Shown here: positions 1 through 64,000 of the stretch, in pieces | How positions within the stretch are numbered: the stretch's first letter is position 1 | Layout: the number at the start of each line of letters is the position of its first letter | DNA from: Hyunsoonleella ulvae | Lineage (GTDB): Bacteria; Bacteroidota; Bacteroidia; Flavobacteriales; Flavobacteriaceae | Assembly: GCF_016827605.1 (NCBI RefSeq) | Contig: NZ_JAEPJQ010000002.1 | Span: forward strand, 434,001 to 498,000 | DNA: 64,000 nucleotides | Direction: 5' to 3' | Made by a program: the position numbers and the translations under genes | Notes under the pieces: model-generated | The model's database searches: none | Told to the model about the DNA's origin: nothing | Seen by the model: only the letters and a program-made list of their open reading frames with translations

Positions 1-276
1 ACATTTACGCAATCTGGTGCTTTTGATTTTAAATTCAAAAACTACAAACTAGATGATAACATTTTACCATCGTTTCATTTTGGAGTTATTATTAGTATAA
101 AACAGTGGGGTAAATTGTATAAAAAATTATTACAATCTAACCAAGAAGTAACCACCGAAGTAACCTTTATGGAAAACAAAGTAGGCGAACACCTTTCGTT
201 TTTCATAACAGACCCAAATGGCTATATGATAGAATTCAAAAGCTTTAAAAGCAAAAGAGAAATTTTTGAAACTTAG
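1..276 (+). CDS. Glyoxalase/VOC-family protein, 3' end only
   Basis: An open frame runs from the left edge to a TAG at 274-276, giving the last 91 residues of a protein whose start is outside the window. It ends with a DPNGYMIEFKSF segment, which is the typical last strand of the vicinal-oxygen-chelate fold (glyoxalase, bleomycin-resistance and extradiol dioxygenase families); its Glu is often a metal ligand. A SFHFGV stretch about 55 residues earlier fits the first strand of the same module. The substrate cannot be inferred. The next gene starts two bases after the stop, so the two are probably co-transcribed. Confidence 0.7.
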   Translation, partial: TFTQSGAFDFKFKNYKLDDNILPSFHFGVIISIKQWGKLYKKLLQSNQEVTTEVTFMENKVGEHLSFFITDPNGYMIEFKSFKSKREIFET

Positions 277-278
277 CC

Positions 279-1070
279 ATGAACTCAAACAAGACTAATG
301 CGGTTGCTTTCAAGGTATCCGAAAGCATAAATATTAATTCTCTAAAGACAATTTTTAATCAATTACCCATACATTCTGATAATGATGAGTTGTTTTATAA
401 TATAGAGGATGAAAAGTATTTCTATGCTTTTAAGTATGGCATTATCTGTTTTTTTAATTTTTCTTCAACAGAAATTGATACATCAAAAGGAAGGATAGCC
501 TTTGCTTTAAAAGGTACAATTTTTAAAAATCCAGTTGCTGAAAATATAAATATTATATTAAACTCAAGTGAAACCAGTATTGATTTTGACAGTATAAAAT
601 TAAGAGACAAAAACCCTGAAAAAATTAGGCTTATCATGCTCAATTTATCGCAATCTGTGGCTTTAGATTTTTACTATAATATTGCTGAACAGATTTTAGA
701 AGACACAAGACGACATACAAATATTCTTGAAGAAAAGGGGAAACTTAATATAAATGGCAAAAAACTAAAACGCTACATTGGCAAGGTTCTAAATGTAAAA
801 AATAAGATTTCTGAAAATCTATACATTTTTGAATCTCATGAAGTTGCAAATGATGATAGAGCTTTGGACAAGTTAAATATCCAATTAAAGAAAAAATTTG
901 ATTTAGTAGATAGACATCATAGTATCCATCATCAAATAGATATAGTTAAGGAAAATCTCGATCTATTCAAAGAAATCATGTTCCATAGAGAAAGTAGCAG
1001 ATTAGAAATAACCATCATCATTTTAATTGTTATAGAGGTCATAGACCTATTCATTTTAAAGTTTAACTAA
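279..1070 (+). CDS. RMD1/YagE (DUF155) family membrane protein
   Basis: This 263-residue protein has the layout of the RMD1/YagE (DUF155) family. It has an N-terminal alpha/beta part (about 1-125), a middle helical part with VALDFYYNIAEQIL near 128, and a C-terminal helical segment rich in His and charged residues (DRHHSIHHQ, near 213). A single hydrophobic segment (about 243-261) sits at the extreme C-terminus, as in tail-anchored family members. Mitochondrial relatives (RMND1) support translation, but the bacterial role is unknown. The start is two bases after the preceding stop. A TTG-started gene follows after 21 bases. Confidence 0.75.
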   Translation: MNSNKTNAVAFKVSESININSLKTIFNQLPIHSDNDELFYNIEDEKYFYAFKYGIICFFNFSSTEIDTSKGRIAFALKGTIFKNPVAENINIILNSSETSIDFDSIKLRDKNPEKIRLIMLNLSQSVALDFYYNIAEQILEDTRRHTNILEEKGKLNINGKKLKRYIGKVLNVKNKISENLYIFESHEVANDDRALDKLNIQLKKKFDLVDRHHSIHHQIDIVKENLDLFKEIMFHRESSRLEITIIILIVIEVIDLFILKFN

Positions 1071-1091
1071 TTCGAAAAAACATAATATAAA

Positions 1092-2468
1092 TTGAGTACA
1101 ACACAATACAAAGTAGTAGGCAGTGAAGAGTGGTGTATCTTTAAAGATTTTGGAATTCCAGCAATAAAAGCACGCATTGACTCTGGAGCCAAAACATCAT
1201 CCATACAAGCCAATAATATAAAACCTTTTCAAAAAAAAGGAGAGGAATGGGTTAAATTTGAAGTAAATCCACTTAAGGAAAACCGAAGTATTTCAATTAA
1301 ATGTGAATCTAAAATATTGGCCAAGAGAACAGTTAAAAGTTCTCTTGGCATTTCAGAGGAACGTTTTGTTATAAAAACCACTTTAACCTTAGGCGAAGAT
1401 ACTTTTGATATTGAACTTACACTAGCGAATAGAGATTCAATGGAATTTAGAATGCTCTTAGGAAGAGAAGCATTATCAGGGCGTTATATGGTTGATGCCT
1501 CTTCAACTGATTTACGAATAAAATTCACTCAAGAGGAGATAGAAAAAAAATATGCTCCATTTATACCTGAAAAAACAGGTTTGAAAATTGCTTTATTAGC
1601 CAGTAATCCAGAGCTATTCAGCAACAAACGCTTGATGGAAGCTGGCAAAGCTAGAGGGCATGATATGGTATTCTTAAATGTAGAACAAACTTATATGAAA
1701 TTTGATGCCACTGAGCCCCAAATTCGCTACCGTGGCGGGAATGTAATAGATGCTTTTGATGCTATAATACCAAGAATAAAACCTTCTGTAACGTTTTATG
1801 CCTGTGCACTAATACGACAATTTGATGCTATGGGGGTATATTGCTTAAACTCGGCCCAAGCAATAACACAATCTAGGGACAAGCTTTTAGCCACCCAATT
1901 GTTTGCTAAAAATGATATTCACATTCCAACTACTGGTTTTGCAAATTCTCCCTTGGACACCAAAGATTTAATTAAAATGGTAAACGGAGCACCATTAATT
2001 GTAAAACTGTTGGAAAGCACACAAGGAAAAGGAGTTGTTTTGGCAGAAACCAACAAAGCGGCGGAAAGCGTAATAAATGCGTTTAAGAGCGTTAAAACCA
2101 ATATACTAGTACAAGAGTTTATAAAAGAAGCTAACGGTCAAGACATAAGATGCTTTGTAGTTAAGGGCAAAGTAGTAGCTTCAATGCAACGCCAAGCTGC
2201 AAAAGGAGAATTTAGAGCTAATATACATCAAGGAGGATCAGCATCTAAAATTAAAATCACTTCTGAGGAGCGAAGACTTGCAGTAAAAGCAGCAAAAATT
2301 TTGAACTTACCCGTTGCAGGTGTTGATATTATTCGTTCAAACAAAGGGCCACTTTTATTAGAAGTTAATTCCTCCCCAGGTTTAGAGGGTATTGAAAATG
2401 CTACAGGGTTGGATATAGCTAACATTATGATTGAAGCTATTGAGAAAAAATTAAAGTTCAAAAGATAA
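1092..2468 (+). CDS. rimK: RimK-like ATP-grasp ligase with N-terminal retropepsin-like (RimK-associated zinc protease) domain
   Basis: The 458-residue protein has two parts. Residues about 5-140 match the ATP-dependent zinc-protease/retropepsin-like domain often found with RimK, with the diagnostic [10 protein letters not shown] near 28-37. Residues about 160-455 match the RimK ATP-grasp ligase: [10 protein letters not shown] (ATP-binding loop), [18 protein letters not shown], and the C-terminal metal-binding [14 protein letters not shown]. RimK enzymes add glutamate to a protein or peptide; in this fused form the substrate is unknown. The start codon is TTG (1092-1094), chosen because the conserved YKVVGSEEW follows at once and no ATG is available upstream. 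Confidence 0.8.
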
Positions 2469-2562
2469 ACTTATAAAAACCTAAATACATCGTAAAGGTT
2501 ATAACAGATGTAATAAAGCTGAAAAAATGACGCTTTCACTTTTCAAAATTATAAGTTAACGC

Positions 2563-2634
2563 GAGTTCGGCGTAAAAACTCACATATATTAATATTTTAC
2601 GCTTACCCAATATATCATTTCTTATGCCGAATTC
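2563..2634. repeat. Imperfect extragenic inverted repeat in the 365-base gap 2469-2833
   Basis: The gap has no convincing gene. It contains a 13-base inverted repeat with two mismatches: GAGTTCGGCGTAA at 2563-2575 and TTATGCCGAATTC at 2622-2634. An alternative inner pairing, CGTAAAA (2571-2577) with TTTTACG (2595-2601), shares bases with the left arm. It is a transcribed hairpin or a small extragenic repeat; genome-wide copy number would decide. Confidence 0.4.
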
Positions 2635-2759
2635 AGTTTAAGTTGAGAAAACAAAAATTACTGGTTAAGACCCTTTAACCACATTATTTTCAAAATTTCA
2701 ATAGACTAAATACGCCAAGCCTTTTCTGTTAAAAAAATCATATTATTAATATAGCAATG

Positions 2760-2789
2760 TTGCACTTATTTAATTATATCTTATATTTA
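2760..2789 (+). promoter_or_regulatory. Candidate promoter of the LCIB-like gene
   Basis: TTG at 2760-2762 and TATATTTA at 2782-2789 are separated by 19 bases. This resembles the Bacteroidetes TTTG / TAnnTTTG promoter with one mismatch in the -7 box. The 5' leader would be about 40 bases. Confidence 0.4.
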
Positions 2790-2833
2790 GACAAGACAAA
2801 ACCTTACTATAATTACACAATAAACTAGATATT

Positions 2834-3559
2834 ATGTTACAAAGAAAATTTGACGAGATAGTTAAAAAAGAATACCCAAATGCTAAAGATGCTAAAGACA
2901 CTTCCATTCACTATTTAGGAAAAATGCAGTCTGAATACAATGTTGATATTTCCAAAGTGCTTATGGCAACATCTGTTTGTTCAGATGATATTAATATCCC
3001 ATCCACTACATTCTTTAATGTATTATTTGGACCTTTTATTATGGGAGGTTTAGGTGGTATTCCTTTTGTTGGACAAACTGGTATGACGGCATTTGCCCAC
3101 CATATCCCAGATGAAGGTAGTGCATTTATATTTTACGGCCCTCATATTGGAATTACTCTAGAAGGAGAATTAGGTAAAATGTACCGCCCTAGAATGGAAG
3201 AGAAAGGAAATTCTTGTGGTGCTTTAATGTTAGCATTAAGCAGACTAGAAAATGCTAGTTATACGCCAATATTAAATGATGATGATTACCAACAAATGAA
3301 ACTTGAGGAAAGTTTGTTACCATATAGAGAAGATATTTTAAATAGTGACGCACCGCAAAAAGCCATTACTGAAGCAACCTATAAAATAATTGATAAAAAA
3401 ATACACGAACACCTTGAAACTTGTAAAGACGAGTTTCCTGTAGATACAGTAACACTCTTAGGAGGTGTTATTATTAATACAGGCCATGGTATAGATGATT
3501 ATTTTGATGCAAGAAATTTTGAAGTGATAGACTTAAAAACCATGAAAAGCGCTGTATAA
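2834..3559 (+). CDS. LCIB-like (beta/theta-type) carbonic anhydrase family protein
   Basis: The 241-residue protein resembles the LCIB family, first known from the algal CO2-concentrating mechanism and later shown to have a beta-carbonic-anhydrase-like fold. The recognisable block is GGIPFVGQTGMTAFAHH (74-90), then GPHIGITLEGELGK (102-115) and SCGALMLALSR (127-137). Candidate zinc ligands are Cys49, His89 or His90, and Cys128. It has no signal peptide, so it is probably cytoplasmic and would interconvert CO2 and bicarbonate. It stands alone, with a promoter upstream and a terminator downstream. Recognition is from motif memory; activity cannot be shown from sequence because some LCIB members are inactive. 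Confidence 0.65.
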   Translation: MLQRKFDEIVKKEYPNAKDAKDTSIHYLGKMQSEYNVDISKVLMATSVCSDDINIPSTTFFNVLFGPFIMGGLGGIPFVGQTGMTAFAHHIPDEGSAFIFYGPHIGITLEGELGKMYRPRMEEKGNSCGALMLALSRLENASYTPILNDDDYQQMKLEESLLPYREDILNSDAPQKAITEATYKIIDKKIHEHLETCKDEFPVDTVTLLGGVIINTGHGIDDYFDARNFEVIDLKTMKSAV

Positions 3560-3645
3560 GTTAACGTGTGGTTTTAAAAACACGTATTCAATTCCTATTT
3601 CTTGGGAATTACAATTAAAACTGTAATCATTTACATATTGAAAGG

Positions 3646-3680
3646 AAACCCTTGTGCGCGACATAAGGGTTTTTGTTTTT
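3646..3680 (+). terminator. Rho-independent terminator after the LCIB-like gene
   Basis: AAACCCTT (3646-3653) pairs with AAGGGTTT (3665-3672) around a short GC-rich loop, and a T-rich run follows to 3680. It separates the carbonic anhydrase gene from the zinc-regulated operon. Confidence 0.75.
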
Positions 3681-3744
3681 AATCAAAAAAAAGTCTCCCA
3701 AGAAGCTCTAATTATCAAACAAAATTAGTGCTATATATATTTAT

Positions 3745-3759
3745 TGCAACTAAGTTGCA
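3745..3759. promoter_or_regulatory. Zur-box candidate 1 (TGCAAC-N3-GTTGCA)
   Basis: TGCAACTAAGTTGCA is a perfect 6+6 palindrome with a 3-base spacer. The same palindrome occurs twice beside the Fur/Zur-family gene (11400 and 11439). It ends one base before a perfect -7 box, so a bound repressor would block polymerase. Confidence 0.8.
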
Positions 3760-3760
3760 T

Positions 3761-3768
3761 TATATTTG
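3761..3768 (+). promoter_or_regulatory. -7 promoter element of the zinc-responsive operon
   Basis: TATATTTG exactly matches TAnnTTTG. The gene starts at 3800, which gives a leader of roughly 25 bases. The one-base distance to the palindrome is the same as at the regulator's own promoter (11391-11398). Confidence 0.7.
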
Positions 3769-3799
3769 CAAGTAACAAAATAAATAGTCATAGCACAAT

Positions 3800-5470
3800 A
3801 TGCCGTACAGCAGAAGAAAGTTTATAAATTTTTTAGGTAAGGCTAGCATGGGTACACTTGTAATCCCACCCTTTATAGCAGGTTGCGGTAACCATACAAC
3901 TCCAACCAAAAATGGAGAACTGTCTAAAGCACAATTAAAAATTTTAAAGGATGTAATTTTAGAAGGACTAACACCATCCGATAAAGATGATTTACTGTTG
4001 GCTAACGGTCTGGATTATCACGTAATTTTAAAATGGGGAGATGCCATAAACAATACAGATACATTTGGATTTAACAATGATTTCATCTGTTTTATTCCTT
4101 TTAACGCCAACACCCCTAATGATGGATTGTTATGGGTAAACCACGAATACATCAACTCACTTTACATTTCAGGGTTTAACGCACGGGAAACCCCAATTAA
4201 ACACAAAACCAAAGCGCAAGTTGAGAAAGAAATGTACAATATAGGAGGCAGTATTGTAAGAATTAAAGAGGTAAATGGAGCATGGGAAGTAGTAAAAAAC
4301 GATCCGCATAACAGACGCATTTCTGGACATACACCTATTAAAATAAATTGGGACTTCCCCATTATGGGTAGTACCGAAATTATTGGCACCAATAGTAACT
4401 GTTCTGGTGGTATTACACCTTGGAATACCTTTCTAACTTGCGAAGAGAATTATGATAGCTGTTTTGGCGAAACCCAGTACGACGAGAATAACAAAGCTAT
4501 CCATAAACCTAGTCATTATGGTTGGGAACAGTTTTACAATTATCCTCCAGAACATTATGGCTGGGTAGTTGAGGTAAACCCAAAAGATGGAAGTGCCCAA
4601 AAACATATTGCTCTAGGACGTTTTGCTCATGAATGTTGTACACTTTACGAATTAGAGGACAAACGTGTTGTAGCCTACACAGGAGATGATAAAAACAACG
4701 AACATCTGTATAAGTTTATTTCCTCCAAACCAGGATCTCTTAAGGAAGGCACCCTTTATGTGGCAGATACACTTAATGGCAAGTGGTTGCCTTTAGATTG
4801 GGAGCGCCAACCAGTTTTGGAAAGTAAATTCAACAATCAAACCGAAGTTTTAATTAGAGCTAGAGCAGCAGCTAAACTAATAGGAGCAACACCGCTAAAT
4901 CGCCCAGAGGATATTGAAATCGACCCCATTTCTGGAAATATATTTGTATCACTAACCAACAATTTAGATAAAAACGATTACCATGGTTCTATTATGAAAA
5001 TTGAGGAAACCAATGGTAAATTTGATGCATTAACCTTTAAAGCTTCAACTTACATTGCTGGTGGCGAAGATAACGGGTTCTCCTGCCCCGATAATTTAGC
5101 CTTTGATTTATCTGGTAATCTCTGGATAACATCAGATATGTCTGGAAGTGCCATGAATAAAGAAGATGGCCCATACATACCCTTTAAAAACAACAGTCTC
5201 TTTGTGATTCCAAGGCATGGTAAAGATGCTGGTAAAGTAATTAGGGTAGCCTCAGCACCTCGTGATGCAGAACTTACGGGTCCATGGTTTTCCCCAGACG
5301 GAAAAACACTTTTTTTAAGTGTACAGCACCCTGGAGAACAAACAAAAAATATAAATAGTCCAACAAGTAAGTGGCCTTTTGATGCAGATAATATTCCTAA
5401 ACCAGCTGTAGTAGCCATTACAGGAGATTTGATTGAGAAAATGAATCATCTTAACCAAATTGAATCTTAA
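3800..5470 (+). CDS. PhoX-like (DUF839) exported lipoprotein phosphatase
   Basis: The 556-residue protein opens with a twin-arginine signal (SRRKFINF, 4-11) followed by a lipobox ending at Cys29 (FIAGC), so it is predicted to be a Tat-exported lipoprotein. The body matches the PhoX/DUF839 beta-propeller family: LLWVNHEY (113-120), TWNTFLTCEEN-type segment near 207, GRFAHE (272-277), and NRPEDIE (368-374). PhoX enzymes use Fe/Ca rather than the zinc of PhoA, so a zinc-starvation promoter makes sense for a replacement phosphatase. That role is inference; some DUF839 proteins are not phosphatases. It is the first gene of the operon behind Zur box 1. Confidence 0.7.
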   Translation: MPYSRRKFINFLGKASMGTLVIPPFIAGCGNHTTPTKNGELSKAQLKILKDVILEGLTPSDKDDLLLANGLDYHVILKWGDAINNTDTFGFNNDFICFIPFNANTPNDGLLWVNHEYINSLYISGFNARETPIKHKTKAQVEKEMYNIGGSIVRIKEVNGAWEVVKNDPHNRRISGHTPIKINWDFPIMGSTEIIGTNSNCSGGITPWNTFLTCEENYDSCFGETQYDENNKAIHKPSHYGWEQFYNYPPEHYGWVVEVNPKDGSAQKHIALGRFAHECCTLYELEDKRVVAYTGDDKNNEHLYKFISSKPGSLKEGTLYVADTLNGKWLPLDWERQPVLESKFNNQTEVLIRARAAAKLIGATPLNRPEDIEIDPISGNIFVSLTNNLDKNDYHGSIMKIEETNGKFDALTFKASTYIAGGEDNGFSCPDNLAFDLSGNLWITSDMSGSAMNKEDGPYIPFKNNSLFVIPRHGKDAGKVIRVASAPRDAELTGPWFSPDGKTLFLSVQHPGEQTKNINSPTSKWPFDADNIPKPAVVAITGDLIEKMNHLNQIES

Positions 5471-5490
5471 GCAAGATTAAATAGTTATAT

Positions 5491-6705
5491 ATGAAAAAAC
5501 TACCCGTAACCGTATTAAGTGGTTTTCTAGGAGCAGGAAAAACCACATTACTCAATCATATTTTACATAACAAAGAAGGCTTAAAAGTAGCTGTTATCGT
5601 GAATGATATGAGTGAAGTAAATATTGATGCGCAATTTATAGAAAACGAAAATACACTTTCCAGAACAGAGGAAAAATTGGTTGAAATGAGCAATGGCTGC
5701 ATTTGTTGCACCTTACGGGAAGATCTTATGATAGAGGTTAAAAAATTAGCTTCACAAAATAAATTCGACTACCTGCTCATTGAAAGTACAGGTATTAGCG
5801 AACCCATTCCTGTAGCACAAACCTTTACTTTTGAGAGTGAAGATGGTACCATAGATTTAAGTAGATTTAGTTATGTGGATACTATGGTAACCGTAGTAGA
5901 TGCCTTTAATTTTTTAAATGATTTTTCGAGTTCAGATTATCTAGTATCAAGAACGCTTACCAATATTGATGGTGATGATAGAACCATAGTTAATTTACTT
6001 ACCGATCAAATTGAATTTGCTAATGTTATAATTATTAATAAAGAAGATCTTGTAACTCAAGAAAAATTAGAGGAAATAAAAGCTATTATCCATTCATTAA
6101 ACCCTGAAGCACGTATCATTACAACGTCACAGTCTAACGTAACATTAAACAATGTTATCAATACTGGGTTATTTGATTATGAAACAGCAGAAGCCTCAGC
6201 GGGATGGATTAAAGAATTAGAAAATGAGCATGTCCCCGAGACTGAAGAATACGGTATTAGCTCTTTTGTTTTTAGAAGTAAAACACCATTTCATCCAGAA
6301 CGCTTTTTAAACTACCTAAATCAAGATTTTCCACAAAATATCATTAGAAGTAAAGGACTGTTTTGGTTAGCATCCCGATCTAAACAAGCATTAATTTGGA
6401 GTTCTGCTGGAGGATCTTGTAAAGCAGATAATGCGGGGGTTTGGTGGGCCTCAATGCCTTTTTCAGAACGTAGTAACTATGCCGCATTTATTGAAACCCA
6501 AACGCAAATCGAAGCTAATTGGGATGCTCTTTTCGGGGATAGAAAAATAGAATTGGTATTTATTGGGCAATATTTAGACAAGCAAACCATGATAGATCAA
6601 TTACATACTTGTGTACTTACCGATGCCGAAGTACAATTATGGAAAGATGGTCTTTTTCCTCAAGTTGACCATTGGCCAATCCCAAACCATGAGCACTCTA
6701 ATTAA
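5491..6705 (+). CDS. COG0523 (CobW/ZNG1-type) G3E-family GTPase metallochaperone
   Basis: This 404-residue protein has a clear P-loop GFLGAGKTT (11-19), the metal-binding CICC motif (70-73), an ESTGISEP switch (about 98-105), an intact guanine-specificity motif NKED near 184, and a CobW_C domain in the last 130 residues. COG0523 proteins bind zinc and deliver it to client enzymes when zinc is scarce. Its place behind a Zur-type operator and 20 bases after the PhoX-like gene supports a zinc role rather than cobalt or nickel. The client protein is unknown. Confidence 0.85.
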
Positions 6706-6745
6706 ATATAAATCAAGTTTTATAACATATAATTAAGTAAAAAAA

Positions 6746-7051
6746 ATGAAACAAATAGCCCTAGTAATCGTATTGTTATCAGTATTAGCATGTAACCGTA
6801 TAAAGGAGGAAAAGAGAGTAATAGTAAAAGGGGAGAATGATGCTGTATTAGTTATAAAAACGCCAAAAGCGAGGTGTTACAAATGCCAAAATATAATAGA
6901 AAACGGTCTTAATAACTTAAGTGGTGTAAGCCAATCTATTTTAAATTTAAATACTAAAGAAGTATCCATCGTTTACACTCCAGAAAACACAACACCCGAA
7001 ATTCTTAATGCGACAGTTGAAGCATTGACAGAAAAAATACCCTGCAAATAA
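6746..7051 (+). CDS. Small lipoprotein with a heavy-metal-associated (HMA) domain
   Basis: The 101-residue protein has a short lipoprotein signal ending LSVLAC (Cys16) and a ferredoxin-like HMA domain from about residue 33. The usual CxxC metal motif is present as RCYKCQN (about 43-49), and the protein ends in PCK. It would be anchored in a membrane outside the cytoplasm and bind a soft metal, here probably zinc. It lies between a COG0523 GTPase and an ABC transporter pair and probably passes metal to one of them. Confidence 0.75.
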   Translation: MKQIALVIVLLSVLACNRIKEEKRVIVKGENDAVLVIKTPKARCYKCQNIIENGLNNLSGVSQSILNLNTKEVSIVYTPENTTPEILNATVEALTEKIPCK

Positions 7052-7065
7052 TTAAGATCGTTAAA

Positions 7066-7695
7066 ATGATTAAAACTGAAAATCTCACATTCCATTATAA
7101 AGAAGGAGAACAAGCGTTTTCGTTCCCAAACATAAATTTAAAAGTACAAGACGATCTGCTTATTTTAGGGAAATCGGGAATAGGAAAAACCACTTTTTTG
7201 CATCTTTTGGCTGGCTTGTTACAACCAGTAACTGGCAATATTATTATCAACGACACTAACATCAATACATTATCACATAGTAAATTAGATAAGTTTAGAG
7301 GCAAAAATATTGGGTTGGTTTTTCAAAAAAAACATGCATTACAATCTTTAAGTCTTGCTAAAAATCTGGAAGCTCGCCTATTCTTTAGTAATAAGGCTAT
7401 TGATAAATCTAAAATTGATGCATTATTAGAAGAATTAGACCTATTAGAATACAAACATAAAACACTAAATACGCTAAGTGAGGGCCAGTTACAACGGTTA
7501 GGTATAGCTATGGCTGTAATACACCAGCCTAAAGTAATTTTGGCAGATGAGCCCACCTCTAGTTTAGACGATGAAAATTGCAAAATTGTAATTGAACTCC
7601 TAAAACAACAAGCCAAACAAAATAATGCTCATTTAATAGTTATTACGCACGACGCAAGAATTAAACCATTCTTTCAAAATACTATTGCCTTATGA
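7066..7695 (+). CDS. ABC transporter ATPase, LolD/MacB type
   Basis: The 209-residue ATPase has Walker A GKSGIGKTT (about 36-44), Q-loop VFQKKHAL, signature LSEGQLQRLGIA (about 138-149), Walker B VILADEPTSSLDD and the H-loop ITHDAR. It belongs to the MacB/LolD branch that pairs with FtsX-type permeases, and its last 4 bases overlap the start of just such a permease. Together they form a mechanotransmission-type ABC system. A similar zinc-regulated set is known in Vibrio (Zrg system). The substrate is inferred from context only. Confidence 0.85.
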   Translation: MIKTENLTFHYKEGEQAFSFPNINLKVQDDLLILGKSGIGKTTFLHLLAGLLQPVTGNIIINDTNINTLSHSKLDKFRGKNIGLVFQKKHALQSLSLAKNLEARLFFSNKAIDKSKIDALLEELDLLEYKHKTLNTLSEGQLQRLGIAMAVIHQPKVILADEPTSSLDDENCKIVIELLKQQAKQNNAHLIVITHDARIKPFFQNTIAL

Positions 7696-9032
7696 ATATC
7701 TGGAAGATAAGTTTACACAACATAAAATCTAAGCCATTATACACAGTTTTAAGTGTATGCGCTCTGGCATTAAGCATCTTACTCCTTTTAGGAATGAAGC
7801 AATTAAAAAACTCTTTTGAGCATCAATTAGAAAACAACCTTGGAGATATAGATTTAGTAATTGGTGCCAAAGGTAGTCCCTTACAATTAACTTTGGCATC
7901 AGTACTACATTTAGATAATCCAACGGGTAATATTCCTTATAATGAAGCAAAAAAAATAGGTAAGAACCCCCTAATACAATCTGCTGTACCAATTTCTTAT
8001 GGCGATAATTATAAAGGTTACAGAATCGTTGGTACAAACACAGAAGCGTTTAAAAAGCTCTATGGGGCCGACTTAGAAAAGGGGCATAACGTGCAAAAAA
8101 CTTTTGAAGTAGTGCTTGGGCATACAGTTGCAGTACAGTGCCAACTTTCTATTGGGGATACTTTTTTAAGTTCCCATGGTTTGGTAGAAGCAACAGATGC
8201 AGAGGTACATGATGACAAATTTGTAGTTGTAGGTATTTTAAAACCCACACAAAAAGTAATAGACCGATTAATTATAACCCATTTGGAGAGTATTTGGGAT
8301 GTACATGATCACGATCACGACGAAGAACACAATGAAGTCGATCATGATGAAGCACACGACGAACATCACGATGAGGAACATCATGGGGCTGATCACGATA
8401 AAGCACAAAACGAACATCACGATGAGGAACATCATGGGGCTGATCATGATGAACAACATGACGAACATCGCGACGAAGAGGACACAAAACAAATTACATC
8501 GCTATTGGTATCTTTTAGAAACCCTACAGCTTATTTAACATTGCCAAGAACCATTAACGAACGCACCAATATGCAAGCAGTATTACCAAAATACGAGCTG
8601 GATAAACTCTACAATTACATGGGTATTGGTATAAAAACCATCACATGGATTGCTTATATCATTCTATTAATATCAGGTTTAACCATTTTTATCAGTCTAT
8701 ACAAAATGGTAATAGAACGTTCTTTTGAATTAGCATTGTTACGTACCTATGGTGCTACACCGTCTCAATTAATACTCATGGTAGCTTATGAGGGGATTAT
8801 CATAGGGCTACTAGCTTTTATTTCTGCACTATTGTTTGTAAAAACATTGCTTCCTAGCCTATTTAAATTTTCAAAAACCAACTTTAATGAAAGCTTGCTT
8901 CAGGAATTACCTTTACCAGACGTATTTCAAATAGGTGGTATTGTATTTATTATTATATTACTATCAATAATAATTGCGGTTTATCCCATTATGAAGATGA
9001 AGATTTCAAAAATTTTAAGCAATGAAAAATAG
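7692..9032 (+). CDS. FtsX/MacB-type ABC permease with a His/Asp-rich extracytoplasmic insertion
   Basis: The 446-residue permease has one N-terminal transmembrane helix (about 17-37), a large extracytoplasmic domain and three C-terminal helices (about 309-332, 354-377, 410-435), the standard FtsX layout. Within the outside domain, residues about 204-264 form a low-complexity stretch almost wholly of His, Asp and Glu, which should bind zinc with low affinity and many sites. It shares a 4-base overlap with the ATPase gene and an 11-base overlap with the next gene. Such a loop is unusual in LolC-like lipoprotein exporters and suggests a direct metal-handling or metal-sensing job. Confidence 0.85.
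   Translation: MNIWKISLHNIKSKPLYTVLSVCALALSILLLLGMKQLKNSFEHQLENNLGDIDLVIGAKGSPLQLTLASVLHLDNPTGNIPYNEAKKIGKNPLIQSAVPISYGDNYKGYRIVGTNTEAFKKLYGADLEKGHNVQKTFEVVLGHTVAVQCQLSIGDTFLSSHGLVEATDAEVHDDKFVVVGILKPTQKVIDRLIITHLESIWDVHDHDHDEEHNEVDHDEAHDEHHDEEHHGADHDKAQNEHHDEEHHGADHDEQHDEHRDEEDTKQITSLLVSFRNPTAYLTLPRTINERTNMQAVLPKYELDKLYNYMGIGIKTITWIAYIILLISGLTIFISLYKMVIERSFELALLRTYGATPSQLILMVAYEGIIIGLLAFISALLFVKTLLPSLFKFSKTNFNESLLQELPLPDVFQIGGIVFIIILLSIIIAVYPIMKMKISKILSNEK
8361..8450 (+). repeat. In-gene tandem repeat coding the His/Asp-rich loop
   Basis: Two almost identical 39-base copies start at 8361 and 8412, a 51-base (17-codon) period. Each codes EHHDEEHHGADHD. A more degenerate copy precedes them (about 8311-8352). 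Such a repeat can expand or shrink in frame. Confidence 0.85.
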
Positions 9033-9459
9033 CATCCTTTTAGTATTTATACTTGTATTAAGTACAACCTGTTTTGCCCAAAAAAAAGTAACCTGGGAAG
9101 ATTTATCTAAAGTGACATTTACCGACAAATATTTTCCTGAATATGATGCTGTTTTTATGTATCCAGAGTTTTCTGATTCCGTCAAGGCTCTAGAAGGAAA
9201 ATTAATTACCATATCTGGTTATTTTCTTAATATAGACCCAGAAAGGAAAATGCACATTTTATCTAAAGGCCCTATGGCTTCTTGCTTTTTTTGTGGTGTT
9301 GGAGGTCCAGAAACCGCCATTGAACTTGAACTCTCTTCTAAATCAAAATTCAAAACAGATGATATTGTAACCGTTACTGGCACATTAAAACTTAATGCGG
9401 ATGATGTGAGACATTTTAATTATATCCTAACAAAATGTGAGGCTAAATACAAGGAATAA
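9022..9459 (+). CDS. Small secreted protein, DUF3299-like
   Basis: The 145-residue protein has a signal peptide (1-19, ending CFAQ). It has an OB-fold-like central part, LEGKLITISGYFL (about 59-71), and a conserved-looking Cys-rich segment ASCFFCGVGGPETAIELEL (about 92-110). This pattern resembles DUF3299-type periplasmic proteins, which in gamma-proteobacteria accompany zinc-regulated ABC/FtsX operons. The gene overlaps the permease gene by 11 bases, so it is likely part of the same system. The CxxC could bind metal or heme. The family assignment is tentative. Confidence 0.6.
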   Translation: MKNSILLVFILVLSTTCFAQKKVTWEDLSKVTFTDKYFPEYDAVFMYPEFSDSVKALEGKLITISGYFLNIDPERKMHILSKGPMASCFFCGVGGPETAIELELSSKSKFKTDDIVTVTGTLKLNADDVRHFNYILTKCEAKYKE

Positions 9460-9545
9460 GCAATATTACCACAAGCCTGTCTAATAACCAAAAGTAGAAT
9501 TATCAAAAAAGAACATCTAAAAACTTTAGATAGAAATAAATCATC

Positions 9546-10079
9546 ATGTCTAAAATAAACATAGGAATCATAACAGTAAGCGACAGAGCTAGCGCAGGAG
9601 TTTACGAAGATTTAAGTGGCAAAGCCATAATTGCTACCCTACAAGAGTACTTAATTTCTAAATGGGAAAGAGTATATAAAATAGTTCCAGATGAGCAAGA
9701 GACCATAGAAAATACCATTATAGATATGGTTGATAACGAGCATTGTTGCTTGGTAGTTACCACAGGTGGTACAGGCCCTGCTAAAAGAGATGTTACCCCA
9801 GAAGCAACTGAGGCAGTTTGTGATAGGATGATACCAGGGTTTGGAGAACTAATGCGTGCAGAGTCCTTAAAATATGTGCCAACTGCAATTCTTTCAAGAC
9901 AAACCGCAGGACTAAGAGGTAATAGCTTGATTATTAACCTGCCTGGAAAACCAAAATCTATTAGAGAATGTTTAGATGCTGTTTTTCCCGCTGTCCCCTA
10001 TTGTATTGATCTTATGGAGGGGCCTTTTTTAGAGTGTGATGAAAAGGTTATAAAACCTTTTAGACCAAAGAAAAAATAA
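9546..10079 (+). CDS. mog: Molybdopterin adenylyltransferase, Mog/MoaB type
   Basis: The 177-residue protein matches the MogA/MoaB family: GIITVSDRASAGVYEDLSG at the N-terminus (7-25), the molybdopterin-binding TTGGTGPAKRDVTPEAT (about 76-92), and LPGKPKSIRECL near 139-150. The family adenylylates molybdopterin before metal insertion. No other molybdenum-cofactor gene is in the window; instead it sits 86 bases after the zinc-type transporter genes and 10 bases before a COG0523 gene. Its presence here suggests a duplicated copy recruited to the zinc response. Confidence 0.85.
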   Translation: MSKINIGIITVSDRASAGVYEDLSGKAIIATLQEYLISKWERVYKIVPDEQETIENTIIDMVDNEHCCLVVTTGGTGPAKRDVTPEATEAVCDRMIPGFGELMRAESLKYVPTAILSRQTAGLRGNSLIINLPGKPKSIRECLDAVFPAVPYCIDLMEGPFLECDEKVIKPFRPKKK

Positions 10080-10089
10080 AGCTTTGAAT

Positions 10090-10983
10090 ATGGAATCTAT
10101 TGTAACCCTTGTTGGTTTTTTAGGGGCTGGCAAAACTACACTTTTAAAACAATTAATAGATGGCTTTAACAATAAAGGCTGGCAGCCTTTTGTTATTTTA
10201 AATGATTATGAAAATGCGCATTTAGATGCCCAACAACTCTCTGAAAAAATTAAAGAAAAATCTATAAAAGCACTAAGTGGAAGTTGTATATGCTGTAGCG
10301 GTATTATGGAACTTAGAAATATAGTAAATAGAATTCCTGAACGAAAAAAAGGTATTACCCTTATTGAAGCTAATGGCACCTCAGATGCCTGTTCTCTTAT
10401 TGAATTTTTAGGTGTTGGCCTTAACCAAAGGTTTCTCCCTCCTATTCAAATATCTGTAGTTGATGTGAAAAATTGGCAAAGGCGGGAAACTCATAATGAG
10501 CTTGAAGCCAATCAAATACAAGTCTCATCGCTTATCGTATTAACACATCTTGAAAATATACATTTTGATAGAAAATCTGCTGTTATTCAGGATATTAAAT
10601 CTTTAAATCCCACAGCTAAAATTATTACCTTGGAAGATATTGATATAGAGCTGCTTCCAAAACTATTGCCATCAAACAATGCACCACAAGAATTTGAGCA
10701 CCTTAAAGCCCATTGGGCTTCCTGTTCTGTAGACTTACCAGAATTACCACATATAGATTATATTTACAAAATTTGTAATGACCTACCCAAAAGTATACTT
10801 CGCGTAAAAGGTTGTACAAAGATAGGATTAGATAAAAGCTATACCTACTTTGAACGTAAACCAGATGGAGAAATCTTTTTTAGACCTTTCAACGGCATTC
10901 CGATTACAGGCAATAAACTTCTTACTATTGGCCCAGGAAGCACACCTTCAACACTTAATAAAGCCATTAAAGATTGCTTTTAA
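10090..10983 (+). CDS. Second COG0523-type GTPase, shorter and with altered G4 motif
   Basis: I start the gene at the ATG at 10090 (297 residues), two codons after an in-frame TTG. The P-loop GFLGAGKTT (9-17) and the metal motif CICC are intact. Two features differ from the first COG0523 protein: switch-region IEANGTSDA replaces IESTGISEP, and the NKxD guanine-specificity motif is replaced by THLEN. A short CobW_C part is present at the C-terminus (about 215-297). It lies at the end of the zinc-responsive operon, right after mog, and could serve Mog or another enzyme of that operon as a metal donor; that is inference. Confidence 0.8.
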   Translation: MESIVTLVGFLGAGKTTLLKQLIDGFNNKGWQPFVILNDYENAHLDAQQLSEKIKEKSIKALSGSCICCSGIMELRNIVNRIPERKKGITLIEANGTSDACSLIEFLGVGLNQRFLPPIQISVVDVKNWQRRETHNELEANQIQVSSLIVLTHLENIHFDRKSAVIQDIKSLNPTAKIITLEDIDIELLPKLLPSNNAPQEFEHLKAHWASCSVDLPELPHIDYIYKICNDLPKSILRVKGCTKIGLDKSYTYFERKPDGEIFFRPFNGIPITGNKLLTIGPGSTPSTLNKAIKDCF

Positions 10984-11008
10984 AAAAAATAATTATTTGA
11001 GATAACAA

Positions 11009-11386
11009 TCAACAACAATTACTACATTCCCCTATCATAAGTAAACTTATAGAATCTATTTTATAACCTTTTACAAATGGTAAAGAAAAATTTACAGGTA
11101 GGCATTCCATTTCTCCACAGGTTTTACACTGAAAATGTGGATGAACATCATTATGGGTATCACAAGAGCAATCTTGGCATTTGGCATACCATTTAAGACC
11201 TCCTTTACCTATAAAAGAGTGTACAATACCATCGTCCATAAGTTTATCTAAGATACGGTACACTGTGGTTTTGTTCATTTGAGATTCTAAAGATTTTACT
11301 AAATCTACTACTGATATAGCATGATGTTCCCGCTTAAAGATATCCATCAGTATTTTTACCTGTTTCGTCTTCCTAGTAATTCCCAT
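11009..11386 (-). CDS. zur: Fur-family transcriptional repressor, probable Zur
   Basis: The 125-residue protein has the Fur-family winged-helix N-terminus (RKTKQVKIL, 5-13; MNKTTVYRILDKLMDDGIVHSF, about 37-58) and two CxxC pairs (CKTC near 87-90; CSNC near 121-124) that form the structural zinc site. A longer frame from 11404 exists, but that start would lie inside the operator and promoter, so the ATG at 11384-11386 is preferred. The -7 box ends only four bases before it, so the mRNA may be leaderless. Sensing zinc rather than iron is inferred from the neighbours (COG0523, HMA, His-rich transporter, folE, merC). Confidence 0.85.
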   Translation of the reverse strand: MGITRKTKQVKILMDIFKREHHAISVVDLVKSLESQMNKTTVYRILDKLMDDGIVHSFIGKGGLKWYAKCQDCSCDTHNDVHPHFQCKTCGEMECLPVNFSLPFVKGYKIDSISLLMIGECSNCC

Positions 11387-11390
11387 AACG

Positions 11391-11398
11391 CAAATATA
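11391..11398 (-). promoter_or_regulatory. -7 promoter element of the Fur/Zur-family gene
   Basis: On the minus strand this reads TATATTTG, a perfect TAnnTTTG. It lies one base from the palindrome at 11400-11414, exactly as at 3745-3768, and implies autoregulation. Confidence 0.7.
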
Positions 11399-11399
11399 T

Positions 11400-11414
11400 T
11401 GCAACCTAGTTGCA
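11400..11414. promoter_or_regulatory. Zur-box candidate 2 (TGCAAC-N3-GTTGCA)
   Basis: TGCAACCTAGTTGCA, with the same perfect 6+6 half-sites as boxes 1 and 3. It overlaps the region just upstream of the regulator's -7 box. Confidence 0.8.
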
Positions 11415-11438
11415 TTTTAAATAATTCTAGAGTAATAT

Positions 11439-11453
11439 TGCAACTTTGTTGCA
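11439..11453. promoter_or_regulatory. Zur-box candidate 3 (TGCAAC-N3-GTTGCA)
   Basis: TGCAACTTTGTTGCA ends 15 bases before the ATG of the merC-like gene. No perfect -7 box follows, but the position fits repression of the divergent merC-folE unit. Centres of boxes 2 and 3 are 39 bases apart. Confidence 0.75.
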
Positions 11454-11468
11454 TTAAATAGTTTTCAG

Positions 11469-11873
11469 ATGACTTTTGCCATCAATAAATCAGATTCTAT
11501 AGGAATTATATCAAGTAGCTTATGCCTATTACATTGCTTAGCAACTCCTTTTTTATTTGCTGCCCAAACTCATGTTATGGCTTGCTGCGAAGGTAAACCA
11601 CTATGGTGGTCCAGTCTTGATATAATATTCTTATTCATTTCTGCTTTAGCAATATATAAATCTAGTGCGAGCGTATCAAAAAAATGGGTTGGTAATGCAC
11701 TTTGGATATGTTGGTCTATGCTAGTTTTTATAATTGTTAACGAAAAACTAGGGTGGTTTAGCATTCCTGAGCCTACCATATACATACCATCGTTAAGCTT
11801 AATAGTATTGCATTGGTACGGAAGTATGTTCTGCCAATGCAAAAATGAAAAATGCTGTGCTAATCAATCTTAG
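11469..11873 (+). CDS. MerC-domain membrane protein
   Basis: The 134-residue protein has four hydrophobic segments and the MerC pattern: SLCLLHCLATPFLF (about 17-30) with a Cys near the first helix, HVMACCEG (about 35-42), a HWYGSMFCQCKNEKCC tail with several Cys. MerC proteins move mercury or other soft metals across the inner membrane. Here the zinc-type operator suggests zinc uptake or another metal task. It is followed after 5 bases by folE, in the same unit. Confidence 0.75.
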   Translation: MTFAINKSDSIGIISSSLCLLHCLATPFLFAAQTHVMACCEGKPLWWSSLDIIFLFISALAIYKSSASVSKKWVGNALWICWSMLVFIIVNEKLGWFSIPEPTIYIPSLSLIVLHWYGSMFCQCKNEKCCANQS

Positions 11874-11878
11874 TTGCT

Positions 11879-12538
11879 ATGGACAAAGATAATATTGAAT
11901 TTTTAGGGGATAATCATATAGCTTCAAGCATAGAAACACCATTACGTTCTGATGCCTTTGAAAAATCTGATGATGAAAAAATAGCTAATATTCAGATATA
12001 TTTCCAAAAAATAATGGAAGAGTTAGGTTTAGATATTACTGATGATAGCTTATCTGGCACACCATATCGTGTAGCTAAAATGTATGTAAAAGAACTTTTT
12101 TATGGTTTAGACCCTAAAAACAAACCTAGACTATCTACTTTTGATAACAAATATGGTTATAAGAAAATGTTGATCGAGCAAAATATCACTATCGACTCAT
12201 CTTGTGAACATCATTTCTTACCGATAACAGGTTTTGCCCATGTTGCTTATATTCCAGAAGATAAGGTTATCGGACTCTCAAAATTGAATCGATTGGTAGA
12301 TTATTATGCACACAGGCCACAGGTACAAGAAAGACTGTGTTTACAAATCTTAAAAGATTTACAGGAGGTTTTAAAAACCAAAAGTGTTATTGTTATGATT
12401 AATGCAAAACACTTGTGTGTATCCTCAAGAGGCATAAAGGATAAAAGCAGTTTTACCACAAGCATAGAATATGGTGGACACTTTGAAGATAAGGCATATA
12501 GAGATGAATTTCTTAATGCTATTAATTATGAGGTTTAA
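11879..12538 (+). CDS. folE: GTP cyclohydrolase I, type IA
   Basis: The 219-residue protein matches FolE, which makes 7,8-dihydroneopterin triphosphate from GTP. Visible signatures are SGTPYRVAKMYVKELFYGL (about 59-77), SSCEHHFLPITGFAHVAYIP (about 103-122), GLSKLNRLVDYYAHRPQVQERL (about 127-148) and HLCVSSRGI (about 179-187). The zinc ligands (Cys and His of SCEHH, Cys of HLCVSSRG) are present. Zur regulons usually carry the metal-flexible FolE2, so a type IA copy here is notable. The N-terminal about 35 residues are a poorly conserved extension. Confidence 0.9.
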   Translation: MDKDNIEFLGDNHIASSIETPLRSDAFEKSDDEKIANIQIYFQKIMEELGLDITDDSLSGTPYRVAKMYVKELFYGLDPKNKPRLSTFDNKYGYKKMLIEQNITIDSSCEHHFLPITGFAHVAYIPEDKVIGLSKLNRLVDYYAHRPQVQERLCLQILKDLQEVLKTKSVIVMINAKHLCVSSRGIKDKSSFTTSIEYGGHFEDKAYRDEFLNAINYEV

Positions 12539-12607
12539 TGAGGTTTAGGATTGTGTTCCACACTATGTAACAAAGTAATTACATCTATAATTAAAGATTA
12601 TAAAAAC

Positions 12608-12637
12608 AAAAAGTCAAGAATTAATTCTTGACTTTTT
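12608..12637. terminator. Bidirectional terminator between folE and the permease pair
   Basis: A perfect 13-base inverted repeat, AAAAAGTCAAGAA and TTCTTGACTTTTT, surrounds a TTAA loop. The A and T runs on both sides allow function on either strand; it would end folE (+) and the small gene downstream of the permease (-). Confidence 0.85.
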
Positions 12638-12736
12638 CTTTTAGGATAGTAAATACTATTAACTTACTTTAAATATTTACTAACTCTTAGCCAAATACTA
12701 CTACCGTAGTAAACTACAAAGGGGTCTCCGAAATTA

Positions 12737-12910
12737 CTACTCTTCTTCTTTCATCCAGAAAGGTGTAGCAGCAAACCAAAGGAGTGTACCTATTAACATA
12801 AATATTTTCATGTTGGTAGTATCTATAGTGCCTACGAATGAAAGTATACTTACTAACAGTATCAAAACACCTATGGATACCCCACTAATTAATTTTAATA
12901 TCTTCTTCAT
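12737..12910 (-). CDS. Small two-helix membrane protein next to the permease
   Basis: A 57-residue reading frame on the minus strand starts with ATG at 12908-12910, three bases after the permease stop, and ends with TAG at 12737-12739. It begins MKKILKLISG and ends ATPFWMKEEE. It has two hydrophobic segments (about 7-28 and 35-51) joined by a short polar turn. No family is recognised. The tight coupling to the permease gene suggests a small accessory subunit or a protein co-expressed with it. Confidence 0.65.
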   Translation of the reverse strand: MKKILKLISGVSIGVLILLVSILSFVGTIDTTNMKIFMLIGTLLWFAATPFWMKEEE

Positions 12911-12913
12911 AGT

Positions 12914-14299
12914 TTAAGATTTTTGAAGTTTCATAATAAGTACATATAACACACTGGAGGCAATCCAACAAGGTATTACTGCATAGGCAGGAAACACACC
13001 TTTATCAAAAATAAAGTATAACCCTAGTGCCACTGGAATAACCCAGGCCAATAAAACAGCCATATTAAAGCTAGATCCTTTTTCATCTGCATAATCTTGT
13101 GTAAAGCCCATTTTTTTTGCTAGATAATGGTTAACAAAAATTACCCCTCCCATGGGCCCTAAGATGGTACCATACAAGCCTACAAAATCGAGCAACTTAC
13201 TTGATAGCGTAGGGAAAATACCTGCAACTGTAGCCACAATGCCTGCCAAAATTACACCTGAATACGCTTTTGCATTAGCAGGAAATAAACTTTGAAAAGC
13301 AAGCCCTGCACGATAAATGGTTGGGTTAGCTGTTGTCCACCCAGCTACAATCACACAGATGATTCCTGTCCATCCTACAACACTCCAGGCTAAAGCCCCT
13401 GGGTTAGCAGAAATATCGCCAGTTAATTTTATTTGTGCTGCTAACATAAATGAAGCACAAATCCACGCCATGTAATGTCCTAAAAACATCCCTATAGAAG
13501 GGCCCCATCCTGCACGACTATCTTTTGCAAAACGCATAATGGATAAATCAGACATTCCAAAATGCATAGCTGCATTACATAACCAAGCAAAGATTACAAT
13601 TTTCCAAAAACCAAAATCCACTTTACCGTTAACAGACTGTACCACACTTATCCCTTTATCCCATTCTGTTAATAAACTTTTCCATGAATCAACCTCCATC
13701 TGCGATAACGCCGATAATCCACAAGCAGCAAACACAACAATCATCCATGGCGCAGCAATATTGGCAAATTTAGATACTGTATTATAACCTGCTGCTGCAA
13801 CAATTGCCATTACTAAACCTACAATAATAACAATCCCTGAAAAAGCTGGACTACTTAAACCAAAAATATTTTCGGGCACAGAAAAACGTACGCCGAAGGG
13901 GATTCCAACAGCACTGGCCGAAACCGTAATCATAGCACCTGCTAAAAAACAAAAAAGTACCCCATTAACCACGTTGTAAACTTTAACCAAATGCTTTCCT
14001 GCAATTTTTTCTAATTGATAATATAAAGTTAGTTTACTTGATACAGCTATGGGAGCCACTATATACCTCCAAGTAAGGATAGCTAAAATGTTACCGATAA
14101 ACAATCCTAGAATTAAATCCTTTAAACTAGCACCTGCAGCTAGAAAGAGTGGCCCAATCATAAATTCGGTACCAGCAGCATGTTCGCCCGCATACATTCC
14201 CAAAAAAGATTTCCAACCTTTTAATCTTGATGCGGGTACTGGGGTTCTCTCAAACTCTCCACCACCAACGTCTTCTATTTCTACTGATGTTTCACTCAT
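12914..14299 (-). CDS. NCS1-type (nucleobase:cation symporter-1) permease
   Basis: The 461-residue protein is very hydrophobic, with about 12 membrane segments. It resembles the cytosine/purine permease (CodB-like) branch: AGEHAAGTEFMIGPLFLAAG near 37-56, IAPWMIVVF near 183, NPTIYRAGLAFQSLF near 326, and a C-terminal YFIFDKGVFPAYAVIP. NCS1 proteins usually carry nucleobases, hydantoins or related heterocycles with Na+ or H+. Here the promoter carries the same operator as the rhamnose operon, so its substrate may instead relate to rhamnose use. That is inference. The rhamnose genes include no other transporter. Confidence 0.8.
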   Translation of the reverse strand: MSETSVEIEDVGGGEFERTPVPASRLKGWKSFLGMYAGEHAAGTEFMIGPLFLAAGASLKDLILGLFIGNILAILTWRYIVAPIAVSSKLTLYYQLEKIAGKHLVKVYNVVNGVLFCFLAGAMITVSASAVGIPFGVRFSVPENIFGLSSPAFSGIVIIVGLVMAIVAAAGYNTVSKFANIAAPWMIVVFAACGLSALSQMEVDSWKSLLTEWDKGISVVQSVNGKVDFGFWKIVIFAWLCNAAMHFGMSDLSIMRFAKDSRAGWGPSIGMFLGHYMAWICASFMLAAQIKLTGDISANPGALAWSVVGWTGIICVIVAGWTTANPTIYRAGLAFQSLFPANAKAYSGVILAGIVATVAGIFPTLSSKLLDFVGLYGTILGPMGGVIFVNHYLAKKMGFTQDYADEKGSSFNMAVLLAWVIPVALGLYFIFDKGVFPAYAVIPCWIASSVLYVLIMKLQKS

Positions 14300-14363
14300 A
14301 TTATTTAGTTATTCGTTAGTTGTATTTCTTTTTAATTAATCCTTTTAAATAAGTGGATAAGAA

Positions 14364-14408
14364 CGAAAATATGATGCTTGTCAGATTTTTGCATCCTGTA
14401 CTATACTG
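14364..14408 (-). promoter_or_regulatory. Direct-repeat operator plus promoter of the NCS1 permease
   Basis: On the minus strand CAGTATAGTACAGGAT (14408-14393) is followed by 21 bases and then TATTTTCG (14371-14364), one mismatch from TAnnTTTG. The 16-base operator is identical to the one before the rhamnose operon (22892-22907), and the 21-base spacing is identical too. The operator takes the place of a -33 box, which suggests an activator. Confidence 0.7.
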
Positions 14409-14472
14409 TTTAACAAATACAGAAACCTACTTAAAAAGCGCATATAAAGATGAAGATAGTAAAAGCTAAGGA

Positions 14473-14517
14473 CATGTGTGTACAGGACAATTTTAATTCT
14501 GTAATAACGTATTTTGT
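14473..14517 (+). promoter_or_regulatory. Divergent copy of the direct-repeat operator before the esterase gene
   Basis: CATGTGTGTACAGGAC (14473-14488) matches the rhamnose-operon operator at 10 of 16 positions, including all of GTACAGGA. It is followed by exactly 21 bases and then TATTTTGT (14510-14517). The spacing agrees with the other copies, but the -7 box is weaker. Confidence 0.45.
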
Positions 14518-14569
14518 CTAACTTTAGTAAACCAGAAAATAATTTGTAAACTTTTAAAAGTACCTTAAA

Positions 14570-15346
14570 ATGAAAAAGTTAGTTTTTATAGTATTAACCT
14601 TCTTTCTCTTAACCAGTTTTAACCAAACCCCTAACATAGAAAAAACCTTAAACGCTATCAATGATGGGTTTAAGACTATGGAAGTAAAACTATTACAATG
14701 GCCAAAAGCATTACGGCCTGAATTAGGACAACTAAAAGACACGGCTTTTATTGCTTTTCCTAAAACGAAACCAAAACACAAAATACCACTTCTAATATCG
14801 CTTCATGGTGCTGGTGGAAGAGCTTGGTCGATCGAGGAACAACTTAAACGCTCTGCAAAAGTTAAAGGGCTTTCCCTTGCGGAATTAGCAGGAAAAGATC
14901 TGATATTGTTAGAACCCAATTCTTATGATAAGTGGGATCCTAACACGTTAAACATCATGCTAGATTATATCCTTGAACAGTATTCCCAAATAGATCAAAA
15001 GCGTATTTATGTTATGGGGCATAGTATGGGTGGTCGTGGCACTTGGGATTGGATACTACAATCTCCTGAACGTTTTGCAGCTGCTGCTCCTTGTGGATTT
15101 AGTGGTGTATCGGAAAATGATAACGTAGAAACACTTATCGCACTTCCTGTATTTGGTATGGTAGGTGGCGAAGATGGCAAAAACGTAGCTTCTGTAGAAA
15201 AAATGACCTCATTATTAAAAGCCGCAGGTAACAAAAATGTACAATACATAGCGTTTCCAGGGGCTAATCATCCTCAAGGCAATAAAAAAGTATTTAGTAA
15301 TATAACATGGATAGATTGGATGCTTAATTTTTCTTCTACGAATTAA
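14570..15346 (+). CDS. Secreted alpha/beta-hydrolase esterase (polyhydroxybutyrate depolymerase/peptidase-like)
   Basis: The 258-residue protein has a signal peptide (about 1-18) and an alpha/beta-hydrolase core: oxyanion-hole segment ISLHGAGGRAW (about 75-85), nucleophile elbow GHSMGGRGTW (about 148-157, Ser150), an acid candidate in GGEDGKN (about 202-208) and catalytic His in PGANHPQGN (about 229-237). It fits Esterase/LpqC-like carboxylesterases that often remove acyl groups from glycans. It is divergent from the NCS1 permease with a possible shared operator. Substrate unknown. Confidence 0.75.
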   Translation: MKKLVFIVLTFFLLTSFNQTPNIEKTLNAINDGFKTMEVKLLQWPKALRPELGQLKDTAFIAFPKTKPKHKIPLLISLHGAGGRAWSIEEQLKRSAKVKGLSLAELAGKDLILLEPNSYDKWDPNTLNIMLDYILEQYSQIDQKRIYVMGHSMGGRGTWDWILQSPERFAAAAPCGFSGVSENDNVETLIALPVFGMVGGEDGKNVASVEKMTSLLKAAGNKNVQYIAFPGANHPQGNKKVFSNITWIDWMLNFSSTN

Positions 15347-15372
15347 GCAAAACTCATACTAATTAAAAAACA

Positions 15373-15411
15373 AAAAACCCAACTAGAAAGTCAAATTTCA
15401 GCTGGGTTTTT
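15373..15411. terminator. Bidirectional terminator between esterase and lactate dehydrogenase genes
   Basis: AAAAACCCA (15373-15381) pairs with TGGGTTTTT (15403-15411), and an inner GAAA/TTTC pairing extends the hairpin. The two genes converge on it, so it can serve both. Confidence 0.85.
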
Positions 15412-15449
15412 AAACTATCAATCATTAATCTAGTATCGAATACCCAGAT

Positions 15450-16598
15450 TTATTTTATTAAGTGATTAGGAAAATCACTGGTGTTTTCACAGCATAACTG
15501 TTCCATAACCTGTTGTAATTCGGTTTTCAACAGAGAAATGGTATGGTTACCTCCTTTTTTACCTAAAGCTGATACGCCGTACATAAAAGAACGCCCCATA
15601 AACGTAAATTTAGCACCACTTGCCATAGCTCTAGCTACATCAGGACCAGAACGAACACCACTATCCATCATAACTTCTATTTGATCTCCGTATTTTTCTG
15701 CAATAGTAGATAATGGTTTTACTGTTGATTGCCCTGCATCAAGTTGACGTCCTCCGTGATTGGATACTATAATACCATCAAGTCCTAATCGGATAGCTTC
15801 TTCTGTATCATATTCTGAAGCTACACCTTTAAGGACTAGCTTACCTTTCCACATATCTCTAATTGGCTTAATCTTTTCTTCGTTTAAACGACCGCTAAAA
15901 GTTTGGTCCATAAACTTACCAAGTTGTTTTAAATCTAACCCTTTTGGCATATATGGTTTTAGAGTTTCAAAACTAGGAATACCATATTTTAAAGTTTGTA
16001 AACTCCAATGAGGATGTGTAAAACCTTGCAAAATATTACTTAATGTCATTTTAGGAGGCATTGCAAGACCATTTCTAATATCCCTTGGTCTGAAACCAAA
16101 TGTTGGCACATCACAAAGAATAACCAATACTGGGCATTCTGCAGCTTTTGCTCTGTTTATAATATCATCCCTAAGCGAATCTTCGGCAGGATGATATAAT
16201 TGAAACCAAGCCTTACCTTCTGTTAATTCACTTGCACGTTCTATACTGGTTGTAGTAACCGTACTTAATATAAAAGGTATATTATGCTCAAAGGCAGCCT
16301 TAGCCAATATTTCAGGAGAGTTAGGCCACATTAAACCTTGAAGACCTACAGGAGCAATTCCAAATGGCGCATCATACTCTACACCAAATAATTTGGTTTT
16401 TAATGATGAGCCATGGTGCTTCCTTAAATAGTTGGGCTTTAATTGCACCTCCCGTAATTCAGAAGTATTGCGAATTAAATTTACATCCTCATTGCAACCT
16501 CCATCCAGATATTCAAATGCAAATTTTGGTATCTTTTTTTGAGCCTTTTTCCTTAAATCATCTATTGATGGGTAACGTGTATCAAAACTTATTGCCAT
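15450..16598 (-). CDS. lldD: FMN-dependent L-lactate dehydrogenase (alpha-hydroxy-acid dehydrogenase family)
   Basis: The 382-residue protein matches the LldD/glycolate-oxidase family with a TIM barrel binding FMN. Visible are FAFEYLDGGCNED (about 26-38), FGIAPVGLQGLMWP (about 79-92), WFQLYHP (about 130-136), LVLKGVAS (about 255-262, the catalytic-barrel Lys), and the signature SNHGGRQLDAG (about 280-290, active-site His). The product, pyruvate, lets the cell use the L-lactate formed from L-lactaldehyde in rhamnose breakdown. It is the last gene of the rhamnose operon, 4 bases after the tandem aldolase gene. Confidence 0.85.
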   Translation of the reverse strand: MAISFDTRYPSIDDLRKKAQKKIPKFAFEYLDGGCNEDVNLIRNTSELREVQLKPNYLRKHHGSSLKTKLFGVEYDAPFGIAPVGLQGLMWPNSPEILAKAAFEHNIPFILSTVTTTSIERASELTEGKAWFQLYHPAEDSLRDDIINRAKAAECPVLVILCDVPTFGFRPRDIRNGLAMPPKMTLSNILQGFTHPHWSLQTLKYGIPSFETLKPYMPKGLDLKQLGKFMDQTFSGRLNEEKIKPIRDMWKGKLVLKGVASEYDTEEAIRLGLDGIIVSNHGGRQLDAGQSTVKPLSTIAEKYGDQIEVMMDSGVRSGPDVARAMASGAKFTFMGRSFMYGVSALGKKGGNHTISLLKTELQQVMEQLCCENTSDFPNHLIK

Positions 16599-16602
16599 AA
16601 TA

Positions 16603-17892
16603 TTATGCTAAAAATTTCTTTCTTAAATCCTCTACCTGCTCGTCATTTATCGGTACCATATCTCCTAATGAACTACCTAGAACAATAGATTTTGCACTAA
16701 ATTCTGCTACTTCCAAATAATCAAAAGTTTGCAGTAGCTTATCTCCTGTTATAATAACTGAATCGTTTTCTATAATCAATGCTGTTGGACAATTATCTAC
16801 TATTTCAGAGTTATTATTTTTTCTAAAATGATGTCCATATTTTACAAAATTTATATCCTGTAAAAATATCCAGCTTTCAGGAATAGTTCTTACATTTAAA
16901 TATTCTCCTGTAACACCAAATGCCATAAGATATGGGGATTGGGTCATGATAATAGAGTTAACCTTGGGATTTCTATTGTAAATTTCTTGGTGAATCCAAG
17001 TAGCCCTACTTGGTATTTTTCCTGCTTCCCGCTTACCTCCTTTTATCTGTACGATATCATCCAAACCTAAATCCCACCTATCCACATCTGTTGGCGTGAT
17101 TAAAAAATCATTGTCTTTCCAACGCATAGATACCGTTCCATAGGAACCTATCATTAAACCTTGTTGACAGGAACGTTGCACTATTTTACATATCTCTAAA
17201 CGCTTTTCTACTTCATCTGATGTATAATCAGTGCTGTCCATCTCTGGCAAAACACCAGTTGCTTGGGATTCGAACTCTTCTATTTGCGCATCTGTTAAAT
17301 ATTTTGGTGTTCCAATTTGCGAACCGTATACTATTGTTCTTGCACAAAACTCTAAAGCTTCAAAACGATCATATGCATCTGTTAAATCACTTCCTCCTAA
17401 AACAGTACCATGGTTTTCCATAATTACCGCCTTGTACCCTTTTTTAAACTCATCTGCAATTACATCTCCCAAATCTTCACTTCCAGGTAATCTATAATCA
17501 GCGTAACCTATTGGACCACATATATGCTTTGCTTGTGATATAATATTTGTGTTTGGTATTTGCCGCACTATACTAAATGATACCAGTGCTGGTGGATGCG
17601 CATGAATTACCGATTTTATATCTGGTCTTGCCTCATAAATTGCTTTATGAAACGGAAATTCTGAAGATGGTTTATGCTTTCCAATTATAGTACCATCTTT
17701 TTTAACACATATGATGTCTGACGCCCTCAAAGAACCTTTATCTATTGCTGAAGGGGTTACCCAAATATCTCCTTGCTCATCTATAATAGATATGTTACCA
17801 CCAGAAGTTGTGGTCATACCTCTTTTATATACTCTACTGATGATTTCTGTGATTTGATCTCTTGGGTGGATCAATTTTGTGTTTTTTGACAT
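16603..17892 (-). CDS. Tandem class II aldolase/adducin-domain protein with decayed second domain
   Basis: The 429-residue protein is an internal duplication of the class II aldolase fold. The first copy (about 8-200) has the zinc motifs HAHP (97-100) and ENHG (159-162) and the SGGNIS phosphate loop (30-35). In the second copy (about 228-425) the matching positions read TQSP (317-320) and ENDS, so the metal-binding His residues are gone. One active site per chain is expected. The family includes L-fuculose- and L-rhamnulose-phosphate aldolases, but the operon already codes an aldolase at 20728, so the substrate may be different. Confidence 0.75.
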   Translation of the reverse strand: MSKNTKLIHPRDQITEIISRVYKRGMTTTSGGNISIIDEQGDIWVTPSAIDKGSLRASDIICVKKDGTIIGKHKPSSEFPFHKAIYEARPDIKSVIHAHPPALVSFSIVRQIPNTNIISQAKHICGPIGYADYRLPGSEDLGDVIADEFKKGYKAVIMENHGTVLGGSDLTDAYDRFEALEFCARTIVYGSQIGTPKYLTDAQIEEFESQATGVLPEMDSTDYTSDEVEKRLEICKIVQRSCQQGLMIGSYGTVSMRWKDNDFLITPTDVDRWDLGLDDIVQIKGGKREAGKIPSRATWIHQEIYNRNPKVNSIIMTQSPYLMAFGVTGEYLNVRTIPESWIFLQDINFVKYGHHFRKNNNSEIVDNCPTALIIENDSVIITGDKLLQTFDYLEVAEFSAKSIVLGSSLGDMVPINDEQVEDLRKKFLA

Positions 17893-17953
17893 TGTGTTGC
17901 GATTTGGAAATATATTCTTTAATTACTCTTTAGTATAATACTTTATACTTTGG

Positions 17954-19330
17954 TTACCCATTAACTATAAAAGGCACATGCTTTTTAAGCGCATAATTTT
18001 GTTTTAAAAATTTAGAATTCAACTTTTTGTCTGAAATTGAAATAGCCGCTCCTAGCGCTGAACCTAAAGACGCATCAGTAGTGCTTAACTTTTTATCATT
18101 AAAATTATGAGACAGTAATTTTATATAAATATCATTATTGCTAAAACCTCCGTCTACATATATCCGAGCTATTTTATCGGTTCCCAATGCTTCTTTAATA
18201 CACTTAATTTGTAGAAGTACAAGCTCTGTCATTAATTGGTGATAAGCATGTTCATACTTATTATAAAGAAAAGCTGTTTTCTCTGGCATGTTTTCATCTA
18301 CGAGACTTTCCCATTTAAAACAATTCTTGAAGTCCTTCTTAATCTCCAAATAAGTATCATAATCAAAATCCACATTACGATGATACTCATCATCTACACC
18401 AAAGTGCTTGTTGAGTTTCTCTACCTGTAATTTATATTCATTCCCTAAAAATACGCGTGTTGCCTTAACAGGTTTCCCATTAATTCGCATGTAATTAAGG
18501 GTATCACTGTTATAATCTTCATTTACAGTATTTTCGTCCGTAAATGGATTAAACACTATACTCCAAGTGCCTGTTGATACTAAAACAAACTTTTTCTTTA
18601 TACTTCTTACATAAGGCAATAAAGCTGCCGAACTATCATGAATACCAACACCAATTTTTATTCTACTGCCATTGTAATTCATGTTTATACTTGTTTCAGT
18701 TGAAACTATTGGGGGCAGTATCTTATAAATACCTTCTTTGTAAACCCAATCGTGATAATCCTTCTTACCAAAATCCCATAGTGCTGTATGGCATCCAATA
18801 CTAGTGTATTCACTTAACGGAATCCCTGTAAATATGTAACTTAGATATTGCGGTAAATGCAAAGAGTATTTTATTTTAGCATAAACATCAGGCTGTGTAT
18901 ACTTTAACCAATATAACTGTAACCCAGAGTTAAGCATACTTAGGTCAACACATCCTGTAGTTTTTAAAAATTCTTCACGTGGTCCATACTTCTCGAAAAA
19001 AGCATCTATTATTGACTTTGGTAAGGGTTTTGTGTAGTTATAAAGCGGTGTTAATGGGTTTCCATTTTCATCTATATGTACAAAACTAGCACCATAGGTA
19101 GAAAAATTGATTGCTTCAACATCAAACTCCTTTTTTTCCAATATACGGTCGAAAACTTGTTTTAACCATTTTTTTAAAGCAGGAAGGTTTTCTGTTGGGT
19201 GCCCATCTTCATCTTCTACTTCTTCAAACGAAATATATTCTTTGTGAACTTCTTTGAAGCGTTTGTCAAAAAGGAAAAACTTTTTATTGGTTTTACCTAT
19301 ATCAAAAACCGCTGTAACTTTTTGCTTCAT
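17954..19330 (-). CDS. rhaB: FGGY-family sugar kinase, probable rhamnulokinase
   Basis: The 458-residue protein has FGGY-kinase features: N-terminal phosphate loop VFDIGKTNKKFFLFD (about 9-23), an ASFVHID segment near 82, KFVLVSTGTWSIVFNP (about 241-256) and the C-terminal RIYVDGGFSNNDIYIKLLSH (about 385-404), followed by a SLGSALGAA helix. It would phosphorylate L-rhamnulose with ATP to give L-rhamnulose 1-phosphate. The position between rhamnose isomerase (8 bases upstream) and the aldolase gene is the main reason for the substrate call. It is more divergent than E. coli RhaB. Confidence 0.75.
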   Translation of the reverse strand: MKQKVTAVFDIGKTNKKFFLFDKRFKEVHKEYISFEEVEDEDGHPTENLPALKKWLKQVFDRILEKKEFDVEAINFSTYGASFVHIDENGNPLTPLYNYTKPLPKSIIDAFFEKYGPREEFLKTTGCVDLSMLNSGLQLYWLKYTQPDVYAKIKYSLHLPQYLSYIFTGIPLSEYTSIGCHTALWDFGKKDYHDWVYKEGIYKILPPIVSTETSINMNYNGSRIKIGVGIHDSSAALLPYVRSIKKKFVLVSTGTWSIVFNPFTDENTVNEDYNSDTLNYMRINGKPVKATRVFLGNEYKLQVEKLNKHFGVDDEYHRNVDFDYDTYLEIKKDFKNCFKWESLVDENMPEKTAFLYNKYEHAYHQLMTELVLLQIKCIKEALGTDKIARIYVDGGFSNNDIYIKLLSHNFNDKKLSTTDASLGSALGAAISISDKKLNSKFLKQNYALKKHVPFIVNG

Positions 19331-19338
19331 TTTTATGG

Positions 19339-20619
19339 CTATAACCCTGTTGCTACTGTATTTTTACCTCTTTCAGTAATTAAAGTATCTCTCACTCCTA
19401 AATCACGATAAGCGTTTATTGGACTTAGTGCTCCTCCTGTATTTAAACGTGCTTTTTCTAATAAAGGTCTAACATCTGTTCTATAAGCACCTTGTAAAAT
19501 TTCTTGACATTTTACAACGTCATTATCCAACTGTGCTGCTCTAAGAGCATTTTGGTCTATTAACATTGCTTTTGCATAAGCTTCTTGAATTGCTTCTAGA
19601 GATTGTATTAAATCTTCTAGAGGATCTTTAACGTTGTGGCTTGCATCAATCATCCATGCTAAATCAGGATTTTGTGGATTGTTTTGCATGCCATATACCA
19701 ATTCGTTAAAAATTAAGAATAACGCATAAGGCTTAATACTTCCTACTGTTAAATCGTCGTCCCCATATTTGCTATCGTTAAAATGGAACCCTCCTAATTT
19801 ACCTTTTAATTGTAGGATAGATACAATTTGCTCGATGTTAGAGTTAGGTAAATGATGTCCTAGGTCTACAAGAGTATATGCTTTATCGCCACAACCGTTA
19901 GCTAACATTAAAGATGCTCCCCAATCTTGTATTACTGTACTGTAAAAGTTTGGTTCGTATGGCTTGTATTCTACTAATAGGCTCCAATCATCTGGGAGCC
20001 CCTTGTAGATATCAATTAAACTGTCCTGCGTATTCTGAAAAGCTGTTTGAAAATTATTTTGTCCAGGGAAACAAGATCCGTCTGCCAACCAAACAGTTAA
20101 AGCTTTGGATCCTAGTTTATCTCCAATTTTAATAACATCTAAGTTATGTTGTATAGCTTGTTCTCTTACTGCTTTACTTGTATTACTTAAAGAACCATAC
20201 TTATAAGTTTCAGCAGCATCTTTTTGATCTTGGAATGTATTGGAGTTTACAGCATCGAACTTAATATTTAAAGCATCTGCCTTTTCTTTTATCGCTGCAT
20301 AATCTGATGGGATATCCCAAGGAATATGCAATGATACAGCACCTGCTGTTTGCGTTAAGCTGTGTAGAATACCTATATCATCAATTTTTTGTTCTAGACT
20401 TGAAGGTTCTCCATAAAATGAAAAACGACCAAAACGTGTTCCGCCCGCACCTAAAGCCCAACTTGGTATAGCAACTTGAAAGTCTGATAGTTTTGACACA
20501 ATTTTAGAAACATCATGCCCCGATTTACTTAATTTATTTGCCAAAAAATCATAATTCTCGTCATGACTTTTTATACTCTTTTTATTGTTTTCTAATATTT
20601 GTTCTTGCTGAATCTTCAT
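19339..20619 (-). CDS. rhaI: L-rhamnose isomerase, RhaI (Pseudomonas stutzeri) type
   Basis: The 426-residue protein fits the L-rhamnose isomerase of the xylose-isomerase-like TIM-barrel superfamily. Recognisable are FQVAIPSWALGAGGTRFGRF (about 47-66), SLHIPWDIPSDY (about 96-107), LLVEYKPYEPNFYST (about 215-229, metal-binding Glu), VDLGHHLP (about 252-259), GGFHFNDSKYGDDDL (about 276-290) and WMIDASHNVKDPLE (about 320-333). Asp and His residues in these blocks fit the two-metal site. It interconverts L-rhamnose and L-rhamnulose in the cytoplasm. The hairpin upstream (20644-20684) separates it from the aldolase-dehydrogenase gene. Confidence 0.85.
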   Translation of the reverse strand: MKIQQEQILENNKKSIKSHDENYDFLANKLSKSGHDVSKIVSKLSDFQVAIPSWALGAGGTRFGRFSFYGEPSSLEQKIDDIGILHSLTQTAGAVSLHIPWDIPSDYAAIKEKADALNIKFDAVNSNTFQDQKDAAETYKYGSLSNTSKAVREQAIQHNLDVIKIGDKLGSKALTVWLADGSCFPGQNNFQTAFQNTQDSLIDIYKGLPDDWSLLVEYKPYEPNFYSTVIQDWGASLMLANGCGDKAYTLVDLGHHLPNSNIEQIVSILQLKGKLGGFHFNDSKYGDDDLTVGSIKPYALFLIFNELVYGMQNNPQNPDLAWMIDASHNVKDPLEDLIQSLEAIQEAYAKAMLIDQNALRAAQLDNDVVKCQEILQGAYRTDVRPLLEKARLNTGGALSPINAYRDLGVRDTLITERGKNTVATGL

Positions 20620-20643
20620 GTTTTTTTACCATTTAAAAGAAAA

Positions 20644-20684
20644 GAAACTCCCATAAAATTACAAGAATTTTAATGGAAGTTTTC
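20644..20684 (-). terminator. Imperfect hairpin with T-rich tail inside the rhamnose operon
   Basis: Between the aldolase-dehydrogenase stop and rhaI, GAAACTCCCATAAAATT (20644-20660) pairs imperfectly with the segment 20666-20684. On the minus strand it is followed by a T-rich run. It may be a leaky terminator or an mRNA-stabilising stem that sets different levels of the two parts of the operon. Confidence 0.5.
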
Positions 20685-20727
20685 TTTTTTAACTAAACTA
20701 ATCAAATTACTATTACTTTATTTTTAT

Positions 20728-22833
20728 CTATCTGACGAAGGCATTTGCCATTCCACCATCAACATTAATAATGTTTCCTGTAGACTTGTCTAGAATACCT
20801 ACCAGAGAAAATACGCCATTTGCAATATCGTCTGGAGTAATGATTTCATGCAACAGATTTCGTTTTGCATAAAATGCTGGTAACTCCTCTACTGTAATTC
20901 CATTTGCTTTTGCTCTTCCTTCAGCCCAAGCACCTTCCCATATTTTACTTCCTACAATAACACCATCTGGGTTTACTGTATTTACTCTTACTTTATCTTT
21001 TGCTAACTCAGCAGCTAATAAACGTACCATGTGCTGTTGTGCAGCTTTTGCTGTCCCATATGCCACGTTATTTGGCCCTGCTACTAATCCATTTTTACTT
21101 GCAATAGCGATGTAATCTCCACCTAAACCTTGCTTACGAACTATAGCTGCAAATTGCTTGGCTAAATCAAACTGTCCTTTTACTAAGATGTTTTGTAAAA
21201 TGTTCCAGTCTTTGTCTGTAGTATCTTCTAATGGCTTAGAAATTGCTAATCCTGCACTATGTACAATAATGTCTACACCTCCAAATTCTAAAACAGCTTT
21301 TTTATAGGCACTCTCGATAGATTCTGTGCTTGTTACATCACATACTGCATATGTAGAAACATCTCTCTTGTAAGTTGCGTTTGCTTCAATTAAAGCTTCT
21401 TCATTAATATCAGTTAAAACCACATTTGCACCTTCTGCAGCCAGCTTATCTGCAATAGCTTTACCTATTCCTCCACCTGCTCCTGTTACTAAAGCTACTT
21501 TCCTTGATAATGGTTTTTCCTTGGGCATACGTTGTAATTTTGCCTCTTCTAATAACCAGTACTCGATATTGAATGCTTCTTGTCTTGGTAAAGACGTGTA
21601 AGATGTTATAGCTTCTGCACCACGCATTACATTAATAGCATTAATGTAGAACTCACTGGCTACACGTGTAGTTTGCTTGTTTTTTGCAAAACTAAACATA
21701 CCAACACCTGGATATATAATAATTACTGGGTTAGCATCTCGAATAGCTGGGCTATTGTCTACTTTACAAGTGTTATAATAGTCTTCGTATTCTTTACGGT
21801 AAGCTTCAAACGCTGGCTCTAATTTCTTTAAGATTGCATCTGCATCAGATAAATCTTCATTCTTATCTAACTCTAATACTAATGGTTGTATTTTAGTTCT
21901 TAAGAAGTGGTCTGGACAAGATGTTCCTAGAGGTGCTAAACGCTCTAAATCGTTACTGTTGATGTACTCCATTACAACATCGGTATCGGAGAAATGACCA
22001 ATCATTCTGTTTTCTGAAGAACATAAACCTCTTAATAAAGGCATTAACTGCGCTGCCTTTTCTAAACGCTCTTCTTTTGGTAAACTCTCTACTTTTTGAC
22101 CTCCAAATACAGGGCCTCCTGCTTCTATTTTCTTAGTGATATAGTCTGAAGCCATTTCGATTACTTCCAAACTGTTTATGTAACACTCGTAGGATGTATC
22201 TCCCCAAGTAAATAAACCGTGGCTTCCTAATACGATACCTCTTATTCCTGGGTTATCAGCTAAACACTTTTCTAACTGTAATCCTAAATCGAAACCTGGC
22301 TTTTGCCATGGCACCCATCCCATAGTGTCTCCCCAAATTTCTTTGGTAACTTTTTCGCTATCCTCAGCTGCCGCAACTGCAATGAGTGCATCTGGGTGTA
22401 AGTGATCGATGTGTGCAAATGGTAACAACCCGTGTAATGGTGTGTCGATAGATGGTGCTTTACTATCTAAATCGTAAATACAATGGTTAAACAAACCAAC
22501 CATACGATCTTCGTCATGAAGTCCTTGATATACGTTCTTTAAGTCTCTTAATCTTCCTGTATACAAGCCAGCTATACCAGAACGTGTTAATGTACCAATA
22601 TCTCCTCCTGAACCTTTAACCCACATTACCTCAACATCTTCATTAGTTAGTGGATCTTTTTCAATTGTCTTACAACTTGTATTACCGCCTCCGTAATTGG
22701 TAATTCTTAAATCAGCACCTAAAATATTAGAACGGTATAAGAATAATTCAACTTGATTGTCTCCTAACGCTGCGGCTTTTTTTTCATCCCACAGATAATC
22801 TACGTATTTAAAGGTCTTGGTTATGTTTTCCAT
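20728..22833 (-). CDS. Bifunctional rhamnulose-1-phosphate aldolase / L-lactaldehyde dehydrogenase (SDR) fusion
   Basis: The 701-residue protein joins two enzymes. Residues about 15-430 form a class II aldolase: VKGSGGDIGTL (about 73-83), zinc motif FAHIDHLHPDA (about 139-149) and GSHGLFTWG (about 203-211). Residues about 447-700 form a short-chain dehydrogenase: VTGAGGGIG (about 449-457) for NAD(P), a serine in AIASKNG, and YGTAK (YxxxK) as catalytic pair. It would split L-rhamnulose 1-phosphate into DHAP and L-lactaldehyde and oxidise the latter to L-lactate. It is the first gene of the rhamnose operon, behind the direct-repeat operator. Confidence 0.9.
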   Translation of the reverse strand: MENITKTFKYVDYLWDEKKAAALGDNQVELFLYRSNILGADLRITNYGGGNTSCKTIEKDPLTNEDVEVMWVKGSGGDIGTLTRSGIAGLYTGRLRDLKNVYQGLHDEDRMVGLFNHCIYDLDSKAPSIDTPLHGLLPFAHIDHLHPDALIAVAAAEDSEKVTKEIWGDTMGWVPWQKPGFDLGLQLEKCLADNPGIRGIVLGSHGLFTWGDTSYECYINSLEVIEMASDYITKKIEAGGPVFGGQKVESLPKEERLEKAAQLMPLLRGLCSSENRMIGHFSDTDVVMEYINSNDLERLAPLGTSCPDHFLRTKIQPLVLELDKNEDLSDADAILKKLEPAFEAYRKEYEDYYNTCKVDNSPAIRDANPVIIIYPGVGMFSFAKNKQTTRVASEFYINAINVMRGAEAITSYTSLPRQEAFNIEYWLLEEAKLQRMPKEKPLSRKVALVTGAGGGIGKAIADKLAAEGANVVLTDINEEALIEANATYKRDVSTYAVCDVTSTESIESAYKKAVLEFGGVDIIVHSAGLAISKPLEDTTDKDWNILQNILVKGQFDLAKQFAAIVRKQGLGGDYIAIASKNGLVAGPNNVAYGTAKAAQQHMVRLLAAELAKDKVRVNTVNPDGVIVGSKIWEGAWAEGRAKANGITVEELPAFYAKRNLLHEIITPDDIANGVFSLVGILDKSTGNIINVDGGMANAFVR

Positions 22834-22862
22834 TTTCTAGAATTAATATAATGTTTGTTATT

Positions 22863-22907
22863 CAAAAATAAATTAGCGACCAATGATTTCTATCCTGTAC
22901 TATACTG
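22863..22907 (-). promoter_or_regulatory. Direct-repeat operator plus promoter of the rhamnose operon
   Basis: On the minus strand CAGTATAGTACAGGAT (22907-22892) is followed by 21 bases and a perfect -7 box TATTTTTG (22870-22863). Two CAGnA half-sites start 10 bases apart, one helical turn. There is no -33 box, so the promoter is probably activator-dependent. The leader is about 23 bases. The rest of the gap 22911-23150 shows nothing clear. Confidence 0.75.
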
Positions 22908-23185
22908 CTGTTTTTGATTTTATTTTTGTTGAACTACTCTTTATAATATTGTTTTTGGTTTTTAGATAGACAATATAATGGTAAAAGCTCCTTGCATCAA
23001 ACAAAAAACACCCCATATAATACTGACTACAAGCATTATATGAAAAACAAACAACTATTACAACAAAACCGACTGTAAAATAATCTTACAAATAAATTAC
23101 TGCTTAGTATGTAAAACTTTAATTTAATAGCGAAATTTCTAAATATTCAAAAACAAAAGCTTTACTTTAGATGTTGGTCCAAAAA

Positions 23186-23199
23186 AAGCTTTAATTTTG
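23186..23199 (+). promoter_or_regulatory. Promoter of GntR gene 1, with AAGCTTTAAT element
   Basis: TAATTTTG at 23192-23199 is a perfect -7 box overlapping AAGCTTTAAT (23186-23195). The same ten bases overlap the -7 box of the paralogous GntR gene at 54976-54992. A second AAAGCTTTA lies at 23156-23164 and a short TTGGTCCAA palindrome at 23174-23182. These may be autoregulatory sites. Confidence 0.5.
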
Positions 23200-23240
23200 G
23201 AGAATAATCAGAATAATTCTTAAAATTACCAGAGAATCTT

Positions 23241-24287
23241 ATGGATATATATAAGTTTATAAATATTGATGAAAATTCGAGGGTGCCCAAATATCAACAA
23301 ATTGTTGATTCTGTAATAACCAATATATCAAATGGAAATTTTAGCATAGACCAAAAAATACCTTCTATCAATAGGTTTAGTGAGGAATTTTATTTATCCA
23401 GAGATACTGTAGAGAAAGCATATAGTATACTTAAAGAGCGGAATATTATTACCTCAATTAGGGGCAAAGGGTTTTATATATCGAGAACAAAATTAATTTC
23501 TAAAGTCAATATTTTATTTCTTATAAATAAGCTTAGTAATTACAAGTTAAGAACATACAATCATTTTATAAATAACATAGGCGCCAACTCGCATACCGTT
23601 TTACATGTCTATCACTGTGATGAAACTCTATTTTTAAATCTTTTAGAGAAGAATAAATCTGCTTTTGATTATTACGTTATCATGCCTCATTTTAAAACCG
23701 AACATTTAAAGCATGTGAGCTTTACTGAAAAGGCTTTAAAAATATTAAACAAAATCCCCAAAGATAAATTAGTTGTTCTTGACAATGTTAAGCCCAACCT
23801 TAAAGGAGTGTTGGGGGAAATATATCAAGATTTCGAAAATGATATTTATGAAGCTCTAAGCAAAGTAATCAATAAGATTAAAAAGTACAAAAAAGTTATT
23901 CTCACTTATCCTGACAAATCGGTTTATCCTTATCCGAGACGAATTTTGCATGGCTTTAGAAAGTTTTGTGTTGAACACAAATTAGATTTTGAAATATTAG
24001 ACAAAGTCTATGAAGACATGATTCTAAAAAAGGGAGATTTATTTATAACCATAGAGGAATCTGATTTGGTAAATTTAGTAAAACAGGTAAGAGAAGACGA
24101 GTATACTTTAGGTAGTGATATTGGAATTATTTCTTATAACGAAACCCAACTAAAAGAATTACTTGGTATCACGGTAGTTTCTACTGATTTTAAAATTATG
24201 GGAGAAACCGCTGCTGAAACTATTTTAAATAAAAAGAAGACTTCTTTAAAAGTTCCATTTCATATTATAGAGAGAGACTCTCTTTAG
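23241..24287 (+). CDS. GntR-family regulator with LacI-like sensor domain, copy 1
   Basis: The 348-residue protein has an N-terminal GntR winged helix (about 10-80): VPKYQQIVDSV, KIPSINRFSEEFYLSRDTVEKAYSIL and GKGFYIS. From about residue 90 it has a periplasmic-binding-protein-like sensor domain with VNILFLINKLS, YDYYVIMPH-like and DIGIISYNETQLKELLGITVVSTDF segments, as in LacI-type sugar sensors. It is divergent from the rhamnose operon, so a rhamnose-related signal is plausible. Copy 2 at 53912 is about half identical in the parts I compared. Confidence 0.85.
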   Translation: MDIYKFINIDENSRVPKYQQIVDSVITNISNGNFSIDQKIPSINRFSEEFYLSRDTVEKAYSILKERNIITSIRGKGFYISRTKLISKVNILFLINKLSNYKLRTYNHFINNIGANSHTVLHVYHCDETLFLNLLEKNKSAFDYYVIMPHFKTEHLKHVSFTEKALKILNKIPKDKLVVLDNVKPNLKGVLGEIYQDFENDIYEALSKVINKIKKYKKVILTYPDKSVYPYPRRILHGFRKFCVEHKLDFEILDKVYEDMILKKGDLFITIEESDLVNLVKQVREDEYTLGSDIGIISYNETQLKELLGITVVSTDFKIMGETAAETILNKKKTSLKVPFHIIERDSL

Positions 24288-24338
24288 AAAGTTTAGGTTA
24301 CTTAAATATTTGTCTTCCGCAACTATTTAGCAAGCCTA

Positions 24339-26846
24339 TCAATCATATTTTTTAAAGTATGTGTTTGATGCGTTTGTTTTTATAACTTCATTTTTATAAA
24401 CTAACTTTCTCCCATCTCCTATATATATACTTTGTAGCTTACTATTAGCATTCAATGTAATAACCGCAAAAGTGCCATCAAAGTGCAAATCTAACTCAGC
24501 ACTTTTAAAGACCTCGTTTTTAGATTGCGTAATTACATACTGAATTAAAGTTTCAGAAGGTGTTTTACTCACAATTTTTAAGCCTTTATAAAGTCCGTCT
24601 TGTTCAATTTTAGTAACTGATTGAATAGATGGCGTTTCCTTTTCATCATAAGGCTCAAAAACCACCACAAATGGATTCTTCCATGCCTCGCCTTCTTTCC
24701 TAATAACTAAGGTTGGTGTTGGCTTATCATCATAAGGCTGAGGGGACTCAAAAGTAGTTGGAGCCTTTACTTTGGTATAAGTTCTGCTTTCAAAACCCGG
24801 AATATGCAATTGCATAAAAATATCATCTTGTTTTAATTTTTTTGTATGAAATGTAGCTTTGACATCTCCTATGTAAGGCTTTGATGTTTTTACATCTTCG
24901 AAAAAATGCCATCCTGGGTGTCTATAAACTTTATTACGTTGCCATGGCGCATCTGCATTCGCCATAAATCTGTCAGGAGTTTTTTGAAATTTTAAATCCT
25001 TATTTTCAAAAGTGAGTTTATCGCCTATATTATGATATAAGTAGTCGTGATATTCATTTGGTAGTCTGGATTTTGAGCGAAACACATCCATATAATACCC
25101 CGTAGTTGGCGAGGTTCTAATTAAAGCCAAGGTTCGTTCTTGTGTGGCTTCGGCCTTATCTCCTTTATCATCCTCAAAACTTGTTAAACTAAAAGAATGA
25201 TATGGGGACACGCCTTCCAATCCAACTTCAGGTTCTATAGAAATGAGTTTTACTTTATTCATCCCTAAATTAACCCAGCCACCTTCACCTTGAGAACTCC
25301 CGTTTACGATTACCGTATTATGAGCTGCAAAAATTCTGGAGTAATTTTCATGAAGGTCAACCCCATAGCGATTTCTGCCGTTATCTACTCCTAAAACTTG
25401 CCCTTCACCGTATAATTCAATATTCATACCTTCTGCATGCCCATGTACCATGTGAGCACCACCAACAAAACACATTAAACCATCTTTGGGGTTATTTGTA
25501 CTACTTAAATTACGCTGTAAAACAATACCTGCATGATACACTCTATCCGTCCGTGACAAGTCTACATTTGTAGATGCATTATCAAAACTGCCATCGTACC
25601 AAAATAAGGCCTCAACCCCTTTTCTTTTATATTTCCTCTTACTAATTGCCCTATTAATAAGTGGTGCAAATTTATTTTGAATTTCCGTTAACCCATCCAT
25701 CTTAGCCACGACATACGCATCGTCATAAGCTTCATAAGGCACATGAGCATGCCTATGTCCATCTCCCCAACGCACAATTTCATTGTTAGGATATACAAAA
25801 TAATCTAGTCGTGGTAAGGCATGCAATACATTGGAATGCTTTTCCCCCAATCTTAAAGTTGGGTCGTATTTATTTAATACCAACATCAATCTTGCTAAAA
25901 TGGATGTCGTATGGTTTAAGTATTGAGAGGTTTCTGGCCAAATATCGCCTTCATTTTTATAATTTTCAACCATAATATCTAAGGCATCTTGGTTTTCAGT
26001 ACTTTCGGTTAAGAAATAGGACAACCATTTTTCTCGCTCCGTTTCATCATCCATCGCTAAGGCATTATACACCAAGCTAGGTGCTTCTAAAACACAGTGG
26101 TTTGATCCTGTTTGCCCATAATTAACAGTAATATTTGCGTAACCTTTAAATACTTTTTGAGCCTCATCAAAAGGAAAATTTACTTTTTTGTTTTTAATGA
26201 TATCAAAAGCCTTCCCTTCCTTTTTAAGATAAGGATGGATAAAATCATAAATTAACGGCAGTCTATACCCTATAACACGTACCTCACGGAAGCCATCATA
26301 CGGAAATAACCAACCGCCTCTTCCTCTCCAAGTAGATACTTCAGATTGCTGTACTGCTTTTAAAAACGAATATAAAATGCTACTTGCCATGTAAGCATAT
26401 TTCTCATCTTGGGTTATGTAGTACATGGTACCACAATCTAAAGCCACTTGTAAATGTGCAATTAAAAGTTCGGCAGGTTTCCAATCTTCATCAGTTGCAT
26501 TATCCAAATTTTCTTGAACACCATTCCTTATATGTGTTGTTTTAAAAAATGGCGGAAAATGATTTTGTTGTTTTTTAGACCAATTAAAGGGTAATTGTTT
26601 AATATATGCCTCTGGATTTTTATAGAATATATCTACTTGCTTATCGGTTTCCTTTTGCAAGTTGACATAAATCTCTTTTGCCCAACCTTGAGTTTCAATT
26701 TTATTGAGTATTTGTTGACGTTCAGAAGCTTTTACTAATATAAATGGACGTTCTGGAGCTTGAGACCATGCCTTAAACTGAGTTATGGTAATTAATGCCA
26801 ATAATACATAGCAACCTCTTATCTTTAATTGTTTTAATAGTTTCAT
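24339..26846 (-). CDS. Secreted heparinase II/III-like polysaccharide lyase or dehydratase candidate
   Basis: The 835-residue protein has a signal peptide (about 1-29) and a layout like heparinase II/III-type lyases: a helical (alpha/alpha) toroid (about 60-400) with NYGQTGSNHCVLEAPSL (about 241-257) and GDIWPETSQYLNHTTS near 300, then a beta-sandwich (about 430-830) with GGAHMVHGHAEGMNIELYG (about 463-481). His and Tyr in these blocks are candidates for catalysis. Ulvan lyases of newer families and an ulvan-oligosaccharide dehydratase are known from related loci, and this protein could be one of them. The exact family cannot be set from sequence alone. Confidence 0.6.
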   Translation of the reverse strand: MKLLKQLKIRGCYVLLALITITQFKAWSQAPERPFILVKASERQQILNKIETQGWAKEIYVNLQKETDKQVDIFYKNPEAYIKQLPFNWSKKQQNHFPPFFKTTHIRNGVQENLDNATDEDWKPAELLIAHLQVALDCGTMYYITQDEKYAYMASSILYSFLKAVQQSEVSTWRGRGGWLFPYDGFREVRVIGYRLPLIYDFIHPYLKKEGKAFDIIKNKKVNFPFDEAQKVFKGYANITVNYGQTGSNHCVLEAPSLVYNALAMDDETEREKWLSYFLTESTENQDALDIMVENYKNEGDIWPETSQYLNHTTSILARLMLVLNKYDPTLRLGEKHSNVLHALPRLDYFVYPNNEIVRWGDGHRHAHVPYEAYDDAYVVAKMDGLTEIQNKFAPLINRAISKRKYKRKGVEALFWYDGSFDNASTNVDLSRTDRVYHAGIVLQRNLSSTNNPKDGLMCFVGGAHMVHGHAEGMNIELYGEGQVLGVDNGRNRYGVDLHENYSRIFAAHNTVIVNGSSQGEGGWVNLGMNKVKLISIEPEVGLEGVSPYHSFSLTSFEDDKGDKAEATQERTLALIRTSPTTGYYMDVFRSKSRLPNEYHDYLYHNIGDKLTFENKDLKFQKTPDRFMANADAPWQRNKVYRHPGWHFFEDVKTSKPYIGDVKATFHTKKLKQDDIFMQLHIPGFESRTYTKVKAPTTFESPQPYDDKPTPTLVIRKEGEAWKNPFVVVFEPYDEKETPSIQSVTKIEQDGLYKGLKIVSKTPSETLIQYVITQSKNEVFKSAELDLHFDGTFAVITLNANSKLQSIYIGDGRKLVYKNEVIKTNASNTYFKKYD

Positions 26847-26872
26847 TTGCTGTATTATTTTATTAATTCTTT

Positions 26873-29749
26873 TTACTCACATTTTATCAGTTTAATAGGT
26901 CCCTCGAGACCTACTGATGTTAGTGGTTCATTTTTGTATCTATTTGTCCATCTATTTACAGCTGGGATATCTAAAGATAAACAATAGTTTGACAGAACTG
27001 TGGTATAGTGAATTTCAATAGCGTTTTCGCCTTCCTCTAGAACATCAGATACAGGATACATCGCTCTTCCATACCAACGTTTATCGACTTTTTTACCGTT
27101 TATGTAAAGTTCTGTAATGCCTTCATTCACATTACCTAAACCTAAATGTGTAATAGCGTCTTCAACAGTAATTTTAGTCTTATAGATAAGAGTTCCAGCA
27201 AACGTATTTTGCGTTTTATCTTTTGATGCGCCAAAATCCTGTAAAGCATTCATATTCCAGGTAAAACTTTTACCATCAACCCTTTTGCCTTCAACCGTCC
27301 AATTCGTATTTATTTCTTTAGAAAACGTCAACTCGGTTTTCTTATCCATAGATTTTATCTCTGGTTGTACATCTTCAAATATTAATAATAAAGATTGAAG
27401 TGGTTGTAAATTGATTTGTAATTCGCTTGAAGTTTTTTCAAAATAATAAGGCTTGCGCTCGCCTGTTTCAGGATTCCATAGATAAGGATATTTATTTTGA
27501 AATGGAAATATCGCTGTAAAACTTGAAGTCTCGTAACGATTGATATTTGTAAAGAAATAAATGATTTCTTTTGAAGTCGTTTGATGAATTTGAAACACGT
27601 TCTTGCTAGGGTTACTAATTTCTACATCTGTCGAAAGTTCAGATTTCTGTAAAATTTCCTTCGTCCAAGAGAATAGTTCCTTAATCGAATTTGGTTGTTT
27701 TACACTGATTATTGATGATGCATAATTACTTTGAATATCAGTCATCATATCTGAAACAATTGCATCATTGGACTTATAATTGTTATACCCTAAAGATTTA
27801 TCAGGCAACCCATCAATAACAACAATCTTACCACCAGAAGCCACAAATTCTTTCAATGTTTTAGCCACTTCAACATCTACTGATTGCAAATTGGCTAAGA
27901 CTAGCAATTTAAAATTCATATCGCCATACGATAGAACACCATTGTTTACCTCAGCATTAGCCAACACATTTTGGTTAATATAATCGCAAGAATATCCTAA
28001 CTGACTTATAGGTTCCCACAATCTGTATAAATACTCTGGTTCCAAATGAAATGGTGCTCTTGCCAAACCTTCATCTCCCCATAAATCGGAAGTTGGTCCT
28101 AAAATGGCAATAGATTTTTTAGCTTGGGAATTTTGAAACACATAAGACAACCGTGCATTGTAATCTACCCAATTGCTTAAATGTTTCCACCATGGATTTT
28201 GCTCACTAAAATAAGCGCCGTAACGAATCCAACCAGGAAAGGGGGCGCCTTTAGGGGAATAATTATACCCATGTAAAACAGAGTGATTGATACCCGTAAT
28301 AAAATTCATATCATCATGCTGTTTAATCTCTTCCAGTGTGGTTTTAAAAACACCATTGGTATTGGTCATCGCCTCGCAACTGGTTATTTTTTTTCCTGTT
28401 AAATGTGCTGCGGAAGATGCATATAAATTCCAAATTTTATCGCCTCTATGTTGGCTCCATTTTAAATCTTCATCTTTCATTTCCGCAACATAAATCCAGT
28501 TATTACTTTCAGGAATATCAGGTATCATGTAACCATCCATCATCCCCATTAAAAATGGGGTGCCATAGGCTTGATAGCGACATAAAATCCCATTTTCTTC
28601 ACAGAAGGCTTTATAGGTTTTGGTAAAATTCTCCAGAAAGGTTTCAACCAACATGTCGTTATAATCAAAACGCACGCGCTTTATTTCCGTTTTAAAATCC
28701 TCTGAAAACCCTTCTAAATATGTGCTTTTAGAATATTCTCTATGCCCCTCATAGAACACAAAAGCCAACCAAGGTTCTAATTTATAACCATAAGTTTTAA
28801 AAAATAATTCTGAAAAACCATCGCTCCAATTAGCACCGGAGACCTCTATACTATCGCAAAACAGTGCTCGGATTAATTGGTTTAAAGGTATTCCTGAACG
28901 CTCAGAAATTTTTTTCATCCTGTTTAAATAGGCCAAAGTCATTTCCTTTTTATAATGGTCTATAACAGGACCCGCACCTCCCGGAGCTCCTAAAGTAACA
29001 TCCCTAAAATCTTGTTGTAATAGTTGATAAGATAGCAAATAATTACCTTTACCTTCAATAGTGTATTTAATGTTACCAGCCTCATCTAAATGATCTTTAA
29101 GATTAATAATTTCACTTGGAGAATTGCAATTTAAAGGCATCAGAGAAACTCCTGCAAGACTCAATTTTGTACGGGCGCTGTTATGTCTCTCTTGGCGGTT
29201 CTTTTTATACTTCTTTTTGTAAAATGATATTAAATAGTCCTCACTTACCTCAATTACATCACCATTTTTATAAGAAATAACATCTGTCACCATCCGTTGA
29301 CAGGTTTCATCCTGAGTTAGAAACTCTCCCCCAAAAGGCCATCCAGTCCCTGCAATAATATCAGCAACCATACCTAAATCTTGCGTTTTTTTACAAGCAT
29401 GTACCACAAGGTCTACCCATGCATCACTCATCCAGACCAACGATTTTTCATCTGTTGACGTCTCATTAGGCATGGCAATAGGATTTATTTCAACACCACC
29501 AAAACCAACACTTTTTAAAGATTCAAGCTGTCTGTCTAATTCCTCCCTTTTAATTTTGTTGCCATTCCACCACCAACGCACAAAAGGTCTTGCCTCGGCA
29601 GGCGGATTTTGAAAACCTGAGAACAAATCTTGAGCCAAAGCTTCAGATTGATTGGATTTAGTTTCATTGTTTGAATTACAACTTAAACATAAGATTAAGA
29701 GTGCAATGCGTAAGGCTATTCTACTAAAAAAGAGCGTGAAATCTTTCAT
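26873..29749 (-). CDS. GH106-like alpha-L-rhamnosidase, lipoprotein
   Basis: The 958-residue protein begins with a lipoprotein signal (lipobox ending at about Cys24). It carries the GH106 pattern from residue 45: PFVRWWWNGNKIKREELDRQ and LKSVGFGGVEINP (about 86-98), GTGWPFGGEFL (about 158-168) and WIYVAEMKDEDL in the barrel. A C-terminal beta-sandwich with NVNEGITELYING and an EGENAIEIHYT strand follows, as in other GH106 proteins. The enzyme would release L-rhamnose outside the cytoplasm. It has its own promoter with the direct-repeat operator at 29812-29856, and the lyase candidate follows 26 bases downstream. Confidence 0.8.
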   Translation of the reverse strand: MKDFTLFFSRIALRIALLILCLSCNSNNETKSNQSEALAQDLFSGFQNPPAEARPFVRWWWNGNKIKREELDRQLESLKSVGFGGVEINPIAMPNETSTDEKSLVWMSDAWVDLVVHACKKTQDLGMVADIIAGTGWPFGGEFLTQDETCQRMVTDVISYKNGDVIEVSEDYLISFYKKKYKKNRQERHNSARTKLSLAGVSLMPLNCNSPSEIINLKDHLDEAGNIKYTIEGKGNYLLSYQLLQQDFRDVTLGAPGGAGPVIDHYKKEMTLAYLNRMKKISERSGIPLNQLIRALFCDSIEVSGANWSDGFSELFFKTYGYKLEPWLAFVFYEGHREYSKSTYLEGFSEDFKTEIKRVRFDYNDMLVETFLENFTKTYKAFCEENGILCRYQAYGTPFLMGMMDGYMIPDIPESNNWIYVAEMKDEDLKWSQHRGDKIWNLYASSAAHLTGKKITSCEAMTNTNGVFKTTLEEIKQHDDMNFITGINHSVLHGYNYSPKGAPFPGWIRYGAYFSEQNPWWKHLSNWVDYNARLSYVFQNSQAKKSIAILGPTSDLWGDEGLARAPFHLEPEYLYRLWEPISQLGYSCDYINQNVLANAEVNNGVLSYGDMNFKLLVLANLQSVDVEVAKTLKEFVASGGKIVVIDGLPDKSLGYNNYKSNDAIVSDMMTDIQSNYASSIISVKQPNSIKELFSWTKEILQKSELSTDVEISNPSKNVFQIHQTTSKEIIYFFTNINRYETSSFTAIFPFQNKYPYLWNPETGERKPYYFEKTSSELQINLQPLQSLLLIFEDVQPEIKSMDKKTELTFSKEINTNWTVEGKRVDGKSFTWNMNALQDFGASKDKTQNTFAGTLIYKTKITVEDAITHLGLGNVNEGITELYINGKKVDKRWYGRAMYPVSDVLEEGENAIEIHYTTVLSNYCLSLDIPAVNRWTNRYKNEPLTSVGLEGPIKLIKCE

Positions 29750-29811
29750 AAGGAAAGGTTAAAGTTTAGTTATTATGTTTCAATCTATGAATTGATTTAA
29801 TTTTGAGAACA

Positions 29812-29856
29812 ACAAAATAGTTATTACTGCTATATAAACCATCCTGAGCTATCTTG
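29812..29856 (-). promoter_or_regulatory. Direct-repeat operator plus promoter before the first GH106 gene
   Basis: On the minus strand CAAGATAGCTCAGGAT (29856-29841) is followed by exactly 21 bases and TATTTTGT (29819-29812). The half-sites CAAGA and CAGGA are 10 bases apart. The -7 box is the same imperfect form as before the esterase gene. The operator touches the stop of the upstream DUF1961 gene, so this is an internal promoter of the locus. Confidence 0.6.
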
Positions 29857-29857
29857 A

Positions 29858-30640
29858 CTACTTGGTATAAATTTTGAAATTTTTATAAATAGCGGTACGC
29901 GTGTACATGTGCCGCAATCCTATTCTTCCCTCTGAAATTGGAGCTACTTTAGTAATATCCCATTCAAAATATTGTGCGTTACCTGCATGCTCCATGTTAA
30001 AACTTAGTTTTTTTGAAGTTTTAATGGCGGTTATATGGTAGGATTTTCCTTTTTCAAATAAACCTTGCATATCATACGACGGTTCTACCACAATACTATT
30101 AAAAGGTTTGTTATCTGGTTTGGGATAGCGACGCGCACGAATATAATGCAACCCATTACCTTTATTACCAAAAGCTGAAAAACTGATATGAAACGTGTTC
30201 ATGTTTTCAAAATACAGCTTCATTTTAGGAACTTCTCGTAAGATCTTCCATTTAGATATATCTTTGTCATGAACACCCTCTTGGTCGCCTGTTGCTTGAA
30301 TATACAGAATATTTACATACTTATTGGCGTCATCGGTTTTAATGTAATCAAACTCAATTTTCACATCCCCTGAAAATGATTCTTTAGTCCATAAAACTGC
30401 ATGATGGGCATCATTTTTAGCTTCAGAGCCTGCTTTAAAATGCATACCGTCATCAGAGTGTTCCACCGTAGCTGTCAAACCATCCAGCGTCCACTGTTTG
30501 GACCAATCTTTAGTACAATCATCCTCAAAAGTTAATTTCCAATCCTCTTGGATATCATTATTCTCTCCGTTTAGAAGCTTGTTCGTCTTACATGATAAAA
30601 AGAAGACAAAAAACACTAATAGAAATATATTCCACTTCAT
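29858..30640 (-). CDS. DUF1961-family lipoprotein (concanavalin-like fold)
   Basis: The protein is about 260 residues with a lipobox ending FFLSC near residue 17. Start is placed at the ATG 30638-30640; a GTG two codons upstream overlaps the sulfatase stop. The body fits DUF1961: WKLTFEDDCTKDWSKQWTLDG (about 35-55), EFDYIKTDD and the terminal GRIGLRHMYTRTAIYKNFKIY. Such beta-sandwich proteins occur in many polysaccharide loci, and some relatives are lyases or glycan-binding proteins. Function unknown. It sits between a sulfatase (5-base gap) and the GH106 promoter. Confidence 0.65.
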   Translation of the reverse strand: MKWNIFLLVFFVFFLSCKTNKLLNGENNDIQEDWKLTFEDDCTKDWSKQWTLDGLTATVEHSDDGMHFKAGSEAKNDAHHAVLWTKESFSGDVKIEFDYIKTDDANKYVNILYIQATGDQEGVHDKDISKWKILREVPKMKLYFENMNTFHISFSAFGNKGNGLHYIRARRYPKPDNKPFNSIVVEPSYDMQGLFEKGKSYHITAIKTSKKLSFNMEHAGNAQYFEWDITKVAPISEGRIGLRHMYTRTAIYKNFKIYTK

Positions 30641-30645
30641 AAACA

Positions 30646-32064
30646 CTATTTACTTAAGAAATCTTTTCCCCATTTTTCTCTAAGCTCTACAGCAAGTTGA
30701 TTTACAGTGTCTTGATATTCTGGTTTTTCTGCAAGATTATCCAATTCTAAAGGATCAGTTTTATGGTCGAACAGCATACGAGCGTAAGCTATTCCATCAT
30801 CTTTAACCCATTCCGTATAGAACAAATCGCCTTTAATTAAGGTAACCATATCTTTAAATTTCGATACTGCCCAATCCTTTTTTGGCATTAGTCCATTAAT
30901 TACAGGCACAAAACTTTGCCCTTCAACATTTTCAGGGCTATCCAATCCAACCAATTCAGCTAAACTTGGATAAACATCTATATATTCAGCTATAGCATTT
31001 GTTTTTTGTCCGCTTGTTTTACCCGGTACTTTTATGATTAATGGTGTTCTTAGAGCAGTTTCAAAAGTGACGTGTTTACACCATAATTTGTGGTCTCCTA
31101 AATTCCAACCATGGTCGCCCCATAGAATTACGATGGTATCCTCCTCTAGCTCTAAACGCTTTAACTCGTTCAAAACCAAACCTATTTGTGCATCCACATA
31201 GCTTACACAGGCATAGTAACCATGAATCAATTCTTTAGCCATAGCTTCTGGAACATCGCCTTTTTTAGGAATATTATGATATTTACGCAGTTCCCCAAAT
31301 TTATGAAAGGCCTCTTTAGGCGTAGATTTTGGTTGTATGTAGCTTTCAGGAAGTTCGATAGTACTTCGATCATACAAATCCCAATATTTTTTTGGCGCAT
31401 TGAAGGGCAAGTGTGGTTTCATAAAACCGAGTGCCAAAAAAAATGGTTGGTTTCCTTCTTTTAGTTTTTGTAGGTCTTCTATCCCTTTTTTGGCAATTTT
31501 GCCGTCAAAATAGGCATCATCTTCAGCAGCTATATTTTCAAAAGGTGGACCATAGCTTGTCGTTATAGCCTGCTTTATACTTTCAGATAATTGATAGTCT
31601 CTAACATTTCCTTCAGGAAACCATCTAGAATCCCAAGCATTATTGTCATCTTTTCCACTATGATAAATTTTTCCATTTGAAATGGTGGCATATCCATTTT
31701 GCTTCAAAAGCATAGGCAATGATACCGTATCTGGAGCATCTACATCCTTCTCTGTTCTGGCATCTAAAAATCGATGACGTGTTGGTCTTATGCCCGTAAG
31801 CAAGCTCGCTCGTGAAGCACCACAAACTGGCACGTTGCAATAGGCTCTGTTAAACACCAAGCTTTCGCTAGCCAATTTATCTAAGTTGGGAGATTGGATA
31901 TGATTGGCTCCGTAGAAATTAAGTTCTGGCCTTAAATCATCTACGGCAATAAATAAAATATTTTTGGGCTTGTTTTCTTCTAATACCTCCGATTTGTTTT
32001 TCTCATTTTTACAAGAAACTAAAGCAAAAAGGCAGATAAAGGTACAGTTAATTATTTTAAGCAT
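30646..32064 (-). CDS. S1-family sulfatase 1 (iduronate-2-sulfatase-like)
   Basis: The 472-residue lipoprotein (signal ending ALVSC, Cys18) belongs to the type I, formylglycine-dependent sulfatases. The modification motif is CGASR (Cys81-Arg85), in the allowed C-x-A/P-S-R form, and the metal site is VDDLRPELN (41-49). Downstream are [20 protein letters not shown] near 215 and the typical [18 protein letters not shown] near 317 with metal-binding Asp and His. The overall pattern is closest to iduronate-2-sulfatase-like subfamilies. It is related to sulfatase 4 (55090). It would remove a sulfate ester from the glycan; the position is not predictable. Confidence 0.85.
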
Positions 32065-32120
32065 GGTTTAATTTTTACTGCTGATAACTACATAATTTAA
32101 GACTGATAGACTCTATCCCA

Positions 32121-33614
32121 CTACTCAACACTAGTTCTCACTTTCTGCTCTACAAAATAAGGTTGAAACGTATACTTCGATTTTTCATCCCATCTAGCAT
32201 TTTTAGTAGGTAATAGCTTTTTTAACTCTTTTATAGTTTCTTTATATTCTGAATTACCAGCTACATTTGCCCATTCATTAGGGTCGTTACTATGGTCGTA
32301 CAATTCTTCCTTACCATCCTCATACTGAATATACCTATAGCCATTCATTTTAATAGCATGATTATTCATTCCAAAAGTAGTAATAGCCCGTGCTTCGCTA
32401 AGACCTTCATCATTTTGCATCATAGCCACCAAGCTATTGCCCTCATTTCTCTCATAAGCAGGTAAGGCACTCAACTCTAACAAAGTTGGATAAATAGATA
32501 ACATCTCTACTGGTGCATCTATCTTCTTCCCTTTTGGCAAGTTTGGTCCCGCAAATAACAATGGTGCTTTTGTTGCCGTTTCCCAAAGAGCATGTTTTGC
32601 AAAAGTGCCTTTTTCGCCTAAGCGATAACCGTGGTCTGACCATAAAACAATAATGGTATTGTCGGCATATTTACTGTTTTCTAAAGCGTCTAAAACACGA
32701 CCTAATTCATAATCCACAAAACTTATGCAAGCCAAATAGGCCTGTACAATTTTTTTCCACTCCCCACTTTCTTTGGCCCATTCTGTAGATGGCATCATAG
32801 GCAAATCGTTAATTTTCATACCAACGGGAGGAATATCATTTAAATCATCAGACTTGTATGGTGGTGTTTCAATTTCTTCTAAAGGATATAAATCGAACCA
32901 TTTTTGAGGCACATACAATGGCACATGCACACGTAAAAAACCAAGTCCCATAAAAAATGGTTTGTCATAATTTCGTTGTAATCTTTCAGTAACCCAATTT
33001 ACAGATTGATGATCAGGCAATAATGAATCTTGTTCAGGAAAAGCTCCCCAATCGGTGCTTGTTCGTCCATGTGTTCCTCTGATACCTTTTCCAAATCCAT
33101 CCCAGACAAAACGTTTTTTAGGATATGGGCCAAAACCTTTGACGCGTCCTCCAGATTCATTAAACACACTATCAGGTGCATGGATATGAAACAACTTTCC
33201 TATTCCCATAGTGTGATAACCGTTATTTCTAAAATATTCAGGAAGAAACGTGATATCTTTTGTTTCAGGATTGCCATCCCGACGTACTTCATTATCAGGA
33301 GCCATACCATAAATACCTGTGGTTGATGGGCGCAACCCCGTCATAATCGATGCTCTTGATGGTCCACAAAGTGGTGCTTGAACATGCGCGTTGGTAAAGG
33401 TAACTCCCATATTAGCCAACCTATCAAAATTTGGTGTTTTTACGTTTGAAAAGTTATCGATTGGACCTATCATGTTGTTTAAATCATCTACTGCTATAAA
33501 CAACACGTTTGGTTTGGTATTTTGAGTTTCGGTAACTTGTTCCTGTGATGCTTTGGACTTACAAGAGCTTGCAAACAAACCCAAAACACTTATTACAAAC
33601 ACTATTTTTTTCAT
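32121..33614 (-). CDS. S1-family sulfatase 2 (iduronate-2-sulfatase-like)
   Basis: The 497-residue lipoprotein (lipobox FASSC, Cys18) carries CGPSR (Cys83-Arg87) as formylglycine motif, metal-binding AVDDLNNM (41-48), and LWSDHGYRLGEKGTFAKH near 335. The insert GFLRVHVPLYVPQKWFDLYP near 228 is like that of iduronate-2-sulfatases. It ends with a basic tail. It is encoded 56 bases upstream of sulfatase 1 and 23 bases after the Tat-exported unknown, in the same operon. Confidence 0.85.
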   Translation of the reverse strand: MKKIVFVISVLGLFASSCKSKASQEQVTETQNTKPNVLFIAVDDLNNMIGPIDNFSNVKTPNFDRLANMGVTFTNAHVQAPLCGPSRASIMTGLRPSTTGIYGMAPDNEVRRDGNPETKDITFLPEYFRNNGYHTMGIGKLFHIHAPDSVFNESGGRVKGFGPYPKKRFVWDGFGKGIRGTHGRTSTDWGAFPEQDSLLPDHQSVNWVTERLQRNYDKPFFMGLGFLRVHVPLYVPQKWFDLYPLEEIETPPYKSDDLNDIPPVGMKINDLPMMPSTEWAKESGEWKKIVQAYLACISFVDYELGRVLDALENSKYADNTIIVLWSDHGYRLGEKGTFAKHALWETATKAPLLFAGPNLPKGKKIDAPVEMLSIYPTLLELSALPAYERNEGNSLVAMMQNDEGLSEARAITTFGMNNHAIKMNGYRYIQYEDGKEELYDHSNDPNEWANVAGNSEYKETIKELKKLLPTKNARWDEKSKYTFQPYFVEQKVRTSVE

Positions 33615-33637
33615 ATATGATATCGTTTAAATATTTT

Positions 33638-35566
33638 TTAAAATGCAAGAACCTCAATAGCAATTTTAACTTGACTACTTACATTTTTAAATTCTGCTAT
33701 AATTGGAATCGCCTCTACCCCTGGCACCATATTGAATAGCCTTCCCTTTGGTGTGTCTTTTATTTTTATAACTGAACTTGAAGTGATTTTTACTACTCCA
33801 TCTGGTTTCTCAATAGTAATTTCATGTTCTGAAACTTGTGTTACTTTTTCTCCTGTTGGAGATACTATTGGTAATACAAAAGCAGTTGGTGTTTTTATAG
33901 CCTCATTGGTAGTCGCAAGTATTTCTAATTTTTCAGAAGTTGCAGTATAGTCTAAATTGAAATTTGAAGCCGTTTCAGATACCGCCTCAAAAGCTTCGTT
34001 TTTTAGTTGTACTTTAGCCTTGTATTCCAAACTATCCGTCTCATCTTTTGATGTAAAAGTGGCTTCTAAATCAAATAAATTGGTGTACCAAACCTCATTT
34101 TTAAATGTTTCAATGCGTGGAGTTAGCGCAAAATCCTCTCCCGGTTGTTCCTGCTGATTGTGCGCTTCTAAGAGTTTATATATCGCCAAACTTGTAGTAC
34201 ACAGTAATCCCACTTTCATGTGATATAGTGTACAAAGCGATGCGCCCGTGGCTTGCCTTACATCTTTTCTGGTACTGTAAATGGAATCGTAAGCGGATAC
34301 CGTTCCGCACCAATCGCCTTTGCCAAATAACGACACATCTAACTCTTTAAAATAGGTTTCCCCGTTTGCTACTGCCCTTGGTAGCGGAGTAGACGTATCA
34401 ATTTTAGGTAAGTCATCCCAATGGTCTAAAATGGCGGCTAATGGTTTAGCATGTGTAAAGGTGTGATGCACACTAGCCTCAACACCATGAGACACATAAT
34501 GTAGTCCCCCATAGAGCAACCCATCTTTGGTACATTGTTGTAATAATTCTGTATTCCTGAATGTTGCTGTTCCCAAAGCTGGATTATGCCCTGCCATAAA
34601 CGTAAATGCAGGTTGCATACCATCACTGGTTCTACCGCCCCAATAGGTCCACTTAAACATGCGGTTTCCAAAACTGTTATCTACACCGCCATCGGGTAAT
34701 ATAAATTGTAGGTGCGAGTTTAATGATTTTTTAAGCAATTGTAAAAGCTCCTCATCTTTTGCTTCCAAGGCATACATTACAAGGTTATTTAGCGATTCCT
34801 CAATATTGTATCCTAAATCTATACCTGGCAACCCTTTAGGACTCAGTGCTTTTTTATTCTTATTTTGAATTTCGCCAAAAAGTAAAGCATTAGGCTCAGA
34901 GAAATGACTTTTAATTTGATTCGCCATGTCCTTACTTCTTTTTAAATACTTTATATTGTTTAGCATATTGCCTATTAAATGCAAAGCATAAATCGTAGTA
35001 GCGCTGTAATTGATATTGGAATTACCCACTACATGAAATCTATGATACACAAACTCCATTGCTTGCCCTAAACGCTTATACCAGCGTTCTTTTCTCGTTT
35101 CATCAATTAAGTCGCCATGAAACTTCAAAGTGTCTGCTAGTGCAATGGCTGCAAAAACGGTAGTGCCCTCCCAGGATTTTGGGTCTACATCGTTAGTCCA
35201 AGCGCCATTGGGTTTGGTAACATTTTTACCCCATTCAAAAACAGCAATACCGGCATCTAAATATTTTTGCTCGCCAGTAATTTTAGCCATACAAAAAAAT
35301 GGATACACAGCATCAATAACACGACCATGCATCCATCCTGTTGGACATTTAAATTGCCCGTGTAGTGTTGGGTCTGATGGATTAATGATTTGAATTTTAA
35401 TCATGCCATCACACCATTCCTTCAATAAATCAAAAACTAATTTTCTGTATTCAGGAGAATGAAATTCTTTTACCTCATTGATACATGAACTTAACAAGCT
35501 AGTTGCTGAAAGCGACAACCCAACACCTGTTATAGTTGACAACTGAATAAAATCCCTACGCTTCAT
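33638..35566 (-). CDS. Tat-exported lipoprotein with (alpha/alpha)-barrel-like domain, unknown function
   Basis: The 642-residue protein starts with MKRRDFIQLS and a hydrophobic stretch ending LLSSC (Cys28), a combined Tat signal and lipobox. Residues about 40-440 are helical with aromatic, repeated patterns such as GWMHGRVIDAVYPFFCMAK, NPDG-like turns and WEGTTVFAAIALADTL, which fit an alpha/alpha-barrel as in glycoside hydrolases of the GH88/GH105 type or lyases. From about 490 there is a beta-rich part (heparinase-like or carbohydrate-binding). I do not recognise the family. The setting suggests cleavage of an unsaturated or modified oligosaccharide. Confidence 0.6.
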   Translation of the reverse strand: MKRRDFIQLSTITGVGLSLSATSLLSSCINEVKEFHSPEYRKLVFDLLKEWCDGMIKIQIINPSDPTLHGQFKCPTGWMHGRVIDAVYPFFCMAKITGEQKYLDAGIAVFEWGKNVTKPNGAWTNDVDPKSWEGTTVFAAIALADTLKFHGDLIDETRKERWYKRLGQAMEFVYHRFHVVGNSNINYSATTIYALHLIGNMLNNIKYLKRSKDMANQIKSHFSEPNALLFGEIQNKNKKALSPKGLPGIDLGYNIEESLNNLVMYALEAKDEELLQLLKKSLNSHLQFILPDGGVDNSFGNRMFKWTYWGGRTSDGMQPAFTFMAGHNPALGTATFRNTELLQQCTKDGLLYGGLHYVSHGVEASVHHTFTHAKPLAAILDHWDDLPKIDTSTPLPRAVANGETYFKELDVSLFGKGDWCGTVSAYDSIYSTRKDVRQATGASLCTLYHMKVGLLCTTSLAIYKLLEAHNQQEQPGEDFALTPRIETFKNEVWYTNLFDLEATFTSKDETDSLEYKAKVQLKNEAFEAVSETASNFNLDYTATSEKLEILATTNEAIKTPTAFVLPIVSPTGEKVTQVSEHEITIEKPDGVVKITSSSVIKIKDTPKGRLFNMVPGVEAIPIIAEFKNVSSQVKIAIEVLAF

Positions 35567-35598
35567 CTGAATATAATTTTTAGTTTAGTAATTTTGAT

Positions 35599-36927
35599 TT
35601 ATTCAGCTCTAAACGCGGTAATTTTATCCTGTAAATCTTTTACAATATCTGGGTTTGCTTCTGCAATGTTATTTTTCTCGAATGGATCTTCTTCAATATT
35701 AAATAGTTGTACTACTTCATTTTTCTTTCTTACTGGATCTGGAACAATAATTTTATAAGGAGGGAAAATCGCCATATTGTAGAACATGCTGTTTTCTATC
35801 GTATCAAAATCGTGTGCATATACCTCTCCAAAAACACCTTTTCGTTCATTTAACGCCTTTTCATCTAAAACACTAATTCCAGGTAAATTTTCAGGTTTTT
35901 CAATCCCCAAAATATCTAGAACTGTTGGCACCATATCTATACTACTTGTTATTGTATTTTCATCCATTTTAGCTGTAATTTTTCCTTTCCACTTGTACAT
36001 GATTGGTGTACGAATACCCATATCATAAGGCGCACGTTTAGAATGCTTTAAATACCCACTTTTTTCTGGATTTTGCGCCCAACCGTTATCGCATACATAT
36101 ACAAAAAGTGTGTTTTCTGTTAAGCCTTTTTCTTCAAACATATCAAATAATTGTCCGCAAGTTTCATCAAACCACTCACACATCGCCCAATACTTTGCCA
36201 AATGCTCTGAGTCTGTTTTCTTCTTATACTTTTCAAATAAACGTTGCGGAGGATTATGAGGCCTATGTGGTAAAAATGGCGCATACCATAAAAAGAAGGG
36301 TTTCTTTTCTTTTAATGCTAAATCCACATAGCTGTTAATCGTATCTAAACCTTTTCTTCCAATTTCTAAACCATAATCACCATGTCTCCCTCCACGTGTT
36401 GGATCTCCATGCGTCATACCATAATCGAAACCACCAATTTTATGGTTACCGTGCCACCATTTACCCGTTTGAAAAGACAAATAGCCTTTTTCTTTTAGCA
36501 TATCTGGAAGTGTCGTTTTCTTTTCGAAAGCAGAAATAACAGGTTTATAGGCTTCTGCCCTTTCCTTTCCACGGATATTTCCACGGTCGTAGACCTTATC
36601 ATTTCCTAAAATGCCATGATCTTTAGGATACAAGCCTGTAATAATTGTTGCCAAAGAGGGAGAACATAAAGGTGTTGGCACATAGGATTGTGTGAAGGTT
36701 AAACTTTCTTTTGCAAACTGATCTATACGTGGTGTTTCAATATTTTCATCTCCCATGAAGCTGTAATCTGTCCAAGATTGGTCATCGGAAAGAATAAAAA
36801 CAATGTTCGGAGTTTGATTTGTCTCTTCAGACTCCTGCCCTTTTGCTTCTAATGTTTTTGTTTTATTTCCACAGGAAAAACATATCAATAATAATACGAT
36901 ATAACCTAGTTTGTTCAATTTATTCAT
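35599..36927 (-). CDS. S1-family sulfatase 3 with non-canonical CSPSL motif
   Basis: The 442-residue lipoprotein (lipobox CFSC, Cys19) has the alkaline-phosphatase/sulfatase fold: ILSDDQSWTDYSFMG (45-59), GKWWHGNHKIGGFDYG near 151-166, and PHRPHNPPQRLFEKY near 220. The formylglycine site reads CSPSL (88-92): Cys, Pro and Ser are in place, but the Arg of CxPSR, which the maturation enzyme and substrate binding normally need, is Leu (TTG codon). The sequence is clear at the DNA level. It may be a real subfamily variant or a low-activity enzyme. Confidence 0.8.
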   Translation of the reverse strand: MNKLNKLGYIVLLLICFSCGNKTKTLEAKGQESEETNQTPNIVFILSDDQSWTDYSFMGDENIETPRIDQFAKESLTFTQSYVPTPLCSPSLATIITGLYPKDHGILGNDKVYDRGNIRGKERAEAYKPVISAFEKKTTLPDMLKEKGYLSFQTGKWWHGNHKIGGFDYGMTHGDPTRGGRHGDYGLEIGRKGLDTINSYVDLALKEKKPFFLWYAPFLPHRPHNPPQRLFEKYKKKTDSEHLAKYWAMCEWFDETCGQLFDMFEEKGLTENTLFVYVCDNGWAQNPEKSGYLKHSKRAPYDMGIRTPIMYKWKGKITAKMDENTITSSIDMVPTVLDILGIEKPENLPGISVLDEKALNERKGVFGEVYAHDFDTIENSMFYNMAIFPPYKIIVPDPVRKKNEVVQLFNIEEDPFEKNNIAEANPDIVKDLQDKITAFRAE

Positions 36928-36948
36928 AGTTGTTACTTATTTGTTCTG

Positions 36949-38370
36949 TTATTTGTTATTTTTTAAAACTTTAGTTTCTGTTTGTAAACGTTGTATTGGA
37001 CCACTATCTCCTAAAAGGTACATTTTTCTGAAATCTGAATCTTCTTCTTTTTGTGCTACAACGATTCTAGCATCTGGATGTGGATTATCGATAAGCGCAG
37101 ATATGATAAAACCGGAATTCTTTCGACTTAAAAAAACGGTGTTCTTCTTAAATGTTTTTCCGCCATCAAAACTATCCCATCTACTAATTTCTCCAACATC
37201 TGCTTGAGTTTGACTTTCTAAATATAAGCTTACTTCAGAGGCAGATTTCACTTCAATATCTGCATCACCTTTGGGTAAATTATCGGTATTTCCTTGTAAC
37301 CACTCTTGTCCATCCCATCTAAAATGCTGTATGCGCTTAGTACCACTTCTTTTAGCTCCTACATCTGGACCAACCATTACACCAACTTGAGGATTCCCAT
37401 TAGAATCTATATCTGTTATAGCTTGAAATGTCCAATCATTGGGTATTTGCTTAACCAAAGTTTTTTCGTCTGCCATTTCTTTGGTTAAAGGCATTGCTAA
37501 AGGTTCGTTTTTAACATTTTTCCAGACACCTGTTTTTGTATCAAAAACCATATAATACAAATTATGTCGTTCTGGGATATGACCTCGTGGGTCTTGCGCA
37601 TTTTTTTTGTCTCTGCAAATATGATAATCAAATGCTACAATAATATCGTCTCCATTCCCTTTAGAAAGCCAAGGATACCAAGAATCTTCTGCTTCTATAT
37701 CAGTTCTTCTTTTATGCTTTAAAAAGGAAACTGGCTCATCAAATGTTTTTCCATTATTGGTTGATTTTTGATACACCCAATTGCTTCTGTGTGCTCCATG
37801 ACGATAAAACAAATACATGTCCCCGTTATCCATTTTTATAAACTGACTGTAGGTTCCAAATAATGAAATGTTATCTAATGTCTCCCACTCAGAAATATCT
37901 AAAGGTTTTTTAGAAACTGCATGTAAATTTTTCCCATAGTGATGATTTCCTAATGGGTTTTTACCATCATCGGGTGTTCCACCATGACCTCCAAACGCAA
38001 TATGAATATATCCTGCATCGTCAATAAGCAATGCCGGTTTACCATGATTGTCTATTTTTTTCTTTCTATTAGGGTCCTTACCCATTTCACTAACTCCCGC
38101 TTTAAAAGGGCCTTTCCATTCTTTAGTAGTATGATTGTAAGACGCTACATAAGGATCTTCTAAAGCCCCTTGATAAGCTACATAAGTAATGCCTTTATGA
38201 TATACACCTGATGGATGTTGTACAATTGCAACTGCATTACCAAAACCATTATCGGCAAAATAGTCTACCATTTCGTTCCCTGCTTCAATTGTTTTGTCTT
38301 CTTTGGCTTTATTTACGCAACCCAACAAACAAAAACAAATAAAGAGGTGTATATAAACATAATTAGTCAT
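36949..38370 (-). CDS. PL24/PL25-like BNR-repeat propeller, ulvan-lyase candidate
   Basis: The 473-residue lipoprotein (lipobox CLLGC near residue 18) has a BNR-4-type beta-propeller with repeated strands. Segments rich in possible catalytic His, Tyr and Arg are GYIHIAFGGHGG (about 119-130), NPLGNHHYGKNLHAV (about 138-152), MYLFYRHGAHRSNWVY (about 188-203) and WYPWLSKGNGDDIIVAFDYH (about 232-251). This matches the look of the seven-bladed ulvan lyases of PL24/PL25, which cut next to uronic acid by beta-elimination with a His/Tyr pair. Its start overlaps the end of the GH106-like gene by one base. The exact PL family needs comparison. Confidence 0.7.
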   Translation of the reverse strand: MTNYVYIHLFICFCLLGCVNKAKEDKTIEAGNEMVDYFADNGFGNAVAIVQHPSGVYHKGITYVAYQGALEDPYVASYNHTTKEWKGPFKAGVSEMGKDPNRKKKIDNHGKPALLIDDAGYIHIAFGGHGGTPDDGKNPLGNHHYGKNLHAVSKKPLDISEWETLDNISLFGTYSQFIKMDNGDMYLFYRHGAHRSNWVYQKSTNNGKTFDEPVSFLKHKRRTDIEAEDSWYPWLSKGNGDDIIVAFDYHICRDKKNAQDPRGHIPERHNLYYMVFDTKTGVWKNVKNEPLAMPLTKEMADEKTLVKQIPNDWTFQAITDIDSNGNPQVGVMVGPDVGAKRSGTKRIQHFRWDGQEWLQGNTDNLPKGDADIEVKSASEVSLYLESQTQADVGEISRWDSFDGGKTFKKNTVFLSRKNSGFIISALIDNPHPDARIVVAQKEEDSDFRKMYLLGDSGPIQRLQTETKVLKNNK

Positions 38371-41300
38371 TAGTTCTCTAACTTTATAGTTTCAAAAAAT
38401 ATCAATTTTACAGGTCCGAGCAGACCAGACTTTAGCAAATCATCATTCTTATTATAATGATTCCAACTGGCAAATGTTGTTCTTTTCGATGGTCGTTCTG
38501 TATGATTTAATAACCAATCTGGAAGCGGTTTTGCACGTTTACCTTGTCTTGGATAATCCAATTTTAGTTTTTCGTTACCAATCAATCTATTGGCCCATAA
38601 GTTTGTCACTTTAACTTCTAAGGAATTTTTACCTTCTTTCACAAATTCATCAATGTTTACTCTGAAAGGGGCCTTCCATAAAGATACAACATTATTACCG
38701 TTAACTATGACCTCTGCAATAACGGATACACTTCCTAAATCTAAGGTCACACTTTTATTCGGCTGTATCATCTCTTCGGATAACACAAACTCTTTTTTAT
38801 AAGATGCTGTTCCTGAAAAATGTTTAATCGCCTCGTCTTGCACATCGGTCCACGAAATCAAATTAGGAAACGTCTCTTTATTTGAAGCTTCTGAATTTAT
38901 TGGAAAAGAAACTTCCCAAGCGCCTGATAGCTCCATTGGTTTTGAAACGGATGTCACTTCTGCGGTTTTTGATTCTCCTGATGCTAGCGTGTAATTTATC
39001 TTTCCTGCATAAGGCGTTGTCCAGCTTATTGCATCATTTTTAAATTCTAATTTTGGTTTTGCTACGTCTTTAGATAATTTTAAAAATTGACCTTTTGGAA
39101 TAAACATAGTGCGTTCTTCTCCATCAGTTTTATAGCTGATTTTTAAAACGGTTTTATCTCCTTCTGGAATTTTATTCTCAATTAATTGATTAGACACCAA
39201 AATATCATAAGTTCCCGAACTTACTAAGTTTTGTATCTTACTAGTGACATCATGAGTTTTATAGTGCTCAGGAATACCAATCGTTTCAGCTTTAAATTTA
39301 CCGAAGACAGCTTTTAGTACTTTTAGTTTTTGATGACCTGCATCTATTTCGATATGTTCGCGTTCTTCGGCATACAATTGTTTTTTAGTATTACCAATTT
39401 GATATTCCATTCGAAACTCCTTTTTATAGCCCATTGCAGGATCACAATCGCAAAAAGCTCTGCTCATTTTAAAATCTAATGTTCCGTTTTTGATGGCTTT
39501 ATTTACTTTGTCTGTAATATCAATTAAGCCCTCTTGTAAAAACGTACCGTATTCTGCTTTTATAATTTCTAAATTCGAAAGTGGTTCTGTTTGAGAAGGT
39601 TCTAGTTCTGTTGAAACTTCTAATATATGGTTAGCTTTAACAGGCTTTTTAAAGACAACAAAAACTGATTCTTCCATACCTAAGGATAACGGAACTGTGG
39701 TTGTCCCATCTTCATTTTCTTTAAAAAATACCACATCTTTTGTAGTGCCTTTTTCTGAGTCCCATAGTTCTGGTTGCTTTCCTGAAACTCGAAAACGCGC
39801 TGTAATATCTCTGGCTTCCTTTCTAGCATTTGCTATAAAATAGATATCTGCATCAGCTGTCTTTCTATGCATAAAACTCAAATCCGAATTATCACTACTT
39901 TCAATTTTAAAATCTGGTGTTGTATCGCTGAGCGCTTCTTCAATAGTCATATCTTTTACCAAACCTTTTCCCCATAATGCATCGACGAAAATTGAAACTT
40001 CTTCATCACAATTTGGATAATCAGTTAAACTTGGCGATTGCAACGGTTTTTTTCCAATGACCTTTGCGCCACCATTTACCAATTCTTTTACTTTTTCTAA
40101 CGTTTCTGGTTTGATAAAGTCTGATTCCGGTAAGACCAAAAGCTTATATGTATTGCCTACGGATGAATATATTGTTCCATTTTTAACGGTTAGGTCCTTT
40201 AATTTATTCGCACCAATCAAATCATAATCAAAACCCATGGCTTTAATTTCAGGTTTAATGAAGCCTGTATTTGGCGATGATTCTCCTGTAAACACTAAAA
40301 CATCGGCTACATTTTTACCTTGTTGCAATATATATTGTGAACGAGCTACGTAATCCATATAACCCTTACTTTGTTTCCACCAAGTATTTAAACGGTTAAA
40401 ATCAAAACCATGGTAACTTAAGGCCAACCCTGGTGCGACATCCCAAGGTTGATGTACATAAGTATGAAAAATGAAACGGGTTATGCCTTCTGCCCAAGCA
40501 CGATCGCCAATTGATTTTATATCTGCTGGATGCTTGTCCCAACCCCCAATGCCAGTAAAGGACTCTGCACCAACAATTGAGCTTCCATTTAAATGTGCTA
40601 TGGATGATACAAATTTAGGCGAATCAAAAAACGGATAACCACCACTCCAAAATTCACACATAACAATATCGCCTTGAGCACCTACTTGCATATTATCAAA
40701 AGGGCCCCAATAGGGTTCTACAGAAAATTTCAAATTATTTTTATGACATAATTCTCCAAAATGCCCATAATAATTCTCTGCGATTAAGTCGCCAATAGTT
40801 CTTCTAAAATCCCAAAGAAATCGTTCTGAAACTTCTCCACTTTCTACATAATAGCCTGCTAAAGTTGGTAAATATGCTGTTAAATCATAACCTCTTAAAC
40901 TTTCAAACTGTATATCGAAACCAGTAGTCCAATTGGTAGTTTCTACTTCGTAACTATCAATTAAACAATTGTTAACGGTTGTACCTACTAAATCGCCCAA
41001 TTTATCAATAATGGGTTGTATACCAGCTTCCCAATACGCATCTAGTGCTTTTTTACTCATTTTATCCACTTCTAAACCTTTGGCTTCTGGGGGTGCTGGC
41101 CTGTTGGTTGTTCCTATTGGTGTATGTCCTAAACGTAAAATAACCCAGTCGCCTTGAGGTACGTCCCAATTTAAAACCCCATCATCAGATAATTTTGAAG
41201 TTATATTGATAATGGCTTCTTTTTGGATAATAGCTTCTTTTGAAATTGCTTTAGTATCAGGTAATAAATGATTTCGAACACGTTCAGAAAGCATTTTATA

Positions 41301-41858
41301 GTCCAAACCATCAATTTTTATAGCTTGGTTAGGCTTCGGAAATGCTAAAACTACAATGTCTTTATAGTAGTCGAACTTCGTTTTAGGTTTTGGTAATTGT
41401 TCTTTTATGGTTTTCCCGCCTTTAACTATAAGTTCACTGAAAACAACTGTTTGCATTGCATGCTCTTCAGTAACCCAAGGTCCTCCAGAAGACGACCAAC
41501 CAGCACTGTTATGAAATGCCATTTCTAAACCTAAACGTTGTGCCTCTTCCGCAGAAAATTTGAATAAGTCTAGCCATTCCTCACTTAAATATTTTACTGA
41601 TCCTTGCGGAAATCCCAAATGCACATTAAACAATTGTGCTTCTTGAATACCAACCGCTTTCATAGCTTCTAAATCTTTGGTAATTCCAGATTTAGAGACG
41701 TTACCACTTATCCAATGCCACCATGTCCTTGCCTTGGCTTGGTTTGGTGAATTTTTAAAGCCTTCTTCTAAGGTTACATATTGCTTTTCTTTTTCTAAAG
41801 ACTGGTTATTACACCCAAAACATAAAAAGAGTATACCTAAAATGGCTAGTTTTTTCAT
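38370..41858 (-). CDS. GH106-like protein, 1162 residues
   Basis: Lipoprotein signal (lipobox ending CFGC near residue 16), then the GH106-type opening QAKARTWWHWISGN (about 39-52) with LEAMKAVGIQEAQLFNVHLG (about 63-82), FHNSAGWSSSGGPWV (about 119-133) and the barrel core (to about 700) with GAESFTGIGGWDKHPADI. Two beta-sandwich parts follow (about 730-1160), ending in SLEVKVTNLWANRLIGNEKL, a jelly-roll typical of GH106/GH2-like enzymes. It would cut rhamnose or a similar sugar outside the cell. The next gene upstream (41862) is a paralogue three bases away; this looks like an old tandem duplication. Confidence 0.75.
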   Translation of the reverse strand: MKKLAILGILFLCFGCNNQSLEKEKQYVTLEEGFKNSPNQAKARTWWHWISGNVSKSGITKDLEAMKAVGIQEAQLFNVHLGFPQGSVKYLSEEWLDLFKFSAEEAQRLGLEMAFHNSAGWSSSGGPWVTEEHAMQTVVFSELIVKGGKTIKEQLPKPKTKFDYYKDIVVLAFPKPNQAIKIDGLDYKMLSERVRNHLLPDTKAISKEAIIQKEAIINITSKLSDDGVLNWDVPQGDWVILRLGHTPIGTTNRPAPPEAKGLEVDKMSKKALDAYWEAGIQPIIDKLGDLVGTTVNNCLIDSYEVETTNWTTGFDIQFESLRGYDLTAYLPTLAGYYVESGEVSERFLWDFRRTIGDLIAENYYGHFGELCHKNNLKFSVEPYWGPFDNMQVGAQGDIVMCEFWSGGYPFFDSPKFVSSIAHLNGSSIVGAESFTGIGGWDKHPADIKSIGDRAWAEGITRFIFHTYVHQPWDVAPGLALSYHGFDFNRLNTWWKQSKGYMDYVARSQYILQQGKNVADVLVFTGESSPNTGFIKPEIKAMGFDYDLIGANKLKDLTVKNGTIYSSVGNTYKLLVLPESDFIKPETLEKVKELVNGGAKVIGKKPLQSPSLTDYPNCDEEVSIFVDALWGKGLVKDMTIEEALSDTTPDFKIESSDNSDLSFMHRKTADADIYFIANARKEARDITARFRVSGKQPELWDSEKGTTKDVVFFKENEDGTTTVPLSLGMEESVFVVFKKPVKANHILEVSTELEPSQTEPLSNLEIIKAEYGTFLQEGLIDITDKVNKAIKNGTLDFKMSRAFCDCDPAMGYKKEFRMEYQIGNTKKQLYAEEREHIEIDAGHQKLKVLKAVFGKFKAETIGIPEHYKTHDVTSKIQNLVSSGTYDILVSNQLIENKIPEGDKTVLKISYKTDGEERTMFIPKGQFLKLSKDVAKPKLEFKNDAISWTTPYAGKINYTLASGESKTAEVTSVSKPMELSGAWEVSFPINSEASNKETFPNLISWTDVQDEAIKHFSGTASYKKEFVLSEEMIQPNKSVTLDLGSVSVIAEVIVNGNNVVSLWKAPFRVNIDEFVKEGKNSLEVKVTNLWANRLIGNEKLKLDYPRQGKRAKPLPDWLLNHTERPSKRTTFASWNHYNKNDDLLKSGLLGPVKLIFFETIKLEN

Positions 41859-41861
41859 TGC

Positions 41862-44800
41862 TTATTTTCTTTTTACAATTTGTGAAGTGGTAATAGTCAC
41901 TGGCCCTAACAAACCTGAGGGCAGTAATGTATCTGTTGGTTTTTGAAAACCATAAACGCTAAATGTTTTGCGAGGACCTTCTGGTAATGGTTCGTTGTTT
42001 CGATACCACTCTGGCATTTTTTTAAACTTACCCCTAAATTCTGAATCGCCAAAACCTGGACTTCCTCTTCTAACGTCATAACCCGTTTGATTCGGTAATT
42101 TTTCATTACCAATTAAACGATTTGTCCATTGGTTGGTAACTTGTATTTCTAATGCGTTCTCCCCTTCTTCTAAAGCATCCGTCACATTTATATTGTGAGG
42201 TGCTATCCAACTTACGCCAACATCTTTTCCGTTTACAAGAACTTTAGCAATTACATTTACTTTTCCCAAATTGAGTTGAAATTGTCTGTTGGACTGCAAC
42301 ATATCTTTTTCAATATTGAATGTTGTTTTATAAATTGCTGTACCAGAATAATGTTTGATTTGATCTGTATCATGTGTTGACCAATCAAATAATTTGTCGG
42401 TTCGTATGGTGGCTTTGTAAAAGTCTTGTTCCCTAAAATTGATTTCCCAATTCCCTTTAATTTCTATGGGATTAGGAATATCGTTTACTTCAATATTCCA
42501 GTTTTCTGAATCATTTACTAGAGCTGAATAGGTTCCGTTTTCAAAAACCTCAGCCTGTAAATTATTATCGCCATCTAAACTAAATACAGGCTTGGATACA
42601 TCCTCAGATTGATTATACGTAACTCTTGGTTGCACTGTTTCTGCCTCTTTAAAAACCACAAAAACCGACTCTTGTGGATGCATTTCTATGGAAATATCGG
42701 TTCTTCTATTTTTTGTAGTGTAATCCACCAACTTGGTAATTTCTCCAGTTTCGGCATTCCATAATTCGGGTACTTTTCCTTCCACTAGAAAACTACAATT
42801 TAACGTTTCTGTTTCGGTTAGATTATGGTTATACACAAAATAAATATCTTCCTTTTCAGTGCGTCTGTGGTAGAAATTAAAATCGGGTTGGCCTTCTACA
42901 GTCAAATCTTTATGAATGCTATTTTCTTCAAAAATTTGCTCCCATTCTCCTGAACTATAGGTTCTTTTACTCGACCAAATTTCATTGACCAATGTATCAA
43001 ACTCCTTTTGCATTGCTTCAGTTACAACATAACCTCCCAATTTTTGAGGCTTCTTACCAACGACTAAAGCACCTTGCTGTGATAATTTATGAATACCTTT
43101 TAAGGTTTCTAAATTAATGGCTTCATTTCTCTGTAAAGACAAGGCATTATAGGTAATGCCATTAGGTAATTTCAGCTTCCCATCTTCTACACTTAATCGA
43201 TTGATAATCACATCAGAATTTACACAATCGTATTTATACGACGCTGGTAATTTTGGTCGCATTTGTTTTGCATGTATCACATGACTTGGCGCTCTGTCGC
43301 CCACAAAAACCAACACATCTAACACCGGATTTCCTTGACGTAACATATATGAACCTCTTGCCAAATAATTAAACCATTCTGGTCCTGCATTGTCCCACCA
43401 AGTTTGTGTACGGTCTATATGCGAGCCAACAAAACTCATGCTCATCCCAGGTTTTACATGGGTATTGGATTGATGTGCGAAACGATGAAACATGTATTCG
43501 TTAATCCCGTTTGTCCACTCGTAATCGCCTTTTTGTTTGGCTAAAGCCGGATGGAAACTCCAATTTAATTTGGTGCTGGTAAACGCTTCTGCAGAAATAA
43601 CATTTTTTCCATAAATATGCGCTGAAGATACTGGTGCTCGTTTGTGATTATTCGGTTTTCCCAACCAAAACTCTCCCATTGGTATATCGGCTTTTCGTCC
43701 CGCATCTAAACTATTAAAAGGTCCCACAAATCCGTACGGTTCCACATAGGATATTAAACCATCTTGATGACATAATTCTGTAAAATAATCGAAATAATTA
43801 GTTACCATTAAATCGCTTACCAACTGTTTCATATCCCAAAAAACGGACTCAATAGTAGCTTCATTTTCTATATGTTTTCCAGCAAACAATGGTAAAAACG
43901 GAACAAAATCATATTTAAAACGCTTTTCAAATAGTTGTTCCATATCGTCAGTCCAATTTTGTGGACCAACTTCATAGCTATCAATTTCTACATATTGTAA
44001 GGCATTTGGTGCATCAATTTTGGCTTGCTTTACAAGTTTCCCAACAAAGGCATCATAATGTATTTTTAATGCTTTTTTGCTGAATTTATCTACTTCAAGC
44101 CCTGTGCCTTCATCAGACGCTGGTTCGTTTGTTGCTCCTGAGGCTGTAAAACCGAAACGCATAATAGTCCAATTTCCTTTAGGTAGTGTTGCTTTCAGTA
44201 CACCATCTGCATCCATTTGGCCGGTTAACACAATGATGTCTTCTTTTTTGATATAAGCATTTGCATCTGCTTTTGTAATAGGGCGTCTATTTTTTCTGTA
44301 TGACGTGTATTCCATTACATTTCCTAACACTGGACTTGCAGAAAGTTGCATTTCATAAATACCTGCATCCATTTCGGTTTTTATTCTAAAATAACGGGCT
44401 GTAATAGGTTTAAAACTTTCATAGAAATAACATTCGTCTTTTCCAATGCGTTCTTCCTTAGGCTTGTGAGCTATTGTAAAATTAATACCATCATTTGATT
44501 TTAATAAGGTAAACCTTCCTTTTCGTTTATTGATAAAAACATTCATGGAACATATGGTGTGTGGTTTCCCGTAATCGTATTGCACCCATTGGTCCGCCTT
44601 TAAATCGGCATGGGTATTGGTTTGTTTGTCTGTGGCTAAATTTACTTTAAACGCTTTGTCTGAAGATGTGATTATAGGATTTACATTGTCGTCAATCAAT
44701 TCCGTTTCTAACGTTGGATACGCCACAACAGCAATATCCTTATAAAAATTATGTCTTGCTGGTGGTTGCGGTAATTTTAGGTTGATTTGCTTACCACCTT

Positions 44801-45242
44801 CCGCAATCACTTGACTATTAACAACAACTTTCATGGCATTTTCTGGGGTAACCCATGGGCCACCACTAGACGTCCAACCATCACAATTATGCACACCAAA
44901 ACTCAATCCTAACTTTTCGCATTCTTTAGCCGCATGTGTTAAAATATCTCGATGTTCTTGAGAGTTGTATTTTACATACCCTTCTGGCAAACCCATAGAC
45001 ACATTAAACACTAAAATACCGCCAATACCAGCCTCTTTTATGGCTTTTAAATCTTTAGTAAATCCTTCTTTTGATGCATTACCACTATTGATATGATACC
45101 ATGTTCTGGGTTTGGTTTCTTGTGGTGGGTTTTTAAAACCTTCTTCAAGACTGATTTTTTTTTCTGAATTACTGTTAACTTTCTGATTTTTACAAGCTAT
45201 TACAATAATAAACAAACAAATTATATGTACTATTTTTTTCAT
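41862..45242 (-). CDS. GH106-like protein with inserted F5/8-type domain, 1126 residues
   Basis: This lipoprotein (lipobox ending VIAC near 17) shares the GH106 layout with its neighbour: RTWYHINSGNASKEGFTKDL (about 45-64), FGVHNCDGWTSSGGPWVTP (about 116-134), AEAFTSTKLNWSFHP, and the C-terminal IQVTNQWTNRLIGNEKL. It has one extra module: residues about 205-305 look like an F5/8 type C (discoidin) domain, with DQWVQYDYGKPHTICSMNVF, LLKSNDGINF and ARYFRIKTEM, placed near the start of the barrel. Such a module could bind glycan. It overlaps the start of the next downstream-strand neighbour (45242) by one base. Confidence 0.75.
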   Translation of the reverse strand: MKKIVHIICLFIIVIACKNQKVNSNSEKKISLEEGFKNPPQETKPRTWYHINSGNASKEGFTKDLKAIKEAGIGGILVFNVSMGLPEGYVKYNSQEHRDILTHAAKECEKLGLSFGVHNCDGWTSSGGPWVTPENAMKVVVNSQVIAEGGKQINLKLPQPPARHNFYKDIAVVAYPTLETELIDDNVNPIITSSDKAFKVNLATDKQTNTHADLKADQWVQYDYGKPHTICSMNVFINKRKGRFTLLKSNDGINFTIAHKPKEERIGKDECYFYESFKPITARYFRIKTEMDAGIYEMQLSASPVLGNVMEYTSYRKNRRPITKADANAYIKKEDIIVLTGQMDADGVLKATLPKGNWTIMRFGFTASGATNEPASDEGTGLEVDKFSKKALKIHYDAFVGKLVKQAKIDAPNALQYVEIDSYEVGPQNWTDDMEQLFEKRFKYDFVPFLPLFAGKHIENEATIESVFWDMKQLVSDLMVTNYFDYFTELCHQDGLISYVEPYGFVGPFNSLDAGRKADIPMGEFWLGKPNNHKRAPVSSAHIYGKNVISAEAFTSTKLNWSFHPALAKQKGDYEWTNGINEYMFHRFAHQSNTHVKPGMSMSFVGSHIDRTQTWWDNAGPEWFNYLARGSYMLRQGNPVLDVLVFVGDRAPSHVIHAKQMRPKLPASYKYDCVNSDVIINRLSVEDGKLKLPNGITYNALSLQRNEAINLETLKGIHKLSQQGALVVGKKPQKLGGYVVTEAMQKEFDTLVNEIWSSKRTYSSGEWEQIFEENSIHKDLTVEGQPDFNFYHRRTEKEDIYFVYNHNLTETETLNCSFLVEGKVPELWNAETGEITKLVDYTTKNRRTDISIEMHPQESVFVVFKEAETVQPRVTYNQSEDVSKPVFSLDGDNNLQAEVFENGTYSALVNDSENWNIEVNDIPNPIEIKGNWEINFREQDFYKATIRTDKLFDWSTHDTDQIKHYSGTAIYKTTFNIEKDMLQSNRQFQLNLGKVNVIAKVLVNGKDVGVSWIAPHNINVTDALEEGENALEIQVTNQWTNRLIGNEKLPNQTGYDVRRGSPGFGDSEFRGKFKKMPEWYRNNEPLPEGPRKTFSVYGFQKPTDTLLPSGLLGPVTITTSQIVKRK

Positions 45243-46390
45243 TAATGATGCTTTAGTATTTCATCAAAAGTGTCTTCTTTAAAAATTTTATGCGCTTTCT
45301 TTAAATCGGAAACTAATTTCTGTTTTGAATATTTTTTACTTTTAATTTGTGTGTATTCCCATTCTTTTTCACCTGTTAAATAGGGTAACATATACTGATA
45401 TCCAGCTTTTATACTTCTGCCATCTTTAGAAGAGGCATCCCAAAGATTAACACCTACTTTTTTACCAATAATTGCCAACTCTAAAAAACCGTGTAGATTC
45501 ATAACTGAATATGAAAACGATTTGGTTCTAGCTAATTCTAATGGTTGTCGACCATCTGGTTCGATTTGACTGTAAATTCTATTCTTTGATATTGTTAAAA
45601 GGTGATTTTTTACTTCCTCAATTCGATTTAAATACAACAAAATATTAAGCAATAGGACATCATAATGAGTGCCATGGTTGTTTTTTCTTGTAGCCTCTTG
45701 TTTACCTAAATCACTATTTTGTAACCAGTATGCAAATTCTGAAAACCATTGGAACATCGCCTGTTCTGTTTTGATACTTAGTATTTCTTTTTGTTTAGCT
45801 ATTTCTAAAAATTTTAGAATCTCAATAAAATCTCCAAACTCTATAATTCCAAAACATCTTCCATCAAAACGCCCAGGAACACCTTGACCAAAATTCACAT
45901 TAGGATTCATTTTAGAAGCATCATTAATAAACCACGCTTCAATAAAAGCTATATTTTTTCTAGCATACTTATCATCTTCACTAAAAAAAAATGCTTTTGT
46001 CAATGTTTTTACAGCCGAAACAAAATTGCTTTTTTCTAAAATATCTGTGAAGTTATTTCGTGTTTCTGGGTTAACTTTTCCATCTTTTCTGATGTAGGGT
46101 AAACCATTTTTACTTTTTGGATTTGGCCAATAGTATGGAGCAATACTCAAGTAATCGTGTTTGCTTTTGCTTGGAGGAACACCTGTTTTATGCACTACAG
46201 AAAACACATCTCTACTTAATAATTTATTTGCCTGTTTGATTAATGCTTTATACTCTCTTTTTGTAATAAATGCTTTTTGCTCTTCTAACTCATCAAAAGC
46301 AGTAACGTGGACGTTTTGATTTTGCTTTTGGGCAATTGATAATGATGAACAAAAAAGGTATGTGCCAATAAATGCTAGAATACGTATCAC
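45242..46390 (-). CDS. Secreted alginate-lyase-fold (PF05426) protein, PL38-like lyase candidate
   Basis: The 382-residue protein has a signal peptide (1-20, ending SIAQ) and the alpha/alpha-barrel pattern of the alginate-lyase (PF05426) clan: HDYLSIAPYYWPNP (about 78-91), RCFGIIEFGDFIEIL (about 177-191), KNNHGTHYDVLLL (about 235-247) and QIEPDGRQPLELARTKSFSYSVMN (about 275-298). The Asn-His-Gly, Tyr and Arg in these blocks are catalytic in related PL5- and PL38-type lyases that act on uronic-acid polymers. A role on the glucuronate or iduronate part of the glycan is reasonable. The gene ends with a one-base overlap into the GH106-like gene. Confidence 0.7.
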   Translation of the reverse strand: MIRILAFIGTYLFCSSLSIAQKQNQNVHVTAFDELEEQKAFITKREYKALIKQANKLLSRDVFSVVHKTGVPPSKSKHDYLSIAPYYWPNPKSKNGLPYIRKDGKVNPETRNNFTDILEKSNFVSAVKTLTKAFFFSEDDKYARKNIAFIEAWFINDASKMNPNVNFGQGVPGRFDGRCFGIIEFGDFIEILKFLEIAKQKEILSIKTEQAMFQWFSEFAYWLQNSDLGKQEATRKNNHGTHYDVLLLNILLYLNRIEEVKNHLLTISKNRIYSQIEPDGRQPLELARTKSFSYSVMNLHGFLELAIIGKKVGVNLWDASSKDGRSIKAGYQYMLPYLTGEKEWEYTQIKSKKYSKQKLVSDLKKAHKIFKEDTFDEILKHH

Positions 46391-46408
46391 TGTTCTCTTA
46401 AATCAATA

Positions 46409-46492
46409 TTACTTACTGTCATTATTACTACTAAACTTAAATAATAAAACATTTAGCACAAGTAAAACACCTATTATGTATACAACTGTCAT
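46409..46492 (-). CDS. Possible 27-residue single-helix membrane peptide
   Basis: A minus-strand frame from ATG (46490-46492) to TAA (46409-46411) codes MTVVYIIGVLLVLNVLLF and then a short polar tail KFSSNNDSK. It is one membrane helix with a positive start to the tail. It lies alone between the GH2 stop (10 bases upstream) and the lyase start (18 bases downstream), in the operon direction. Such tiny proteins are common in transporter loci of flavobacteria, but at this length it may be chance. Confidence 0.3.
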   Translation of the reverse strand: MTVVYIIGVLLVLNVLLFKFSSNNDSK

Positions 46493-46502
46493 CAAATTTC
46501 AT

Positions 46503-49500
46503 CTAATCTATAAATAGTTCATCTATATATGGCCCACTCTTTCCTGATGTTTCAAGTCTTATATTATTGGCTCCTGCTTTTAAGGTAATAATAGTAGGTA
46601 CAAATTTCCATTCCTTTTCCCAACCTCCTGTGGGTTTGAACTCTAATGTTCTTATGTATTCATCATTAACATAAAGTTTCATAGGGTGTAGTTTTCCTTC
46701 ATTATTGTGCATATATCTGAAACGTATGCTATAATCTCCTTGTTCGCCATCATTTTCTTGGTACCAAGTGATAGCACCTTCCCCATTTTGAAATTCTACA
46801 AAACCACTTCCCTTATACCGACGTGCCTTTGAACTCGCTTTTGCTGTTCCTTCAAGGCTACCATCTTCTGCAGAAATATTAACGCCTCTTCCTATCCACA
46901 TATCGGCAGAGTGCTCATTTCCCCAAAACAAACCTTCGTTTTTACCAAAAGTCTCTTCCATGGTTAAAACAACGGTTCCATTTTGTTTTACTATCGCCTT
47001 TACGGTAGTACCATCATCAATGTTAAACGGTTTGGAATATTTTTTTCCGTTAGAATCAGGATTACTTCCATCTGTGGTAAATAATATTTCTAACTCAGGA
47101 AATTTTGAGTTTTCTCCAATGAGACCAATTTGCTGAGCTTCAATATTGATTAAATTAGAAATGTATAAACTCTTATCTCCTAAAATAGCTCCTGTAATAA
47201 TTGACGCTTGTTGTGCATTTGGTTGTTCTTTTAAAAACAGTCGCGTTTTCCCGAAGAACATTTTCCTAAAATCTGATTTGGTACGACTAGTAGGGTCTAT
47301 AGGGTCTCCATTCTCCATAGAAACCTTGGTTAAATCGCCTTTAATGTTATAATACACTCTATTTTCTCCGTATGGATATAGATTATTCGAATTATCTGTG
47401 GCTTGCGAGGTTATAATGAAGTTTGCAGGAAAACCATCTTCAGCTAATAATTTTTCTACACTTGTAAGTAGTTTTGAAGGATGCTCACTTGTGCTAAAAT
47501 GTGTTCTCTTAACTTCTTTACCCTTTATGTAAGCCACTGCTTCAATAGTACCTGCCTCATATGGCACCATCCACTCACATTGCATTTCATTCCAAATGGT
47601 ACCTGGCTTATCTTTTCCGAGGGACTCTCCGTTTAAAAACAACTCTACTTCATCAGCATTAGAATACACCCAAACTGGAATAACAGTACCTTTTTGCATT
47701 CTAGGGTGTGTCCAATGTGGCAACATATGAACCATTGGTGCTGAAGTCCACTGGCTTTTATAGAAGTAAAATAGATCCTTTTTAAAACCAGCAACATCAA
47801 GCGCTCCTCCCATAAACAAGTTAAAAGGTAACCCTCCATGAACTAAACCTGCTTCTCCGTAATAATCGAAACCTGTCCAGCGGAAATGACCACTATGCCA
47901 TGGCGTATCACGCATTACTTCCCAATATTTTCTTGCAGACACACGTACTGTAGCATTGTCATAAGAGGAGTTAAATCGTTGTTTTCTATTTCTCCAATCT
48001 TTTGGGTTTAAACCTTCATAAAAAAAGATTTCTTTTTCTGTAAGATTTGGTAGTTCATATGTTCCGGGCAACTCATTATCCCTCCACCATGTTTGTGTTC
48101 TATAGTACCCTCTTGTTTGCCATGTATGAGGTGCTTCTGTGGAAATAAATGGTTTGTCAAAATGCTTATTTTCTATAAATGTTTTAGTTTCAGAACCACC
48201 GTTAACGCCTTGTATATCCATATCTTCTGGGTTCCCAGCTCCTGAGGTAAACAATCTGGTAGGGTCTAAACTCTTGCCGAACTTAACCAATTCTGGTGCC
48301 ACATCATTATGGGTTTCATTACCCAAACTCCACACAAAAATACTTGGGTGGTTTCGGTCTCGGGTTATCCATTCTTTCACGTCGCGTTGCCACCACTCAT
48401 CAAAGGCTTGTTTTCCATAATCTTCAGGTGCTTTTTTATGCCATCCATCAAAAATTTCGTCCATAACCAATAACCCAATTTCGTCACAGATATCGTAAAA
48501 CATAGGTGGTGTTGGATTGTGTGACGGACGTATGGCATTAATCCCCATATCTTTTAAAGATTGTAATTTCCAACGCAACATAGGCTTTGTCCAAGCACCA
48601 CCAACAGGCCCTCCTTCCCAATGTTCGCAAACACCTTTCAGTTTTATATTTTCGCCATTTAGCCAAAAGCCTGTATCGGTTTTCCATTCAACCGTTTTAA
48701 ATCCGAAAGTGGTTTCAACCTCATCTATTACTTTTTTGCCATCCAAAATTTTAGTAACTGCTTTGTATACATTTGGTGTCTCTGGGCTCCACAATTTTGG
48801 GTTTTCCACTTCTAATTGATATGTTGGCTTAGTGATATTTAATTTCTCACATTTATTTACCAACTCTTTTCCCTGAGGAGAGAATAATTTCACTTCATAC
48901 TTTAAACCTTTTAGTGCTCCATTAATCTCTGCATCAATTGCTACGCTTGCCTTTTCTTTTGAAATTGAAGGTGTTTTAATAAAAATAGAATTGGGTTTAA
49001 AATGAGTTTGATTTACTTCTATTAATTGTACTTGCGCATAAATACCACAAGGATGATACCATCGTGCCGATGGTTCTAAACTATTATCAACCCTTACTGA
49101 AACTATATTTTTTCCTTCTTTTAGGTATTTTGAAATATCATATCTAAAACTAATATATCCATAAGGTCTTTTGCCTAGATAATTACCGTTAACCCAAACT
49201 TCGCTATTCATATATACGCCATCAAAATTGATATAGGTAATTTTTGAAAGACTTCCTTTTTTAATTTCAAAATACTTTCTATACCAACCAATTCCCCCAT
49301 CATGATAACCACCGCCCTGTCCTTGGTCTCCACCTTTACGAACACCTTTTTCAAAAGACCAATCATGTGGTACATTTAGGGTTTTCCAGGACGAATCATC
49401 ATAATTTTCTTTTGAAAATGATGTATTGTCTTCCAATATGAATTTCCAATCATTATTAAAGTTTGTTGCAGTTCTTTGAGAGTAAATTGATGCAGAACTT

Positions 49501-49535
49501 AAAGCTAAAAATAAAGCTATGAGTATATTTTTCAT
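46503..49535 (-). CDS. Secreted GH2 glycosidase (beta-galactosidase/glucuronidase family)
   Basis: The 1010-residue protein has a signal peptide (1-19) and the GH2 order: sugar-binding jelly roll (about 22-175, NVPHDWSFEKG at 54-64), immunoglobulin-like part (about 180-285), TIM barrel (about 290-590) with RPSHNPTPPMFYDICDEIG (about 336-354). Glu407 in SLGNET is the acid/base, and Glu467 in FISTEAPH is the nucleophile candidate. The rest (about 600-1010) holds DUF4982-like and malectin or CBM-like beta modules, the last with GAITWYQENDGEQGDYSIRF. Gene start lies 20 bases after the -7 box of the direct-repeat promoter. Sugar specificity is open. Confidence 0.85.
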   Translation of the reverse strand: MKNILIALFLALSSASIYSQRTATNFNNDWKFILEDNTSFSKENYDDSSWKTLNVPHDWSFEKGVRKGGDQGQGGGYHDGGIGWYRKYFEIKKGSLSKITYINFDGVYMNSEVWVNGNYLGKRPYGYISFRYDISKYLKEGKNIVSVRVDNSLEPSARWYHPCGIYAQVQLIEVNQTHFKPNSIFIKTPSISKEKASVAIDAEINGALKGLKYEVKLFSPQGKELVNKCEKLNITKPTYQLEVENPKLWSPETPNVYKAVTKILDGKKVIDEVETTFGFKTVEWKTDTGFWLNGENIKLKGVCEHWEGGPVGGAWTKPMLRWKLQSLKDMGINAIRPSHNPTPPMFYDICDEIGLLVMDEIFDGWHKKAPEDYGKQAFDEWWQRDVKEWITRDRNHPSIFVWSLGNETHNDVAPELVKFGKSLDPTRLFTSGAGNPEDMDIQGVNGGSETKTFIENKHFDKPFISTEAPHTWQTRGYYRTQTWWRDNELPGTYELPNLTEKEIFFYEGLNPKDWRNRKQRFNSSYDNATVRVSARKYWEVMRDTPWHSGHFRWTGFDYYGEAGLVHGGLPFNLFMGGALDVAGFKKDLFYFYKSQWTSAPMVHMLPHWTHPRMQKGTVIPVWVYSNADEVELFLNGESLGKDKPGTIWNEMQCEWMVPYEAGTIEAVAYIKGKEVKRTHFSTSEHPSKLLTSVEKLLAEDGFPANFIITSQATDNSNNLYPYGENRVYYNIKGDLTKVSMENGDPIDPTSRTKSDFRKMFFGKTRLFLKEQPNAQQASIITGAILGDKSLYISNLINIEAQQIGLIGENSKFPELEILFTTDGSNPDSNGKKYSKPFNIDDGTTVKAIVKQNGTVVLTMEETFGKNEGLFWGNEHSADMWIGRGVNISAEDGSLEGTAKASSKARRYKGSGFVEFQNGEGAITWYQENDGEQGDYSIRFRYMHNNEGKLHPMKLYVNDEYIRTLEFKPTGGWEKEWKFVPTIITLKAGANNIRLETSGKSGPYIDELFID

Positions 49536-49554
49536 TAGTTAGTTTTGTTACTAA

Positions 49555-49599
49555 CAAACTTAATTTTTTAAACTCTAAATGTAATCCTGTTGTGTCCTG
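49555..49599 (-). promoter_or_regulatory. Direct-repeat operator plus promoter of the GH2 operon
   Basis: On the minus strand CAGGACACAACAGGAT (49599-49584) is followed by exactly 21 bases and a perfect -7 box TAAGTTTG (49562-49555). This copy is the clearest direct repeat: CAGGA-N5-CAGGA. The start codon of the GH2 gene is 20 bases further. The HTCS gene lies just upstream, so its product is the natural candidate to bind here. Confidence 0.75.
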
Positions 49600-49647
49600 C
49601 AACCATCGATACTTAGATACGTACAAAAACGGCATGAAAAGCTATTT

Positions 49648-52600
49648 TTAACTACTTGTATTTGTGAATTTTTTTGAAAACTCTGAAGGTGTTAATCCAA
49701 ATTTTTGCTGAAAGCGTTGGCTAAAGTATTTTGGACGTTTAAATCCTACCGCATAAGCGACCTCTGTAATATTTAGTCTATTCAACTCTAATAATTTCAT
49801 AGCATGATTTAGCCTTATATCTTGAATAAAATCGTTTGGGGTAACGTTAGCCCAGGCTTTTATTTTTGTAAAGAGTATGGAACGGCTCACTCCTAACTCT
49901 TCTGAAAAATGAGAAATATTAAAATCCTGATTGGACATATTTCTATGTACTATTTCCAGAGCTTTATCAAGCAATTGCTGATCTAAGGACGTTAAAGACA
50001 CATCTAGGGCTCCAAAATTTTCATTTGATGAAAACTTATCTTTTAAGCGTTCTTTAAACTCCAACAAATTCTGGATTTTAAGCTTAAACTCCTTAAGGTT
50101 AAATGGTTTACTTATGTAATCGTCTGCACCACTTTCAAGCCCTTCAAATTTATAAACCAAAGCGGAACGTGATGTCAACAAAATTACAGGTATATGGCTT
50201 GTAGCTATAGTAGTTTTAATCTTAGAGCACAACTCAGTACCTACCATCTCTGGCATCATTACATCACTAATAATTAAATCGGGTAAATATTCAATAGCTT
50301 TTTGTAATGCTACTTTTCCATTTTCGGCTTGTATGATGTTGTATTTAGGCTTGAGTATTTCTTTTATAAATGACCTGAGTACTGTATTGTCTTCTGCAAT
50401 TAAAATGGTGTATTTCTTCTTCTCTAAAAGTAAATCTTTTGGACTATTGGTGTTATTAATTTCTGTATCTGAAATGCTAATTTGAGTAACGTATTGAGAT
50501 ACATCATCACTCATTTTAAAATTCTTTAGTATTTCGTTTTCTGACAGATGCCCTTTTCCCAGTTTTAATTTTACGATAAAAACTGCTCCCTCAGGTTTTA
50601 TATTTTTAACTGATATTTCTCCATGATGGAGTTTAACAATGTTACTGGCAATAGACAACCCTATACCCGTACCTTTATTATAGGCCGTATTGGTTTCACT
50701 ATTATTTGAGACTTCAAAAAAGCGGTCAAAAATCTTATCTAAAAATTCTTCTGGCACCCCATTACCTGAATCTTTAACTTCTATAACAACGTCATTGTCT
50801 TCCTTATATATATTAACAGTTATATCTCCCCCATTTTTTGTATGCTTGAAGGCATTAGATATTAAATTATAGAATACTCTTTCTAGCTTATATCTATCGT
50901 AAAAAACTAATATTTCATCGTCTGAGGTATTAAATTTATAATTGTATTTGCCATTTTTGGCATATTCACTGAAGGACAAAAATATCTCCTGTAAAAACTT
51001 AACAATATTTCCTTCTGCTGCTTCTAATTGTAATTGGTTACTTTCTAATTTTCGAAAATCCATTAATCTATTAATAAGCCGTAGTAAGTGATTGGCACTA
51101 CTATCCATAACCTTTAGCTTTTTGTATATCGTCTTAGATCCTGAATAATCGTTTAGTATGCTTTGAAGTGGCCCCAAAATTAAGGTTAAAGGTGTTCTAA
51201 ACTCATGGGAAATATTAGTGAAAAACTTTAGCTTAGCCTGATTTAACTCTTCCTTTTTTTTATTTTCGATATACTCCAGTTTTAACTTATGCTGTAGTCT
51301 AGATTTAGATTGTAGTATCCATACTATTCCGAACACTAATCCAAAGGAGACAATACAATAAATAACGTAAGCCCACCATGTTCTCCAGGGAGCTGGATGA
51401 ACTTTAATTTTTAGTTCTGTGATTTCGTCACTCCAAACACCATCATAATCAGCTGCTTTAACCTGAAATGTATAAGCACCTGAGGTTTGTAGTGCAAAAA
51501 AGGCTTCTGTTTGTTTTGTGTAAAACCAATCGTCTTCTAACCCTTTTAATCTATATGCGTATTGATTATTTTTGGAGTTAATATAATTGGGAAAGGCATA
51601 GCTGATAGAAAAACTTGCCTTATCATGGGTTAACTCTATTTTTTTTGTGTAGCTAATACTTTTTAATAAAATTTGATTACTACTTTTTGCTGTTATCTTT
51701 TCATTTCTAATTTTTAATTCTGATAGTATGACTTTTGGTTTAAAATTATATTTTACAATCTTATCTGGATTAAACATTATTATACCTTGTAAAGCCCCAA
51801 AATAATATTGATTATCAACTTTTAAAGCGGCATTCATTATAAAGTCATTATTAGGCTCTATATTTTGTTGATTGTAAATGATACTTTCCTTTTTAAAAAC
51901 ATTATACCTAACTATACCTTTATCTGTACCTATCCATAAGACCCCATCTTTATCGTCTTCTAAAATTGAATTGATGGTAAATATTTTATTGTTAGCTGAT
52001 ATTACCACAGGCTTAAAGTCTTTACCATTGAATTTATATAATCCTCTGGTTTTAGTACCTATCCAAATAATATCATTTGAATCTTTATAAATCGTGGTAA
52101 TATTAAATCTCTTTACGGATGCTTCATTGAAATAATTTGAAATTTGAAATTTAGAACCATTGCGCTCTAAAATACTTACACCTCCTAAACCACCTGCAAT
52201 TACACTATTTTCATCTACATGTATTTTCCGAATGATACTTGAAGCCAATGAGGGCTTTTTATATACTTTAAGTCTTTTTGTTTTTGTGTTATACTGAAGT
52301 AATCCCCTACCATAAGTACCAATCCAAACATCATGACCTGTTCCTTTTTTAATATCTAAAACCGAAGTGTTTTCTGTATAATTTTTAAGTCTATTTGATA
52401 ATATATTTTTTAGCTCTTTCTTGGTTTCTAAATCATATATTTTTAACCCCCTGTTTAGTGTACCTATCCATAACAAATTGTTTTCGTCACAGTATAAAGA
52501 CCTTACAGGATAAGAAATAGTTTTGGTAGAATCTTGAATTTTTATGATCTCTGTAACCTCGTTATTTTTTTCCAAAACATTTACACTACCTCCTTCTGTT

Positions 52601-53697
52601 CCAAAATAGATATTTTGCTCTTTATCTGTGATAATGGTATTTGTAATATTGTTGTAACTGTTAGGGTTTTTAATCTTTTTAAAGTTTTGGTTAGACTTGT
52701 GCCATGTGGATACACCAAAACTCTCTGTTCCTAACCAAATAGAGTTACTTTTATCCTTATAAATTGTTTTGATTCTATTTTTAATACTCCCATAATTTTC
52801 ATCTTCATTCTCCGCTATACGTATTATTTTTTTAGAGGATGTTACTATAAAAAGTCCGTTAGTAGTCGCTACCCACAGATTGCCATCTTCATCTTTCTCT
52901 AAATCTTGTATGTCCAGACTTTGGAGTATGTCTAAATGTTCTGGGTAACTAAATTGTTCTGTTTGCGTATCAAATAATAAGTATCCATCGTATTTACTCG
53001 CTATTCCCAAAACCCCCTTTTCTATTTCTAGTATTTTATTTACATGAAATCTATTTTTCGAATTCTCTATGCTATACGCTCTGGTAGTAAATTTTCCTTC
53101 TCTATCCCTATTTACTCTTATAATATTATTTTTTGTAGCCAACCATACAACATTTCTTTTATCAACATATATGTCATATATAGGTCTATTTTTTCCCTTT
53201 CCTTGTAAAAACCTAGTAAAAGAATCTGTTTTTTTATCATAGATTGAAACCCCGTTTGATGTTCCAAACCAAATACTACCACTCTTCATCTCTAAACTAG
53301 AAATAACAGCATCACTACTTAAAGAGTTTTTATTGGACGATTTAAAATATTTTTTGAACAGATTACTTTGAGGTTCGTATTTGTTTAAGCCATTAAAAGT
53401 ACCTGCCCAAATATTACCTTCTCTATCTTCTAAAACATTAAGTATATCACTACTGCTGATACTGGATGTCTCATCAGGTATATTTCTGTATATAACAAAT
53501 TCTTTTCCATTGAATTTATTTAAACCATTACTTGTTGCTATCCATATTTGCCCTAATTTATCTTGGGTAATTGATGCAACCGTATTATTTGAAAGACCAT
53601 CTGAAATATTAAAATTTCTAAAATTAAAATCACTAATTTGAGCCTGTAATAAATTAATAGAAACTAAAAACAGTATGAGAAATGATCTATAATTCAT
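49648..53697 (-). CDS. Hybrid two-component system regulator (HTCS)
   Basis: A single large protein of about 1350 residues with a signal peptide (MNYRSFLILFLVSINLLQAQ; I use this ATG at 53697, while a start at 53727 would add ten residues). Then come a double beta-propeller of two-component-regulator repeats (IWIATSNGLNKFNG, IWAGTFNGL and others), a Y_Y_Y domain, one membrane helix (FGLVFGIVWIL), histidine kinase with H-box FTNISHEFRTPLTLILGP, N-box YNLISNAFKHT and GTGIGLSIA, a receiver with IAEDN and IISDVMMPE, and an AraC HTH at the end. It senses an oligosaccharide outside and activates genes of the locus. Confidence 0.9.
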   Translation of the reverse strand: MNYRSFLILFLVSINLLQAQISDFNFRNFNISDGLSNNTVASITQDKLGQIWIATSNGLNKFNGKEFVIYRNIPDETSSISSSDILNVLEDREGNIWAGTFNGLNKYEPQSNLFKKYFKSSNKNSLSSDAVISSLEMKSGSIWFGTSNGVSIYDKKTDSFTRFLQGKGKNRPIYDIYVDKRNVVWLATKNNIIRVNRDREGKFTTRAYSIENSKNRFHVNKILEIEKGVLGIASKYDGYLLFDTQTEQFSYPEHLDILQSLDIQDLEKDEDGNLWVATTNGLFIVTSSKKIIRIAENEDENYGSIKNRIKTIYKDKSNSIWLGTESFGVSTWHKSNQNFKKIKNPNSYNNITNTIITDKEQNIYFGTEGGSVNVLEKNNEVTEIIKIQDSTKTISYPVRSLYCDENNLLWIGTLNRGLKIYDLETKKELKNILSNRLKNYTENTSVLDIKKGTGHDVWIGTYGRGLLQYNTKTKRLKVYKKPSLASSIIRKIHVDENSVIAGGLGGVSILERNGSKFQISNYFNEASVKRFNITTIYKDSNDIIWIGTKTRGLYKFNGKDFKPVVISANNKIFTINSILEDDKDGVLWIGTDKGIVRYNVFKKESIIYNQQNIEPNNDFIMNAALKVDNQYYFGALQGIIMFNPDKIVKYNFKPKVILSELKIRNEKITAKSSNQILLKSISYTKKIELTHDKASFSISYAFPNYINSKNNQYAYRLKGLEDDWFYTKQTEAFFALQTSGAYTFQVKAADYDGVWSDEITELKIKVHPAPWRTWWAYVIYCIVSFGLVFGIVWILQSKSRLQHKLKLEYIENKKKEELNQAKLKFFTNISHEFRTPLTLILGPLQSILNDYSGSKTIYKKLKVMDSSANHLLRLINRLMDFRKLESNQLQLEAAEGNIVKFLQEIFLSFSEYAKNGKYNYKFNTSDDEILVFYDRYKLERVFYNLISNAFKHTKNGGDITVNIYKEDNDVVIEVKDSGNGVPEEFLDKIFDRFFEVSNNSETNTAYNKGTGIGLSIASNIVKLHHGEISVKNIKPEGAVFIVKLKLGKGHLSENEILKNFKMSDDVSQYVTQISISDTEINNTNSPKDLLLEKKKYTILIAEDNTVLRSFIKEILKPKYNIIQAENGKVALQKAIEYLPDLIISDVMMPEMVGTELCSKIKTTIATSHIPVILLTSRSALVYKFEGLESGADDYISKPFNLKEFKLKIQNLLEFKERLKDKFSSNENFGALDVSLTSLDQQLLDKALEIVHRNMSNQDFNISHFSEELGVSRSILFTKIKAWANVTPNDFIQDIRLNHAMKLLELNRLNITEVAYAVGFKRPKYFSQRFQQKFGLTPSEFSKKFTNTSS

Positions 53698-53859
53698 TAA
53701 GAATTTAGTAAAGTATTGGTAAAACAAAAAAGTAGTTTTTTAAAAAAAATATTAATACGATATCTCAATTTAAACCAAACTCATCATTTAGTAGAAAAGT
53801 ATACCTATTACACATCCTAATTTATTTACCTAATATAGACTTTATTTTATTTAAAAACG

Positions 53860-53892
53860 AAAAAGGAAGCCTAATTAATAGGCTTCCTTTTT
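53860..53892 (-). terminator. Terminator of GntR gene 2
   Basis: AAAAAGGAAGCCTA (53860-53873) and TAGGCTTCCTTTTT (53879-53892) form a perfect 14-base stem with a 5-base loop. Runs of A and T on both sides. It isolates the GntR gene from the HTCS gene. The stretch 53728-53859 holds no clear promoter for the HTCS gene. Confidence 0.85.
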
Positions 53893-53911
53893 TTACTATA
53901 TTATTAAATAT

Positions 53912-54952
53912 TTAGACAGATTCTCTATCGACAAAAAAGAATGGTGCCTTAACTTTTTCTTTTATATTTTCAGTTATCATTTTTGCTGTTTGTTTTCCCA
54001 TATCATTAAAATCAATAGAAATAACCGTTATTCCTAATATTTGTTTTAAAGGGGTGTCGTTGTATGATATAATACCGATATCAGATCCTAATTTAAAATC
54101 ATTTTCTTTAACTTGATGCATTATACGTACCAAATCATCATCTTCAATGGTAATGTATAAATTCTGTTTTTCTAACACAAACTCATTGGAAACCTCCTCA
54201 ATGATTTCAAAATCACATTGATATTTAGTACAATATTTTGTAAAGCCATTTAAAATGGCTCTTGGGTATGGGTAGAATGATGCTTTAGGGTAGACAAGTG
54301 TTAGTTTATTATACTTATCTATTTTTTGTTTAGCATTTTGAAGTGCTATAAATATATCATTTTCAAAATCTTGGAAAACCTCAATAAAATTCCCTTCAAT
54401 TTCATGGTTATTATTATCCAACAAAACCAAACTATCTTTTGGTATCTCATTTACTACCTTACTTACTTTACTTGTAAAACTTACATAAGATAGATCTTCA
54501 GTTCTAAAATGTGGTATTATCACATAGTAATCATAAGTATTATTGTATTTGGTCATTAGCTCTAAAAATAATGCTTCATCACAGTGATAGCTATGCAAAT
54601 CGATATGGCACGTATTTCCCATTTCCTTTAGAAATGAATTGTAAACCATCGTTTTGTATGGACTCAATTTATTTACTAGAAATAAAACATTTAACTTTGA
54701 TATTAACTGCGTGTTTGCAATATAAGAGCCTTTACCTTGTACGGATACTATGATATTACGTTTTCTTAAAACTTTGTAAGCCCTTTCAACTGTATCTCGA
54801 GAGAGATAGAATTCTTGACTTAATTTATTTATGGAAGGTACTTTATCTCCAATCTTTGCATTACCATTTGAAATATTACAAACTATGGAGTTAATAATTT
54901 GCAAATATTTTGGCACAGTAGAGTTTACATCTAGCGTTATAAGATCTAACAT
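53912..54952 (-). CDS. GntR-family regulator with LacI-like sensor domain, copy 2
   Basis: The 346-residue protein is a paralogue of the GntR at 23241: winged helix with VPKYLQIINSIV, KVPSINKLSQEFYLSRDTVERAYKVL and GKGSYIA (about 14-80), then a periplasmic-binding-like sensor with NVLFLVNKLSPYK, YDYYVIIPHF and DIGIISYNDTPLKQILGITVISIDF. The shared blocks are nearly the same, while the ligand pocket differs, so each may sense a different sugar or phosphate. It has its own promoter and terminator and lies between the HTCS and sulfatase 4. Confidence 0.85.
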   Translation of the reverse strand: MLDLITLDVNSTVPKYLQIINSIVCNISNGNAKIGDKVPSINKLSQEFYLSRDTVERAYKVLRKRNIIVSVQGKGSYIANTQLISKLNVLFLVNKLSPYKTMVYNSFLKEMGNTCHIDLHSYHCDEALFLELMTKYNNTYDYYVIIPHFRTEDLSYVSFTSKVSKVVNEIPKDSLVLLDNNNHEIEGNFIEVFQDFENDIFIALQNAKQKIDKYNKLTLVYPKASFYPYPRAILNGFTKYCTKYQCDFEIIEEVSNEFVLEKQNLYITIEDDDLVRIMHQVKENDFKLGSDIGIISYNDTPLKQILGITVISIDFNDMGKQTAKMITENIKEKVKAPFFFVDRESV

Positions 54953-54975
54953 GGCTTAAATAGTTTTAGTCATGT

Positions 54976-54992
54976 CAAAATTATTAAAGCTT
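54976..54992 (-). promoter_or_regulatory. Promoter of GntR gene 2, with AAGCTTTAAT element
   Basis: On the minus strand AAGCTTTAAT (54992-54983) overlaps a perfect -7 box TAATTTTG (54983-54976). The same element overlaps the -7 box of GntR gene 1, which suggests autoregulation or cross-regulation. Confidence 0.5.
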
Positions 54993-55089
54993 AGTAAACC
55001 AAAAATCTTAAATAGGGTAACTAAAAGTTTTTTTTAATACATCTTGTGGTTAAATTAATACAAAATTATGCTTTTATTACCTCTTTTAT

Positions 55090-56523
55090 CTATTTTTTCC
55101 TAGGAATATCGTTTTGTAAAAAAGGGCTTGCGTTTCTCGGAAATTGGGTTTCTAATAAGCGTTTCATTATTTCTTCTACCTCTTGATACTCTGGCTTACC
55201 TGATACATTTACAAAAGACAATAAACTATTTTTATGTTCATATAATTCTACTCCTAACACTTCATGGGTGTTTGAATCCCTCCATTCTGTGTAACGCCAA
55301 TTGCCATTAGTTGCTGTACAACCCATTATTTTTTTTCCTCTTGCAAAAACACTTGTTGCTACAGCATCCCATTCCATATCTGGGTTATCCAATAGCCCAA
55401 CTAAACTTTTCCCATCAGAATTTAAGTGCTTAAGCCCACAAACCTCCGCAAGGGTTGAAAATATGTCTACATTTTCCACTAATGCATTGGACGTCGCTCC
55501 TACTAATCGATTTTTATAATTTGTTTCTCTACTTATTATTAAAGGCACCCTTACATCTATTTCTACGTTAGAGTGTTTGCACCAAGCCCCATATTCTCCT
55601 ATTTTGTAACCATGGTCACTCATAAAAACAATCATGGTATTTTTACGAAGATTTAATTCTTCTAGTGTTTTCATTACCTTGCCTACTTGGGCATCCATAT
55701 AACTTACACAAGCATGGTAACCATGAATCAATGTTCTTGTTATATCGTTATTCAAGGGGTCTTCCTTTGGTATTCCATGATATCCTTTTAACTCTCCCCA
55801 TTTACTCAATGCTAACCTGTACATATCTTTGGGTTTGTCTTTTAAGGGAATTTTAAATTGGTCCTTATCATACAAATCCCAATATTTTTTGGGTGCATTA
55901 AAAGGCAAATGTGGTTTCATCAAACCAACAAACATTAAAAATTTATCGTCTTTATATTGGTGCAACATTCTAATAGCATCGTTTGCAACAATGCCATCTT
56001 TGTATCCATCATCTGCCACGTCAGCATCTTCATAGGCAGGACCTTTGGCGCGTTTACCAGCCATAACCTCAAGACTCTCTGGTTTTAAGTATATGTTAGA
56101 AGGTCTTTTTACCAGTTCTGTCCAACTTTCTTTATCATCCACAAAATGATGATATACTTTACCCGTACTAATAGTTTTGTAACCGTTTTGCTTGAAAAGT
56201 TGTGGAAGCGTTACAACATCTTTATGCACTTTTCTTAAAGGTGTAAAAATGCTATAAATACCTAAAGTTTCTGGTCTTAAACCAGTTAAAGTACTCATTC
56301 TAGAGGGGGCACAAATGGCTTGTTGGGTATAGGCTTTGTTAAACATTACACCTTCTGATGCTAGTTTATCAATATTTGGAGTAATAGCTGTTTCGCTTCC
56401 ATAGCATCCTAGTTCTGTCCTTAAATCGTCTATATAAAAAATTAAAATATTTGGTTTCTCATTTTGTGCAGATACTTTTAGAATACAACACGTGATACAA
56501 ATTAGTAGAAATAGTTTTCTCAT
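55090..56523 (-). CDS. S1-family sulfatase 4 (iduronate-2-sulfatase-like)
   Basis: The 477-residue protein has a cleavable signal peptide (1-20, ending VSAQ) instead of a lipobox. The formylglycine motif is CAPSR (Cys71-Arg75). Metal-binding [12 protein letters not shown] is at 31-42, [20 protein letters not shown] near 205 and [16 protein letters not shown] near 311. The long shared segments with sulfatase 1 show that both arose by duplication. It stands as a single gene between a GntR and a repeat element, with a perfect -7 box (TAGGTTTG) at 56545-56552. Confidence 0.85.
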
Positions 56524-56544
56524 TTTATAATTTTAGTTTTTAGA

Positions 56545-56552
56545 CAAACCTA
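56545..56552 (-). promoter_or_regulatory. -7 promoter element of sulfatase 4
   Basis: On the minus strand this is TAGGTTTG, a perfect TAnnTTTG, 22 bases before the start codon. No direct-repeat operator lies at the expected distance, so this promoter is not part of that set. Confidence 0.5.
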
Positions 56553-56575
56553 ACTTTTAAGGTTTAAAAATTACT

Positions 56576-56671
56576 TTGGCGGATTAGCCCGCGTTAGGGA
56601 TTGAACGGCTTGTTTGAGCTCCTTGAAAAGAGCGAGTAGTGAAAGCCCGACCCCTTGTGGGTAACGCCCAA
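56576..56671. repeat. GC-rich extragenic hairpin element
   Basis: About 95 bases, clearly richer in GC than the surroundings. Imperfect terminal inverted repeats (TTTGGCGGATTAGCCC at the left, GGGTAACGCCCAAA at the right) enclose further pairs: GGCTT with AAGCC, and GCTC with GAGC. I recall near-identical elements between genes in many flavobacteria, so it is probably a REP-like, mobile or structured RNA-coding repeat. It lies between sulfatase 5's stop and sulfatase 4's promoter and may end transcription. Confidence 0.7.
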
Positions 56672-56676
56672 ATTAA

Positions 56677-58209
56677 TTACTCTTGCACTGGTTGTGGAGA
56701 TTGTACAACTGGCTTAGTATCTCCTACGTTAATCAGTTTTCCCTTTCCTTCATTAAATCCCCCAAAAGGAATAGCTTTTTTCTTCTTGTCTAACATATAA
56801 TTATATTTCTTTAAATAAAAGCTGCGTGTTCCAAATTCATCATTAATTTTATTTAGTGCTAAATTTAACTTAGTATCTAAATCTTTTTGAATTTCCTTTA
56901 ATTGAGTACTTCCGAGCAAATTGTTTTGCTGAAAAGGGTCTGCTATGTTATCGAAAAGCATACTTGGACCACTTGGTGTTCTAGCGTAGGTGTACTGCTT
57001 GGTTTTAAGTGCTCGATAGGGTTCGTCTTTAAAATTTGCTCCAAAAGGAGCTGGATTCATGACTAATGCTGCCCTATCTACATTTGGATCTGGATTTTTA
57101 ATTAAACCTTCTAAATTCTCCCCTTCTATGGCTTCAGGAATTTCAATATTAGTAAGCCCTAATAATGATGGTAATATATCAGGGGTTGTTATAGGTGCGT
57201 TTACTACTGCTCCTTTATGCTTTTCTATTCCTGGATAACTAATTAAAAAAGGGACTCTGATAGACTCATCCCATGCCAATTGCTTCACAAAAGGTTTAAC
57301 ACCGTGCGCTCCCATCATTTCACCATGATCTGCAGAAAAAACTACAATAGTGTTATCCATTAACTTAAGCTCTTTTAGTTTATTTATAACACTTCCTATA
57401 GCTTCGTCTGTAGCTGTTGCATGCGCATAATACCCATGTAACTCCTGACGGCAACGTTCTTTAAATTCCTCTGGTATGTTTGGATTTAACGTTAAGCCTT
57501 TTGGAGGATACATATTCTTATATTTCTTAGGTGCCGAATTATGTGGGTAATGCGGTGTAGCTATAGAAATAAAGGCTAAAAATGGTTTATCATCTTTGGA
57601 ATGTTCAGTAATATAGTTGTTTGCGTCTTTTACAATAGCAAATGGCGAATACTCCTTCCAGTGTTTTAACTCTTTATTATCATTATCATAATATGGCATT
57701 CTTGTGTAATTGTGAGAGCATTCAAGAGCTTTCCAATAGTCAAAACCTTGACGTCTTTCCTTAGGAATAAAGCTAGATCTTCCATGACCATCTAAGTGCC
57801 ATTTACCCCAATACGCTGTATTGTAACCTTCAGACTTGAAGATTTCTGCCATAGTTAACTCCTCAGCAGGTAAATACAAATCGTTTAAAAACATACCTGT
57901 AGTTGTTGGAAACTTACCTGTTAGCAACGATGCTCTATGTGGTGTACAAACTGGCTGTACGGAAACTGCATTGGCAAAGTTTACAGATTCTTTAGCAAAA
58001 GCATCTAAGTTTGGCGTTTTTACATCTGGATTACCTGCATAACCTAAAGCAGATCCTCTCCATTGATCTGTAAGAATATAAACGATGTTTGGTTTCTTTT
58101 GCTTGGTTTCTACTGAAGCTTTGTCTTCGTTTTGCTTTACTTCTTTTTTACAGCTTGATAAAGTAAATACTAGTACTAAAATAGCTGCTGAAAATAATTT
58201 AATTCTCAT
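56677..58209 (-). CDS. S1-family sulfatase 5 (CTPHR motif)
   Basis: The 510-residue lipoprotein (lipobox TLSSC, Cys20) has CTPHR (Cys88-Arg92) as formylglycine motif, where the usual Ser is His; the C-x-P-x-R core needed for maturation is kept. Other marks are LTDQWRGSALGYAG (46-59), GKWHLDGHGRSSFIPKERRQGFDYW near 136-160 and FSADHGEMMGAHG near 290. This is a different subfamily from sulfatases 1, 2 and 4. It ends with a Gln/Pro-rich tail. The gene follows the GH43 gene after 25 bases, in the GH78-GH43-sulfatase operon. Confidence 0.85.
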   Translation of the reverse strand: MRIKLFSAAILVLVFTLSSCKKEVKQNEDKASVETKQKKPNIVYILTDQWRGSALGYAGNPDVKTPNLDAFAKESVNFANAVSVQPVCTPHRASLLTGKFPTTTGMFLNDLYLPAEELTMAEIFKSEGYNTAYWGKWHLDGHGRSSFIPKERRQGFDYWKALECSHNYTRMPYYDNDNKELKHWKEYSPFAIVKDANNYITEHSKDDKPFLAFISIATPHYPHNSAPKKYKNMYPPKGLTLNPNIPEEFKERCRQELHGYYAHATATDEAIGSVINKLKELKLMDNTIVVFSADHGEMMGAHGVKPFVKQLAWDESIRVPFLISYPGIEKHKGAVVNAPITTPDILPSLLGLTNIEIPEAIEGENLEGLIKNPDPNVDRAALVMNPAPFGANFKDEPYRALKTKQYTYARTPSGPSMLFDNIADPFQQNNLLGSTQLKEIQKDLDTKLNLALNKINDEFGTRSFYLKKYNYMLDKKKKAIPFGGFNEGKGKLINVGDTKPVVQSPQPVQE

Positions 58210-58234
58210 TTTTCTGATTAAATTGTCTGTTTGT

Positions 58235-59212
58235 TTATTGATTTATTTTTTGTACCCCTTCCTCAGTGGCGTTAATTTCTTGTATTGTTCCGTCTTCGTT
58301 ATAATACAAATATTCTATACAAGTATTTCTACTAAATTTTGACCCTCCATTCCAATTTTGCCAATGATAAAAGAAATAATCTTGCCCTTTGTAGTTTACG
58401 ATAGAATGATGGTCTTGCCTTTGTTTTGGGTTGATAGCCCCTTTGTATTCAAAAGGGCCATAAGGATTGTCTGCCATCCCATAAAAACCTCCTAAACCAG
58501 CATTATAGGAGAAATAATATTTTTCATTGCGTTTATGCATGTAACTGGCTTCAAAGAAATTTTTAGCGCCATATTCAATGGTTCTTGGTGCTTCGGCTAA
58601 CTCCAAAAGATTATCTTTTAAACGTGCTACTTTAGGTGTTCTGACGCCCCAGTATAAATACACTTTACCATCGTCATCTTCAAAAACACAAGGGTCTAAC
58701 CATTTTCCTTCCACACCTTCAATCCAACCGATATCTTTAAAAGGTCCTTCTGGCACATCGCTAACAGCGACTCCACATCTCATATCGTCTTTTGATCCTT
58801 TTACTGAATGCGGATATAATAAATAATATTTATTGTTTTTGTATATGGCAGTTGGCGCCCACATCCATCCTTTTGCACCCCAAGGAATATCTCTGGAATG
58901 TAATACTTCGCCATGGTCTGTCCAATTTACCATATCTGTTGATGAAAACGCACGATAACCATCCATAGAATCGTAAAACGTAGCGTCTTCCATATCACGA
59001 GACGTGTACATCCAAACTTTGCCATCGTTCCAAATATGTGCAGAAGGGTCTGCGGTTCTAATATGACGAATTACAGGGTTATTCCCTTCATTGTGTGCCG
59101 AGGATTTTACTCCAACAGCTGGATTAGCTTTCTGTTCTTTTTTTTCATTTTTACAGCTTACCAAGGATAAACCAAATATCAAAACAACAACTATTTGAAA
59201 TCCTTGTTTCAT
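58235..59212 (-). CDS. GH43-family glycosidase, lipoprotein
   Basis: The 325-residue protein has a lipobox (SLVSC, Cys20) and a five-bladed propeller of GH43 type. Catalytic candidates are Asp55 in RTADPSAHIW (base), the Asp in WLDPCVFEDDDGKVYLYWG near 171-189 (pKa modulator) and the Glu in NFFEASYMHKR near 219 (acid). GH43 enzymes cut xylose, arabinose or related residues; ulvan contains some xylose, so beta-xylosidase is a fair guess. Its ATG shares one base with the stop of the upstream GH78 gene (TAATG), a sign of translational coupling. Confidence 0.8.
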   Translation of the reverse strand: MKQGFQIVVVLIFGLSLVSCKNEKKEQKANPAVGVKSSAHNEGNNPVIRHIRTADPSAHIWNDGKVWMYTSRDMEDATFYDSMDGYRAFSSTDMVNWTDHGEVLHSRDIPWGAKGWMWAPTAIYKNNKYYLLYPHSVKGSKDDMRCGVAVSDVPEGPFKDIGWIEGVEGKWLDPCVFEDDDGKVYLYWGVRTPKVARLKDNLLELAEAPRTIEYGAKNFFEASYMHKRNEKYYFSYNAGLGGFYGMADNPYGPFEYKGAINPKQRQDHHSIVNYKGQDYFFYHWQNWNGGSKFSRNTCIEYLYYNEDGTIQEINATEEGVQKINQ

Positions 59213-61965
59213 TATAATTTAGACTTAAACGTGTAGGTTCCTGGTTGTACCAATAATTCAGTATCGTCAGTTTCTGAGCTTATCGTTTTTATATCGTTTG
59301 TATCTTCAATCGATTCTACAGTTCCAGGTAATATAACTTTTGCTGTTGTATTTGGTGGAATAGTAACATTTATAGTAAAAATGTCTTCATTAATTTCCCA
59401 CGAAGAAGCTACTTTCCCATACGGTGTATTTAATTCAGCTGATGCTGAAGTTAATGGACTTTTAGGTTCTGGAGCAATACGAATGACTTTATAACCCGCC
59501 TCTAATGGTTCAATGCCTCCTATTCGTTCATACACCCATTCGCCTATCGCTCCGTAAGCATAATGATTTAAGCTATTCATTTTTTGAGGGTTAAAACCCT
59601 CTGCCTTACTATAGCTGTTCCAACGTTCCCATATAGTTGTGGCTCCTTGATTAATAGAATAGAACCACGATGGATAGGTTTCATTAAATAATAGTTTATA
59701 TATTAAATCTGTATCCCCCATTTCGTCCAGAACTCGTGATAATAGTGGTGTACCTAAAAAGCCTGTTCGTAAGTGATTATCTGCTTCAGCTATTTTTTCT
59801 AATAGGTGTTTTTTTGCATTAGCCTGTTTACCTTCAGACAATAAATCATAAGCCAATGCTAATAGATATGAGGTTTGTGTTTCTTCAACGCCTTTTACTT
59901 TCCCCGATTCATCAAAAAACTTATTTTCAAAAGCATTTGCAACAGTTTTAAATAAAGCCTCATATTTAGCTTGCTCATCTTTTTTACCTAATACCTCAGC
60001 AGTTTGCGCTGTTAATTTTGCTGAATGTGCAAAAAATGCTGTTCCAATTAAGCTTTTAGATGTATCTCCTCTGTTATCGCCGTTTTTAGGCAGTGGTTGC
60101 AACCAGTCTGCAAAAAACCCCATAGAAGAAATATAATTTTTGGTAGTAGCCTCATGATATGCTACCCAACCCTTCATGGTTTCAAAGTTTTCTTCAAGAA
60201 TTCTTTTATCCCCAGTTCTGTTGTATATATCCCAAGGAATTATGGCGCAGGCATCTCCCCAACCGGCACTTACCTTGTTATTAAAAAGCACATCTGGTAC
60301 TACCCAAGGAATTCCTCCATCTTCATATTGGGATTCGCGTACACTTTGTAACCAGCTTGCCCAAAACTTATACACATCGGCATTAAATATAGAGGTTGGT
60401 CCAAATACCTGTGCATCTGCAGTCCAACCCATACGCTCATCACGCTGTGGGCAATCGGTTGGAATATCAAAAAAGTTTCCTCTTAAGCCCCAAACAATAT
60501 TACTTTGTAATTGATTTAATTTTTCGTGAGAGGATGTAAATGTTCCATTTTCTTCAAAATCTGAATACTGCACCAAACCTGTTACCCAATCAGTTGATGG
60601 GGTTTTTGAGGTATCAAACCCACTTAACTCCACGTATTGAAATCCATGAAAAGTAAATTTTGGCACCCATTCTATAACACCATCTTTTGATGCTGTATAA
60701 TAGTTGGTAGATTGTGCTGTCCTGTAATTATCTGTGTAGAAAGTTCCATCTGGTGATAACTTTTCTGCAAATCTAATTTTTAACTTTTGCCCTTTTTTCA
60801 TAGGAACTTTTAACAATGGCACACCTACCATATTTTGTTTTAAATCAAAAATAACAGCACCATCTTTTTCAATAACCTCTTGTGTAGCTAACTTTATTTT
60901 CGATTTTACGGTTGTATGCCTTTTTGGTTCTAAACGAATTTTATCATTTATAGGAAATACATTTACTTTTTCCCAATTCTTATCACTGAAATTATTGGTT
61001 GTCCAATTAGGCATTTCTAGATTAGCATCGTAAGTTTCGCCATCATAAATTTCTGAAAGTCTTATTGGTCCGTTGGTTGTAGCTTTCCAACTTTCATCAG
61101 ATACAATCACTTTTTTAGAACCATCTTTCATGGTTAATTCTAACTGACATAATATTTTTGGAGCTTCTGTATCAACCCACAATTCTTTTCTCCAACCTAA
61201 TCTACTGGAATGCCAACCTGAAGCTAATTCTACTCCAATAGTATTCTGACCAGATTCTATAACACCAGTAACATCATAAGTAATGGTTTCTATACGTTCT
61301 TTGTATGGTGTATATCCTGGAGGCATTACATCGTCACTTACATCTTCGCCATTAATGGCAACATCAAAAACACCTTTAGCTGTAATATATAATCTTGCAG
61401 ATTCCACATCGTTAGATAGCTCAAAACCTTTTCTTAAATATTGCGGACGATGAATTATATTATCTTGACTTCCTAATATTTTTTCTTTTTTGGTATCTAA
61501 ACCAATCCACTTCGCTTTCCAATCACTGTTATTCAATAATCCTAATTCAAATTGATTTATAGCACTCCACTGGGAAGCATTTTCATCTTGATTCCAATAC
61601 TTTACCTGCCAATATACTTTTTGGCGAGACTCTAGGGGTTTACCTTCATATTTTACCCAAACAGATTGGTCTTTCATTTGTTTTCCAGAATCCCATAAAT
61701 CTGCATTATCAGGCAATAAATCTAGACTACTTGCTACTACAATTTGATATGCCGACTGACTTTTTACATCTTTAGAAACTGGTAGTTTCCAAGAAAATGT
61801 TGGTTTAGCATCATAAAATCCTAAAGGATTTGTAAACCCCTCGGAAATGGTTAAGTCATTGGCTTTTTCCAATATAACTTTTTCCTGACATGACGTTACA
61901 CTTAATAACACAACGCATAAAAGTGTTATTAAAAATCTATTGATTTTCATTTTATTATTCATCAT
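59212..61965 (-). CDS. GH78 alpha-L-rhamnosidase, copy B
   Basis: The 917-residue lipoprotein (lipobox SVTSC near Cys26) fits GH78: immunoglobulin-like start (about 40-150) with YDAKPTFSWKLP, jelly-roll parts (about 150-470), then the alpha/alpha barrel (about 490-830) with the family motif CPQRDERMGWTADAQ near 507-521 (general-acid region) and WERWNSYS...SLNHYAYGAIGEW near 780. A beta-sandwich closes it. It removes terminal L-rhamnose. The first ATG (61965) overlaps the stop of copy A by 11 bases; the ATG at 61950 is an alternative start. Confidence 0.85.
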   Translation of the reverse strand: MMNNKMKINRFLITLLCVVLLSVTSCQEKVILEKANDLTISEGFTNPLGFYDAKPTFSWKLPVSKDVKSQSAYQIVVASSLDLLPDNADLWDSGKQMKDQSVWVKYEGKPLESRQKVYWQVKYWNQDENASQWSAINQFELGLLNNSDWKAKWIGLDTKKEKILGSQDNIIHRPQYLRKGFELSNDVESARLYITAKGVFDVAINGEDVSDDVMPPGYTPYKERIETITYDVTGVIESGQNTIGVELASGWHSSRLGWRKELWVDTEAPKILCQLELTMKDGSKKVIVSDESWKATTNGPIRLSEIYDGETYDANLEMPNWTTNNFSDKNWEKVNVFPINDKIRLEPKRHTTVKSKIKLATQEVIEKDGAVIFDLKQNMVGVPLLKVPMKKGQKLKIRFAEKLSPDGTFYTDNYRTAQSTNYYTASKDGVIEWVPKFTFHGFQYVELSGFDTSKTPSTDWVTGLVQYSDFEENGTFTSSHEKLNQLQSNIVWGLRGNFFDIPTDCPQRDERMGWTADAQVFGPTSIFNADVYKFWASWLQSVRESQYEDGGIPWVVPDVLFNNKVSAGWGDACAIIPWDIYNRTGDKRILEENFETMKGWVAYHEATTKNYISSMGFFADWLQPLPKNGDNRGDTSKSLIGTAFFAHSAKLTAQTAEVLGKKDEQAKYEALFKTVANAFENKFFDESGKVKGVEETQTSYLLALAYDLLSEGKQANAKKHLLEKIAEADNHLRTGFLGTPLLSRVLDEMGDTDLIYKLLFNETYPSWFYSINQGATTIWERWNSYSKAEGFNPQKMNSLNHYAYGAIGEWVYERIGGIEPLEAGYKVIRIAPEPKSPLTSASAELNTPYGKVASSWEINEDIFTINVTIPPNTTAKVILPGTVESIEDTNDIKTISSETDDTELLVQPGTYTFKSKL

Positions 61966-64000
61966 AATTTAGTTTAGTTTGAAATTGATAGGTACCAGCA
62001 TCGACTGTTACGACTATAGTTTTGTCTTCTACTTCTTCTAGTTTTAAATAAGAACCTTCTCGTAATGCCCTACCATTTAATAATATGTCTTTTTTTGAAG
62101 TATTGTAAAGGTAAATTTCTGCAGTAGTATTTGGTGGAATTAAAGCTTCTAAATTAAACATATTCTTTTCTATCTTCCAAGAAGATGACCCTTTACCGAA
62201 GGGTGTATTCACACTTGCCGAAGCTGAATTTAAAAATTCTGTATTGGGCACAGGAGCGATTTTTATTTTTTTATAACCTGGTGCTAAAGGTGCAATACCT
62301 GCAATACGTTCGTACATCCATTGCCCAATAGCACCATAAGCGTAATGGTTTAAGCTATTCATTGGTTGTTTATTATAGCCTTCTTCTATGCTGTAGCTAT
62401 TCCAACGTTCCCACATGGTCGTTGCTCCTTGATTGATGGAATAAAACCATGATGGGTAGGTTTCTTTAAAGATTATCTCATACATCAAATCAATTTCTCC
62501 CATATCATCTAAAACCTTTGGTAAAATAGGTGTTCCCAAAAATCCAGTTCCTAAATGATTATCTGCTTTTTTAATTTCTTTTAGCAAATATCTCTTCGCG
62601 TTTTCCATTTTTTCAGCAGAAAGCAAATCAAAATAAATGGCTAATAGATAAATGGTTTGAGTTTCCTTTTCTCCTTTATACCTTCCATTTTCATCAAAAA
62701 ACTCATTTTCGAAAGCATTAGCTATATTGTTATATAAGTTTTTATACGAGCTTTCGTCTTCCACATTTCCAAGTACTCCTGCAATTTTAGAAACCAAATG
62801 TGCCGAATGCGCAAAAAAAGCTGTATTTATAAATACTTTAGGTGTGTCCCCTCGATTTCCTGTTTTTCCTGGTTTTGAAGGATAGGGTTGCAACCAATCT
62901 GCAAAAGAATGCATAATTGGAATATAGACTTTGTCTTTTACTTTAGATTGATAGTAGCCTACCCACTTTTTTGCAGATTCATAACTCTCTTTAAGTGCAT
63001 TAATATCTCCAGTAGCATTGTAAATATCCCAAGGAATAATGACGCTGGCATCTCCCCATCCCGAACTTGCACTCTTGTTTTGAAGCACATCTGGTACCAC
63101 AAAAGGTACTGCTCCATTTTTGTGTTCAGATTGGTTTTCTCTTAAACTTTGCAACCATGCCGTCCAAAAGGCATGTGTATTATAATTAAACAAAGCAGTT
63201 GGCGCGATAACTTGTGCGTCTCCAGTCCATCCTAAGCGCTCGTCTCGTTGAGGGCAATCTGTTGGAACATCAAAGAAATTATCGCGCAAGCCCCAAGTAA
63301 TATTTCGTTGCAAATGATTCAGCTTGTCATGAGATGATGTAAACGTTCCGTTTTGTTCAAAATTTGAATGTTGTGCTAACCCCTTTACCCAACTTGCTTC
63401 TGGTTTTGCATTTTTATCAAAACCACTCAACTCTAAATATTGAAACCCGTGAAATGTAAACTTTGGTGTATATTCTATAATACCATCTTTTGAAGCTATA
63501 TAATAATCAGTTGAATGCGCAGAACGGTAATTTTTGGTATAGAAAGTATTATCCTTTAATAGCATTTCAGAAAATCTAATCTTTAAAGTATCGCCTTTCC
63601 TCATAGGGACTTTCACTTTTGGCACACCCACTATGTTTTGTTTTAGATTGAAAACGGCACGATTTCCCTCTGAAGAAACCAACTGTACATCATCAATTAT
63701 AGTCTGCGTTTTTACAGTACTATGTCTTTTAGGTTCTAATTTAACAGTGTTATCGATAGCTTGTACTTCAACCGCATGCCATAAACTGTCATTAAATTCA
63801 GGATTCGTCCAATTGGGCATTTCTAAATTGGCATCATAGGTTTCGCCATCGTAAATGCCTGCTAATCTTACAGGGCCGTTTGTAGTTCCTTTCCAAGTTT
63901 CATCAGAAACTATAGTTTGCTGTGAACCATCTTCAAGGGTTATTTCTAACTGGCACAACACTTTTGGAGACGCAAAATTTTCATAAAGTGCTTTCCCTCT
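61955..64000 (-). CDS. GH78 alpha-L-rhamnosidase, copy A (5' end outside window)
   Basis: The frame is open to the right edge; residues before the GTG at 63961 continue (…YENFASPK) and align with copy B, so the real start is beyond 64000, with roughly 240 residues missing. The visible 681 residues hold the jelly-roll and barrel with CPQRDERLGWTGDAQ and WERWNSYS...SLNHYAYGAIGQW, like copy B. The two genes are a tandem duplication; their inner part is alike over the whole length. The last 11 bases overlap copy B. Confidence 0.85.
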   Translation of the reverse strand, partial: RGKALYENFASPKVLCQLEITLEDGSQQTIVSDETWKGTTNGPVRLAGIYDGETYDANLEMPNWTNPEFNDSLWHAVEVQAIDNTVKLEPKRHSTVKTQTIIDDVQLVSSEGNRAVFNLKQNIVGVPKVKVPMRKGDTLKIRFSEMLLKDNTFYTKNYRSAHSTDYYIASKDGIIEYTPKFTFHGFQYLELSGFDKNAKPEASWVKGLAQHSNFEQNGTFTSSHDKLNHLQRNITWGLRDNFFDVPTDCPQRDERLGWTGDAQVIAPTALFNYNTHAFWTAWLQSLRENQSEHKNGAVPFVVPDVLQNKSASSGWGDASVIIPWDIYNATGDINALKESYESAKKWVGYYQSKVKDKVYIPIMHSFADWLQPYPSKPGKTGNRGDTPKVFINTAFFAHSAHLVSKIAGVLGNVEDESSYKNLYNNIANAFENEFFDENGRYKGEKETQTIYLLAIYFDLLSAEKMENAKRYLLKEIKKADNHLGTGFLGTPILPKVLDDMGEIDLMYEIIFKETYPSWFYSINQGATTMWERWNSYSIEEGYNKQPMNSLNHYAYGAIGQWMYERIAGIAPLAPGYKKIKIAPVPNTEFLNSASASVNTPFGKGSSSWKIEKNMFNLEALIPPNTTAEIYLYNTSKKDILLNGRALREGSYLKLEEVEDKTIVVTVDAGTYQFQTKLNYDE

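Follow-up and report, generated by a model that had tools for sequence, protein, structure and literature searches.

A direct-repeat operator shared by rhamnose and ulvan genes in Hyunsoonleella ulvae, with a GntR/LacI-type protein as its likely regulator

A 10-bp direct-repeat operator, held at a near-constant distance from the -7 box, precedes both the rhamnose catabolic genes and genes of extracellular glycan breakdown in Hyunsoonleella ulvae and, judged from sequence, defines a rhamnose/ulvan regulon. Its regulator is most likely the protein encoded at 23241-24287, a predicted chimera of a GntR-type DNA-binding domain and a LacI-like sensor domain. The element had been noticed in a sequence-only reading of the 64,000-nucleotide stretch analysed here (the window); that observation as a whole is confirmed, and the regulon proves larger than was then seen.

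Operator sites and genes of the window

The features concerned are the following (site scores from the rhaD matrix described below):

12914-14299, minus strand: NCS1-like permease (weak family scores, 43 and 36 bits)
14364-14408, minus strand: permease site, operator CAGTATAGTACAGGAT, 21 bases, box TATTTTCG (score 37.2)
14473-14517, plus strand: low-scoring tentative site ahead of the esterase-like gene 14570-15346, not taken as established
15450-22833, minus strand: rhamnose catabolic genes, namely
15450-16598, minus strand: FMN dehydrogenase
16603-17892, minus strand: class II aldolase
17954-19330, minus strand: kinase
19339-20619, minus strand: isomerase
20728-22833, minus strand: rhaD/EW
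22863-22907, minus strand: rha operon site, operator CAGTATAGTACAGGAT (22892-22907), 21-base spacer, box TATTTTTG (22863-22870)
23241-24287, plus strand: regulator candidate, GntR-type winged HTH and LacI-like (Peripla_BP_3) domain, in divergent orientation to the rha operon
26873-29749, minus strand: GH106 alpha-L-rhamnosidase, target
29812-29856, minus strand: GH106 site, operator CAAGATAGCTCAGGAT, 21 bases, box TATTTTGT (score 13.5)
46503-49535, minus strand: GH2 target gene
49555-49599, minus strand: GH2 site, operator CAGGACACAACAGGAT, 21 bases, box TAAGTTTG (score 17.6)
49648-53727, minus strand: the HTCS named in the earlier reading, adjoining the GH2 target
53912-54952, minus strand: regulator paralogue (54-55% identity), recognition helix SRDTVERAY

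The four minus-strand sites are letter-exact as first described, each with exactly 21 bases from CAGGAT to the box. The rha site, 74 bp from the rhaD ATG, has the highest score found with the rhaD matrix (39.4). The permease and GH106 boxes, TATTTTCG and TATTTTGT, carry one and two mismatches to TAnnTTTG, and the GH106 site reaches 21.1 with a combined matrix. Of the fifth copy claimed before the esterase gene the letters are present, but its strength (1.4 bits with the rhaD matrix, 8.8 with the combined one) is near the control background, where the combined matrix gives seven matches scoring at least 8 across 400 kb; weak under both matrices, it was not accepted as an operator. Members of the NCS1-like permease family are present in 53 of 80 rha loci, and the one here is a probable rhamnose transporter. 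The GH2 gene heads a tightly packed run to 29858 with two more GH106 genes, sulfatases and a BNR_4 protein.

Distribution of the operator in the genome and among relatives

The rhaD matrix was built only from promoters of other genomes, leaving out the two that lack the motif (L052 and L108), and was used to score about 16% of the H. ulvae genome (the window and 600 kb) plus the loci around matches. At a score of at least 16 it found no site in 400 kb of control stretches, scored by sequence whatever their genes, and 23 in 264 kb consisting of the window and stretches picked around genome-wide 16-mer matches, a density that is biased because of this choice. Seven of the 23 (C16:510636, 539069, 559094, 569959 and 588550; C20:169949; and the GH2 site) are absent from the 16-mer match list. 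At a score of at least 12 there were four sites in the window, 25 in the 264 kb, one in the control, and none in four shuffles or in the reversed sequence. On three contigs, over 20 promoters carry the site, in front of rhamnose genes, PL28 ulvan lyases, GH78/GH106 rhamnosidases, sulfatases, SusC-like genes and an ECF sigma gene, so that, as the sequence-only reading had proposed, one operator joins rhamnose catabolism to extracellular glycan breakdown. One well-scoring site, with a poor box, precedes a gene for a Wzy_C protein.

Orthologous promoters retain the motif. After removal of two loci without upstream DNA (L069 and L078), the 80 rha loci provided 78 rhaD promoters, and in 76 of these we found CRGKAYAGTACAGGAYRS, then 21 bases, then TAnnTTTG. 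Among PL28 loci (30 of 44 matches used, from 12 genomes, three loci from H. ulvae itself and some overlapping), 28 of 30 have a site at a cut-off of 9 with the rhaD-only matrix; PL28 counts made with the combined matrix are partly circular, because that matrix includes PL28 sites. At some of the 30 loci the site stands before a gene adjacent to PL28 instead. As a control, 30 of the listed GH16 matches were scored with the combined matrix only, and one locus had a site. Sites were present before 9 of 11 GH2 orthologues of at least 77% identity and 4 of 6 GH106 orthologues of at least 60%, and absent before two in each set. A sequence pattern picked out 21 permeases in the rha loci (53 loci have the family). 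Six of them have a site, all with an upstream gap of at least 115 bp; 15 have none, and in 13 of these the gap is at most 74 bp. One genome (G065) has no site at rhaD and sites elsewhere in the cluster.

An origin of the element by chance, or as something common to promoters of this AT-rich genome, would agree with the loose operator pattern being no commoner than expected: with up to three mismatches, 34 matches occur in the window against 38.6 expected, and the 16-mer, likewise with up to three, matches 39 times genome-wide against 50 in the reversed control. Such counts are at chance level and uninformative; the signal lies in operator, fixed spacing and conservation combined and not in the loose operator alone. 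The empty control and shuffles, the contrast between PL28 and GH16 loci, and the retention of the motif across Flavobacteriaceae, Weeksellaceae and Lewinella/Saprospiraceae already refute this reading, whose probability we regard as negligible.

Promoter architecture

With the box position left free, the best box lay at 21 bases in 74 of the 76 rhaD promoters, whereas for 25 operators of H. ulvae the tie-shared totals were 13.4 for 21 bases and 4.4 for 20, and four fit a 20-base spacing alone. On these counts the 21-base distance first described as fixed is strict at rhaD and sometimes 20 at glycan genes. The 10-bp direct-repeat unit is borne out by a lag-10 identity of 0.78 in PL28 sites. Strong conservation in the rhaD promoters is limited to positions 1-18 upstream of the box, with a repeat period of 10, and their alignment contains no second conserved unit farther upstream of the operator. 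Given a Bacteroidota sigma-A box at -12 to -5 (PMC9723704), the operator spans about -49 to -32, with its centre near -40.5, and stands in place of the -33 box, as had been claimed, at the position of an activator. This arrangement, a TAnnTTTG box at -7 with the operator at the -33 position and a near-constant distance between them, is found at more than 100 promoters.

GntR proteins usually bind palindromes. The rha sites contain a partial GTAC/GTAC inverted repeat (2.9 of 4 pairs) and their logo differs from that of the PL28 sites, which keep only 1.4 of 4 pairs; the palindromic reading (GTAC-A-GTAC) was for this reason dropped as a common rule, both kinds of site having the 10-bp direct repeat. 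A palindrome with a GT..AC core, as in the AraR-like subgroup, was not found as the shared operator, the PL28 sites having the direct repeat.

A regulator candidate beside the rhamnose operon

The 23241-24287 protein consists, by Pfam and structural model, of an N-terminal GntR winged HTH (PF00392, 2.2e-11) and a C-terminal LacI/periplasmic-binding-protein-like domain (PF13377, 5.5e-6) only. Among GntR chains in the PDB, the AraR DNA-binding domain 4egy was matched at 8e-11 (profile positions 14-80), and the model (pLDDT 91.5) has a LacI/RbsR/CcpA-like fold according to Foldseek. Relatives occur in 63 of 80 rhaD loci, and in a survey of reading frames of at least 150 aa, with unlabelled clusters judged by eye, no other family present in over 10 rha loci was recognised as a transcription factor. 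Of 17 genomes without a nearby regulator, 16 have a relative of at least 59% identity elsewhere; L108 lacks both regulator relative and motif, and G052 likewise lacks the motif and a close regulator, while L052 has the regulator (70%) and no motif at rhaD. In the computed phyletic profile, which covers related genomes, the regulator is present, among the matches listed, in 17 of the 20 that have rhaD (10 of the 17 being one genus) and in 0 of 79 without it.

Residues 58-59 of the regulator co-vary with operator base 14. In 58 rows (5 of the 63 regulators, with helix gaps, were left out) K59 accompanies G in 54 of 54 and VR accompanies A in 4 of 4, a recognition-helix change from EK to VR thus going with an operator change from CAGGAY to CAGAAY. 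The VR clade is monophyletic, so this represents one evolutionary event, and one site of a VR genome (L083) retains CAGGAT. Two divergent genomes fit as well, G048 with EK and CAGGAT and G065 with IVR and CAGAAT. Sites at rhaD, PL28 and GH2 loci are all present in G073, with one full-length family member, and in G021, with one member of at least 50% identity.

Proposed mechanism and alternative explanations

We consider it likely that the GntR/LacI chimera binds the operator, senses rhamnose or an intermediate in the cytoplasm and acts as a class II activator of the regulon; DNA binding, direction of control and ligand are what we infer, whereas the computation itself establishes the operator with its spacing, conservation and targets, and the way it co-occurs and co-varies with the regulator. 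Its predicted target sequence is CAGTATAGTACAGGATAG, and the paralogue at 53912-54952 may be a second user. The LacI-like domain would bind rhamnose or an early catabolic intermediate, and a dimer would occupy two half-sites, CRGKAY and CAGGAY, arranged head to tail at a distance of 10 bp on the same helix face. Centred near -40.5 and replacing the -33 box, it would recruit sigma-A RNA polymerase; it is this 10-bp direct repeat at this position that makes class II activation, with rhamnose or one of its derivatives in the cytoplasm as the signal, the most likely mode. With such a sensor and class II activation, one cytoplasmic signal would drive the whole regulon: rhamnose uptake and catabolism, ulvan lyases, rhamnosidases, sulfatases and SusC-like transporters.

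The sequence-only reading had instead placed all targets under the HTCS encoded at 49648 or under some other activator of the AraC family. In its favour, direct repeats that are spaced by one helical turn and replace a -33 box would suit an activator of this type, an AraC monomer covers ~17 bp, and the HTCS gene adjoins the GH2 target. Yet the protein beside the rha operon has a GntR HTH and Peripla_BP_3 domain, the C-terminal part of the HTCS is matched in only 5 of 80 rha loci, and relatives of at least 50% identity appear, among the matches listed, in 2 of 16 genomes from rha loci; in two Chryseobacterium genomes (L095 and L103) the best matches cover kinase and receiver only. None of the families that recur at rha loci was recognised as AraC, and the rhaD promoters showed no pair of operator sites separated by about 21 bp, whereas HTCS motifs in the accessible text of PMC3878776 repeat at about that distance, against a period of 10 here. 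This assignment is therefore very improbable, and the HTCS is most likely not the binder of the operator.

The same chimera might alternatively be a repressor released on sugar binding. A GntR-family repressor of alginate use is reportedly the subject, by its title, of a study on Zobellia. AraR of Bacillus subtilis has the same domain layout. It is a repressor (PMC4218819, in part). A centre near -40.5, near-constant spacing at more than 100 promoters and an occupied -33 position are, however, typical of activators and needless for repression, and we hold this reading to be rather unlikely. Somewhat less unlikely, though still doubtful, is a division between two regulators, the rha-linked one preferring GTAC-type rha sites and the paralogue, which may sense another sugar, CAGGAT-repeat ulvan sites. 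The unlike logos and the presence of at least two members of at least 50% identity in 10 of 12 PL28-carrying genomes speak for it; the almost identical recognition helices, and the occurrence of both site types in G073 and G021 with one such member each, speak against it. It is compatible with activation by the chimera, as a refinement.

Significance

The chances seem about even that a cytoplasmic monosaccharide sensor of a little-known type, acting as class II activator on 10-bp head-to-tail repeats, is the master switch for the rhamnose/ulvan genes behind these promoters, over 20 in number and spread over three contigs. Extracellular ulvan degradation across Flavobacteriia would then be under the control of the end-product sugar and not of an oligosaccharide-sensing HTCS, with the rhamnose part of this control reaching Lewinella/Saprospiraceae, and a regulator type would be added to the AraC, DeoR and LacI types recorded for rhamnose in the available part of PMC3870299. 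With these sites, the promoters for ulvan and rhamnose use in marine flavobacteria become readable as a code, and a likely regulator is named. They also offer a rhamnose-responsive promoter for tools, and make it testable whether ulvan degradation is decided by a sensor of oligosaccharides outside the cell or by one of monosaccharides inside it. No prior report of operator or regulator was found in the full-text literature, mostly without subscription papers and without RegPrecise.

Comparison with known systems

AraR of B. subtilis shares the HTH family, the domain order (GntR HTH, then a LacI-like sensor) and control of a sugar regulon, while MocR types carry an aminotransferase-like domain and FadR and HutC types other sensor domains. 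AraR acts as a repressor on the palindrome At(T/A)tGTaCGTAcaa(A/T)T (PMC4218819, in part), in contrast to the 10-bp direct repeat at an activator position described here. Rhamnose operons are likewise controlled by RhaR/RhaS proteins of the AraC, DeoR and LacI families. In the text seen of the two sources, the motifs of DeoR-type RhaR proteins form 10-11-bp direct repeats (PMC3870299) and those of AraC type have repeats about 21 bp apart (PMC3878776, PMC3870299); the words "GntR" and "flavo" do not occur in the text of PMC3870299. Bacteroides RhaR, of AraC type, has a single target operon according to excerpts of PMC3878776, unlike the more than 20 promoters found here. HTCS-controlled Bacteroides PULs also govern glycan loci with SusC-like genes, but the HTCS senses the periplasm and uses repeats about 21 bp apart (PMC3878776, in part), whereas the candidate here is predicted, from Pfam and model, to have a GntR HTH and a LacI-like domain only. 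GntR-type HTH domains on head-to-tail repeats are described for NanR, FarR, NagQ and the MocR type, several MocR types being activators (PMC4494728 and PMC5320631, both in part), and these repeats have other sequences than the operator of H. ulvae.

Operator architecture and conservation

The window (G000:C16:434001-498000) belongs to a genome of 4.06 Mb in 23 contigs. The sequence-only reading had placed a 10-bp direct repeat with a CAGGAT half-site, followed after 21 bases by a -7 box (TAnnTTTG), upstream of the rhamnose operon, an NCS1-like permease gene, a GH2 gene, a GH106 gene and an esterase-like gene. Four of these five sites were recovered exactly, each with 21 bases from the 16-mer to the box, while the fifth, before the esterase-like gene, held in position but scores weakly.

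The product of the window rhaD is 97% identical to its Hyunsoonleella pacifica counterpart. A single search of genome contigs with this protein yielded 80 loci, two of them without upstream DNA, leaving 78 promoters that span Flavobacteriaceae, Chryseobacterium/Epilithonimonas and Lewinella/Saprospiraceae. Operator and box were found in 76 of the 78, so that the lack of conservation in orthologous promoters, which the reading had named as counting against its proposal, is not observed. The consensus is C, R, G, K, A, Y, A, G, T, A, C, A, G, G, A, Y, R, S, with positions 11, 13 and 15 being C, G and A in all 76 promoters; with the box position left free, the best spacing was 21 bases in 74/76. 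At nine rhaD loci (L092-L096, L099, L102-L104, from Chryseobacterium, Epilithonimonas and a Weeksellaceae MAG) CGGGAT replaces the CAGGAT-type half-site, and eight of them carry an extra site before a gene that is SusC-like by eye.

A direct repeat one helical turn apart, as proposed, is borne out in both site classes: half-sites repeat best at a lag of 10 in 31 sites of PL28 loci (identity 0.78; runner-up 0.50 at lag 5) and in the 76 rha sites (0.63; 0.58 at lag 5), and no centre of inverted symmetry exceeds 0.39 in either set. The Bacteroidota -7 box is placed at -12 to -5 in the accessible text of PMC9723704. With the box set there, the 18-mer operator lies at about -49 to -32, centred on -40.5. 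A centre near -40.5 is the usual location of a class II activator.

Extent of the regulon

The H. ulvae genome was scanned with a matrix from other genomes over 264 kb, comprising the window and stretches around earlier operator matches, a choice biased toward such matches, yet seven of the resulting 23 sites were absent from the earlier match list. At thresholds 6, 8, 10, 12, 14 and 16 this DNA held 30, 28, 26, 25, 23 and 23 sites, compared with 6, 3, 1, 1, 1 and 0 in 400 kb of evenly spaced stretches of the same genome and 3, 2, 1, 0, 0 and 0 in reversed sequence; four shuffles gave no site at threshold 12. All 23 sites fall outside reading frames longer than 150 aa, and for 22 of them a start codon follows at a distance of 64-217 bp. 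The sites are real and conserved, and amount to a regulon, not a handful of sites.

Table. Pfam assignment of 20 proteins downstream of H. ulvae sites (window targets treated separately)
SusC-like (CarbopepD_reg_2 + Plug): two
PL28 ulvan lyase: two
Sulfatase: two
Sulfatase-GH78 fusion: one (L123:4142-7672, contig C20)
GH78: two (one truncated by the stretch end, its site scoring merely 11.2)
GH39: one
GH3: one
3-keto-disaccharide hydrolase: two
BNR_4: one
ECF sigma factor: one (L117:10275-10844, contig C16, ~540 kb)
Alginate-lyase-like, weak match: one
Secretion tail as sole feature: one
PKD domains as sole feature: one
No family assigned: one
Wzy_C protein, off theme: one (L121:5817-7727, contig C16)

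The PL28, GH78, sulfatase and SusC-like targets support a single operator common to rhamnose and glycan-breakdown genes. A third PL28 gene with a site lies beyond the scanned stretches (L196, contig C1). The ECF sigma factor gene has its site (score 21.8) 217 bp upstream and could open a second tier of the regulon. The site at 351822 on C16, before the Wzy_C/TPR gene, has a good operator, but its box (TTTTTTTA) is poor, and it is possibly a false positive.

The sites recur in related ulvan and rhamnose loci, at PL28, GH2 and GH106 genes as well as rhaD. PL28 is present in 12 of 99 genomes, H. ulvae included; of the 30 PL28 loci read (three from H. ulvae), 28 have a site by a matrix built from other genomes' rhaD promoters only. 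With a matrix that also takes PL28 sites, and at an equal cut-off, a site occurs in 28/30 PL28 loci vs 1/30 GH16 loci, the latter drawn from the matches listed in the same 12 genomes plus G018. Sites also precede 9/11 GH2 and 4/6 GH106 orthologues. Permeases directly behind another rha gene lack a site of their own and detached ones have it, with two exceptions: all six rha-locus permeases with a site have an upstream gap of at least 115 bp, and 13 of 15 without one have a gap of at most 74 bp (exceptions, 116 and 141). The window permease (12914-14299) has a weak NCS1 score and belongs to a family recurrent in rhamnose loci, whose members are likely rhamnose transporters.

The candidate regulator

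Three window genes are relevant to the identity of the binder:
23241-24287 (+), GntR HTH + Peripla_BP_3 (LacI-like) protein, divergent from the rha operon
53912-54952 (-), its 55% paralogue
49648-53727 (-), HTCS

The sequence-only reading had favoured the HTCS or another AraC-family activator. The C-terminal part of the HTCS is matched in 5/80 rhaD loci, relatives of at least 50% occur in 2 of 16 genomes from rha loci among the matches listed, and the Bacteroides motif architecture, as far as described in the accessible parts of PMC3878776 and PMC3870299, differs from the operator of the window. The HTCS probably acts on other targets, and comparative sequence data make 23241-24287 the best candidate in its place. 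The families most recurrent in the 80 rhaD loci are rhaD (80), isomerase (76) and kinase (74); that of 23241-24287 is found in 63 (38-98% identity), FMN dehydrogenase in 58 and the permease in 53, and no second transcription factor was recognised among families present in more than 10 loci. Its structure model (pLDDT 91.5, pTM 0.72) has a predicted C-terminal part resembling LacI/RbsR/CcpA. Among the 17 genomes without a nearby regulator, 16 have a relative of at least 59% elsewhere, one of them with an internal stop codon. L108 has no such relative and is also one of the two rhaD loci without the motif; the other, L052, has the regulator at 70%, contrary to a simple rule. In a phyletic profile of 99 genomes, 20 of them with full or nearly full rhaD, the regulator was found at a 50% cut-off in 17/20 rhaD genomes vs 0/79 others among the matches listed (Fisher 2e-16, ignoring kinship; one genus supplies 10 of the 17). 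In the three rhaD genomes below the cut-off the relatives stand at 37-41%. In L038, L040, L044, L070, L086 and L113 the regulator gene is itself preceded by a site, at 110-386 bp, which suggests autoregulation in some species.

Recognition helix and operator were both readable in 58 loci: K59 pairs with G at operator base 14 in 54/54 and VR with A in 4/4. The VR regulators form a single, fully supported clade in the tree, so this co-variation counts as one event. Of the more distant test genomes, G048 (regulator 41%) retains both EK and CAGGAT, and G065 (41%) has IVR with CAGAAT, the site lying elsewhere in the cluster and not at rhaD; a site was looked for in G052 (37%) and none found. Two sites in VR loci read CAGAAC-N4-CAGAAC, which would fit the same helix reading both half-sites in one direction; in the remaining VR sites the first half is less regular, and L083 has one site that retains CAGGAT. 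CAGAAY stands in place of CAGGAY half-sites in the VR-helix set L083, L088, L089, L110 and G065 (L272), whose four tree members form one clade and which is usable as a specificity swap.

H. ulvae has four family members (100, 55, 40 and 34%), and 10/12 PL28 genomes have two or more of at least 50%. In G073 the family is represented by one full-length protein and in G021 by one of at least 50%, and both genomes have sites at rhaD, PL28 and GH2 loci (L251, L191, L198, L278 and L247, L189, L202, L277, respectively), so that one protein can be enough for the rha and PL28 site classes; in other genomes paralogues may divide the labour.

Comparison with known systems

A GntR-type repressor of alginate use has reportedly been described in Zobellia. 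The sulfatase-GH78 fusion of contig C20 resembles P36 (sulfatase + GH78) of Formosa agariphila PUL H, and the ulvan backbone contains rhamnose-3-sulfate with uronic acid or xylose (both from the accessible text of PMC8511951); given a target set that includes this P36-like fusion, the sugar handled by the regulon is very likely ulvan. Bacteroides thetaiotaomicron offers a precedent for a single monosaccharide signal that governs the use of both polymer and monomer; according to the accessible part of PMC5061871, that signal is fructose.
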